From Kineococcus vitellinus (GTDB taxonomy: Bacteria; Actinomycetota; Actinomycetes; Actinomycetales; Kineococcaceae), in contig NZ_JAAALL010000004.1 of the NCBI RefSeq assembly GCF_009906315.1, positions 1 through 42,953 on the forward strand: a stretch of DNA of 42,953 bases, in the 5' to 3' direction. This document shows positions 1-42,953 of this stretch, in pieces; position 1 is the first letter of the stretch, and the number at the start of each line of letters is the position of its first letter. The position numbers were made by a program, and so were the translations under genes. A model generated the notes under the pieces. That model searched no databases. It was given only the letters and a program-made list of their open reading frames with translations, and was not told where the DNA came from.

Positions 1-1
1 G

Positions 2-808
2 CCCGTCCGCTCCACCGGTTCCCGGCTCGCGTTCGCCCGCCTCGCCGTCCTCACCGAGGCCCGGGCCGGCCTGCGCCGCCCCGAGTTCGCGGTGCTCGGC
101 ATGACGATGCCGGTGGTCCTCTACGCCGTCTTCGGGTTGCCCGCCGCCGGGGACGTCCTGGCCGGCGGCACCCCCACCGGTGTGGTGGTGCTCGCCGGGA
201 TCGGCTGCTACGGCGCCCTCACCCTGGGGATCGTCGTGTTCGGCGAGGACGTCGCCAAGGACCGCGGCCGCGGCTGGCTGCGGACCCTGGCCGCCACCCC
301 CGTCCCCAGCGGCGCCTACCAGCTCGGCAAGCTCGGTGCCGGGTTCGTGCACGGTCTGCTCATGGTCACCGCGCTGTGCCTGTTCGCCGGTCTGATCGGC
401 GCCGCCGACCTGACGGCCGGGCGGTGGGTCCTCCTCGGCGCCCTGCTCGTCGCGGGGGTCCTCGCCTTCGGCCCGCTGGGTTTCGCGATCGCCTACCTGA
501 CCCGCCCCCGCACGGCCGTCGTCGTCACCAACGTCCTGTTCCTGCCGCTGTCCTTCGTCTCCGGGTTCTTCGTCCCGCTGTCGGAGCTGCCCGAGGTCGT
601 CGGGCAGCTCGCGCGGTGGCTGCCCAGCTACCACTTCGGGCAGGTCGTGCTGCACGCCGTCGCCGACGACGCCGACATCGCGGGGCTGACCGGGCTGAGC
701 GTGCAGCCGCTCGCCGTGCACGTGGTGTGGGTTCTCGCCGGCGCCGCCGTGTTCGCCGTCGTGGCGCTCGCGGCGGCGCACCGGGAGGCCGTGACCCGGC
801 GGGGGTGA
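2..808 (+). CDS. ABC-2 type transporter permease, 5' end outside window
   Basis: The reading frame is open from the first bases of the window, so the true start lies upstream; the GTG at 92 is only the first internal start codon. The visible 268 residues begin with a basic segment typical of the cytoplasmic N-terminus of ABC-2 permeases (RLAFARL...LRRPEF). About six hydrophobic segments follow, with a charged turn after the second (VFGEDVAKDRGRGW) and the usual late loop containing PLSELPEVV and WLPSYHFGQVV. This is the membrane half of an ABC exporter for a drug or lipid; its ATPase is expected just upstream. Fold assignment is by pattern, and the substrate cannot be told. A GC-rich hairpin follows the stop codon. 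Confidence 0.85.
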   Translation, partial: PVRSTGSRLAFARLAVLTEARAGLRRPEFAVLGMTMPVVLYAVFGLPAAGDVLAGGTPTGVVVLAGIGCYGALTLGIVVFGEDVAKDRGRGWLRTLAATPVPSGAYQLGKLGAGFVHGLLMVTALCLFAGLIGAADLTAGRWVLLGALLVAGVLAFGPLGFAIAYLTRPRTAVVVTNVLFLPLSFVSGFFVPLSELPEVVGQLARWLPSYHFGQVVLHAVADDADIAGLTGLSVQPLAVHVVWVLAGAAVFAVVALAAAHREAVTRRG

Positions 809-823
809 CGCCCCGCCGGAAAA

Positions 824-841
824 CCCCCGCGCGGACGGGGG
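824..841 (+). terminator. Possible hairpin terminator after the permease
   Basis: CCCCCG at 824-829 can pair with CGGGGG at 836-841 around a 6-base loop, 16 bases after the permease stop codon. There is no T-run, as is common in actinomycetes, so this is only a candidate. Confidence 0.3.
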
Positions 842-886
842 CGGGTCCGTAGGCTGCCGCTCCCGCCGCCGATGGAGGAACGCGCC

Positions 887-1759
887 GTGCCCGCTCCCGT
901 GGTGCCCCACCGTGCCGCCGCGCTCCTGGCCGCCGCCGGCCTGACCGCCTGCCTCACCGCCTGCGGGAGCGACCGGCCCGCCCCCGCCGAGGCCCCGAGT
1001 ACCGCCGCACCGGCCACGGCCCCCGCCACTCCCGGGGCCGTGGCCACCGCCGCGCCACCCGCCCCGGTGAGCCTGCCGCCGTCGAGTCCGGCATCCGGCT
1101 CGCCGGGTCCCCCGGAGACCGCGCTCCCCGACGCGCAGACCGACCCCGGCGCCCTGCCGTGGACGCAGACCCGCCTCACCGGCACCGCCGGTTCCCTCAC
1201 GTGGGACGTGGTGCTGCCGCGCTTCTCCGGCGCGCCGGTGGCGGCCGAGGTGAACCGCCGCGTCCTCGCCTCCGCCGAGGACGTCCTCGAGCGGGCCCGC
1301 GCCTCCGTGCAGACCGGCGACCCGCCCCGCACGATCACCGGCGAGGGCGCCGTCACCACCGACGACGGCCGCACGGTGCAGGTGCTCTTGGAGGTCGTCG
1401 ACTCCACCGCGGGCACCGCCCACCCGACGACCACGCTCGCCTCCACCGTCGTCGACGTGCAGCGCGAGCGCCCCGTCACCCTCGACCGCCTCTTCGCCGA
1501 CCCGCCGGCGGCGCTCGCCCACCTCGGCCCCGTCGTCGAGGACCTCGCCGCCGCGCAGGGCGACCCCGTCACCGTGCCCGAGGGCCTCGCCCCCGAGCAG
1601 GCGAACTGGGCGACCTGGCAGTCCGTCCCGGACGGGCTCGCGTTCTCCTACCAGGACTTCCAGCTCGGCGGCCACGGCACCCGCAACTACGTCGTGCCGT
1701 GGCGCGAGGCCGAGGACCTGCTGACCAACGAGGCCCGGGAACTGCTGGTGCCGCCCTGA
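887..1759 (+). CDS. Secreted lipoprotein with DUF3298/RsiV-like domain
   Basis: The 290-residue product starts at GTG 887, chosen because GGAGGAA lies about 8 bases upstream; an ATG at 872 in the same frame has no such site. The N-terminus is a lipoprotein signal: a hydrophobic stretch rich in Ala/Leu followed by the lipobox LTAC, then a Pro/Ala/Thr-rich linker of about 60 residues. The folded part (about residues 100-290) ends with GLAFSYQDFQLGGHG and VVPWREAEDLL, the pattern seen at the end of DUF3298 domains such as the extracellular part of the anti-sigma factor RsiV. It is probably anchored to the outer face of the membrane. No sigma factor is beside it, so a regulatory role is not supported by context. 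Confidence 0.75.
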   Translation: MPAPVVPHRAAALLAAAGLTACLTACGSDRPAPAEAPSTAAPATAPATPGAVATAAPPAPVSLPPSSPASGSPGPPETALPDAQTDPGALPWTQTRLTGTAGSLTWDVVLPRFSGAPVAAEVNRRVLASAEDVLERARASVQTGDPPRTITGEGAVTTDDGRTVQVLLEVVDSTAGTAHPTTTLASTVVDVQRERPVTLDRLFADPPAALAHLGPVVEDLAAAQGDPVTVPEGLAPEQANWATWQSVPDGLAFSYQDFQLGGHGTRNYVVPWREAEDLLTNEARELLVPP

Positions 1760-1784
1760 GCGGTGACCCCCGACCCGGGAGTCG

Positions 1785-1952
1785 CTACTCGCCCTCGGGG
1801 CCCAGCGGCACGCCGGGGACTGCCAGGGCCGCGGCGGCGGCGAGCATCGCGGCCCGACCCACGGCGGAGACGTCGTGCTCCGTCGTCATCTCGCTCACCG
1901 GGACCCGCTCCGGCAGCACCCGGTAGTGGTCCGGACCACGGTTCGCGTCCAC
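1785..1952 (-). CDS. Small hypothetical protein (55 aa)
   Basis: A short minus-strand frame begins at GTG 1952, preceded by a strong AGGAGG about 6 bases upstream, and ends with TAG at 1785. The product is 55 residues: a polar N-terminus (DANRGPDHYRVLPERVP) followed by an Ala-rich helix (AVGRAAMLAAAAALAVPG). I do not recognise a family. The ribosome binding site and codon pattern make it more credible than the overlapping plus-strand frame. It lies 90 bases downstream of the ADP-ribosylglycohydrolase fusion on the same strand and could share its transcript. Confidence 0.5.
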   Translation of the reverse strand: MDANRGPDHYRVLPERVPVSEMTTEHDVSAVGRAAMLAAAAALAVPGVPLGPEGE

Positions 1953-2041
1953 GACGCCTCCTGCTCGCTCGGAGCCCACGACCACCGCGCCGCGCGCGAC
2001 ACCTCCACCATCCTCCGCCGCCGTCCGCGGGGCAACGGCCC

Positions 2042-3427
2042 TCAGCCGGCCAGCTCCTCCAGCGCCCTCGAGAAGCCGGTGTTCCAGGTGCTCAGGTGCG
2101 GCCACACCGCCGCCACCCGCTGCGTCGCCTCCCGCGCCGACAGTCCCTCCTCGCGCACCAGCCACGCCCGCAGCACCAGCCCGGTGCGGGAGGCGCCGGC
2201 GTGGCAGTGCACGAGGACCCGCCGCCCGTCGGCGCGCAGCGCGGCGATGTCGCCGAGGACGTCGCCGAGGACGGTGACGAGCTCGGTGTTGCTGTCGTCG
2301 TCGGTGAGGTAGGCGAAGCGCTGCACGTCGTGGCCGAAGCGGCCGCCGGTGCGGCACAGCGAGACGACGGCGAAGTCGCGGTCGCTGCGGCGGGCGCCGT
2401 CGAGGTCGGCCGCCCACACGCCGTCGGTGACCTCCGTGGCGGGCAGCCCGCGGGTGGCGGCGGGCTCGTGCAGGCGCAGGTGGCGCTCCCCGTCCAGCTG
2501 CGCGGTCAGCAGCTGCAGGTCGCGCAGCTCCCACACCCGCTCCCCGAAGCCGGGGATGCGCCCGTGCACGACGGAGGTCCAGCGGATCGGAATGCCGGTG
2601 ATGCCCGCGCGGGCCCCGGCGAGGGCACCGGTGACGCAGGCGACGGTGTCGGTGTCCCCGCCGAGGTCGACGACCAGCCGCAGCGCCTCCTCGAACGTCG
2701 TCGAGCCGCGCAGCGCCCACAGCGCCGATCCCAGCGTCGGCCACACCGCGCCGTTGGCCTCGGTGGCGTCCTGCGGCCGCCAGGCCGGGTCGCACACCTG
2801 CGCCCACTTGTCCCGGTGCTCCTGCGCTACCAGCGGCAGCGCCGCGGCGATCGCCTCGTCGGCGTTCCCGCCCTCCAGCAGCACCCGCAGCGCCTCGTGG
2901 AAGAGCGCGCACCCCTCCCCAGCCGCCGGGTCGCCGTGGGTGAGGGCGCTGATCCGCCGGGCGGCGTCCATGCTCGCCTGCTGCCCGGCGCGGGCGAAGA
3001 GGATGGCCGCCGGGGTGGTGCGCATGAGCGAGCCGTTGCCGGCGGCGCGGTGCCCGGCGCGCACGTGCTCGGCCGCGGCGGTGTCCCACGGCAGCCCGGA
3101 GCCCAGCACCGCGGACGTCTGCACCCCGATGTCCGGCGGCTCGGCCTGCGCCCACCGGCGGAACCGCTCGAACACGTCGGCCTCGTCGAGGCCGTCGCGC
3201 TCCAGCAGCGACTGGGCGACCAGCAGCGCCATCTGCGTGTCGTCGGTGAACTCGCCCGGCTCCCAGCCCAGCGTCCCGCCGCCGCACATCTCGGTGGCCA
3301 CCCCGCGCGCGGCGGTGGGGAAGCGGGCGCTGAACGCGCCCGGCGGGCCGAACTCGAACGGCGCGCCGAGGGCGTCGCCGACGGCGGAGCCCACGAGGGC
3401 GCCCATCACCCGGTGCTGCCGGTCCAC
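2042..3427 (-). CDS. ADP-ribosylglycohydrolase fused to a dual-specificity phosphatase
   Basis: The start is GTG 3427, preceded by AGGAGG about 7 bases upstream, giving 461 residues. The N-terminal domain (about 8-290) is an ADP-ribosylglycohydrolase of the DraG/ARH type. It has the opening GALVGSAVGDALGAP, the metal-binding EFTDDTQ near residue 60, GNGSLMRTTP, and the second metal site GGDTDTVACVTGALAG near residue 253. The C-terminal domain (about 310-461) carries the cysteine phosphatase loop HCHAGASRTG near residue 404, fitting the HC-x5-R-(S/T) signature of dual-specificity phosphatases. The protein should remove ADP-ribose from proteins or small molecules and dephosphorylate a related or linked substrate in the cytoplasm. 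Both active sites look intact; the physiological substrate is unknown. Confidence 0.9.
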   Translation of the reverse strand: MDRQHRVMGALVGSAVGDALGAPFEFGPPGAFSARFPTAARGVATEMCGGGTLGWEPGEFTDDTQMALLVAQSLLERDGLDEADVFERFRRWAQAEPPDIGVQTSAVLGSGLPWDTAAAEHVRAGHRAAGNGSLMRTTPAAILFARAGQQASMDAARRISALTHGDPAAGEGCALFHEALRVLLEGGNADEAIAAALPLVAQEHRDKWAQVCDPAWRPQDATEANGAVWPTLGSALWALRGSTTFEEALRLVVDLGGDTDTVACVTGALAGARAGITGIPIRWTSVVHGRIPGFGERVWELRDLQLLTAQLDGERHLRLHEPAATRGLPATEVTDGVWAADLDGARRSDRDFAVVSLCRTGGRFGHDVQRFAYLTDDDSNTELVTVLGDVLGDIAALRADGRRVLVHCHAGASRTGLVLRAWLVREEGLSAREATQRVAAVWPHLSTWNTGFSRALEELAG

Positions 3428-3520
3428 GTGGATCCTCCTGCTGGTGTGCTGCTGTTCGGCGTCCTGCAGGTGCAGACGGGCCACAGGTCGAGGGTGCCCG
3501 TCAGCGCGGTCGGCGGTGCG

Positions 3521-3940
3521 TCACCGGCTCCGCAGTTGCTGCTCCATGCCTTCGACGAGCTTCTCGGCGTACCGGACCATCGAGGCCGCTTTCTGCGCGG
3601 TCATGTACGTGGTGCCGTACTGGGACGTCGTCTTGTCGGCCAGCAGGCGGCGCAACGAGGTGGCGAGCTCGTCGGCGCCGCGGATGCTGCTGAGCACGCG
3701 CACGGCTTCCTGGTGGTCCTGGCCCTGCGGGCGTTCGTGGAGGACGTGACCGCAGACGGCGTCGCTGGCGGCGATGCCGGCCAGGACGGCGAGGGCGCTC
3801 GCGACGCGGGGGAGCGCGGGGTCGGAGGTGTCGTCCTCGACCATGCGGGCGACCTCGAGGAACTTGCGCGCGGCCTCGGCGCGCACCTGCACCTCCGCTG
3901 CCGTCATCGGCTGCATCCGGGGTCCGGAGCGAGGAGTCAT
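3521..3940 (-). CDS. HEPN-domain protein, likely partner of the upstream MNT protein
   Basis: Starting at ATG 3940, whose ATGA overlaps the stop of the upstream nucleotidyltransferase gene, this encodes a mostly helical 139-residue protein. A longer in-frame extension to 4090 lies entirely inside the upstream gene and is not credible. R70-PQGQD-H76 fits the R-x4-6-H catalytic motif of HEPN ribonucleases, and it sits after an Ala-rich helix (GIAASDAVCGHV), as in small HEPN proteins. In MNT-HEPN modules the HEPN protein is the toxic RNase, and the nucleotidyltransferase neutralises it by AMPylation. The gene order and overlap here are the classic arrangement. The family call is by eye; activity is inferred. 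Confidence 0.7.
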   Translation of the reverse strand: MTPRSGPRMQPMTAAEVQVRAEAARKFLEVARMVEDDTSDPALPRVASALAVLAGIAASDAVCGHVLHERPQGQDHQEAVRVLSSIRGADELATSLRRLLADKTTSQYGTTYMTAQKAASMVRYAEKLVEGMEQQLRSR

Positions 3941-4569
3941 CGGATCGCCTCCAGGAGTCGCTGGGTCGTCGGGCCGAGGATCGTCACGGCGTCCCGCTGC
4001 CACTCGGCGACGATGGGGTCGTCCGCGGCGACCGCGCGTTCGAGGTCGGCGTGACGGGTCGCGTAGACCTGGATCTCGTTGCCCGTCCACCGCCGCCCGC
4101 GCGTCTCCAGGTCGTCGACGATCCGCTCGAGGAGCTCGTGAGCGGTGCCGTCGGGAACGACGAGCAGGAGGTCGATGTCGCTGTCGACTCCCGCCTCTCC
4201 GCGGGCGAATGAGCCGAAGTAGGCCAGCGAGACGTCTGACTCGTCGGGGAGGTGCTCGTGCACCAGGGCGCGCAGCCGGTCGTCCAGGTCGGTTCGGGGG
4301 GTGAAGGCGGCGAGCGCCGCCGCCAGGGCCGGGTAGGCGAGGTGCTCCTCGTTGAGGCGGTACTCACGGGCCTGGCCGACGCGGCGGGCTTCGACGATCC
4401 CCTGCTCGACCAGGCGGTCGAGCGCCAGCAGGGTGCCGCGGTAGGAGCCGGTCGCGCTGACGCGGTGCACCTCGCGCCCGGTCATCGGGGTGGTCCGCCG
4501 CCAGAGGGCGTACAGCACAGCGCCTTGAACGGCGGGGAAGAGCGTAGCGAGAGGGTGGACCCAGTTCAC
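3937..4569 (-). CDS. wHTH-nucleotidyltransferase (MNT) protein, putative antitoxin
   Basis: The GTG start at 4569 has GGGAGGGG about 6 bases upstream; an ATG at 4586 runs into a stop after six codons. The protein has 210 residues. Residues about 10-72 look like a winged helix (GSYRGTLLALDRLVEQGIVE...). Residues 119-136 carry the minimal nucleotidyltransferase signature GSFARGEAGVDSDIDL, with the two metal-binding aspartates intact. Such proteins transfer AMP to a HEPN toxin and silence it. The gene overlaps the HEPN gene by 4 bases, so the two are co-translated. The winged helix and the 23-bp inverted repeat just upstream suggest autoregulation. It sits at the edge of the defence island. Confidence 0.8.
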   Translation of the reverse strand: MNWVHPLATLFPAVQGAVLYALWRRTTPMTGREVHRVSATGSYRGTLLALDRLVEQGIVEARRVGQAREYRLNEEHLAYPALAAALAAFTPRTDLDDRLRALVHEHLPDESDVSLAYFGSFARGEAGVDSDIDLLLVVPDGTAHELLERIVDDLETRGRRWTGNEIQVYATRHADLERAVAADDPIVAEWQRDAVTILGPTTQRLLEAIR

Positions 4570-4585
4570 GCCGTCCCCTCCCTCA

Positions 4586-4639
4586 TGCGGTGGAGTGCTT
4601 GTATGTGCACTTTAGCGCACATACAAGCACTCCACCGCA
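4586..4639. promoter_or_regulatory. Perfect 23-bp inverted repeat upstream of the MNT gene
   Basis: The arms 4586-4608 and 4617-4639 are exact reverse complements (the left arm begins TGCGGTGGAGTGCTTG), separated by 8 bases. The repeat begins 17 bases upstream of the MNT start codon, where an operator would lie. The MNT protein has a winged helix, so self-repression is a reasonable guess. A terminator for transcription arriving from the plus strand is the alternative; there is no gene on that side, which makes it less likely. Confidence 0.6.
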
Positions 4640-5735
4640 CGAATCGGCTGATGAGCTAGAGGTGAGGAGCGGCAGCTCCACCGGGATGCCGAAGGAGCCG
4701 TCCGAGTGCTCCGCCTGCTCCGCTCCGGCACCTGGTCCACGACGGCGCCGCGTCTAGCGACCAGCCTCAGCGCGACACAGTCGAGACCGACAGGGTCTAC
4801 TTTCACCCCTCCGCCCGTAAGACACTATGCCGCAGAGAGATTAAGCCTAATGTCCTCGAACGCAACGACTAAAATGCGTGTTATTGACCGAACGATTGGG
4901 TCGGCGGCCACTTGAAGCTCGGCGCCGATGTCTACTGCGGCCGCAACGTCGTCGAGTGAGCCCCCAATAGGGTGAAGGAATGGCTAGGTATCGAGACCGC
5001 GACAACAAGCTGGCCGTCACCTACCTCGAGAGTTTCATGCCGTCAGCAATTGTTAGATGCTAGCTGCCCTGAGCCAGCAGATACGCATTGGCTCCCTCTT
5101 AGAAGCGCTGACTCCGTCAGTGAGCTTTTCCATTCCGCCGACTCCGCAGGTTATAGGTAATGCGATTGTGCGACCGTGGCGGTTCCAGCGTATCCACAGG
5201 GCAGGGCAGAGCGTCGAGGACGAACGGCGGCGATCCCGGGGTGGACGTTGATCACTGCTTGGCACGGCGGGTGCAAAAAGCTCAGTGGAGGGCTGCACAT
5301 CTCATTTGCAGGCCTCATGGCAGGCATGCCATAGCTTGCGGCGACCGACCTCGACGCCACGCCAGGTTGTGCTCCCGCGGCAACTTGTACGGCATCGTCA
5401 TAGAACAGGGGTCGGGTGAGGCCCCGCTGCGTCTCCCAACTTTCCTAGAGAAGTTTGGGTCGGCTGTCGCTGATCCGTGCAGTAGCCCCTTCTCGGGCAT
5501 TGCGCAGCTCAAATCCAATAAACTTCGCAGCTGCTGACCAGTCAGCCACTAGCTCAATTGGAGCGCATTCGGCACCGCGTACAGCTATGCTCGGTTCGTT
5601 GCAGCAAGTCAGCGCTGCGTGACGTAGGGTTGTCAGTGTTGTGAGCGAAGCTTCCGTCGCCGACGGGGCACTGAGCTCGCCGGAGCGGCGATCGGCTCAT
5701 GCCTGGCTGCAACGATGCTTGAGAGGACGAGGCAC
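4640..5735. other. Gene-poor, lower-GC spacer between the HEPN module and the defence operon
   Basis: About 1.1 kb without a convincing gene. Base composition is visibly less GC-rich than the flanks, with several A/T runs (for example near 4810-4880 and 5500-5560). All longer frames lack ribosome binding sites and a coding-like third-position pattern. A 27-codon frame at 4980-5063 (starting MARYRDRDNKLAV) follows GGTGAAGGA directly and may be the remnant of a gene. No tRNA, integrase, or direct repeat that could be an attachment site was found. The last 100 bases should hold the promoter of the downstream operon; TTGCAG at 5599 and TAGGGT at 5625 are weak candidates with overlong spacing. Confidence 0.4.
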
Positions 5736-8700
5736 GTGGACTGGGCAACACCGACGGCAGACTTGGCTGATCATGTCAGAGAGCAGTCCAGGCGGTGCTT
5801 GTCGGCATACCGGGAGGACGCCCATCGCGTCGAAGAGGATGCCGCCATCGAGGTCCAGGCCGCCGAAGGCGGATACGGCCGCAAGCAGATCCACGAGCTC
5901 ATTCAAAACGCAGCAGACGCGCTGATGGGCCTCGGCGGCGAAATCGAGGTTCATCTCGCTGACCGCTGTCTCTACGTCGCCAATGCTGGACGCCCCTTCA
6001 ACGCTGAAGGTGTCGATGCTTTGATGGCCTCACACCTCTCACGGAAGCGCGGCCAGGAGATCGGTCGGTTCGGCTTGGGTTTCAAATCGGTAACTGCGGT
6101 CACGGACCGACCGGAGATCTTTAGCCGGACGGTGTGCTTCGGGTTCGACCGTCAGCGGGCGGCGGCACGCATCAGGGAAGTGGTTCCAGCGGCCCCGAAG
6201 TACCCGGTTCTTCGTCTGGCTGAACCCATCGATCCCGACCTCGCCGCGAGCGAAGATCCTGTGTTGGCCGACTTGATGGGTTGGGCGACCACGATCGTCC
6301 GCCTGCCGTTGAAGGTGGGCGCCGAAGTTCATCTCCGTGAGGACTTCGACCGGTTCCCGAGTAGGTTCGTGCTGTTCGCGCCACACGTGTCACAACTGTT
6401 CATGCGTGATTCGACCCGCGGCCTCGAGCGCATGATCAATGTTGCGCAGCGACACGGTAAAACGCTCGACTTGGACGACGGCGGTACCCAGACGTCTTGG
6501 GAGGTAGTCTCCGTCGATCACCGCCCGAGCCCTGCTGCCCTTGATGACGCCGGCGAGCTCGCGAAGCGGGACCGGATCACCGTGCATTGGGCGATCCCCA
6601 CCACCGACCGAGGAGCATTGGGGGAGCTGTGGGCCTACTTCCCCACAGGAGCGCAGACGACGCTGTCGGGATTGCTCAATGCGCCGTGGAAGTTGAGCGA
6701 AGACCGGCTGAGCCTCATTCGCGGTCGGTTCAATGAGGAGGTACTCACCGAAGTCGTCCCAGGACTGCTCGCTGCGTCCTTGGGACGACTGCAGAAGGCG
6801 CACGACCCTGCGGCCTACTTGGACGTTCTTCCGTCCAGGGGGCGGGAGTCGCGCAGCTGGGCCGACGACATCGTCAACGAGCCGGTCTTCACCCACCTTC
6901 GCGCCGTCCCTTCTCTGCCTGACCTGAACGGGCAGCTGCGCCGCCCCAGCGAGCTTCGGCTCAGTCCACGAGACGTCAAGGCGGAGTGGTTGGCGGAGTG
7001 GCGAGCGGCGGCTCCTCACGCTCACGAGTGGGTTCACGAGGGTGTGAACCGGACGGGGGAACGACGCCACAAGGCAGAGCGTCTAACGGGCGAAGCCTCC
7101 ATCGCCAAGTTCTCGGACTGGCTCGAGGCACTCGTCGCTGTGCCGAGCGTCGACGCCTCCGCACACGCCGTCCGCCTCCTAGCGCGGATCGTACGCGAAG
7201 AACCCAAGTTCACTCCCGATGGACGACTGGCCAAGATCCTCATGCTGGAAGACGGACGCATGGTGCCGCCCGTTCCCGGTCGTGTCTTCGTCAGGAACTC
7301 TCCGAGCGATTCCGGTTACGCGTTCATCGACCCCCGGCTGGCGGCTGACGAATCAGTCACCGCCGCGCTCAAACAACTGGGAATCGAGGTCCTCGACCCG
7401 GCGGGTTCCCTGCGGAACGCGCTGCTGCACGCGGTTGCCAACCCCCGTGTCGAATGGGGGCACATCTGGCCCTTGGCGCGCGCCGTCGAGCTCGACTTGG
7501 CCGCGCAGATCTTCCGTGAGGTCCTGCCGCACCCCATTGAGGCGGCTGTCCGGGTTCGCTCGGCGGCGGAGTCGTGGCGGACGGTCGCGACGTCCCTCTT
7601 GGGCGGGGAGGTCATCCCCACCACCGGAAAGCGCGATCGCGCCCTGCTCGTGGACCCTGCTTACCATGCGCAGGACATCGAGTTGCTGACTCGCCTGGGC
7701 GCCGTCAGTCAGCCGGTCGTCCGCAGTAGTTCGCCTATTGAGAGTTGGGTGACTCTCTATCAGGACACCGTCGCCGATCAGTTCGTCGCGGAGGCGAAGG
7801 GTTCTAAACCTTCACGCGAGAAGATCCAGGTCCGCGGATCCATGCCACCGTGGCCGCTCGAAGTCCTTCCCGCCCTCAGCGACGAGGGACGTGTTCGAAT
7901 GACGGAGCTGGTGCTCATGGCGGACAGCGGCGCATCATGGGTCGCCAAGCACGCCACCAACAACAGCTACGGACAGCTGAAGGTCATGAGCCCCGCGTCG
8001 TGGTGGTTGCGCAAGCACGGGCGACTCCAGACCAAGGTCGGTCCATGGGCAGTGAGTGGGTGCCTCTGCCCGGCCGACGACGTGAATCCCGACGTTCTCC
8101 CGGTGCCGGATGTCAGTGAAGCCATGGCGAAACGGCTTCGTCTGGCCAAACGGCCCGCAAACCTGACCTCTGCAACATGGGCAGCGTTGGTCGCGACGGC
8201 TGAGAAGTGGTCGGACGATCGAAGGCGTTCCTCCCTGTACTCCTGGGCCGTCCACTTCCTAGACGCCCCGCAGCTCATCGTCGCTGCAGCCGGCGGTCAA
8301 GGGGCGCTGCTCCCCCCTGGAGACGTCGCCGTGGCACTTGACGAGGAGACCTACAGAGCTCTGCAAGAGCAACACATTCCCGTGATCCTCGCTGATGAGG
8401 AAGCCGACGAGGAGCAGCTTCGTGAACGGTGGGGACTGGCCGAGGGGCGGCGCCTCCTACAGCGCGAGCTCGTGGTCGAAGCCAGCGGAGAGCCCAACAG
8501 ACTGGCAGACGTGTACCCGGGGCTTCGCCTGTATCTCGCTCCGGAGCTCGCCAATGTGGATCTTCAGCGGTGTACCGCCATCAACCTGATCACTCCGACC
8601 CCCCGCGGTCAAAAGAGTCAACGAGTGCCGGGTGTCATGCACGAGGGACGTGTAGCCATCACGGCGACCGACGACGTCGAGGCGCTGACCCAGATCTCGA

Positions 8701-10343
8701 ACGCCCTCTCTCTCGGTCTCGATGCCGTGCACATCCGCACGATCCTCGCCAAGCAGGAGGCCCAGCGACAGCAGCAGCTCCGGAGAGAGATCCGAGCGGC
8801 GAAGAGCGACGACGAGCGGCTCGCGCTGGCCGTGGGAGAGGATGCGCTACGGCGCTCCATCCCTGGAAGTGCTCTGCGAAGTGTCGAGGAGTCGAAAGGC
8901 CGAGAGGCGACCCCGGCGGAGCTCGCCGCGATGGCCAGAGCAGTCCATGGTGCGGATGTCCTCCAGTACTTCAAGGCGACGCTCGACGCCAAGGACTTGA
9001 ATCCACCCGGCAAGTGGGCTGGACTCTCGCCTGCTCGGCGCTTCGTCTCGGACCTCGGTTTCCCGGCCGAGTACGCCGGAACCCCCGCTGATCGGCGGCC
9101 CGCCGTCTTCGAGGTCGAGGGGCCGTCGGTCATCGGTGAGCTGCACGACTACCAGCGCATCGTGGCGGCCGGGATCAAGCGGCTTCTCGGAGGTGAGGGT
9201 CCCGCACGCGGGATGGTCTCCCTCCCGACCGGAGCCGGCAAGACGCGTGTGGCTGTCCAAGCCTTCATCGAAGAGGTGGCCGAAGGACGACTTCAGGGGC
9301 CGCTCCTGTGGATTGCGCAGAGCGATGAGCTGTGCGAACAGGCGGTCCAGACGTGGGCTTACGTCTGGCGCGCTGTCGGCCCCAGTTCAAGGCTCACGCT
9401 GAACCGATTCTGGTCGGACAACGACGTTGTAGAGGACCCGTCGGCGTTCCAGGTCGTAGTCGCCACCGACGCGAAAGTCCTCCAAGCGGTCAAGAAGAAT
9501 GAGCACGAGTGGCTGGCCGAGGCGCAAGTCGTGGTCGTCGATGAGGCGCACACATCCATCAGCCCTACCTACACGCAGATCCTCGAATGGGCTGGGCGCG
9601 GCCGCTCGCGCGCGATGCGTCGACCGCTCATCGGTCTGACCGCGACACCCTTCCGCAACGTCAACGAACTCGAGACGCAGCGGCTCATCAATCGCTACGA
9701 CGGCAACAGGCTGGACGAGGGGGCCTTTCAGTCTCCTGAGCAGGCGTATTCTGAACTGCAGCGGCGCGGCATGCTGGCCTCGGTCAAGCAGCGTGAGCTC
9801 GCCGGCGTCGATGTGGCCATGTCGCAGAGCGAGATGGCCAGCATCGACCAGTTCCTCCGACTTCCTGCTGAGGTGGAGGAACGGCTCGGCGAGGACCTGG
9901 AGCGCAACCGTCGGATCGTCGACGACATCGTCGCGTTGCCGAAGGATTGGCCGGTCTTGCTCTTCGCGTCATCCATCGAGAACGCTCGTGCACTGGCCGC
10001 GCTGTTGACACTCGAGGGGGTGCGCTCGGTGGCCATCTCCGCAGAGACGGATACCGCCGTGCGGCGGCGGAGCGTCGCTGGGTTTCAGAGTGGTGACATC
10101 CGAGTCATCACCAATTACAACGTCCTCGCTCAGGGATTCGACGCCCCCGCGGTGCGGGCGGTCTACGTGACGCGGCCGACCTTCAGCACCAATCTCTACC
10201 AGCAGATGATCGGCCGAGGGCTCCGCGGCCCGAAGAACGGGGGCTCGGACGAGGTTCTCATCGTCAATGTCCGGGACAACCTGCAGCAGTACGGCCAAAA
10301 GCTGGCCTTCTACGACTTCGAGTACCTCTGGAGCCGCAAGTGA
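5736..10343 (+). CDS. Sacsin/Hsp90-type ATPase fused to SF2 DEAH helicase
   Basis: The start is GTG 5736, chosen for the AGGACGAGG just upstream; ATG 5715 in the same frame has no ribosome site. The product has 1535 residues. The N-terminus is a GHKL ATPase: the N-box ELIQNAADAL (about 53-62), VANAGRPFN, and IGRFGLGFKSV (about 108-118) form the nucleotide pocket, in the style of sacsin repeats. Residues about 300-1100 match nothing I recognise. The C-terminus is a complete SF2 helicase: LHDYQ near 1136, PTGAGKT near 1164, DEAH near 1269, LTATPF near 1301 and QMIGRGLRG near 1489. It is the first gene of the left operon and overlaps the SF1 helicase gene by 4 bases (GTGA). It probably couples ATP-driven conformational change to DNA translocation in defence; its exact role is unknown. 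Confidence 0.85.
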   Translation: MDWATPTADLADHVREQSRRCLSAYREDAHRVEEDAAIEVQAAEGGYGRKQIHELIQNAADALMGLGGEIEVHLADRCLYVANAGRPFNAEGVDALMASHLSRKRGQEIGRFGLGFKSVTAVTDRPEIFSRTVCFGFDRQRAAARIREVVPAAPKYPVLRLAEPIDPDLAASEDPVLADLMGWATTIVRLPLKVGAEVHLREDFDRFPSRFVLFAPHVSQLFMRDSTRGLERMINVAQRHGKTLDLDDGGTQTSWEVVSVDHRPSPAALDDAGELAKRDRITVHWAIPTTDRGALGELWAYFPTGAQTTLSGLLNAPWKLSEDRLSLIRGRFNEEVLTEVVPGLLAASLGRLQKAHDPAAYLDVLPSRGRESRSWADDIVNEPVFTHLRAVPSLPDLNGQLRRPSELRLSPRDVKAEWLAEWRAAAPHAHEWVHEGVNRTGERRHKAERLTGEASIAKFSDWLEALVAVPSVDASAHAVRLLARIVREEPKFTPDGRLAKILMLEDGRMVPPVPGRVFVRNSPSDSGYAFIDPRLAADESVTAALKQLGIEVLDPAGSLRNALLHAVANPRVEWGHIWPLARAVELDLAAQIFREVLPHPIEAAVRVRSAAESWRTVATSLLGGEVIPTTGKRDRALLVDPAYHAQDIELLTRLGAVSQPVVRSSSPIESWVTLYQDTVADQFVAEAKGSKPSREKIQVRGSMPPWPLEVLPALSDEGRVRMTELVLMADSGASWVAKHATNNSYGQLKVMSPASWWLRKHGRLQTKVGPWAVSGCLCPADDVNPDVLPVPDVSEAMAKRLRLAKRPANLTSATWAALVATAEKWSDDRRRSSLYSWAVHFLDAPQLIVAAAGGQGALLPPGDVAVALDEETYRALQEQHIPVILADEEADEEQLRERWGLAEGRRLLQRELVVEASGEPNRLADVYPGLRLYLAPELANVDLQRCTAINLITPTPRGQKSQRVPGVMHEGRVAITATDDVEALTQISNALSLGLDAVHIRTILAKQEAQRQQQLRREIRAAKSDDERLALAVGEDALRRSIPGSALRSVEESKGREATPAELAAMARAVHGADVLQYFKATLDAKDLNPPGKWAGLSPARRFVSDLGFPAEYAGTPADRRPAVFEVEGPSVIGELHDYQRIVAAGIKRLLGGEGPARGMVSLPTGAGKTRVAVQAFIEEVAEGRLQGPLLWIAQSDELCEQAVQTWAYVWRAVGPSSRLTLNRFWSDNDVVEDPSAFQVVVATDAKVLQAVKKNEHEWLAEAQVVVVDEAHTSISPTYTQILEWAGRGRSRAMRRPLIGLTATPFRNVNELETQRLINRYDGNRLDEGAFQSPEQAYSELQRRGMLASVKQRELAGVDVAMSQSEMASIDQFLRLPAEVEERLGEDLERNRRIVDDIVALPKDWPVLLFASSIENARALAALLTLEGVRSVAISAETDTAVRRRSVAGFQSGDIRVITNYNVLAQGFDAPAVRAVYVTRPTFSTNLYQQMIGRGLRGPKNGGSDEVLIVNVRDNLQQYGQKLAFYDFEYLWSRK

Positions 10344-12097
10344 GTGACGTCACCTTCGACGCCGAACAGGCGGAAGCAGTCGAGATCGAGCCCGTCGTGC
10401 GGCAGATCGTCATCGCCGGCCCCGGCGCAGGCAAGACTGAGGTCGTCGCCGGCCTCCTGCAGCACCTCGTGGACGAGGAGGACGTCGAGCCGACTGACGA
10501 GCTCCTGGTGATCAGCTTCTCGCGTGCTGCGGTCAACGCCGTGCGCCAGCGGACTCGACGAGATGGAAGCCGTGCCCGACTGACGACGGTTCGGACGCTG
10601 GACTCCTTGGCGTCGGCCATCTTGACTGCGGGCGATTCAGGCGATCTTCGACGGGCGAGCTTCGACGAGCGGGTCCGTCAGGCCACGGGCGCGCTGGTTC
10701 ACGGTGACTGGGAGGGCCTCGAAGGACTCAGGCATGTCGTCGTCGATGAGGTGCAGGACGTCGTCGGCGTCCGTGCCGACTTCCTCACCGAGTTGCTCCG
10801 GGGGCTTCCTGAGGGGTGCGGGTTCACGCTCTTGGGGGACCCCCAGCAGGCGATCTACGACTTCCAGCTCCGTGACCTGGTGGATGGGACCACCTCCGAG
10901 GAGTTCGTCCGTCGAGCCGAGGGCCTTGGAGCGCGCCGCGTGGAGCTGCGCGGCCAATATCGTGCCCGCACCTCCGAAACGCTCGAGGCCACGGGCCTCG
11001 GACATCGGATGCGAGCTGCCGAGGACGCCGAGAGAAGTCTGATCGTCAACGACTTCGTTGATCGTTTGCCCGGCATCGACTCGCCGGAAGAGTTGGCGCT
11101 GCTCCTCCCGCGCTGGGAGGGACGCACCGTTGTACTGTGCGCGACCAACGGCGAGGCCCTCATGGTCTCCAGGGCCCTTCGTGCCGAGGGAGTCGCCGTC
11201 GTGCAGCAACGGTCCGCCCAGGAGCAGTCGGTGGACCGGTGGGTCGCCGATGCACTGGGGCGACGACCTCTCCCCTCGATCGCTAAGTCGGACCTGGTCG
11301 AAGCCCTCGAAGGAGGAACCGTCTATCCGGATTCGGCGTGGCGAGCCCTGCGCGCCGCGGTAGGGGGGCGTGGACGCGAGGTCGACGTCATGGCCGTCGC
11401 CCGCCGCTTGGCCATGGGAGTCGCCCCGATCGACCTGCAGGCGACGTCGACCGCGCGGGTCGTCGTCTCGACGGTCCACCGGGCCAAGGGGCTCGAGTTC
11501 GAGAACGCCGTTCTCGTCAACCCGCAGTCGTGGAGCGCCGAGGAGGGTGTGGGTACCGGCGAAGCGGCCCGTACGGCGTTCGTCGCCGTGAGCCGCGGCC
11601 GCGAGCGCTTGGCTCTGCTGACGATGCCCCGTGAATGGGGGCTCAAGCTCGACAAGCGATACGGAGTTCGCCGGTGGTACCTCGGCCATGGCGGGCGAAG
11701 GCGGGGCTTCGAGGTGGTCCCGTCGGACATCGCGAGCGCGGTTCCCGGAGGCAGGGACACCGGGGCTGTCCACGAGCTCTTGTCGAAAGGGCTCGCACCC
11801 GGCAGTCGTCTCTCCATGAGGCTCGACCGCAGAGTCAGCACTCTGGAGTGGCCGGTGTTCGAAATCCTCCACGGCGACCTCGTGGTCGGTACCACCAACG
11901 ACGCGTTCGCGGAAGCATTTTCCCGTTGCGTCGGTAAGGCCGCGACACGCGACTGGCCGGAATTGGGAGAGATCACCGTCGAGAATGTGGTCACCATCGC
12001 CGGCGATCCCTACACGGGCGGGAACGGCTCGGTCGGACGATGGGGCTTGTGGCTCGGCCTGCAGGCGGGCGGACTGGTGGATCTGTCGTGGACATGA
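10340..12097 (+). CDS. UvrD/Rep-like SF1 helicase
   Basis: The GTG at 10340 overlaps the preceding stop (GTGA). The 585-residue protein carries the SF1A motifs in order: GPGAGKT near residue 27, SFSRAAVNAVRQR, VVVDEVQD near 136, GDPQQAIYDFQ near 166, GQYRARTSETL, STVHRAKGLEF near 377 and FVAVSRGRERL near 413. The domain inserts of UvrD are short. The last 150 residues show no known domain and end in a Gly/Trp-rich stretch (GRWGLWLGLQAGG). It should translocate on single-stranded DNA in the 3'-5' direction and help process DNA handled by the neighbouring helicases. GajB of the Gabija system is also UvrD-like, but no GajA nuclease is beside it. Confidence 0.88.
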   Translation: MSDVTFDAEQAEAVEIEPVVRQIVIAGPGAGKTEVVAGLLQHLVDEEDVEPTDELLVISFSRAAVNAVRQRTRRDGSRARLTTVRTLDSLASAILTAGDSGDLRRASFDERVRQATGALVHGDWEGLEGLRHVVVDEVQDVVGVRADFLTELLRGLPEGCGFTLLGDPQQAIYDFQLRDLVDGTTSEEFVRRAEGLGARRVELRGQYRARTSETLEATGLGHRMRAAEDAERSLIVNDFVDRLPGIDSPEELALLLPRWEGRTVVLCATNGEALMVSRALRAEGVAVVQQRSAQEQSVDRWVADALGRRPLPSIAKSDLVEALEGGTVYPDSAWRALRAAVGGRGREVDVMAVARRLAMGVAPIDLQATSTARVVVSTVHRAKGLEFENAVLVNPQSWSAEEGVGTGEAARTAFVAVSRGRERLALLTMPREWGLKLDKRYGVRRWYLGHGGRRRGFEVVPSDIASAVPGGRDTGAVHELLSKGLAPGSRLSMRLDRRVSTLEWPVFEILHGDLVVGTTNDAFAEAFSRCVGKAATRDWPELGEITVENVVTIAGDPYTGGNGSVGRWGLWLGLQAGGLVDLSWT

Positions 12098-12108
12098 AGG
12101 GAGCCGAA

Positions 12109-15100
12109 ATGACCGAGCTCGACCCGTGGTACGAAGCGCGAGCCCAGATGGTCGCTGCGCTCGAAGCCGACCTCCTCGGGGACGCGTCCCAGACGACCCT
12201 GAACGAGGCACCCCTCGATCGCTATCTGATGGGAATCCTCCGGCCGCAACCGGTCGCCGGCGCGTCCGAGACGGTGCCCGAGGACGAGGACGAACGCGCG
12301 GAAGACGGCGTTTCAGGAGCTGACGCCGCCTTCGACCCGGCGGTCGCCCTGACACGGGTCCGCTATCCGTCATCCATGGGGTTGACGTTCGCCGTCGATG
12401 CTGCGGTGACTCCGCATGTCGAGGTCGCCGTGCGGGCCGCCCGTTTCGAGGCCTACGAGGGGGCACGAGAGGCGGCTGCCGACGGGCCCCGTGTCCGCGG
12501 CGGATCTGGTCGCCGAGACGAAGTCTGGACCCGTTCCGAGGTGGCCCCTCCACCCATCACGGTCTCCGTAGCGCCCGCGCGGAGCGCCCCTGAGGAGGTG
12601 GCTCCGGGGTTGCAACTGCACGTCGTGACGCGACCAGCGGTGCGTGGAGTCGTCACCATCACCCTGGTCCTCGTGAACACCCAGTTCTCGGACAAGGGAC
12701 GTGATGACGGCAAGTGCTGGTTCCAGCCCAGCATCTCGGTGAGTCTGCGATCTGGGGGGTTGGTCGACCGCCCGAGTCCTCGCCCCGCCGGCATCGACGA
12801 CGAGGACTTGGACTCTTATCAGCTCTTGTTCCGCGACGTTCGCAACGTCGCGGTCGGGCACGGTTGCGCCGTCGAGTGGAACGACGGGCCAGAAGTGAAG
12901 GCAGTCAACACTACGTTCCTTCCTCGCCACGAACTCCCGCTGTCCGAACCGGGAGGTGCCTCCACCGCGGACCTCCGCATGACGCGACTGGCCGAGACCG
13001 GCGACGTCGCCCCGCTTCGAGAGCTCGTCGCCGAGTACCGACGCTGGATCGAACTCAAGGCGCGCTCTGCGGTGGAGCTCGAACTCCCTGAGCTGAGGGC
13101 GCAGGCAGACAAGCACCTGGGTGCGGCTCGTCACGCCGCCGATCGCATGGACGCCGGAATCGCGCGACTAGAACATGACGACTTGGCGCGAAGCGCGTTC
13201 CGCGCCATGAACGCCGCCATGCAGGCGCAGCGTGCACGGCAGGAGATGATCCGGGCAGGGCGTTCGGCACCCGATGAGAAGGAACATTCCTGGCGCGCCT
13301 TTCAGATCGCCTTCATCCTGCTGAACCTCGAAGGACTCACCGATCCGCAGTCTGCTGACCGCGGCACGGCGGACCTCCTGTGGTTCCCCACCGGTGGCGG
13401 CAAGACGGAGGCTTACCTCGGCCTCATCGCGTACACCATCCTCCTGCGGCGACTTCGGGACCCGAGGGACGCCGGCGTCTCCGTCCTCATGCGTTACACG
13501 CTGCGGCTACTCACCATTCAGCAGTTCGAGCGCGCCGCCGGCCTCATCTGCGCACTAGAGGTGGAGCGACGGGAACTCGTTCCGGCGTCGGAGCCGATCA
13601 GTCTGGGTCTGTGGGTGGGGCAGGGTGCGACTCCCAACAAGGTCGAGCAGGCGTACACCGCCCTCCGTGGCAAGAAGAAGTCCGACGATGGAGACGACGA
13701 CGGAAGCCCTCTGCAGCTTCTGAGGTGTCCCTGGTGCGGAGCTGATCTCACCGCAGCCGACTACAAGATCGACCGGGCCAAGACGCGGCTGACGATCCAC
13801 TGCTCGAGCAGCTCGTGCACGTTCGCCGACGGGCTCCCCGTGCACGTCGTCGACGAAGACGTCTACCGTGAGCGTCCCTCGCTGGTGATCGGTACGGTCG
13901 ACAAGTTCGCGATGCTCGCCTGGAACGCCGAGGCAGGCAAGCTCTTCTCGACCGACGGGAAGCACTCGCCTCCCGACCTCATCGTCCAGGACGAGCTCCA
14001 CCTCATCAGCGGCCCCCTCGGAACGCTCGTCGGTCTCTACGAGGCCGCCATCGATGCAGCGTGCTCCCGCACGGGCGTGATCCCCAAGGTGGTGGCGTCC
14101 ACCGCGACGATCCGCCGGGCTCGGCGGCAGGTGCGGGCGGTCTTCGACCGTGAGGCGGAACAGTTCCCCCCATCGGGGCTCGACGCCAAGGACTCGTTCT
14201 TCGCGGTGGAGGCGTCGCCTGCCGAGAAGGGGACGCGTCAGTACGTCGGCGTCCTCGCTCCAGGTGTGAGTCAAGCGACGTTGATCGTTCGCAGCTACGC
14301 CGCGTTGTTGCAGGCCGGGCAGCGACTGCAGGTCCCGGACGAGGTGCGAGACGCCTACTGGACGCTCCTGGGCTACTTCAATTCCCTTCGGGTCCTCGGT
14401 GGGGCCTACATGCAGGTGATCGATGACGTCCCTGGGCGGCTCGAAGTCATCGCCAAGCGAGAAGGAGAGCAGCCTCGTCCTCTCCCTGGTGGCCCTCGGG
14501 AGATGACGTCTCGCAAGAAGTCGACAGAGATCCCCGTCGAGCTCGCGTTGCTGGGGACGCCCTACCCGAAGGCTCCTTCCGTCGTTCTCGCGACGAACAT
14601 GATCTCGGTGGGTGTCGACGTGGACAGGTTGGGCCTGATGGCCGTCGCCGGCCAGCCGCAGACGACAGCGGAGTACATCCAGGCCACGAGTCGCGTCGGT
14701 CGCCGGCATCCCGGGCTGGTGGTGGTGCTCTACAACAGCGCACGCACACGAGACCTTTCGCATTACGAGAGCTTCGCGACCTACCACCGCAGCCTCTACC
14801 GGCAGGTCGAGGCCACCGGGGCGACACCCTTCGCTGAGCGCGCGCGAGACCGTGGCCTCCACGGCGTGCTCGTCGCCTTCGCGCGGTTGCTCGTCGACGG
14901 CGCGACGGGTGACACCCGCGCCGGGACGATCGAGGAATGGGGCGACCAGCTCGAGCAGACGTCGAAGCGCCTCCTCGACCGGGCAGCTCGAGTCGACGAG
15001 GCACAGGTGCCGGGGCTCCGCGATCAGATCGACGAGCTGATCACCGCCTGGCGTGGCGAGGTGGGACTGCGGAAGTACGCGGGGTGGTTCGAGCGCTCCA

Positions 15101-15261
15101 ACGTCCTTCTCGTCCCACCTGGAGGCGGGACCGCCGACGACGGTCCAGAGTTCCCTGTGCATGACGCGCCCTGGCCCACGTTGACCAGCCTGCGCGACGT
15201 CGACACGGAGACGGCTTTGAAGTTGGTGCGCGAAGAGAGGGTGAAGAAGAGTGGCGAATAA
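12109..15261 (+). CDS. drmA: DrmA-like SF2 helicase (DISARM)
   Basis: ATG 12109 is preferred because AAGGGAG lies 6 bases upstream; ATG 12094, overlapping the previous stop, is the alternative. The protein has 1050 residues. Residues 1-420 have no recognised fold. The helicase core holds FPTGGGKT (426-433), an inserted zinc knuckle (CPWCGADL near 540 and a CSSSSC cluster), IVQDELHLISGP with DELH as motif II near 628, STATIR near 663, and SVGVDVDRLGLM with TSRVGRRHPG (834-868). DELH followed by a long tail and a DUF1998 gene immediately downstream is the DrmA-DrmB arrangement of DISARM, where the complex loads on foreign DNA with free ends. The gene overlaps the DrmB-like gene by 11 bases. Confidence 0.85.
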   Translation: MTELDPWYEARAQMVAALEADLLGDASQTTLNEAPLDRYLMGILRPQPVAGASETVPEDEDERAEDGVSGADAAFDPAVALTRVRYPSSMGLTFAVDAAVTPHVEVAVRAARFEAYEGAREAAADGPRVRGGSGRRDEVWTRSEVAPPPITVSVAPARSAPEEVAPGLQLHVVTRPAVRGVVTITLVLVNTQFSDKGRDDGKCWFQPSISVSLRSGGLVDRPSPRPAGIDDEDLDSYQLLFRDVRNVAVGHGCAVEWNDGPEVKAVNTTFLPRHELPLSEPGGASTADLRMTRLAETGDVAPLRELVAEYRRWIELKARSAVELELPELRAQADKHLGAARHAADRMDAGIARLEHDDLARSAFRAMNAAMQAQRARQEMIRAGRSAPDEKEHSWRAFQIAFILLNLEGLTDPQSADRGTADLLWFPTGGGKTEAYLGLIAYTILLRRLRDPRDAGVSVLMRYTLRLLTIQQFERAAGLICALEVERRELVPASEPISLGLWVGQGATPNKVEQAYTALRGKKKSDDGDDDGSPLQLLRCPWCGADLTAADYKIDRAKTRLTIHCSSSSCTFADGLPVHVVDEDVYRERPSLVIGTVDKFAMLAWNAEAGKLFSTDGKHSPPDLIVQDELHLISGPLGTLVGLYEAAIDAACSRTGVIPKVVASTATIRRARRQVRAVFDREAEQFPPSGLDAKDSFFAVEASPAEKGTRQYVGVLAPGVSQATLIVRSYAALLQAGQRLQVPDEVRDAYWTLLGYFNSLRVLGGAYMQVIDDVPGRLEVIAKREGEQPRPLPGGPREMTSRKKSTEIPVELALLGTPYPKAPSVVLATNMISVGVDVDRLGLMAVAGQPQTTAEYIQATSRVGRRHPGLVVVLYNSARTRDLSHYESFATYHRSLYRQVEATGATPFAERARDRGLHGVLVAFARLLVDGATGDTRAGTIEEWGDQLEQTSKRLLDRAARVDEAQVPGLRDQIDELITAWRGEVGLRKYAGWFERSNVLLVPPGGGTADDGPEFPVHDAPWPTLTSLRDVDTETALKLVREERVKKSGE

Positions 15262-16972
15262 GCCGGTGGCGATGGCGCGCACGACGCAGTTGGTCTCGAC
15301 CTACGGGGTCGGCGCGTTGTTCCCCGTCATGGATCAAAGCTTCATGATCCTCGGGATCGACGAGTGGCGTTCGGAGGCCGGCACCAGAATCGAGGAGAAG
15401 CGCCTCGCGAGGGCGCTCGGCGTTCAGTACTTCAAGTCTCCCCCCGCTGGAGGCGTGAAGGGGTACCGGGTTCCCGTCGTTCGCTTCCCGCGCTGGCACT
15501 ACTGCCCGGAATGCCACCGACTCGACGCACTGAACAAGTTCTGCTCCTGGGACGAGCACGTCTGCCACGACTGCGAACGTGAGCTCGTGCCCTCGCGTTT
15601 CGTGGCGTGTTGCCCTCGGGGGCACATCGAAGACTTCCCCTACTTCAGTTGGTTGCACGGTGGTCAAGGGGGTGGGGTCGGGGTCACCCACAAGATGCGG
15701 TTGCGCACCAGTGGCTCCAGCTCGTCGCTGGATGCCGTGGTGCTCTCGTGCTCCTGCGGCGTCCAGGACACCACCATGGCGAACTCGTTCGCCCCTCACG
15801 CGCTGGAACAAGTCGCGAAGTGCCGAGGGCAGCGTCCCTGGCTCCAGGGGGCGGGCGAGGAGGACTGCGGGGAGACGCTGAGGACTCTCCAGCGAGGTTC
15901 ATCCAACGTCTGGTTCTCGTCCGTGAAGTCAGCGTTGTCGATCCCGCCGTGGTCGGACAACGTGCAGCGCTTGGTTGAGCGCAACTGGAGCGTTCTCAAG
16001 AACCTGCCCGACACCGTCCTGTCGACGGTCGCTGCGACCATGAACCTGGGAGAGGTGACAGTCAAGGAGCTGGTCGACGCGGTCATCGCCCAGCGTTCGG
16101 ACTCCGCAGCTCCCGCCCAGGATCAAGCAGACCTGCGTCGCGACGAGTACAAGGCGTTGTCCGTGGGTCAGCCCGACCCCGACAAGAGCAAGCACTTCGT
16201 CGTCAAACCACGACAGGTGCCGAGTGAGGTGCTGGGGGAGTTCTCCCTGCTGAGTGAGGCCTCCCGACTTCGGGAGGTTCGGGCCGTGGATGGGTTCGTA
16301 CGGGTCCGCCCAGTCGCAGCAGGTGAACAGGTGGACCGTCGGGCACGACTGAGCAAGTCCAAACTGGACTGGCTGCCGGCGATGGAGGTGCTCGGGGAAG
16401 GGGTCTTCCTGCGATTCGACGAGGGACGCCTCCAAGCATGGGAGAGTACGGCCTTCGCCCGCAGCCGGGCGGAGCTCGTCAAGAAGGCCGAAGAGCTGCG
16501 CTCGGCGGCCTTGAACCTCACTGTGGTGACGGACGTCAAACCGAGAGAGCTGCTCCTGCACACCTTCGCGCACGCCTTGTTGAATGAACTCAGCCTCGAT
16601 GCGGGGTATCCCGTCGCCTCGCTCAGAGAGCGTGTCTACTCCGAGGACGACGAGTGTGGGGTCCTGCTCTACACAGCCTCCAGCGACTCAGCCGGAAGCT
16701 TGGGGGGGCTGGCGGCGCAGAGTGACCCGTATCGCATGGAGGAGGTTCTCACCGCCGCGGTGCGACGGGCGGCGTGGTGCTCCTCCGACCCGGTCTGCGT
16801 CGAGGCGACGTCCACGGGTGTCGACGGCCTGAACCTGGCCGCCTGTCACGCGTGCGTCCTGCTGCCTGAGACCAGCTGCGAGAACCAGAACGTCCATCTC
16901 GATCGTGCGACCCTCGTCGGGTTGCCGACGTCGCCGAGCGAAGGGTTCTTCGCCAGTAGACTGGTGTTGTGA
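15251..16972 (+). CDS. drmB: DrmB-like DUF1998 protein (DISARM)
   Basis: The GTG at 15251 lies inside the end of drmA, with GAAGAGAGG upstream; the product has 573 residues. The N-terminal third contains a cysteine/histidine-rich zinc module (HYCPECHRLD near 85, CHDCERE near 104, CCPRGHIED). The C-terminal part carries the DUF1998 signature LLHTFAHALLNELSLDAGY (from about residue 434), followed by GVLLYTASSDSAGSLGGL and closing cysteines (CHAC, TSCENQ). In DISARM, DrmB binds DrmA and forms part of the DNA-sensing core. The gene overlaps the methyltransferase gene by 4 bases. Motifs, length and position agree, so the call is firm. Confidence 0.88.
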   Translation: MANKPVAMARTTQLVSTYGVGALFPVMDQSFMILGIDEWRSEAGTRIEEKRLARALGVQYFKSPPAGGVKGYRVPVVRFPRWHYCPECHRLDALNKFCSWDEHVCHDCERELVPSRFVACCPRGHIEDFPYFSWLHGGQGGGVGVTHKMRLRTSGSSSSLDAVVLSCSCGVQDTTMANSFAPHALEQVAKCRGQRPWLQGAGEEDCGETLRTLQRGSSNVWFSSVKSALSIPPWSDNVQRLVERNWSVLKNLPDTVLSTVAATMNLGEVTVKELVDAVIAQRSDSAAPAQDQADLRRDEYKALSVGQPDPDKSKHFVVKPRQVPSEVLGEFSLLSEASRLREVRAVDGFVRVRPVAAGEQVDRRARLSKSKLDWLPAMEVLGEGVFLRFDEGRLQAWESTAFARSRAELVKKAEELRSAALNLTVVTDVKPRELLLHTFAHALLNELSLDAGYPVASLRERVYSEDDECGVLLYTASSDSAGSLGGLAAQSDPYRMEEVLTAAVRRAAWCSSDPVCVEATSTGVDGLNLAACHACVLLPETSCENQNVHLDRATLVGLPTSPSEGFFASRLVL

Positions 16973-18081
16973 GTTCCGTCCTGGCCGAGTCCCCCGCCGC
17001 CGAGGACTCGGCCGGGGCCTCCGTGACCTCGGCCGCGGCGCCATTCCGAGTGATCGACCTCTTCGCCGGCTGTGGAGGCTTGACGACGGGGTTCGCCGCG
17101 TCCGGACTCTTCCGTCCCGTCGCCGCTGTCGAGCACGACGTCGACGCGGCGGCGACCTACGCGGTCAACTTCGGTGAGCACGTCCACGTGGGCGACATCC
17201 GTGACTGGGGCACCGGTCGCGTCCCCTTCGCGGAGGTGGTCGTCGGTGGTCCCCCGTGCCAAGGTTTTTCCGCTCTCGGGCGCAAGGATCCTGACGATCC
17301 CCGCAACGCTCTGTGGCGGGAATACTTGCGTATCGTCGCGCGAGTGAGGCCTGCCTTCTTCGTCATCGAGAACGTTCCACCGTTCCTCCGGTCCGACCAG
17401 TTCGCCATGCTCCGTGCCGAGACCGCCGAAGGCGGTCTCCTCTCGGGCTACCGACTCGAATCACATCTGGTGAACGCCACCGACTTCGGTGTACCTCAGC
17501 GGCGCAAGCGGGCGGTCGTCATCGGGCGGCCGCAGGGGATGGGCGAGTTGGGTTCGCCTGTCCCGACGGGGGCTACGGCGACACTGGCCGATGCGTTGAG
17601 TGATCTACCGCCGGTGGTCACCGACATCGATCTGCCCTCACGACGCATGGTGGTCAACGACTGGGACGTCGCCGGACCGTTCAGCTCGGCGGAGCTGCAC
17701 GTTACGCGTGAGGTGAGCGATGTCTGGCGTAGACGCGTCGAGGCGATCCCCCCAGGCGGGAACCGACTCGATCTACCGGTCGAGTTGCAACTCGATTGTT
17801 GGAAGAACTACCGCGGTGCCGCGGACGTCATGGGTCGGCTGTCCTGGCACAAGCCTTCGGTCACCATTCGGACGGAGTTCTTCAAGCCGGAGAAGGGCCG
17901 ATACCTCCACCCTGATCAGCACCGCGCCCTGACACACCTGGAGGCGGCCCGCCTCCAGGGCTTCCCCGACTCCTTCATGTGGTGCGGATCGAAGGCGTCG
18001 ATTGCGCGGCAGATCGGCAACGCGGTGCCGCCACTCCTCGCAGAGGCGTTGGCGCGCCACGTCGGGTCACACCTGTCATGA
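16969..18081 (+). CDS. drmMII: Cytosine-C5 DNA methyltransferase (DrmMII-like)
   Basis: The GTG at 16969 overlaps the drmB stop. The 370 residues contain a full set of C5 methyltransferase motifs: IDLFAGCGGLTTGF (from about 29, SAM binding), GGPPCQGFSALG (about 91-102, catalytic Cys), ENVPPF near 134, QRRKRAVVIG near 177, a short target-recognition region at about 200-290, and QIGNAVPP near 350. It should methylate cytosine in host DNA and mark it as self, as DrmMII does in class 2 DISARM. It is the last gene of the left operon. Its stop codon is one base from the stop of a convergent paralogue, with which it shares an almost identical C-terminal block. Target sequence unknown. Confidence 0.92.
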   Translation: MSSVLAESPAAEDSAGASVTSAAAPFRVIDLFAGCGGLTTGFAASGLFRPVAAVEHDVDAAATYAVNFGEHVHVGDIRDWGTGRVPFAEVVVGGPPCQGFSALGRKDPDDPRNALWREYLRIVARVRPAFFVIENVPPFLRSDQFAMLRAETAEGGLLSGYRLESHLVNATDFGVPQRRKRAVVIGRPQGMGELGSPVPTGATATLADALSDLPPVVTDIDLPSRRMVVNDWDVAGPFSSAELHVTREVSDVWRRRVEAIPPGGNRLDLPVELQLDCWKNYRGAADVMGRLSWHKPSVTIRTEFFKPEKGRYLHPDQHRALTHLEAARLQGFPDSFMWCGSKASIARQIGNAVPPLLAEALARHVGSHLS

Positions 18082-18295
18082 CTCAGTCGAGGTAGTGCTT
18101 GACATGTCGGGCCAAGGCGGCGGCAAGGCCCCGCGGCACGGCGTTACCGATCTGGCGGGCGATGCTCACCTTCGATCCCACCCACTGGAACGACATCGGG
18201 AAGTCTTGAAGGAGCGCGGCTTCGAGGTGGGTGATCGGTCGGTGCTGATCAGGATGCAGGTATCGGCCCTTCTCAGGTTTGAAGAACTCCGTCCG
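17869..18295. repeat. Inverted repeat formed by the two convergent methyltransferase genes
   Basis: Positions 17869-17924 and the reverse complement of 18240-18295 agree at 52 of 56 bases. Both encode the conserved RTEFFKPEKGRYLHPDQHR block of the two C5 methyltransferases. Because the genes point at each other, the similarity forms a long inverted repeat with about 315 bases between the arms. It follows from paralogy and does not need its own function. Confidence 0.85.
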
Positions 18296-19171
18296 GATCG
18301 TCAGGGAGGGCTCGTTCCACCGCATGCGACCCATGACATCGGTGTGACCCGTGGGTGAGGTCAGCCAGCAGTCCGACAGCCGTGAGCGATCGATGTCGAA
18401 GCGGTTCCCACCCTCGGGAATGTCCATGTACCGCGCGAGCGAGAGGTGGGTGGGAACACGGCCCACGTGGATGTCCGCGGCCGAGTAGGCGCCCGGCAGT
18501 CGGGTGCCGAGGATGTCGGTGGTCCTGCCCTCCGGCAGAGTGGTGCGTGAGACCTCTGGCGTGACCTCTGCCCAACGCTCCTTGACAGTGACCCAGGGCT
18601 GGATCCCGAAGCCCTCATCGCGGCCGTGGGTAGGAGTCGGCATGGGGAGGGGGCGCTTGGAGATCTCCTTACGGGAGCCGATGACGACGGTTCGTGGGCG
18701 TCGTTGCGGAACCCCGAAGTCGGCCGCCAGGAGGAGCGCGCTGTTGAGGCGGTAATCCCTGAGCATGCCGTGGTGAGCCTCGGCTTGAAGGAGGGCGAAT
18801 TCGCTGCTCTTCTGGAACCGCTGGACGTTTTCGAGCACGAACACATCGGGCTGAGCCACCTGCACGAAGCGGAGGTATTGCTTCCACAGCTTGTTGCGGG
18901 GGTCGTCGACGTCCTTGCTGCCGAGGTTGGAGAAGCCTTGGCACGGCGGACCCCCGATGATGACTCGCGCCTCCCGCGGGATGTCCTCGTCGTCGATCGT
19001 TGCGATGTCCACCGCATGGACGTGGGAGCCGCTGAAGTTCGTCGCGTAGGTGGAGGCCGCGCTGATGTCGTGCTCGACGGCCATGATCGACGCGAAGCCG
19101 TGGTCGCGGAACCCGAGGGACATCCCGCCGCAACCTGCGAAGAGGTCGATCATGGGGATGCGGTCGGTCAT
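18083..19171 (-). CDS. Second cytosine-C5 DNA methyltransferase
   Basis: The start ATG 19171 lies seven codons before the first motif (MIDLFAGCGGMSLGF); an in-frame extension to 19588 is antisense to the Vsr gene and is rejected. The product has 362 residues with SAM loop DLFAGCGG, GGPPCQGFSNLG (about 73-84, catalytic Cys), ENVQRF near 114, QRRPRTVVIG, and C-terminal QIGNAVP. It is closely related to the convergent enzyme (for example the KDxDDPRNxLWxxYLR stretch and the C-terminal 80 residues), but differs in the target-recognition region, so a different target is likely. It is divergent from the Vsr gene, which fits an m5C methylase/Vsr pair. No clear ribosome site is visible; leaderless translation is possible. 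Confidence 0.9.
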   Translation of the reverse strand: MTDRIPMIDLFAGCGGMSLGFRDHGFASIMAVEHDISAASTYATNFSGSHVHAVDIATIDDEDIPREARVIIGGPPCQGFSNLGSKDVDDPRNKLWKQYLRFVQVAQPDVFVLENVQRFQKSSEFALLQAEAHHGMLRDYRLNSALLLAADFGVPQRRPRTVVIGSRKEISKRPLPMPTPTHGRDEGFGIQPWVTVKERWAEVTPEVSRTTLPEGRTTDILGTRLPGAYSAADIHVGRVPTHLSLARYMDIPEGGNRFDIDRSRLSDCWLTSPTGHTDVMGRMRWNEPSLTIRTEFFKPEKGRYLHPDQHRPITHLEAALLQDFPMSFQWVGSKVSIARQIGNAVPRGLAAALARHVKHYLD

Positions 19172-19225
19172 GCCGGCATGGTAAACGATGCCAGCCTCCT
19201 TGAGGCGCCGTCGTACCGTGTCGCT

Positions 19226-19705
19226 GTGAGCAAGTCGTCGTGGGCCTCGTCTCCCGGCGTGGCTGCGAGCATGCGCAGCAACAAAGGCCGTGATACATCG
19301 CCCGAGCTGGCCCTGCGCCGTGCCGTCCACGCGCTGGGCCTCCGCTACTACGTGTCGCGACGGCCTGTCCGCGATCTGCGCCGTACGGCCGACCTGGTCT
19401 TCCCACGGGCCAAGGTGGCCGTCTTCCTGGACGGCTGCTTCTGGCACGGGTGCCCGATCCACCACACGGTGGCCAAGACGAACCGCTCGTTCTGGGCGGA
19501 GAAGGTCCGCGCCAACCGCGCCCGTGACCAGGACACGACGCGGCGCTTGACCGACGCCGGTTGGCTCGTGCTGCGCTTCTGGGAGCACGAGGACCCGGCC
19601 CTGGCGGCCACCCGAGTCTTGGTCGCCGTGCGAGCGAACCGATCGACCTTGCCCCCCGTGCGGGGGGCGGCTGCACGGGTGTCGCCCGAGGAGCCGATCG
19701 AGTAG
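19226..19705 (+). CDS. vsr: Very short patch repair (Vsr) endonuclease
   Basis: GTG 19226 gives 159 residues and leaves a 54-base divergent gap to the second methyltransferase. The start is uncertain because the ribosome site is weak. After a Ser-rich leader come MRSNKGRDTSPELALRRAVH, a Vsr-typical opening, then RTADLVFPRAKVAVFLDGCF with the catalytic Asp, then FWHGCPIHH with the zinc/active-site His-Cys. NRSFWAEKVRANRARD and VLRFWEHED follow. Vsr nicks DNA 5' of the T in T:G mismatches made by deamination of 5-methylcytosine, so it offsets the mutagenic cost of the neighbouring C5 methylases. All key residues appear intact. Stand-alone Vsr-fold nucleases also occur in defence loci, so a role beyond repair is possible. 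Confidence 0.92.
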   Translation: MSKSSWASSPGVAASMRSNKGRDTSPELALRRAVHALGLRYYVSRRPVRDLRRTADLVFPRAKVAVFLDGCFWHGCPIHHTVAKTNRSFWAEKVRANRARDQDTTRRLTDAGWLVLRFWEHEDPALAATRVLVAVRANRSTLPPVRGAAARVSPEEPIE

Positions 19706-19729
19706 TCGACCACTGTGGCCGTTCCCCTA

Positions 19730-19749
19730 GGGGTCTGAGAGGAGACCCC
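19730..19749 (+). promoter_or_regulatory. Hairpin enclosing the ribosome binding site of the Lsr2-like gene
   Basis: GGGGTCT (19730-19736) pairs exactly with AGACCCC (19743-19749), and the loop is GAGAGG, the purine-rich ribosome site itself. The GTG start codon follows at 19750. In RNA this would hide the site. The first stem arm also overlaps the DNA palindrome CCCCTAGGGG (19724-19733), a possible protein site. No function has been shown. Confidence 0.4.
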
Positions 19750-20793
19750 GTGCCCACCCGCATCACGCCTGCAGTGCCGCCACGCACCGACGGTGAGCCC
19801 GTCAGCCGATTGATGCGGCTGGTGGTGGCTCACTTCGGACAGAGCCTGCACTCCGCGTTCGTCGCCCCGCACGACGCCGATCAGGACGCGTGGTGGAAGC
19901 GCTCCCGTCGTGGTCCCCTCCGGCGTCGTCCCGGGTCCGACCTGGCTCGAGCGGCCGTGCTGCTCGGTGAGCTGCTCCTCGAGCAGGAGCAGCTGGCGGA
20001 CGCGGGGCTTCTGAAGGACACCGTCGCCTGGCTCCGGTACGAGTGTAGTCGCTATGAGCAGTTCGACGATGCGGACACCGCACGAGCCGGCGAAGTGATC
20101 GCGACCTGTGTGAGCCTGCTGGGAAGCCTAGGCCGGGCATCGACCGCCATCGAGCGAGCCTGGAAGCTCCTCACCGCCCTCGAGCGTCGGTCAGGGTCCT
20201 GGACGCGTGGGCAGCTGGACAAGCTTGCAGAGCTCGAGCGCCTCGCCCCTCGGGCGGCGCCGGTGGCGCCGGTGAAGGATCGAAGCCGGCCGAAGGTGGC
20301 CGTCGAGGGGCCCAAGCCCGGCGATGCCATCGACGGGGTGCCGGTCGGTGACCGAGCCCGCGTGACCGTGATGGGGGAGATCGTTCAACTTCGCACCGAG
20401 CGATCCCTCGAAGACGCTCGGGGCCGATCGATCAACGTCGACGTCCTCCGACGACTGCGCAGGGTCCGACCCAGCGGGCGGGTGTGGGTCGACGAGCGCG
20501 GAGTGGTCACCACCTGCCTCGGTGACACGACGGTCTACGTCGACACGCTCGCGGCCGAGGAGTGGTTCCCAGGTGTCATCACGAAGCCCTTGAAATCCTG
20601 TCCGACCAGCACGAAGACGCGCAGCGCGTCGGCCGCGGACGTGCGGAAGTGGGCCCGGCAGCAAGGCTTCTTCGTCGCCCGCACGGGCCTCCCTGGACCG
20701 GCAGTGGTCGAGCAGTACAACGCTGCGCACCCGACGAGCCCCTACGCGCCGGTCCACCCGGTCACCGTCACTCGAGTCGCGGCCCGCCGCTGA
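19750..20793 (+). CDS. Unknown protein with C-terminal Lsr2-like DNA-binding domain
   Basis: GTG 19750 is supported by AGAGGAGA 5 bases upstream; the product has 347 residues. Residues 1-170 are helical (LLGELLLEQEQLADAGLL..., RYEQFDDADTARAGEVIATC) with no family I recognise. The middle (about 190-285) looks like a small beta domain (VTVMGEIVQLRTE...). Residues about 293-330 match the Lsr2 C-terminal DNA-binding fold: SAADVRKWARQQGFFVARTGLPGPAVVEQYNAAHP resembles the Lsr2 pattern of REWA-x-x-x-G then RGRIP then an AYxAA helix. The RGR AT-hook-like core is replaced by TGLPG. It lies between Vsr and the DrmD-like gene, so a regulator or DNA-binding accessory factor of the array is plausible. 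The domain call is by eye. Confidence 0.65.
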   Translation: MPTRITPAVPPRTDGEPVSRLMRLVVAHFGQSLHSAFVAPHDADQDAWWKRSRRGPLRRRPGSDLARAAVLLGELLLEQEQLADAGLLKDTVAWLRYECSRYEQFDDADTARAGEVIATCVSLLGSLGRASTAIERAWKLLTALERRSGSWTRGQLDKLAELERLAPRAAPVAPVKDRSRPKVAVEGPKPGDAIDGVPVGDRARVTVMGEIVQLRTERSLEDARGRSINVDVLRRLRRVRPSGRVWVDERGVVTTCLGDTTVYVDTLAAEEWFPGVITKPLKSCPTSTKTRSASAADVRKWARQQGFFVARTGLPGPAVVEQYNAAHPTSPYAPVHPVTVTRVAARR

Positions 20794-20821
20794 TAGGGCC
20801 AAAAGTGGTCACTCACCGCTG

Positions 20822-23773
20822 ATGGGTGCCTACGATGCATCTGATGTGCACGCTGACTCCTCGCGACCCGGCCGGGCGGTGGCAGGGATGACCCTGTCCT
20901 CCGCGGGCACCGACTCCTTCACCGGGTCTCCCGGCTCCGTCGTCGAGGTCCGGGACGAGGAGTGGCTCGTCACGGGCGTCGAACGGGCCACCGACGGCTG
21001 GTTCGTCCAGGTCCAAGGGCTGACGGAGCTCGTCCGCGACACCAGCGCCGTCTTCTCGACCGCCCTCGACGACGTGGTGGTCGTCGACCCCAAGGCCGCG
21101 ACGGTCGTGGCCGACGACTCCCCGGGCTATCGCCGCACGCGGCTCTGGCTCGAGTCCGTGCTGCGCAAGTCGCCCGTGCCCCTCGGCGACCCCGAGCTGT
21201 CGGTGGCCACCCGTGGGCTGGCCGACCCGCTCGGCTACCAGCAGGCCGCCGTCCGCAAGGCTCTCGATCCGGACAACCTGCGCCCGCGCATCCTCCTGGC
21301 GGACGCCGTCGGCCTGGGCAAGACGCTCGAGATCGGCATGATCCTTGCCGAGCTCGTCCGCCGCGGCCGCGGTGAGCGGATCCTCATCGTCACCCCGCGT
21401 CACGTCCTCGAGCAGATGCAGTTCGAGATGTGGACGCGGTTCGCTCTGCCGTTCGTGCGGCTCGACTCGGTCGGCATCCAGCGCATCCGGCAGAAGCTCC
21501 CGGCGAACCGCAATCCGTTCGCCCACTTCAAGCGCGTCATCGTCTCCATCGACACGCTGAAGTCGGACCGGTACGTCGCTCACCTGCAGAAGCAGAACTG
21601 GGACGCCGTCGTCATCGACGAGTCGCACAACGTCACGAACTCGACGTCGCAGAACAACCGCCTCGCCCGTACTCTCGCCGCCCACAGCGACGCTCTCATC
21701 CTCGCGTCGGCCACCCCCCACAACGGCCGCGCCGAGTCCTTCGCCGAGCTCGTCCGCATGCTCGACCCGAGCGCGGTGCTGCCCGACGGCGAGATCGTCG
21801 AGGAGGCCGTCGAACGGCTCGTCGTCCGCCGGCACCGGCACAGCCCCGACGTCGCGAAGACCGTCGGCGGGGACTGGGCCGAGCGGCTGGAACCGCGGAA
21901 CCTCCTCGTCGACGCCTCGTCCGCCGAAGACGCCGTGGCGCGCGAGCTCGACGAGACGTGGTTGCACCCGGAGGGCGGCCGGTCGCCGTACTCGGGGAAG
22001 AACGCCGGCCTATTCCCGTGGACGTTGGCCAAGGCGTTCCTGTCCTCCCCGGTCGCCCTCCGCGAGTCGATCCGGGAACGGATCCGGCGCCTCGGGGCGT
22101 CGCTCGGCGAGGCGGAGCGTCGGGAGATCGACGCCCTGCGCCGTCTCGACGAGCTGGCGAAGGCTGCGGCCGACGGCGAATCGGCCAAGTACACCCGGCT
22201 CCTGAAGCAGCTGCGGGACAACGGTGTGGGCCCTGCGGGGTCGGAACGTTCCGTCGTGTTCGCCGAACGCGTCGCCACCCTGAAGTGGTTGCGGACGAGC
22301 CTGCAGAAGGACCTCGGACTCAAGCCCGAGCAGGTGGCCCTCCTGCACGGGGGGCTGACCGACCGCGAGCAGCAGGACATCGTCGAGTCCTTCAAGCAGG
22401 CCTCGTCGCCCATCCGCATCCTCGTCACGGGCGACGTGGCGTCCGAGGGCGTGAACCTGCATTCGCAGTGCCACGACCTCGTCCACTTCGACATACCGTG
22501 GAGCCTCATCCGGATCGAGCAGCGCAACGGCCGCATCGACCGCTACGGGCAGAAGCACCGTCCCCAGATCACGACCCTGCTCTTGAACCCCAGCAGCGGC
22601 GACTTCGCCGGTGACATCCGTGTGCTCCAGCGGCTGCTGGAGAAGGAGCACGAAGCTCACCGGGCGCTCGGCGACTCGGCCTCGCTCATGGGCAAGTACG
22701 ACGTCGCTGCGGAAGAGGACGCGATCCGCCGGGTGCTCGCCGAGGGTGTCGCGCTGGACGACGTCGTGCAGTCGGTCGAGCAAGTGGCGAGCTCACCGGG
22801 CCTCGAGGGGCTCTTCGCCCGCCTCACGGCGAAGACTGCGCCGGCAGCGCCACCGGCCAAGGCGCAGACGGCGGGACTGGTCGGAGTGTACGAGTCCGAC
22901 GTCGCCTTCCTGCGGGACGCCCTGGAGGAGTTCATCGAGACGCCGGGCGAGGCGCCGCCACGCGGGGTCGCGTGGAAGGAGCACACCGGGTACTCCCTCG
23001 TGGAGTTCGCGCCGCCGGCCGACCTGCGGCGCCGGCTGGAGGTCCTGCCTCAGCCGTACCTCGCGACCCGGCGAGTGACGGAACGCTTCGTGCTGGCCAC
23101 GACCGTCGCCAAGGGGCGGGCGGAGCTCACCGAGGCCCTCGCGGACACCACTGGGTCGCTCTGGCCCGAGGGGCACTTCCTCGCCCCGTTGCACCCCGTC
23201 CTCGACTGGGCGGGGGACCGCGCCCTGGCCGCGCTGGGGCGGCGGGAGGTCTTCGCCGTCAGGGGCTCCGTGGAATCGGTCAACGTCCTCCTGCAGGGAA
23301 CGCTGACCAACGCCCGCGGTCAGGTGGTGGCGTCGTCCTTCCTCGTCGTGGAGTTCCCGAACGTCGAGGATCCGCAGTTCTCCTTCGCGGCGGTCCATCC
23401 TGACGCGGCGACCGCCCTCGCCGCTCTCGGTTTCACCGGGAGTCCGGTGAACGAGGGGGCGCTCGCGGACGCAGGGGACTTGACCCGGTTCCTCCCTCCC
23501 GCCGTCGACGTGGCGACCGGACAGCTCGCCCACACGCACCAGGCCAGCCGCGACAAGGCCGAGGAACGAGTGCAGGCGTGGTTCGATCGGAGCGACCGGT
23601 GGACGGACCGCGCTGATGCGGACGACGTCCTCATCCAACGGTCGGCCCTGAGCGACCGTCGCCACCGTGTCCGGGAGGTCCGCGAAGCCGCCCGGCTCAT
23701 GGCGCCCGACCGGTCCTTGGTCCGCCCGCTACTGGTCGTCGTTCCGCAGGAGTTCGGGAAGGGGCAGGTCTGA
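20822..23773 (+). CDS. drmD: SNF2-type helicase, DrmD-like (DISARM class 1)
   Basis: The longest start, ATG 20822, gives 983 residues. GTG 20846 and ATG 20888 are alternatives; none has a good ribosome site, and TACGAT at 20831 could be a -10 element favouring the later starts. Motifs are of SNF2 type: ADAVGLGKTLEIGMILAEL near 160, LIVTPRHVLEQMQFEM, IDESHNVTNS with DESH near 265, LASATPHNGR near 296, and GDVASEGVNLHSQCHDLVHF then QRNGRIDRYGQ (about 540-577). DrmD is the SNF2 helicase of class 1 DISARM, found beside the adenine methylase DrmMI as here. It should translocate on double-stranded DNA. Its stop overlaps the start of the methyltransferase gene (TGATG), so the two are coupled. RapA-like helicases share these motifs, but context favours DrmD. 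Confidence 0.85.
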   Translation: MGAYDASDVHADSSRPGRAVAGMTLSSAGTDSFTGSPGSVVEVRDEEWLVTGVERATDGWFVQVQGLTELVRDTSAVFSTALDDVVVVDPKAATVVADDSPGYRRTRLWLESVLRKSPVPLGDPELSVATRGLADPLGYQQAAVRKALDPDNLRPRILLADAVGLGKTLEIGMILAELVRRGRGERILIVTPRHVLEQMQFEMWTRFALPFVRLDSVGIQRIRQKLPANRNPFAHFKRVIVSIDTLKSDRYVAHLQKQNWDAVVIDESHNVTNSTSQNNRLARTLAAHSDALILASATPHNGRAESFAELVRMLDPSAVLPDGEIVEEAVERLVVRRHRHSPDVAKTVGGDWAERLEPRNLLVDASSAEDAVARELDETWLHPEGGRSPYSGKNAGLFPWTLAKAFLSSPVALRESIRERIRRLGASLGEAERREIDALRRLDELAKAAADGESAKYTRLLKQLRDNGVGPAGSERSVVFAERVATLKWLRTSLQKDLGLKPEQVALLHGGLTDREQQDIVESFKQASSPIRILVTGDVASEGVNLHSQCHDLVHFDIPWSLIRIEQRNGRIDRYGQKHRPQITTLLLNPSSGDFAGDIRVLQRLLEKEHEAHRALGDSASLMGKYDVAAEEDAIRRVLAEGVALDDVVQSVEQVASSPGLEGLFARLTAKTAPAAPPAKAQTAGLVGVYESDVAFLRDALEEFIETPGEAPPRGVAWKEHTGYSLVEFAPPADLRRRLEVLPQPYLATRRVTERFVLATTVAKGRAELTEALADTTGSLWPEGHFLAPLHPVLDWAGDRALAALGRREVFAVRGSVESVNVLLQGTLTNARGQVVASSFLVVEFPNVEDPQFSFAAVHPDAATALAALGFTGSPVNEGALADAGDLTRFLPPAVDVATGQLAHTHQASRDKAEERVQAWFDRSDRWTDRADADDVLIQRSALSDRRHRVREVREAARLMAPDRSLVRPLLVVVPQEFGKGQV

Positions 23774-26700
23774 TGGCGGCGAGTGACGCGATCCTGGTCG
23801 GCGGCGATTGGATCTCCGAGCACTACTTCGGCTCGGATGCCCGCAACCAGTCGTTCCAAGCCAAGGTCACGGAGCGGCGCAGAGCGTGGGACGACGTCGA
23901 CGACGGCATCGCGACCGTGCGCAGTCGGTTCACCGAGGCCCGCGGTGACGTTCTCGACGCGTTGGTCGGGCTCGGCGCGGCGGAGGACGATGTCGACGTC
24001 CTCCCGGTCGAGACCGACACCCTCGATGACCTGAGCAAGCGAGTCCTCGAGATTCTCGGCTTCGACCGCCCTGGACTGGTCAGCGAGGTGGACGGTCCCG
24101 TGCGGCGTCTGCGGGGAGCGGACATGACGCACGACGCGCCCTTGGTGATCGTCGACGGCGCGGCGGTGACCTCGGTCGAGGTGTTGCTCGGCAAGGACGG
24201 ACCGACGCTGCGGAGGCCCTTCGTCGTCGACGAGACGACGACGCTCACCTCGGTGGCCCGGACCCTCTCGACCCTCTTCGTCGCCGACATCGCCCCGCAG
24301 TTCGCCCTCGTCCTCGCAGGCCGCTACGCGCTCGTCGCCGAACGCGAGCGGTGGGCGGAAGGCCGGTACCTCGTCGTCGACCTGCAGCTGGTGTGCGAAC
24401 GCAACGACACCAAGCGGGGCGGTGAGGTGGACCGTGCGCTGACGTGCCTGTCGGTCGAGTCGCTCGCTCCCAACGCAGCCGGCAGCGTGTGGTGGACCGC
24501 CGTTCTCGAGGAGTCCATCAACCACACGGTCGGTGTGTCCAAGGACCTGCGCGAGGGGGTTCGCCTCTCGATCGAGATCCTGGCCAACGAGGTCGTCGCC
24601 CGCCGCAAGGCAGCCGGTCTCGACCCGTTGCCGGCCGCGTCGGCGCAGGACCTCGCGAAGCAGTCCCTGCGGTTCCTGTACCGCATCCTCTTTCTGCTCT
24701 ACGCCGAGGCCTCTCCGGAGCTCGGCGTCCTTCCCACGGGAGCTCGGGAGTACGAACAGGGGTACAGCCTCGACCGCCTCCGCGAACTGGTGCTCGTCGA
24801 GCTCAACGGAGCCGCCTCCGAGCACGGAACCCATCTCTACCAGTCGTTGGGTGTCCTCTTCCGGCTGGTCGACTCCGGGCACGAGCCCGCTGTCCAGGAG
24901 GACGAGGAGGCGGGCCTGGAGGGTCTGACCTTCCGCCCGCTGAAGGCCGATCTCTTCACACGAGAGGCGACGGCACTGATCGACGAGGTCGGCATCGGGA
25001 ACGGCGCCATGCAGCAGGTGTTGCGCCACCTGCTGCTCAGCAAGGAGGCCCGCGGGAGAGACCGGGGGTTCATCTCCTACGCGGAACTCGGGATCAACCA
25101 GCTGGGCGCCGTGTACGAGGGTCTCATGAGCTACACGGGGTTCTTTGCCGAGACCGACCTCTACGAGGTGGCGAAGGGCGGAGACGCCTCCAAGGGGTCC
25201 TGGGTGGTGCCGGTCGAGCGGTCCGAGGGGTTGTCGCGAGACGACTTCCTCAAGACGATCGACCCTGTCAGCGGTGAGGAGGAGTACGTCCTGCACCGCC
25301 AGGGCACTTTCGTCTTCCGGCTCGCAGGCCGCGAACGACAGCAGTCCGCCTCGTACTACACGCCCGAGGTGCTGACCCGGTTCGTCGTCGGGCAGGCGCT
25401 GGAGGAGCTGCTCGACCAGGACGGGCACACCACGACGGCCGCCGAGATCCTCGAACTGTCCGTCTGCGAACCCGCCCTGGGGTCGGGCGCCTTCGCCATC
25501 GAGGCCGTCCGACAACTGGCCGAGCAGTACCTCAAGCGGCGCCAGGACGAGCTCGGCCAACGCATCGACCCCGACCGCTACCCGCAGGAGCTTCAGCGGG
25601 TCAAAGCCTCGATCGCCCTGCACCAGGTCTACGGGGTCGACCTGAACGCGACGGCCGTGGAACTCGCCGAGATTTCGCTCTGGCTCGACACCATGGTTGC
25701 CGGTCTCGAGGCACCGTGGTTCGGCCTGCACCTCCGCCGCGGGAACTCCCTCATCGGTGCCCGGCGCACCGTCTTCCGCGGCGACCAGGTCCTCAAGGGC
25801 GATTGGCTCAAGGGCACGCCCACCGACGTCCCGATGTCAGAGCTCGTCAAGGACGTCGAGTCGGGGCGCCTCGCGACGGGGATCGCCGGCGGCGTCCACC
25901 ACTTCCTCCTGCCCGCCCTCGGCTGGGGCTCCGCAGTGGAGGCCAAGGAGGCCAAGGCCCTCGCCCCGGATCAGATGGCGGCGCTGAAGGCGTGGCAGCG
26001 TGGCATCCGGGCGAAGCCCAACAAGACCCAGCTCAAGACGCTGACCGACCTGTCGCACCGCGTCGAGGTGCTGTGGCAGATCGCCTACCACCGCCTGCAG
26101 ATCGCGGAGTCCGAGATCCGCCGCGCCATCCCGCTCTGGGGCACGGAGGAGCAGCAATCCGGCGGTGCCGTCCAACGAGCGGATATCGAGGCGGCGCTGT
26201 CCGATCCCGACGGGGCGTACCGACGACTGCGACGGATCATGGACGCGTGGACGGCGTTGTGGTTCTGGCCGTTGACGGAAACAGACGTCGCCCCGCCGAC
26301 CTTCGCGCAGTGGATCGATGCCCTACGGGGCCTGTTGGGACAGCACGAGCTGAAGAACCGCAAGGCGCTGCGGCAGACCGCCGAATCCTCGCTGGCCGGC
26401 GACGGCTGGGAGGAGCTCGGGGTACGTGAGGAGCTCGATCGGCAGTTCGCAGGGGCGCGCGCCGTCACCGAGGTGCTCGAGGAACACCCCTGGCTTGAGG
26501 TCTGTGAGCGGGTAGCCGCGCAGCAGGGCTTCTTCCACTGGGAGCTCGACTTCGCGTCGGTCTTCGCGAAGGGCGGATTCGACCTGCAGGTGGGGAACCC
26601 GCCCTGGGTACGGCCGCGGTCCGACGTGGACGCGCTCATGGCGGAGGGTGACCCGTGGTGGCAGTTAGCGCTCAAACCGTCCGAGGCGATGCGGGCCGCG

Positions 26701-28320
26701 AAGCGCGCTGAGACGTTGCAGCTCGAGGACGTGCGAGAGCTCGTCATTGACGGGACTGCCGAGCCAGCGTCAACCGCAGCGTTCCTAAGCGACGGCCAGC
26801 ATTACCCGCATCTCGTGGGTCTTCAGCCTGATCTCTACCGCTGCTTCATGGAGCGGACGTGGCGTTCGACGTCTGACCAGGGTGTGGTCAGCCTTGTCCA
26901 CCCAGAGTCGCACTTCACCGACGAGAAAGCGGGCCTCCTGAGGAGTGGCGCCTACTCTCGGCTACGTCGCCATTGGCAATTCATCAACGAGCTGCAACTG
27001 TTCGAAGTTCACCATCTCGTGTCCTATGGGGTACACACTTACGGTTCGCCGCGCCAAGTCCAATTTCTTATGGCGTCTTCCCTCTATCATCCAGACACAG
27101 TTGAGCGCTCGCTCGACCACGATAGCTCTGGCCCTGAGCCTGGCCTCAAAGACGACGAAGGGCGATGGGATCGCAGGCCTCACGCCAAACGCATCACTCG
27201 TGTCGATGAGTCCGTTCTCAAAACCTGGCACTCCGTGCTCGAGTCGGAAACCGTGCCGGTCCACCAAACACGAGCGCTGTTCGCCGTAAATGAATCTACT
27301 GCGGCGGTGTTGTCCAAGCTGTCTCGATCGCCACGGCTTGCAGAGCTGGGCCTGCGGTTCTCCTCGGGCTGGCACGAGAAGAACGACCGGGTCAAGGGCT
27401 ACTTCGAAAGTCGATGGGGCGCCCCGGAGTGCTGGGACGACGTCATCCTTCAGGGGCCGCATTTGCACGTGGCGACTCCTCTGTACAAGACACCGAACCG
27501 GACCATGAAGCACAACCTGGACTGGACCGCCACCGACTTCGAAACCCTGCCCGCCGACACCGTCCCCGTCACGGCCTACAAACCAGTAGGTGACCGTTAC
27601 AGGTACGACTGCGACTACACGGACTGGGGTAATGAGGAGAACCCTAAGCCCGCGCGCGACTATTACCGTGTCGCCTGGCGATACATGGCTGCGAATACTG
27701 GCGCTCGTACACTCATTTCTGCCATCATCCCCCCAGGTGCAGCGCATACTCACGGAGTTGCAGCAGCAGGCGGACCTGACATCGATGCGAGCACACTGGT
27801 CGCTATTGCTGGGTACCTGTCTAGTCTGATCGCGGACTTTTCCGTTCGAGTGGCTCCAAAAGCGACGATTGAAGGGCGCACCATCAATCGGCTGCCTTTT
27901 ATGGCAGTCGACCCGCTGATGCCCGAGTTGGTGAGTCGTACGCTTCGCTTGAACTGTGTCTCTTCGGCATACAGCGACCTCTGGCGCGAGTGCGTAGCTC
28001 AACAACGCCTGTCCGACGCCGGCGTGACACAGGAGCCTTTGGCCCCGGAATGGTCACGGAGTGCCCCCGCGCGCACTACTCGCGACCGCCTTCGCCTTCA
28101 GGTTGAACTGGACGCAATCGTCGCCTTAATTCTCGGGGTCTCCCTCTCGGAGTTGTTGTCTCTTTATCGCACGCAGTTCCCGGTCCTGCGCGGTTACGAT
28201 CGCGTCAGTTCTGTCGAGCGCCTCGATGAGGCTGACAGTATCCCGGGGCTAGCGCCGTGGAACCGCGAAGCTGCGTTAGCGTCGGCTTATGCGCGGTTTG
28301 TAAAAGCTAGGGAAGCGTGA
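23773..28320 (+). CDS. drmMI: Large N6-adenine DNA methyltransferase, DrmMI-like
   Basis: ATG 23773 overlaps the drmD stop by one base and gives 1515 residues. The SAM-binding motif is EPALGSGAFAIEAV near residue 566, preceded by SASYYTPEVLTRFVV, the usual lead-in of Eco57I/type IIG methylases. The catalytic NPPW motif is VGNPPWVRPRS near 942. Residues 1-550 form a long N-terminal region without a clear nuclease motif, and residues about 950-1515 should be the target-recognition part. It should methylate adenine in a fixed sequence and mark self DNA, as DrmMI does. From about 26650 base composition falls sharply and three rare TTA leucine codons appear (26665, 28126, 28276), suggesting exchange of the recognition region. 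PglX-type BREX methylases are related, but no other BREX gene is present. Confidence 0.88.
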   Translation: MAASDAILVGGDWISEHYFGSDARNQSFQAKVTERRRAWDDVDDGIATVRSRFTEARGDVLDALVGLGAAEDDVDVLPVETDTLDDLSKRVLEILGFDRPGLVSEVDGPVRRLRGADMTHDAPLVIVDGAAVTSVEVLLGKDGPTLRRPFVVDETTTLTSVARTLSTLFVADIAPQFALVLAGRYALVAERERWAEGRYLVVDLQLVCERNDTKRGGEVDRALTCLSVESLAPNAAGSVWWTAVLEESINHTVGVSKDLREGVRLSIEILANEVVARRKAAGLDPLPAASAQDLAKQSLRFLYRILFLLYAEASPELGVLPTGAREYEQGYSLDRLRELVLVELNGAASEHGTHLYQSLGVLFRLVDSGHEPAVQEDEEAGLEGLTFRPLKADLFTREATALIDEVGIGNGAMQQVLRHLLLSKEARGRDRGFISYAELGINQLGAVYEGLMSYTGFFAETDLYEVAKGGDASKGSWVVPVERSEGLSRDDFLKTIDPVSGEEEYVLHRQGTFVFRLAGRERQQSASYYTPEVLTRFVVGQALEELLDQDGHTTTAAEILELSVCEPALGSGAFAIEAVRQLAEQYLKRRQDELGQRIDPDRYPQELQRVKASIALHQVYGVDLNATAVELAEISLWLDTMVAGLEAPWFGLHLRRGNSLIGARRTVFRGDQVLKGDWLKGTPTDVPMSELVKDVESGRLATGIAGGVHHFLLPALGWGSAVEAKEAKALAPDQMAALKAWQRGIRAKPNKTQLKTLTDLSHRVEVLWQIAYHRLQIAESEIRRAIPLWGTEEQQSGGAVQRADIEAALSDPDGAYRRLRRIMDAWTALWFWPLTETDVAPPTFAQWIDALRGLLGQHELKNRKALRQTAESSLAGDGWEELGVREELDRQFAGARAVTEVLEEHPWLEVCERVAAQQGFFHWELDFASVFAKGGFDLQVGNPPWVRPRSDVDALMAEGDPWWQLALKPSEAMRAAKRAETLQLEDVRELVIDGTAEPASTAAFLSDGQHYPHLVGLQPDLYRCFMERTWRSTSDQGVVSLVHPESHFTDEKAGLLRSGAYSRLRRHWQFINELQLFEVHHLVSYGVHTYGSPRQVQFLMASSLYHPDTVERSLDHDSSGPEPGLKDDEGRWDRRPHAKRITRVDESVLKTWHSVLESETVPVHQTRALFAVNESTAAVLSKLSRSPRLAELGLRFSSGWHEKNDRVKGYFESRWGAPECWDDVILQGPHLHVATPLYKTPNRTMKHNLDWTATDFETLPADTVPVTAYKPVGDRYRYDCDYTDWGNEENPKPARDYYRVAWRYMAANTGARTLISAIIPPGAAHTHGVAAAGGPDIDASTLVAIAGYLSSLIADFSVRVAPKATIEGRTINRLPFMAVDPLMPELVSRTLRLNCVSSAYSDLWRECVAQQRLSDAGVTQEPLAPEWSRSAPARTTRDRLRLQVELDAIVALILGVSLSELLSLYRTQFPVLRGYDRVSSVERLDEADSIPGLAPWNREAALASAYARFVKAREA

Positions 28321-28620
28321 ACATGACCGAGCTAACTCCTTCTTTTCAGGTGGAGGCGATCCAAAGATCGCTGCTCAGCTACCTGACTACCACATTCGCC
28401 CTCGTTGATGAGGCTTCGCGTACCTCCTTGAGTGAGTTTCTCAATGATCCGGTGTCGGGTCTCTTCAAGGGGGCTTTCGTTCGCCTTCGTCTTCCCTTTC
28501 GGCCAGCGAGTACAGGTTGGCAGCGCTCACTCGACTGGTATGGAGGGCTTCCACCTTACGGCCACCAGGCCGCAGCCTTCGAGCGTCTTTCGACCTCCCG
28601 CGCCGCCTTGGGAGCAAGCC
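26650..28620. other. Low-GC patch covering the methyltransferase C-terminus and the helicase N-terminus
   Basis: By hand count 27661-27720 has 31 of 60 G+C, against 43 of 60 at 25381-25440 in the same gene. The change begins near 26650 and ends near 28620 inside the next gene. The reading frames are uninterrupted. TTA codons, rare in this kind of genome, cluster here. The patch matches the expected target-recognition half of the methylase plus the first 100 residues of the adjacent helicase, as if the two pieces had been exchanged together. Confidence 0.7.
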
Positions 28621-31600
28621 GTCCGCAACCGACGCTCGTCACGACTGGTACGGGCTCTGGCAAGACGGAGTCGTTTCTCTTCCCCATCCTCGACCACGTC
28701 CTGCGTGCCAAACGCGCCGGGGTGACCGGGATGAAGGCGATCATCCTCTACCCGATGAACGCGTTGGCGAACGATCAGGCCAAGCGCCTCACTTCAATCC
28801 TCACCGGGGACGACACCCTCTCGGGCGTGACCGCGGCGATCTACACGGGGCAGAACGATCCGCTGCCGCGAACAAGAGTTTCGGCGAAGGGCCTCATCAC
28901 CGACCGCAAGGTCATGCGCAGCGATCCACCCGACGTCCTCCTGACCAACTACAAGATGCTCGACCAGCTGCTCCTGCGCGCGGACGATGCTCCGCTGTGG
29001 CAAAAGAGCGCGATGAGCCTGCAGTACCTCGTCCTCGACGAGTTCCACACCTACGACGGGGCTCAGGGCACCGACGTCTCCATGCTGTTGCGGCGTCTGG
29101 GGACCGCGCTCAAGAGCTACTGGCAGCCAGGAGACCTCAATGTTTCCGGAGAGGACCGTCGCCGGCCGCTGGGCCAGATCACGCCCGTCGCCACGTCTGC
29201 GACGCTCGGGGACGGCGGTGATCCCGCGCGGATGCTCCAGTTCGCCGAGACGGTCTTCGGCGAACCTTTCGGCGCGGACGCCGTCGTCACCGAGAGCCGC
29301 GTGAGCATCGACGAGTGGATCGGTGACGCCGCTGACGTCGTGGAGAGTTGGGAGTTGGAGGAGGTCGACGTCGACCGCTCGACCATTCAGCTCGTCAACC
29401 GTGCTGTGGAGGCCCTCGGGGACAACCCTGAAGGGTCGGCCGTCGCCGAGGCGGTCGCTTCCCAGCTGTGGAGACCGTCCACAGAGGATGCGCCGACGAT
29501 CGGCGCCGAGGATCGGCTCTTGACCCTGCTGCGGGGGCATCAGGTCACTCGATGGCTGCTGAGCCGTGCGGTGGACGCGATCAGCGTGCGGGACCTGGCC
29601 ACCGATCTCCTCGGCGACCACGGAGCCGCGGCCTCGACCGAGGAGCAGGATGCCGCGGAAGCCTTCGTCACCGCGCTGCTCGCCGCGTTCAGTCACGTCC
29701 GTGCGATCCACGGCCGGATCGCGCCGTCCGTTGACCTGCACTTGTGGGTGCGCGAGCTCACCCGCATCGACCGCGCGGTCTCCGACCGTCCCGAATACAT
29801 CTGGGCTGACGACGGGCCTCTGATGGCCGTCCAATCCGACGACGTCACCGACACTCGATCCTCGACCTACCTCCCAGCTTTGTACTGCAGGCACTGTGGT
29901 CGATCCGGGTGGGGACTCGTGCTGGCGCCGACCGGCAGCGACCTGCACGGCGACGACTCGGCGATCCGAGCACAACGCACGGCGCGGAACGACAGGTTCC
30001 GTCCAGCCATCCACGCGCCGGCCGAGGGTGAGATGCCGGAACTCGCGGACGGCCACGACGTCGTGGGCCTCCTGTGGCTGTCGACGGACGAGCGCCGACT
30101 GCTCGCCCGACCCTCGGTGACCGAGGAGCAGCTGCGCACCGGAGCGGTCGTCCCCGTCCTCACCCACGTCGGTGACGACGCCGCGGAACTGTCCCTCGAC
30201 GACACCTGTCCCTCCTGCCTGCAGAAGGACGGCATCCGGTTCCTCGGCTCGGCCATCGCGACGATGCTGTCGGTCACCATCTCGACGTTGTTCGGCGACC
30301 CCACGCTGGACCCTGAGGAGAAGAAGGCGCTCGTCTTCACCGACAGCGTGCAGGACGCCGCACACCGCGCCGGGTTCGTCGAGGCACGCTCCCACAGCCT
30401 CACGTTCCGCTCGGTGATCCGAGAAGCCGTGGGGGACGCCCCGTCCTCCCTCGACGAGCTGGTCGAGGAGATGCTGCGGCGGGCTGGCGACGACCGCCAC
30501 CGGCGCTACCGTCTCGTGCCGCCGTCCTTGACGGGGTTGGAGGAGTTCACGCCCTTCTGGGAGGAGGCGTCCCTACGACGTGTCCCGCCCAAGGTCCGTG
30601 AGCGAGTTCGTCGACGGCTGCTCCTCGACGTGTCCTTGGAGTTCGGTCTGCAGTCGCGCACCGGGCGGACACTCGAGCGCACGGGCAGCGTCACCGCGGA
30701 GGTCGACGCCTCCGAGGGGATCCTGCTCCGCGCTGCCGACGACGTCCTGGATGCAGCCGGTGGGACCGGGACGCTGGGCTCCGCCCCCGCTCGCGCGCAG
30801 CGGATCGCCTGGGTGCGCGGCGTCCTGGAGCGGATGCGGGAGCGGGGCGCCGTCCACCACCTCTGGTTCGTCAAGTACCAGCAGGACGACGGGAACCGCT
30901 ACTCGATCTGGGGCGGTCGTCCTCGCTCGGACGGCATGCCGGCGTTCCCCGCCGGCCGCGCTGCGCCGGCCTTCCCGCGCGTCGGCGGCGCGAAGCTCGA
31001 CAAGAACGTCGACCTCGACCCGGTCACCTCGCCTCAGAGTTGGTACGCACGATGGGCGGGGCGGAATCTCGGAGTCGCGCCCGGGGACGGCGCGCGCTTC
31101 GCCAAGATGCTCTTCGAGCGGCTCGCACACTTGGGTCTCGTCGACGTCGTCACGAGCAAGAGTGCGGCCCAGGTCTACGAGCTCAAGACGTCGTCGATCC
31201 TCGTCGCACCCGTGGAGCTCGACGATCTCACTGGAGGCCTGCACCGTCTGGTGTGCTCTGTCTGCCGTTCCAGCTTCCCCGGGAGCCTGATGGTCACCGA
31301 GCAACTGAGCGGAGCTCCCTGCCTCGTGGCCCGTTGTGGGGGGACTCTCGGGACAGATGCGGGTGATGACAACTTCTACCGTCGTCTCTACGAATCCACG
31401 GACATCCGCCGCGTCGTGGCGCGCGAGCACACCAGCATGCTCGACGACGCCGTCCGCCTGGGCTACGAGGAGGCCTTCAAGGGGGCGGGCGAAGATCCGC
31501 AGGCCCCCAACGTCCTCGTGGCCACGCCGACGCTCGAGATGGGCATCGACATCGGCGACCTGTCCACCGTCATGCTCTCCTCGCTCCCACGCTCGGTCGC

Positions 31601-34600
31601 TTCCTACCTGCAGCGCGTCGGTCGTGCGGGCCGCCTGACCGGGAACTCGTTGAACCTCGCCTTCGTGACAGGGCGAGGCGACCAGCTGCCGCGCCTGGGG
31701 GACCCCCTGTCGGTCATCAACGGCGCGGTGGTGCCGCCGGCGACCTACCTGGACGCCGAAGAGATCCTCCGCCGTCAGTTCATCGCACACTTGGCCGACC
31801 ACCTCGCGCGGGACGTCAACGCACCGCACCCCAAGTCCGCATCCGGTGCGATCGGGTCCGTCGACGAGGGCTCCTTCCTCCGTGCGCTGCTGAACCTCGT
31901 CGAGGTCGACCCGAAGCAGTGCGTCGACGCCTTCCTCGCCGGCTTCCCCTCGCTGTCGGACCTCACCCGTCGATCGCTCCTCGAATGGGCTTCTCCGCAG
32001 GCGGGAGTGCCGGACAGCAGTGGCCTCGCGCGTCGGGTGGTCTCCGCCTCGCAGAGTTGGAACCACACCGTCGAGACCCTCAACCACCGCCGCAAGGAGA
32101 TCCAACTCTCACTGCCGGCCTTGCAGCAGGCCGTCGCCAACAAGGCGACGGCGACGGACGCCGACAGGCGAGCGCACCGCACGGCCCAAGCGGCGCTCCG
32201 CCTCGTCCAGGCACAGCTGTCCGACCTGCGAGCCGGCTACTGGATCGGTGTCCTGGAGGAGCACGGCCTCCTGCCGAACTACACGCTCCTCGACGACGGC
32301 GTCACGTTGGACGTCACGCTGAGCTGGACGGACCCTGACACCGGGGACTTCCGCAACGACCCGTTCAGCTACCGACGAGGGGGCACCCAGGCGTTGCGGG
32401 ACTTCGCCCCCGGCGCGACCTTCTACGCGAACGGTCACCGGATCGCGATCGACGCCCTGGATCTGGGCCACGACGGTGAATCCGTGCGGCAGTGGCTCTT
32501 CTGCCCCGCGTGCGGCTATGCGGCCGGCCCCGACCCCGCACCGGTGGCCGCCTGCCCACGGTGCGGAAGCACCGGCGTGGCCGACACCAAGCAGCGCCTC
32601 GACGTGGTCGAACTCGAGCATGTCTACTCCGCCATGCGCCGCGACGACGCGCTGATCGGAGACGACCGCGACGAGCGCATGCGTGAGCAGTTCAGCGTCG
32701 TCACTGCGGCCGACGTCGACCCCGCGAAGGTCGTGCGCCAGTGGTTCGTCGAGGGGTACACCTTCGGCGCCAAGTACCTGCGAGACCAGACCATCCGGTG
32801 GATCAACGTGGGGCGCAGCGCCGCTCACGGGATGACTCGCCCGCTGGCGGGGGCCGAGCTGCCGGTCCCCCTCTTCCGCGTCTGCGAGGCCTGCGGGCAG
32901 CTCGACAAGGATCCCCGGGTGACCCGCCCGGACGAGCACCGACCGTGGTGCATCCACCGCACCGCCACCGCCGAACACACTCGAGGAGTCGCCCTGTCCC
33001 GCACCCTGCGGACGGAGGGACTCGTCCTGCGCCTGCCCGCGAGCGTGACCTTGGGGGACGCCTTCGCGGTCCCGAGCCTGTCAGCGGCACTGCTCCTCGG
33101 CCTGCGACGACGCATGGGCGGGTCGCCGGATCACCTGCAGATCGTGGAGACCGTCGACCCGACCTTCGGCAACGGTACGGACAACGCGTCCGCACTGCTG
33201 CTGCACGACATCGTTCCAGGGGGAACCGGGTACCTGGCCGAGCTCGCCGATCCCAGAGCCGTGTGGCGGCTCCTCCGCGACGCCTGGGAGACCGTCCGCG
33301 ACTGCCCGTGTCGGGAGGAGGATCGGTTGTCGTGTCACCGGTGCCTGCTGCCCTTCGCGGCGCCGCACCAGGTGCGCTGGGTCGCGCGGGCCTCGGCGGA
33401 ACGCCACCTGCGCGACATCCTGGCTGCAGGTGGCGATCACGATCCGGCCGACGAGCCGACCTGGTCGTGGACCGAGGAGGAGCCCGACCAGGTCGACCCC
33501 GAGTCCACTCTGGAGCAGCGGTTCCGCAAGATCTTCCTGGAACGCCTCGCCGCCGTCGGTGCGACCGTCGACGAACAGCCGACGGTCTCCGGGAACCGAC
33601 TCCTCATCACGATGCGGGGTGGCCGGAAGTGGAGGCTGGAGCCGCAGCAGATCGTGGCCGGCTCCAAGCCCGACTTCATACTGCGCTGCAGTCAGGCGGG
33701 GATCCCGGAGGTGGCCGTCTTCACGGACGGATGGCGGTGGCACGCGAGTCCTCAGACCAACCGCATCGCCGACGACGCGGTCAAGCGGGAGAACCTGCGT
33801 CTCAGCAACCGTGTCGTCCTCGGCGTGTCGTGGCAGGACCTCGACGACGCCGAGAACGGAAAGGTCCAAGCGCCCGATTGGTGGGCGACCGCGCAGCGCG
33901 ACGAGCTCATGGCGAGCTCTGGAGGGCAACTCACGCCGAGCCTTCTCGACCTCGTGTCCGGGGGACCCGTCGACTTCCTCATGTCCTGGATCCAGGCACC
34001 GGACCCGGAGGGACTGCAGCGACTCGCCCACTGGCTGCCCTGGTTCCTCATCGGCGACTCGGTCGTGAGCCCCATCTCCGGGTCACCGGTCGCCGCCGCC
34101 GCCACCACGCTCGACGGGGATGCCGTCGAGGTCGGGGACAACCCGACGTGGACCTGGAGCCGGGGCCCGATGACCTTCGCCGCGACCATCGTCGACCCCG
34201 CCACCGCCACGACCGAGGTCGCGGTCGTCCTCGACGACCGAGAGGCGGCAGTGGAACGTCCGGACCATCGGGACGCCTGGCGAGAGTGGTTGCGACTGAG
34301 CAACCTCCTCAACCTGCGGACTGCCCCGACGACCATCTCGTGTCGCACTGAAGTGGACCTGGGTGCAACGCCCGCCGCTGCGTCCGAACCCACGCCCGCC
34401 ACCGGCTCGATGCCGGCCGAGTGGCAGGAACTCTACGAGCTCGGCACCGAGCTCGAGCGGCCGCTGATCAGAGAGCTCGCAGCCGCTGACATCAGCCTGC
34501 CGGAACAGGGCCTGGAGTCGGTGGGTGGCATCGCCCTCCCACTGGCGTGGCCGGCTCAGAGGGTCGTCGTAGACGTCTCGTTCAGCACCGACGACCGCAT

Positions 34601-34682
34601 CGAGCTCGAGACCGCGGGCTGGCACGTCGTGTCACCGGTGATCGATAAGGTGCGCGAAGCACTGACCGTGGGGAAGGACTGA
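28323..34682 (+). CDS. Giant DEAD/DEAH helicase with DUF1998 region and nuclease-like tail
   Basis: ATG 28323 is preferred because AGGGAAG lies 7 bases upstream; GTG 28317, overlapping the previous stop, is the alternative. The protein has 2119 residues. The helicase core comprises TGTGSGKTESF (about 111), LYPMNALANDQ, LVLDEFHTYDG (DEFH, about 239), SATLGDGG near 291, then after a long insert TPTLEMGIDIGDLS near 1067 and QRVGRAGRL near 1096. Zinc-binding pairs include YCRHCG near 520, CPSC near 628 and CPACGY...CPRCGS (1393-1417). The DUF1998/MZB-like end has LLHDIVPGGTGYLAE near 1625 and CPCREEDRLSCHRCLLPF near 1660. A tail with KPDFIL (1782) and VAVFTDGWRWH (1796) resembles a degenerate endonuclease fold. 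Druantia DruE and MrfA are family relatives. In effect it joins DrmA- and DrmB-type functions in one chain. Confidence 0.85.
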   Translation: MTELTPSFQVEAIQRSLLSYLTTTFALVDEASRTSLSEFLNDPVSGLFKGAFVRLRLPFRPASTGWQRSLDWYGGLPPYGHQAAAFERLSTSRAALGASRPQPTLVTTGTGSGKTESFLFPILDHVLRAKRAGVTGMKAIILYPMNALANDQAKRLTSILTGDDTLSGVTAAIYTGQNDPLPRTRVSAKGLITDRKVMRSDPPDVLLTNYKMLDQLLLRADDAPLWQKSAMSLQYLVLDEFHTYDGAQGTDVSMLLRRLGTALKSYWQPGDLNVSGEDRRRPLGQITPVATSATLGDGGDPARMLQFAETVFGEPFGADAVVTESRVSIDEWIGDAADVVESWELEEVDVDRSTIQLVNRAVEALGDNPEGSAVAEAVASQLWRPSTEDAPTIGAEDRLLTLLRGHQVTRWLLSRAVDAISVRDLATDLLGDHGAAASTEEQDAAEAFVTALLAAFSHVRAIHGRIAPSVDLHLWVRELTRIDRAVSDRPEYIWADDGPLMAVQSDDVTDTRSSTYLPALYCRHCGRSGWGLVLAPTGSDLHGDDSAIRAQRTARNDRFRPAIHAPAEGEMPELADGHDVVGLLWLSTDERRLLARPSVTEEQLRTGAVVPVLTHVGDDAAELSLDDTCPSCLQKDGIRFLGSAIATMLSVTISTLFGDPTLDPEEKKALVFTDSVQDAAHRAGFVEARSHSLTFRSVIREAVGDAPSSLDELVEEMLRRAGDDRHRRYRLVPPSLTGLEEFTPFWEEASLRRVPPKVRERVRRRLLLDVSLEFGLQSRTGRTLERTGSVTAEVDASEGILLRAADDVLDAAGGTGTLGSAPARAQRIAWVRGVLERMRERGAVHHLWFVKYQQDDGNRYSIWGGRPRSDGMPAFPAGRAAPAFPRVGGAKLDKNVDLDPVTSPQSWYARWAGRNLGVAPGDGARFAKMLFERLAHLGLVDVVTSKSAAQVYELKTSSILVAPVELDDLTGGLHRLVCSVCRSSFPGSLMVTEQLSGAPCLVARCGGTLGTDAGDDNFYRRLYESTDIRRVVAREHTSMLDDAVRLGYEEAFKGAGEDPQAPNVLVATPTLEMGIDIGDLSTVMLSSLPRSVASYLQRVGRAGRLTGNSLNLAFVTGRGDQLPRLGDPLSVINGAVVPPATYLDAEEILRRQFIAHLADHLARDVNAPHPKSASGAIGSVDEGSFLRALLNLVEVDPKQCVDAFLAGFPSLSDLTRRSLLEWASPQAGVPDSSGLARRVVSASQSWNHTVETLNHRRKEIQLSLPALQQAVANKATATDADRRAHRTAQAALRLVQAQLSDLRAGYWIGVLEEHGLLPNYTLLDDGVTLDVTLSWTDPDTGDFRNDPFSYRRGGTQALRDFAPGATFYANGHRIAIDALDLGHDGESVRQWLFCPACGYAAGPDPAPVAACPRCGSTGVADTKQRLDVVELEHVYSAMRRDDALIGDDRDERMREQFSVVTAADVDPAKVVRQWFVEGYTFGAKYLRDQTIRWINVGRSAAHGMTRPLAGAELPVPLFRVCEACGQLDKDPRVTRPDEHRPWCIHRTATAEHTRGVALSRTLRTEGLVLRLPASVTLGDAFAVPSLSAALLLGLRRRMGGSPDHLQIVETVDPTFGNGTDNASALLLHDIVPGGTGYLAELADPRAVWRLLRDAWETVRDCPCREEDRLSCHRCLLPFAAPHQVRWVARASAERHLRDILAAGGDHDPADEPTWSWTEEEPDQVDPESTLEQRFRKIFLERLAAVGATVDEQPTVSGNRLLITMRGGRKWRLEPQQIVAGSKPDFILRCSQAGIPEVAVFTDGWRWHASPQTNRIADDAVKRENLRLSNRVVLGVSWQDLDDAENGKVQAPDWWATAQRDELMASSGGQLTPSLLDLVSGGPVDFLMSWIQAPDPEGLQRLAHWLPWFLIGDSVVSPISGSPVAAAATTLDGDAVEVGDNPTWTWSRGPMTFAATIVDPATATTEVAVVLDDREAAVERPDHRDAWREWLRLSNLLNLRTAPTTISCRTEVDLGATPAAASEPTPATGSMPAEWQELYELGTELERPLIRELAAADISLPEQGLESVGGIALPLAWPAQRVVVDVSFSTDDRIELETAGWHVVSPVIDKVREALTVGKD

Positions 34683-34684
34683 CC

Positions 34685-36874
34685 GTGCCGCAGATCGTGT
34701 GGGGCCCGCCTCAGCGAGGCGAAGTGGACGCTTCCGTCAAGAAGCTCGTCCTCACCTTCCTCGAGAAGCTGAACCGGGACGACACCACGCCGGGTCTCCA
34801 CATCGAGCCCATCAACGGAACAGTCGACGACCGGATCCGCACGGGACGTGTCAACGACTTCTGGCGGGCAGTCCTCGTCAAGCTCCAGGGTCAGGGCGAG
34901 ACAGCCCACTACGTCTACCTGGGCACCTTTCCTCACGACGACGCGATCAAGTTCGCCAAGCGTGCGCAGTTGACGGTCAATCCGGTGAACGGCATCGCCG
35001 AATTGATCATGGCGACCGAGCCCGGCGATGCCGCGGTGATCGCTCCTGCCCGGGTCGCTGAGGTCGTGAAACCGCTTTTGCCTTCTCGGGGCGTCACCCG
35101 CGAAGTGCTCGTCGACGAGGTCGGCATCGCGCCCGACATCGCAGACCTGGCGGTGGCTGCCACCACGGAGGACGAGATCATCCGCATCGCCGAATCCGCG
35201 GTGGAGTGGCAAGGACTCCTGCTCATCGATCTTGCGGGCGGAACGCCGCTGGAAGCAGCCCGGGCATCTCTCGGTCTCGCCGAGTCGCCGGCCGAAGCGG
35301 TGGATGCGCCGGCGATCTCCGACGAGGAGGTCATCTCGGCGCTGCGCCATCCCGCCGCGCAGATGCAGTTCGCCTTCATCGAGGATGATGCAGAACTGCG
35401 CCGAGCCATCGAGGACTCCTTCGCCGCATGGCGCATCTTCCTCCACCCGGAGCAGCGGAAGTACGCGACGACGCGCTACAACGGACCGTTCCGTCTCTCC
35501 GGAGGTGCAGGCACCGGGAAGACGGTGGTGCTGCTCCACCGCGCTCGACACCTGGCGAGGCAGAACCCGCACGCGCGCATCCTCCTCACCACCTACACGC
35601 GAACCCTGGCGGAGGCTCTACGTGCCGATCTCCGGCGACTCGATCCCACCCTGAAGATCGCCGCAGGGCCCGGCGAGTCGGGTGTCTACATCTCCGGCGT
35701 CGACGCCGCCGTCAGCTCCGTGTTGAAGGCCGCGAAGAATCGAGCGGATGCGATCGAAGCCGTTCTCGGCGCTCGATCGCCACAGACGTCAGGACGGACG
35801 AAGGAGTCGGCGTGGAGCGACGCCGCACAGGGCGTCGAGCTACCCCCGGAACTGCTGTCGAGGACCTTCCTGGCGTCGGAGTACGCGATGGTGGTCCTGC
35901 CTGCACGGGCGACGTCCCGCGACGAGTACTTGACTGTCCGCCGGCCGGGGCGAGGTGTCTCCCTCGACCGCAAGAAGCGCGCCAGTGTCTGGAGCATCGT
36001 CGCGTCCTACCGTGCTCAAGCGAGCATCGAGGGCAGCGTCGACTTCGCCGAGGCGGCGTCGATCGCCGCCGCGTCGCTGGAAGCCACCGGCCCGCTGTTC
36101 GACCACGTGCTCGTGGACGAGGGCCAGGACCTCACCCCGAGTCATTGGCAGTTCCTGCGGGCGTCGGCGGGTGAAGGGTCGGACGACCTGTTCATCGCGG
36201 AGGACTCCCACCAGCGCATCTACGGACAGCGTGTCGTCCTCGGCCGTTACAACATCAAGATCGTCGGGCGTTCGCAGAGGCTGACCCTCAACTACCGAAC
36301 CACCGCACAGAACCTCGGGTACGCCGTCGCTGTACTGGAAGGCGGAGAGTTCCACGACCTCGAGGACGCGGGCGAGGACGCGCGTGGATACCGATCGGCG
36401 CGGACCGGCCCTCGGCCTCGAGTCATTCACGTGGACAGCCTGAGCGAGGAGTTCGACCAGGCGGCTGACGTCGTGCGGCGGTGGAGCGATGAGACTGAGG
36501 CGCAGGAGACCATCGGACTCCTGGTGCGAGACCAGCAGACCGCTCGCAGGCTGTCCATCGGCCTCGACGAGCGGGGCGTCCCGGTGCGGATCGTCGAGGG
36601 GGGTGTGTCGAGCAGCGCCCAACCCCTCGTCATGACGATGCACCGGGCGAAGGGGATGGAGTTCTCACGGGTCCTGATCTTCGGTGTGGACGAGGGGTCG
36701 GTTCCCGCGGAGTACGCCGTGCAAGGGCTGCCGGACGCCGACTGTGAGGACGCGTTGTTGCGGGAGAGGTCGCTGCTCTACGTGGCGGCGACGCGTGCTC
36801 GAGACGAGTTGGTGCTCCTGACGCGGCAGCCGAGCCCGATCCTGCCGGGCATCGCTCGTAAGGTACCCACCTGA
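34685..36874 (+). CDS. UvrD-like helicase with ParE/RelE-like N-terminal domain
   Basis: GTG 34685 has GGGGAAGGA 8 bases upstream and lies 2 bases after the previous stop; the product has 729 residues. Residues 1-105 resemble a RelE/ParE toxin fold: a helical FLEKL start, PGLHIEPINGTVDDRIRTGR, VNDFWRAVLVKL, then YVYLGTFPHDDAIKFAKR. An uncharacterised linker follows to about 250. The SF1 helicase has GGAGTGKT near 275, VLVDEGQDLTPSHWQF near 474, IAEDSHQRIYG near 503, LNYRTT, HRAKGMEF near 652 and LYVAATRARDEL near 697. It is the last gene of the right-hand operon and probably unwinds or remodels DNA with the giant helicase. Whether the ParE-like domain is toxic or a binding module cannot be told. 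Confidence 0.85.
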   Translation: MPQIVWGPPQRGEVDASVKKLVLTFLEKLNRDDTTPGLHIEPINGTVDDRIRTGRVNDFWRAVLVKLQGQGETAHYVYLGTFPHDDAIKFAKRAQLTVNPVNGIAELIMATEPGDAAVIAPARVAEVVKPLLPSRGVTREVLVDEVGIAPDIADLAVAATTEDEIIRIAESAVEWQGLLLIDLAGGTPLEAARASLGLAESPAEAVDAPAISDEEVISALRHPAAQMQFAFIEDDAELRRAIEDSFAAWRIFLHPEQRKYATTRYNGPFRLSGGAGTGKTVVLLHRARHLARQNPHARILLTTYTRTLAEALRADLRRLDPTLKIAAGPGESGVYISGVDAAVSSVLKAAKNRADAIEAVLGARSPQTSGRTKESAWSDAAQGVELPPELLSRTFLASEYAMVVLPARATSRDEYLTVRRPGRGVSLDRKKRASVWSIVASYRAQASIEGSVDFAEAASIAAASLEATGPLFDHVLVDEGQDLTPSHWQFLRASAGEGSDDLFIAEDSHQRIYGQRVVLGRYNIKIVGRSQRLTLNYRTTAQNLGYAVAVLEGGEFHDLEDAGEDARGYRSARTGPRPRVIHVDSLSEEFDQAADVVRRWSDETEAQETIGLLVRDQQTARRLSIGLDERGVPVRIVEGGVSSSAQPLVMTMHRAKGMEFSRVLIFGVDEGSVPAEYAVQGLPDADCEDALLRERSLLYVAATRARDELVLLTRQPSPILPGIARKVPT

Positions 36875-36995
36875 GCATCCGAAGCGCCTTTTCCACCGAG
36901 TGGGGATACCGTCTGCCATCGACCGCGTCCTCAGAGGCGGAGGGTTTGACAAGCCAGTCGACTAACAGCTCCCTTCACTATAAGAAGCCGTTGCA

Positions 36996-37852
36996 TTAGT
37001 TCGTTGTGGGTAGTCGCCGGGCGCAGATGAGCGTGACGGCGAGGCGGGCGAGAGCGGTGATGGTGCGTCCGCTGCTGTCGTAGCGCAGCGCCAGGCGTTT
37101 GTAGCTGAGCAGCCAGCCGATGGTGCGCTCGACCACCCAGCGGTACCGGCCCAGGCGCTGGCTGGACTCGATGCCTATGCGGGCGATGCGCGCGGTGATA
37201 CCGCGCCGGCGCAGGTAGGTGCGGCACCGGCGGTTGTCGTAGCCCTTGTCTGCGTGCAGCTTGGCTGGGCGGCGCCGGGGCCTGCCGCGGCCGACGCCCT
37301 TGACGGCTCGCTGCGTATCGAGCAGCGGCGCCAGCAGCATCGAGTCGTGACGGTTGGCGCCGGACAGGACCACGTTGAGTGGCAGCCCATCGGCGGTGAC
37401 CAGCAGGTGGTACTTGGTGCCCAGCTTGCCTCTGTCCGTGGGGTTCGGTCCTGTCAGCGCGCCCCCCTTTTCGCTCGGACGCTGACGGAGTCGATGCAAG
37501 CCCGAGACCAGTCCAGCAGTCCTTGCTGACCGAGGCGGTCCAACACGGCGCCGTGCAGCTCGTCCCAAACGCCGGCCTGCTGCCACTGGCGCAGCCGCCG
37601 CCAGCAGGTCCAGCCCGAGCCGTAGCCCAGCTCGGCGGGGTGGGGGTACCTCCCGCGTGCGGGGGACTTGGCCCAGCCGATGCCGGTGCTCAGCACGAAG
37701 ACAATGCCTTCGAGGACTGCCCGGTCATCGTGGCGTGGTCGCCCGGTGCGCCCACGAGGCGCCGGTGGCGGTGGCGGGATCAGTGGCTCAAGCAGCTCCC
37801 ACAGCTCATCGCCGATCAGCTGACGCGGTCGGGTGCTGGCGTCGATGGCCAT
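36996..37852 (-). CDS. IS5-family transposase made by -1 frameshift
   Basis: The first frame (ATG 37852, 132 residues) ends shortly after CIDSVSVRAKRG. The second continues with LTGPNPTDRGKLG and ends with TAA at 36996. The frames join by a -1 shift at a run of four A and six G on the minus strand (plus positions 37462-37471), the usual slippery type in IS427-group elements. DDE residues are in CIDSVSV (first Asp), LHADKGYD (second Asp) and WVVERTIGWL (Glu). The N-terminal half has an insertion of eight residues before PAELGYGSG, caused by the 24-bp repeat at 37643-37666. Activity is uncertain, but no other damage is seen. Confidence 0.85.
37643..37666 (+). repeat. 24-bp palindromic repeat, copy 1 (in IS-A transposase)
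   Basis: On the plus strand it reads GGGGTACC, then TCCCGC, GT, GCGGGGGA. It contains the hairpin CCCGC-GT-GCGGG and a second partial dyad GGG-GTACC-TCCC. Removing exactly these 24 bases restores the transposase reading W-A-K-H-P-A-E-L-G, without disturbing the frame. Confidence 0.8.
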
Positions 37853-37958
37853 GTCGCCCAGGCTGCGCCTGGCTCAGCGCGACACGCCAGAGCCTCCGCA
37901 AGACTTCTGCAACGGCTTCTAACTTGCGAGCCTGTTGACGTCGTCGCAGCCTTGAGGC

Positions 37959-38727
37959 ATGGCCGAGGACGCGGTACCTGAGTTGCTGCAGGACTTGGTG
38001 CCCAATGCGCTGTGGCAGCGGGTACAGCCCTTGCTGCCGCAGCGCGCACCGCGCCGCATTGGCCGGCACCGTGCAGGTCCTGATCACCGGCTGCACGTGG
38101 GCGTAGGTGCCGGCCGAGCAGTTCGGCTGCTCGGGCATCACCTGCTGGCGCCGGTTGCGCGACTGGACCGAAGCCGGGGTGTGGCCGCAGCTGCACCAGG
38201 TGCTGCTCGATGAGCTGCGCGCAGCCGGGAAGCTGCAGCTGGAGACGGCGGTGGTGGACGGCTCGCACGTGCGGGCGCTGAAAAGCGGGGGGCACAGCGG
38301 CCCTTCACCGGTAGACTGCTCCCGCAGTGGCTCCAAGCATCACCTCTTGACCGATGCCGGCGGCGTTCCGGCGGTCGTGATGCTAACCGGTGGCAACCGC
38401 CACGACGTGACCCAACTGCTGCCGCTGGTCGACGCTTTCCCGATCGTGCGCGGCCTCCGCGGCCGGCCCCGCCTGTACCCGGACTACCCCTACGCTGACC
38501 GCGGCTACGACTACGGCGTCTACCGCCGCGCGCTGCGTCAGCGCGGCATTCTTCCGCGCATCGCCCGGCGCGGCGTCGCCCACGGCTCCGGCCTCGGGCG
38601 CACCTGTTGGGTTGTCGAGCTCATGTTCGTTGGGGGTACCACCCGCTCGCGGGGGAGGCTGCACCAGTTCAAGCGGCTGCGCATCCGCTACGAGGTCCGC
38701 GCCGACCTGCACCTAGGTCACGTCTGA
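37959..38727 (+). pseudogene. Decayed IS5-family transposase (IS-B)
   Basis: The N-terminal frame starts at ATG 37959 (MAEDAVPELLQDLVPNALWQ). Near 38050 a deletion joins it out of frame to the next block, which reads AALAGTVQVLITGCTWA, then a TAG stop at 38104-38106 where CAG (Gln) is expected, then VPAEQFGCSGITCWRRLRDW. The rest is open to 38727 and keeps VVDGSHVRA, GGNRHD and YADRGYD. After WVVE the normal RTFAWLHQF is altered by the 24-bp repeat at 38633-38656. The last residues belong to the end of IS-C, which inserted at 38716. A deletion, a stop and a truncation make this gene dead. Its own inverted repeats were not found. Confidence 0.85.
38633..38656 (+). repeat. 24-bp palindromic repeat, copy 2 (in IS-B transposase)
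   Basis: It reads GGGGTACC, ACCCGC, TC, GCGGGGGA on the plus strand, three bases different from copy 1. It lies in frame just after the catalytic Glu region; removing it gives M-F-V-G-L-H-Q-F-K, close to the usual family sequence. Confidence 0.8.
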
Positions 38728-38734
38728 CGGATCT

Positions 38735-39642
38735 TCACTTGAGCCAGAGCAGCAGCGAGGCCAGCAACAGCCCGGCACGGTAGTGGTGGGCGTGCTTGTC
38801 GTAGCGGGTGGCGAGCCCGCGCCACTGCTTGAGGCGGTTGAAGGCCCGCTCGACGACGTTGCGCTGGCGGTAGGTGCGCGCCTCGAAGCGGTATGGGCGC
38901 CCGCCGGCGCTGCCGCGGGCGCGGCGGTTGGCGAGCTGGTCGGCGCGTTCGGGGATCGTGGCTGCGATGCCGCGGGCGGCGAGCAGGCGGCGGTTGGCGC
39001 GGGAGCGGTAGCCCTTGTCCGCCACGACGTGTTGCGGTCGGGTGCGTGGTCGACCCCGACCGCGGCGGGCGATGCGGATTTCGCCCAGCACGGTCGCGAG
39101 CACGGTGGTGGGGGTACCTCCCGCTTGCGGGGGAGCGTTGACGTTTCCAGCCGTCAGCACGATCGCCAGCGGCCTGCCCAGCCCGTCGACGGCCAGGTGT
39201 GTCTTGGTGGTCAGCCCGCCGCGGGAGCGGCCGATCGCGTGGTCCGCCGGTTCTGTCGAGCCTCGTCCGCACCATCCGAGCCCCCCGGGGGTGTGCTCCG
39301 GCTGGTGTTGGCGCCGTGCTGGTGCACCCGCACCATCGTGGAGTCCACTGCGACCAGCCAGTCCAGCTTCCCGGAGGCGTCGGCTTCGGCCTGCACCGCC
39401 TCCAGCAGCCGCTGCCAGGTCCCATCCGCCGCCCAGCGCGCGAAGCGGTCATAGGCCGTCTGCCAGGGCCCGTACTCCGCCGGCAGCTCCCGCCACGGCG
39501 AGCCGGTGCGGTACTTCCAGGCGATGGCCTCGATCACCTGTCGGTGATCTCGCCAGCGTCCACCGCGCTGCGGCTTCGTCGAGGGCAGCAGCGGCTCGAT
39601 GCGCGTCCAGGTGGCGTCGGTGAGCACCTCGGTCCTGGCCAT
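38735..39642 (-). CDS. IS5-family transposase made by -1 frameshift (IS-C)
   Basis: The first frame starts at ATG 39642 (MARTEVLTDATWTRIEPLLP) and contains WKYRTGSPWRELPAEYGPWQ and the first catalytic Asp in AVDSTMVRVHQHG. The second frame begins around 39264 with EPADHAIGRSRGGLTTK and carries VVADKGY (second Asp) and RNVVERAFNRLKQW (Glu), ending with TGA-free LLLWLK and its stop at 38735. The shift is -1 and probably occurs at the G6 run opposite 39281-39286. The 24-bp repeat at 39111-39134 adds eight codons after LTAGNVN. Otherwise the protein is complete. Confidence 0.83.
39111..39134 (+). repeat. 24-bp palindromic repeat, copy 3 (in IS-C transposase)
   Basis: It reads GGGGTACC, TCCCGC, TT, GCGGGGGA on the plus strand, one base different from copy 1. 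Removing exactly 24 bases restores N-V-N-A-T-T-V-L-A-T in the transposase, matching the family pattern. Confidence 0.8.
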
Positions 39643-39701
39643 GTCAGCCAGTGAACCGCATCAGCGCGTGATCCACCAGACATGGCCTAGGGGACAGCCG
39701 C

Positions 39702-39935
39702 TTAGCCGGTGACGCGCCGGACACCACCGACCACGAGGTCAACGGCGACGCCGAAGACCACGTGCGACCCGCCTTCCCACACCCACCACGCCCGGGGCAG
39801 CTCGCCCACCGGGGCCTGTATGCCCAGCGCGGGCAGGAGCGTGCCGTGGAAGGCGCCGAACAGCGCGGCCCCTCCGAGGGCGCCCGAGTCCGTGCGCAGA
39901 GGCGGCACCCGCCGGGACAGCAGCGAGTACGCCAC
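39702..39935 (-). CDS. Short membrane protein, DUF1440/YagU-like fragment
   Basis: A 77-residue frame starts at GTG 39935, after an in-frame stop, and ends 12 bases from the right end of IS-C. The sequence GAALFGAFHGTLLPALGIQAPV and WEGGSHVVFGVAVDLVVGG resembles the C-terminal half of DUF1440/YagU inner-membrane proteins (GALFG...LLPALGL...SHLVFGV). Full-length members are more than twice as long, so this is probably a truncated remnant. I saw no ribosome site. The family assignment is tentative. Confidence 0.4.
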   Translation of the reverse strand: MAYSLLSRRVPPLRTDSGALGGAALFGAFHGTLLPALGIQAPVGELPRAWWVWEGGSHVVFGVAVDLVVGGVRRVTG

Positions 39936-39939
39936 GGGG

Positions 39940-40239
39940 TTACCCGTAGGTGATGGCGCGGTGGAACCACACGGCTCCGGCCTCGAGCTCGTCGCCCTTC
40001 AGGGTGTCGCCATCGCCGCTGCGTAGGTCAACCAGGCGCCGGTAGATGACCGAGGGGGAGCATCCGGTCGCCGTACCCGGCCAGGTCGGCGCCGAGAAGC
40101 CCCTTCTAGCCAGGACGAGCGGCAACGCCTTCTCGCCCTACTGCTGGAGGGTGAACTCCGCCTTCGCTCTGGCCTGCACGCCGACCCAGCCGGTCAGGAG
40201 CCCGGTCGTGACGTCGACCACGAACCTTATGCTGATCAC
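39940..40239 (-). pseudogene. Broken small reading frame of unknown family
   Basis: On the minus strand one frame reads ISIRFVVDVTTGLLTGWVGV then ARAKAEFTLQQ, a TAG stop at 40138-40140, and continues in the same frame GEKALPLVLARRGFSAPTW through VIYRRLVDLRSGD to AVWFHRAITYG and a stop near 39940. The sense-like composition on both sides of the stop suggests a gene inactivated by one point mutation. No family is recognised and no start is obvious. It lies between the IS cluster and the exporter, where decay is common. Confidence 0.25.
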
Positions 40240-40303
40240 GGGCACTGACTACCGCACCGGCACCGATGGCGCTGTCCCTGCGCCGCTGGGAGGCGGAGGA
40301 CGG

Positions 40304-42130
40304 TCAGGAGTGCTGCGCCGTCCACGCCGCATGCAACCGCGAGTAGGGCCCACCGGCGTGTGCCAGCTCCACGGCCGGCCCTACCTCGACGACCCGCCCG
40401 GAGTCCACGACCACGACGACGTCGGCGGCCTCCGCCGTCGACAGGCGGTGCGCGATGGCCACGGAGGTCCGGCCGCTGAGCACCCCTTCGAGGGCCCGCT
40501 GCAGCCGCACCTCGGTGGCGGGGTCGACGGAGGAGGTCGCCTCGTCGAGGACGAGCAGGTCGGGGTCGGCGAGGTGCGCCCTCGCCAGGGCGACGAGCTG
40601 GCGTTCGCCGGCGGAGAGGCGCTCGCCGCGCTGGCCGACGGGGGTGTCGAGGCCGTCGGGCAGGCCGTCGAGCCAGGCGGTGAGGCCGAGGTCGGCGAAG
40701 GCGGCGCGGACGTCGACGTCGGTGGCGCCGGGCTTGCCGCGGCGGACGTTGTCGCCGACGGTGGCGTCGAAGAGGAAGCCCTCCTGGGGGACGGCGACGA
40801 CGCGGCGGTGCAGTTCACGGCTGGGCAGGTCGCGGGCGTCGATCCCGTTGAGGAGCACCCGGCCGGCGGCGGGGTCGACGAGCCTCGTCACGAGGCGGGC
40901 GAGGGTGGTCTTGCCGGAGCCGGTCTCGCCGACGACGGCGGTGCGGGAGCCGGCGGGCAGGTGCAGGGTGACGCCGGTCAGGACGGTCTTGTCGGTGCCG
41001 GGGTAGGTGTAGGCGACGTCCTCGACGCGCACGTCGACCGGGCCGGCGGGCAGCTCGCGGACGCGGTCGGCGGGGGGTTCGGGGACGGTGACGGGGGTGT
41101 CGATGAGGTCGACGACGCGGCGCCAGCCGGCGAGGGCGTTCTGCAGCTCGTTGAGGACCTCGGTGGTCGCCTGCACCGGGCCCACCCACAGCTGGGCGAG
41201 GAAGAGGAAGGCCAGCAGCCGGCCGAGGGTGATGTCGCCGTCGACGCCGAGCAGGGTGCCGACCACGACGACGAGGGCGACGACGAGGCCGGAGACGACG
41301 ACGCCGGTGGAGAACGTCGTGGCCGTGGCGACCTGGGCCTTCACGGCCTGCTTGCGGTGCGCCTCCACGGCGGCGTCCACGGTGCGCCAGGAGCGGGAGG
41401 CGGCGTCGTGGGCGCGGATGACGTCGGCGCCGACGACGGTCTCGGAGACCGCGCCGAGCAGCTCGCCCATCCGCACCCGCACCTGCCGGTAGGCCGCGGC
41501 CACCGGGCGCTGCAACTTGTTGCGGATGATGACGAGCGGCACGAAGCAGCCGATCACCACGAGCGCGAGCTGCCAGGAGTAGACGAACATCACCGCCGTC
41601 GCCAGCACCACCTGTCCGAGGGACAGGACGAGCACGAGCATGCCGGTCTGCAGGAACGTGGAGATGGTGTCCACGTCGCTGGTGACGCGGCTGACGAGGG
41701 AACCGCGGCGCTCGCCGGACTGGGTGAGCACCGCGAGGTCGTGCACGTGGCGGAAGGCCCGCACCCGCAGCGCTGCCAGGCCCGCCTCGGTGGAGCGGAA
41801 CAGCCGCGAGTTCACCACCCACGCCGTCACCGTGGTGATCGCGACGACGACGGCGGCGATGGAGCAGAGCAGCGCGACCCGGCCCGGGTTGGGGCCGTCG
41901 GGGCCGAGGACGCCGGTGTCGATGGTCTGCTGCACGGCGACGGGGACGACGAGCTTGCCGATCGTCGTGGCCGCCGCGATGGCCAGGGTGACGCCGAGGC
42001 CCTCGGCGAACTGCGGGGTCAGCTCGCGGGCTTGGGCCAGCACCCCCCGCTGGGTCAGGGCGCCCGGGGTGCCGGGGCCCGTGGGGGCAGTGCCGGGCTT
42101 CGCGCCCGGGTTCGTGGTGGTCGTGCTCAC
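40304..42130 (-). CDS. ABC exporter half-transporter (permease-ATPase)
   Basis: GTG 42130 overlaps the stop of the upstream half-transporter (GTGA) and gives 608 residues. Residues about 40-330 are a type-I exporter membrane domain with six helices (TLAIAAATTIGKLVVPVAVQ..., GVVVSGLVVALVVVVGTLLG). The ATPase domain has GETGSGKTT (Walker A), VAVPQEGFLFDATV (Q-loop), LSAGERQLVALARA (signature, normally LSGGQ), LLVLDEATSSVD (Walker B with catalytic Glu) and AHRLST (H-loop). Its partner is encoded immediately upstream. The pair should form a heterodimeric drug, peptide or lipid exporter. The altered signature here and the altered Walker B in the partner fall in the same composite ATP site. Confidence 0.9.
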   Translation of the reverse strand: MSTTTTNPGAKPGTAPTGPGTPGALTQRGVLAQARELTPQFAEGLGVTLAIAAATTIGKLVVPVAVQQTIDTGVLGPDGPNPGRVALLCSIAAVVVAITTVTAWVVNSRLFRSTEAGLAALRVRAFRHVHDLAVLTQSGERRGSLVSRVTSDVDTISTFLQTGMLVLVLSLGQVVLATAVMFVYSWQLALVVIGCFVPLVIIRNKLQRPVAAAYRQVRVRMGELLGAVSETVVGADVIRAHDAASRSWRTVDAAVEAHRKQAVKAQVATATTFSTGVVVSGLVVALVVVVGTLLGVDGDITLGRLLAFLFLAQLWVGPVQATTEVLNELQNALAGWRRVVDLIDTPVTVPEPPADRVRELPAGPVDVRVEDVAYTYPGTDKTVLTGVTLHLPAGSRTAVVGETGSGKTTLARLVTRLVDPAAGRVLLNGIDARDLPSRELHRRVVAVPQEGFLFDATVGDNVRRGKPGATDVDVRAAFADLGLTAWLDGLPDGLDTPVGQRGERLSAGERQLVALARAHLADPDLLVLDEATSSVDPATEVRLQRALEGVLSGRTSVAIAHRLSTAEAADVVVVVDSGRVVEVGPAVELAHAGGPYSRLHAAWTAQHS

Positions 42131-42953
42131 GCCATGCCCGCCTTGTCGTTCGCGGCCTTGACCGCTGCCTCGTCGGCGCGGTCCTGCGCCGCGCGCGCGT
42201 ACGCCGTCACCAGCTCGCGGTAACCCGCGTCGCGGGCGGCGACCTCCTCGGCCGGGCCGCGGTCCACCACCCGCCCCTTGTCCAGGTGCACCACCTCGTC
42301 GGCCAGCGCGATCGTCGCCGGCCGGTAGGCCACCACCACGACGGTCGTACCGGCGCCGGAGTCGGCGAGGCCGTCGAGCACCGCGCGCTCCACGGCCGGG
42401 TCCAGCGCGCTCGTGGCGTCGTCGAGGACGAGCAGCCGGGGCTTGCGCACCAGCGCCCGGGCCAGCGCGAGGCGCTGGCGCTGCCCGCCGGAGAGGGTGG
42501 AGCCGCGCTCGCCGACGAGCTCGTCGAGACCGCCGGGCAGCGCCTTCACGAAGTTCTCCGCGCGAGCCAGCCGCAGCGCGGCCCACACGTCGTCGTCACC
42601 GACCCGGCGCCCCGCCGGCACGCTCTCGTTGTCCAGGCCCAGGGCGATGTTGCCGCGGATCGTGTCGTCGAAGACGAACGTCGACTGCGGCACCAGCGCG
42701 GCCGCCGCGGCGACCTGCCCCTCCGCGAGCTCGCGCACGTCCACCCCGTCGAGGAGGACCTCCCCGCTCGTCGGGTCCACCAGGCGCACGAGCATCCCCG
42801 CCAGCGTCGACTTGCCCGCGCCGGTGCTGCCGACGACCGCGACGGTGGAGCCGGCGGCCACGTCGAGGGTGACGTCCGCGAGCGCGGGCGTCGGTTCGCG
42901 GCGCGGGACGACCGGGGTCTTCCGGCGGGCGGGCTGGCCGGTCAGGCCGGGGC
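42127..42953 (-). CDS. ABC exporter half-transporter, N-terminus outside window
   Basis: The frame is open to the right edge, so only the ATPase domain and a short linker (TPVVPRREPTPALADVTLDV) are visible; the membrane domain lies beyond 42953. It has GSTGAGKST (Walker A), VPQSTFVFDDTIRGN (Q-loop), the canonical signature LSGGQRQRLALARAL, and LLVLDDATSALD, where the catalytic Glu of Walker B is Asp. The H-loop position is AYRPATI, with Tyr instead of His. These losses mark the degenerate half of a heterodimeric exporter like the TM287/288 or BmrCD type. The stop codon overlaps the partner's start. Confidence 0.9.
   Translation of the reverse strand, partial: PGLTGQPARRKTPVVPRREPTPALADVTLDVAAGSTVAVVGSTGAGKSTLAGMLVRLVDPTSGEVLLDGVDVRELAEGQVAAAAALVPQSTFVFDDTIRGNIALGLDNESVPAGRRVGDDDVWAALRLARAENFVKALPGGLDELVGERGSTLSGGQRQRLALARALVRKPRLLVLDDATSALDPAVERAVLDGLADSGAGTTVVVVAYRPATIALADEVVHLDKGRVVDRGPAEEVAARDAGYRELVTAYARAAQDRADEAAVKAANDKAGMA

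Follow-up and report, generated by a model that had tools for sequence, protein, structure and literature searches.

Introduction

DISARM loci typically encode DrmC, a phospholipase-D nuclease that has nonetheless been reported to be non-essential, and Tiamat consists of one gene. Ofir et al. 2018 reportedly described classes 1 and 2 of DISARM. In Serratia DISARM, DrmAB has been shown to load on single-stranded or 5′-overhang DNA and to be repressed by methylated DNA. The E. coli ARMADA system confers non-abortive defence, E. coli ArmB carries an NPPW motif, and in published ARMADA type II the N-terminus of ArmD is RelE-like (Bell et al. 2025, PMC12458937). In MORC/paraMORC GHKL R-M operons, the neighbourhood of a GHKL ATPase includes an SF2 helicase, C5 methylases and Vsr (Iyer et al. 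2008, PMC2292703); that description does not mention DUF1998.

Here we analyse a stretch of 42,953 nucleotides from Kineococcus vitellinus (the window). Judged from its sequence, it probably holds (probability of about 0.78) two complete, neighbouring anti-phage systems, a DISARM-family subtype (5715–19705) and ARMADA type II (20822–36874), on a probable acquired island.

Results

All of the genes named in a preliminary description of the window were present with intact catalytic motifs. They form a left half (5715–18081, rather than from 5736 as given earlier) and a right half (20822–36874), with a methylase/Vsr pair and a further open reading frame (ORF) in between. The genes of the left operon overlap by 4, 4, 11 and 4 bp in order, ArmA and ArmB share 1 bp and ArmB and ArmC overlap by 4 bp; the overlaps of 1–11 bases described previously thus apply to every junction within the two halves except ArmC/ArmD, where there is a 2 bp gap. 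The G+C content of the array is 0.60–0.71 compared with 0.73–0.77 in both flanks, and IS4/5-type transposase fragments lie 3′ of ArmD. The array is probably a horizontally acquired island; no convincing att-type repeats were found in the flanks, and scanning the window for Rfam families and tRNAs gave no matches. Chance does not explain so specific a gene content (DrmA, E = 3e-297; DrmB, E = 5e-140).

Table 1 Genes of the array, with coordinates in the window and the basis of each assignment.
Feature	Position	Strand	Basis
GHKL-SF2 fusion (Hsp90/sacsin/MORC-like ATPase and RadD-like helicase), 1542 aa, opening gene of left operon	5715..10343	+	NCBIfam and Pfam profiles, motifs, model
UvrD/GajB-like SF1 helicase, 585 aa	10340..12097	+	UvrD-helicase 73 bits; model
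DrmA, DISARM YprA-type helicase (short form)	12094..15261	+	NCBIfam DISARM_DrmAS
DrmB, DUF1998/MZB partner of DrmA	15251..16972	+	NCBIfam DrmB_fam
C5a, C5-cytosine methyltransferase, closing gene of left operon	16969..18081	+	PF00145
C5b, second C5-cytosine methyltransferase	18083..19171	-	Motifs, 52% identity to C5a
Vsr very-short-patch endonuclease	19226..19705	+	PF03852; 1cw0
ORF with weak Lsr2-like C-terminal segment	19750..20793	+	Lsr2_DNA-bd below cut-off
ArmA, SNF2/BrxHII-like helicase	20822..23773	+	Identity to ArmA of other loci
ArmB, PglX/type IIG-like adenine methyltransferase	23773..28320	+	PADLOC IIG family; NPPW
ArmC, YprA-type helicase with DUF1998 and C-terminal Vsr-like nuclease motif	28317..34682	+	DEAD, Helicase_C, MZB
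ArmD, UvrD/GajB-like helicase with N-terminal extension of ~250 aa	34685..36874	+	UvrD domains; motifs

The left operon contains DrmA, DrmB and a C5 methylase, as originally reported. DrmA scored 989.1 bits against NCBIfam DISARM_DrmAS (cut-off 950), retains the motifs GGGKT, DELH and QATSRVGR, and aligns with Serratia DrmA (7s9v_A) from residue 142 onward (E = 1.8e-164), with no counterpart of the Serratia portion before that residue (structure PMC9142583). Its start is most likely 12094, at an ATGA shared with the UvrD stop, rather than the 12040 of the ORF finder. DrmB scored 468.1 bits against DrmB_fam (cut-off 240) and matched 7s9v_B with E = 2.6e-85. Since both proteins exceed the NCBI curated cut-offs, the left half is, at the level of sequence, a true DISARM core. 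C5a (PF00145, 204.6 bits; motifs PPCQG, ENV and QRR) adjoins DrmB and matches DrmMII profiles, though with lower scores than those of DruM and type II MTase profiles. The left half resembles DISARM class 1 and class 2 in its DrmA, DrmB and adjacent DNA methyltransferase but differs from both in lacking DrmC, DrmD, DrmMI and DrmE, in place of which it has a GHKL-SF2 fusion and a UvrD helicase, with Vsr nearby. In this respect the earlier view that this is not a standard DISARM locus was borne out.

The predicted GHKL ATPase/SF2 fusion is a single protein. It matches the NCBIfam sacsin N-terminal ATP-binding profile (75.6 bits, cut-off 50), ResIII, DEAD and Helicase_C exceed their Pfam cut-offs, and a RadD profile match of 98 bits falls under the RadD cut-off. 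Its motifs (N-box ELIQNAAD, GRFGLGFKS, PTGAGKT, DEAH and QMIGRGLR) have key residues that are invariant among homologues, and the predicted model (mean pLDDT 88.7) resembles the Hsp90, sacsin SR1 and MORC/SMCHD1 ATPases. Tiamat TmtA profiles match the N-terminal ~500 aa with E = 4e-44, but only residues 15–518 align, to positions 7–508 of 1538 (the first third of the profile), and a full-length match fails. Unlike the MORC/paraMORC operons (PMC2292703), which have a similar set of genes, the left half has its GHKL and SF2 parts fused in 1542 aa and linked with UvrD and a DrmAB core. Two UvrD-like helicases had been noted, and the right one is ArmD. The model of the left one (mean pLDDT 90.7) has UvrD/Rep/PcrA as its best PDB matches, with AdnAB and GajB lower, and no nuclease domain was recognised. 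A nuclease concealed in the UvrD C-terminus or in the middle of the GHKL protein is partially excluded, the top PDB matches being only helicases and Hsp90/sacsin/MORC ATPases.

The reported lack of DrmC was confirmed with an HMM that recovered 5 of 5 class 1 DrmC genes as positive controls and found no match in the window or in any of 80 related loci. Phospholipase-D matches of the same genome lie on other contigs in frames of 543–757 aa, and a concealed DrmC or other phospholipase-D nuclease was rejected by these searches, including the control-validated HMM. No DrmE appeared in the PADLOC matches listed for the window proteins. The order GHKL-SF2, UvrD, DrmA, DrmB is kept in 69 of the 80 related loci, nearly all of them actinobacterial. 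The DrmA proteins of the UvrD cassette group in one supported clade of 75 rows that is separate from class 1 DISARM, and one scan returned at least 453 stretches matching the architecture, which is common in actinobacteria. No description of it was found in the literature searched, and no plasmid or phage records covering 80% of the GHKL-SF2 protein were found. The left half is apparently an undescribed, mainly actinobacterial DISARM subtype.

Between the halves, the second C5 methylase and Vsr of the preliminary description were both found, the former on the minus strand. C5b is convergent with C5a, and an inverted repeat (17815–18063/18101–18349) corresponds to the paralogous 3′ ends of the two genes. 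Vsr (PF03852, 59.7 bits; 1cw0, E = 4e-11; motif FLDGCFWH), whose start codon was picked by spacing alone, diverges from C5b, and this arrangement breaks co-transcription between the two halves. The pair is most likely part of the left system, because C5 methylases lie near 57 of 65 cassette loci with full flanks and Vsr near 46 of 65. Near ARMADA-only loci each was found in 1 of 9 (p = 7e-6 and 1e-3, respectively), which argues against a separate Dcm/Vsr-type methylase/repair module (18083–19705) inserted between two systems and belonging to neither. We lean against that alternative while allowing it appreciable weight: a divergent C5/Vsr pair also lies near one ARMADA-only locus (G090), C5 and Vsr genes occur near other GHKL R-M operons (PMC2292703), and within about 10 kb of the cassette Vsr is absent from 19 of 65 loci and C5 from 8 of 65, so that both may be associated genes and not core components. 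Vsr is a candidate nuclease of the left system, but it could merely repair deaminated 5mC and not be an effector. The adjacent ORF had been called Lsr2-like; its match to Lsr2_DNA-bd is weak (20.2 bits, cut-off 26.9) and a counterpart is absent from every other locus examined, which rules out a conserved Lsr2 regulator. The ORF is probably incidental.

By gene content, the right half is a standard ARMADA type II locus in the exact published order ArmA, ArmB, ArmC, ArmD. This order, on one strand, was also found in 11 other loci at ≥30% identity and matches that of an E. coli plasmid locus. ArmA (motifs GLGKT and DESH) is 53–63% identical to ArmA of 14 other loci, and ArmB matches the PADLOC IIG family across nearly its full length (1414 bits), with NPPW at 942. 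ArmC, the DUF1998 helicase of 2.1 kaa noted before, contains DEAD, Helicase_C and MZB domains, matches DruE-type profiles and has the motifs GSGKT and DEFH. Towards its C-terminus lies a Vsr-like motif, PDF...FTDGWRWH (at about 33669–33743), where there is no Pfam match; ArmC shares with the Vsr gene a 43-nt direct repeat (77%) and a short protein match (E = 8e-4). The UvrD domains of ArmD (motifs GTGKT and DEGQD) begin at residue 254, and its N-terminal extension, which is RelE-like in the published system, had no significant match among solved chains. All of the motifs required in E. coli ARMADA II (Walker A/B of ArmA and ArmC, Walker A of ArmD and NPPW of ArmB; PMC12458937) are present at similar positions. 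In strict gene order, protein sizes, Walker and NPPW motifs, DUF1998 and the Vsr-like motif, nothing fundamental differs from the published system (Bell et al. 2025, PMC12458937) except that the neighbour is a DISARM variant and not Druantia III or Zorya II.

The array had been read as a mixture of both DISARM classes, with a class 1 DrmD-like SNF2 helicase and a large adenine methylase (DrmMI) joined to class 2 parts. These two proteins are ArmA and ArmB, which are distantly related to DrmD and DrmMI, and the right half corresponds to ARMADA type II, a related system that has a separate set of genes (PMC12458937). ArmA scored 337.7 bits against the curated DISARM_DrmD profile, far below the cut-off of 610; genuine class 1 loci of the same order have DrmD and DrmMI that are only about 25–34% identical to ArmA and ArmB, followed by DrmA, DrmB and DrmC; and ArmC and ArmD accompany ArmA and ArmB in intact loci. 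The DrmD cut-off and the class 1 comparison rule out a single mixed-class DISARM, a reading to which we assign almost no probability.

Discussion

Whether the halves belong together was judged from their distribution. ArmC is absent from 60 of 77 genomes carrying the left cassette, and the cassette from 16 of 22 ARMADA genomes within the order. Within the same order, however, ARMADA occurs in 6 of 8 cassette genomes versus 16 of 190 others (Fisher p = 2e-5; 1.6e-4 without the K. vitellinus genome). By the criterion set earlier, that separate systems would rarely be found together elsewhere, the halves are separate systems, although their co-occurrence in the order exceeds expectation. The two halves lie next to each other in at least 12 genomes. 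Three arrangements and different lineages of ARMADA are represented among these, and the linked state changes 5 times on the DrmA tree and 5 times on the ArmC tree. The DrmB to ArmA gap is 25 bp in Mycolicibacterium setense, 35 bp in Tsukamurella and 126 bp in Prescottella, and such an operon-like run in some Mycobacteriales argues that the halves are one unit in that lineage. Closely related Mycolicibacterium cassettes hold ARMADA of differing lineages in the same downstream slot. The suggestion of one large or two fused systems is thus upheld as an operon-like fusion in some Mycobacteriales, but not as an obligate unit.

The co-occurrence in the order, the recurrent adjacency, the short DrmB to ArmA gaps and the shared downstream slot, together with the known synergy of Druantia III with either ARMADA II or Zorya II (PMC12458937, PMC13192584), are what one would expect of an obligate machine that has DrmAB and ArmC as its two YprA-type motors and uses two methylation marks. 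We nevertheless consider such an integrated machine improbable in view of the many genomes that carry one half only, the opposite-strand methylase separating the halves in the K. vitellinus window, their convergent arrangement in Micrococcaceae and the ability of E. coli ARMADA II to function alone (PMC12458937). The opposite reading, of two systems that do not cooperate and are neighbours only through shared integration sites or mobile carriers, is a credible minority view. It is consistent with the lower G+C content of the array, the transposase fragments after ArmD and a sample of 246 genomes of the phylum, two candidates scored per genome, in which only that of K. vitellinus had both halves, the targets being too rare (2–3 of 246) for a co-occurrence estimate; independent recurrence with differing ARMADA lineages and operon-like spacing nevertheless exceeds what one mobile carrier would yield. 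Recurring neighbours is a more accurate description than either one system or unrelated systems. As far as sequence comparison can tell, these are two systems that are recurrently co-located, and their cooperation is plausible. Recurrent, phylogenetically mixed co-location of systems with YprA-type helicases is likewise seen in the E. coli islands of Druantia III, Zorya II and ARMADA II (PMC12458937, PMC13192584), where the partner of ARMADA II is Druantia III or Zorya II instead of a DISARM variant.

If the two-system reading is correct, the left system would comprise GHKL-SF2, UvrD, DrmA, DrmB, one or both C5 methylases and Vsr, and would work without DrmC. The C5 methylases would mark host DNA, and DrmAB, by analogy with Serratia DISARM, may load on single-stranded or 5′-overhang phage DNA and be repressed by methylated DNA. 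Given its fold, the GHKL ATPase could act as an ATP-driven clamp, with the fused SF2 motor and UvrD remodelling and unwinding the engaged DNA, which might be cut by Vsr or a host nuclease in place of DrmC. The right system would combine the ArmA, ArmC and ArmD motors with the ArmB methylase and a putative Vsr-like nuclease on ArmC, and would be expected to give non-abortive defence, as in E. coli ARMADA. The recurrent adjacency suggests that the halves may act additively or synergistically on shared DNA intermediates, neither requiring the other. A stronger proposal, which we regard as unlikely, is that the cassette with C5 and Vsr would be a distinct, widespread DISARM class in which Vsr replaces DrmC, its repeated pairing with ARMADA II reflecting a cooperative super-system whose two YprA-type motors act on the same phage DNA intermediates.

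The cassette represents a testable third DISARM architecture, common in actinobacteria, from which the nuclease normally assigned to DISARM is missing; a predicted GHKL clamp-helicase and probably Vsr take its place. Because DrmC is dispensable, the cassette bears directly on what cuts DNA in DISARM. Druantia III, Zorya II and ARMADA II, all YprA-helicase systems, have been reported to cluster; this pattern now extends to DISARM, and the DISARM variant with ARMADA II provides a second natural pair for questions of defence synergy.

Organization of the defence array

The defence array occupies positions 5715–36874 of a contig that is covered in full by the window (42,953 b) and belongs to an actinobacterial draft genome. 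The G+C content of the array is 0.60–0.71, compared with 0.73–0.77 in the flanks (2-kb windows). All of the catalytic motifs searched for in the array proteins were intact. The genes of the left operon overlap by 4, 4, 11 and 4 bp in order from GHKL-SF2 to C5a. IS4/5-family DDE transposase fragments lie on both strands directly 3′ of ArmD (36996–38727), with the G+C content climbing again nearby, and likely mark the island boundary.

Genes of the defence array; spacing alone guided the choice of start codon for C5b and Vsr.
Gene	Coordinates	Strand	Remarks
GHKL-SF2	5715–10343	+	left operon, gene 1
UvrD-like	10340–12097	+	left operon, gene 2
DrmA	12094–15261	+	left operon, gene 3
DrmB	15251–16972	+	left operon, gene 4
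C5a (C5 methylase)	16969–18081	+	left operon, gene 5
C5b (C5 methylase)	18083–19171	-	middle; 52% identity to C5a
Vsr	19226–19705	+	middle; divergent from C5b
ORF with weak Lsr2-like tail	3′ of Vsr, before ArmA		middle
ArmA	20822–23773	+	right run, gene 1
ArmB	23773–28320	+	right run, gene 2
ArmC	28317–34682	+	right run, gene 3
ArmD	34685–36874	+	right run, gene 4

The left half as a DISARM variant

Sequence comparisons identify the left half as the core of a DISARM system belonging to an unusual subtype. DrmA and DrmB, both named in the preliminary description, passed their curated NCBI cut-offs, scoring 989.1 against the equivalog for DISARM DrmA (cut-off 950) and 468.1 (cut-off 240), respectively. 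Each aligns over most of its length with its counterpart in the solved Serratia DrmAB pair, but the alignment begins at residue 142 of Serratia DrmA, the part before it having no counterpart; the trigger loop of Serratia DrmA (176–232) is covered by the alignment and faces an acidic, low-complexity segment in the window DrmA. The first gene encodes an N-terminal Hsp90/sacsin/MORC-type ATPase fused to a C-terminal RadD-like SF2 helicase, and only the N-terminal third of this fusion protein matches Tiamat TmtA; the second encodes a compact UvrD-family helicase. The reported absence of DrmC was upheld by a DrmC HMM that recovered five of five class 1 controls and had no hits in the window or in the 80 cassette loci described below, nor in other cassette and ARMADA regions. 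The HxKx4D motif is present in four of these class 1 DrmC genes, the fifth being recovered by the HMM. DrmC is apparently non-essential in DISARM (PMC9142583). The Lsr2-like protein reported earlier does correspond to an ORF after Vsr, but its likeness to Lsr2 is weak and limited to the tail.

When 84,980 species genomes were scanned with a GHKL-SF2 alignment, at least 453 relatives were recovered; the best 80 were retained, and the locus counts based on them are biased toward the query. All but one of these 80 loci are actinobacterial, and GHKL-SF2, UvrD, DrmA and DrmB occur in the same order and strand in 69. A C5 methylase lies within ~10 kb in 57/65 full-flank cassette loci versus 1/9 ARMADA-only loci (p = 7e-6), and Vsr in 46/65 versus 1/9 (p = 1e-3). 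In a fast DrmA tree, some basal joins of which were flagged as unsure, the UvrD-containing cassettes form one supported clade (75 rows) that excludes both class 1 DISARM and a clade of loci without this UvrD (NERD-helicase type or none). A wider theme, in which GHKL ATPases occur together with SF2 helicases, C5 methylases and Vsr, is described by Iyer et al. 2008. No description of the cassette's own gene combination was found in the literature searched, whose coverage was incomplete, and the subtype is provisionally regarded as undescribed.

Several related loci were also observed. A PDC-M33 block, comprising genes resembling PDC-M33A (HTH plus PDC-M33A-like region) and PDC-M33C/DUF6339 and a gene of no known family, adjoins the cassette in ~30–43 loci (L115–L181, mainly Streptomyces-type, ~4.5–9.2 kb) and may represent an extended form of the system; a Z1 (MzaC-like) protein occurs in 11 cassette loci. 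In Kineosporia-type genomes, UvrD-DrmA-DrmB lies between two GHKL-SF2 copies (L073 of G121, 148–16550; L071/L072 of G107). The presence of a NaeI-family restriction endonuclease with a C5 methylase and Vsr near seven cassettes (L106, L102, L123, L174, L175, L177 and L136) suggests that ordinary type II restriction-modification modules are often captured there. Within the window's genus, another locus (L206 of G014, ~2406–16680) carries a 1510-aa PDC-S37/Hhe-like protein, an MzaA-like protein, a very diverged DrmA, DrmB, Vsr and a C5 methylase, and looks like an MZA/DISARM mixture. In L200 (G166, 8347–17724), a type III restriction-modification Res/Mod pair immediately precedes DrmA/DrmB.

The right half as ARMADA type II

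The right half is assigned to ARMADA type II by gene content and order: its SNF2-like, PglX-like, YprA/DUF1998 and UvrD-like genes follow the strict published order (PMC12458937). The full ArmA–ArmD order was found in 11 other loci of the same bacterial order (30–63% identity), and an E. coli plasmid carries the same four gene types in identical order. The class 1 DISARM parts proposed previously reflect resemblance between related systems rather than membership, because ArmA scored 337.7 bits against the curated DISARM_DrmD model (cut-off 610) and DrmD/DrmMI of genuine class 1 loci of the order, which run DrmD, DrmMI, DrmA, DrmB, DrmC, are only ~25–34% identical to ArmA/ArmB. Profile searches gave no independent confirmation of a RelE-like domain in ArmD or a Vsr-like domain in ArmC. 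A 43-nt direct repeat (77%) links the stand-alone Vsr gene (19413–19455) and the C-terminal Vsr-like motif of ArmC (33709–33751).

Recurrent association of the two systems

Among 198 genomes of the order, ArmA was found in 22, GHKL-SF2 in 8 and both in 6 (Fisher p = 2e-5; 1.6e-4 excluding the window's genome). The two are adjacent on one contig in the window's genome, G024 and G099, and on separate contigs in the other three. Among the genomes behind the 80 cassette loci, ARMADA lies downstream of the cassette in the same direction in Prescottella, two Mycolicibacterium species, a Mycolicibacterium MAG and a Frankiales MAG, convergent to it in three Micrococcaceae (one, L172, apparently G024 again) and upstream in Rhodococcoides. 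A Tsukamurella record holds UvrD, DrmA, DrmB and ArmA to ArmD in a single run. Adjacency thus extends to 12 distinct genomes, window included; DrmB and ArmA are separated by 25 bp in M. setense, 35 bp in Tsukamurella and 126 bp in Prescottella. Changes of the linked state number at least five on the ArmC tree and five on the DrmA tree, the latter count taking in L164, where only ArmD was confirmed. In two sister Mycolicibacterium cassette lineages, the same slot is filled by ARMADA from different lineages. The linkage is a recurrent association, not a single inherited fusion.

The array had been viewed as one large system or two that had fused. Repeated adjacency and co-occurrence favour a connection, but most copies stand alone: ArmC was found in 17/77 genomes behind the cassette loci, leaving 60/77 without it (an upper bound from a loose first look with limited candidates scored per genome), and 16/22 ARMADA loci of the order lack the cassette. 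Since most copies stand alone and an opposite-strand gene parts the left and right transcription units in the window, we read the array as two systems whose cooperation is plausible; part of the adjacency signal may be ordinary defence-island clustering.

In three loci (L112 (L224), L117 and L122), a lone ArmD-like UvrD gene, possibly a shared accessory or an ARMADA remnant, lies 23–159 bp 3′ of DrmB, and no ArmC was found in the genome. The Tsukamurella record (L219, NZ_LR134452.1) is labelled a plasmid, yet is probably chromosomal because smc, rnc, mutM, coaD and rsmD adjoin the array; a second cassette-type UvrD follows ArmD, with an IS21 element further on.

Proposed mechanism

Serratia DrmAB prefers 5′-overhang ssDNA and its ATPase is lowered by 5-methylcytosine (PMC9142583), and DruE, a related helicase-nuclease, works on ssDNA-containing replication intermediates (PMC13192584). 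In the proposed scheme, C5a and C5b would mark self DNA, DrmAB would sense unmarked phage DNA, GHKL-SF2 would act as clamp and pump, UvrD would unwind, and Vsr or a recruited host nuclease would cut. Cutting by Vsr is the least certain step, since Vsr may merely repair deaminated 5mC. E. coli ARMADA II requires all four genes and protects without cell killing, that is, non-abortively (PMC12458937), properties that may extend to the window's ARMADA II by homology only. In the same scheme, ARMADA would provide a second attack, with the ArmB methylation mark as its guard.
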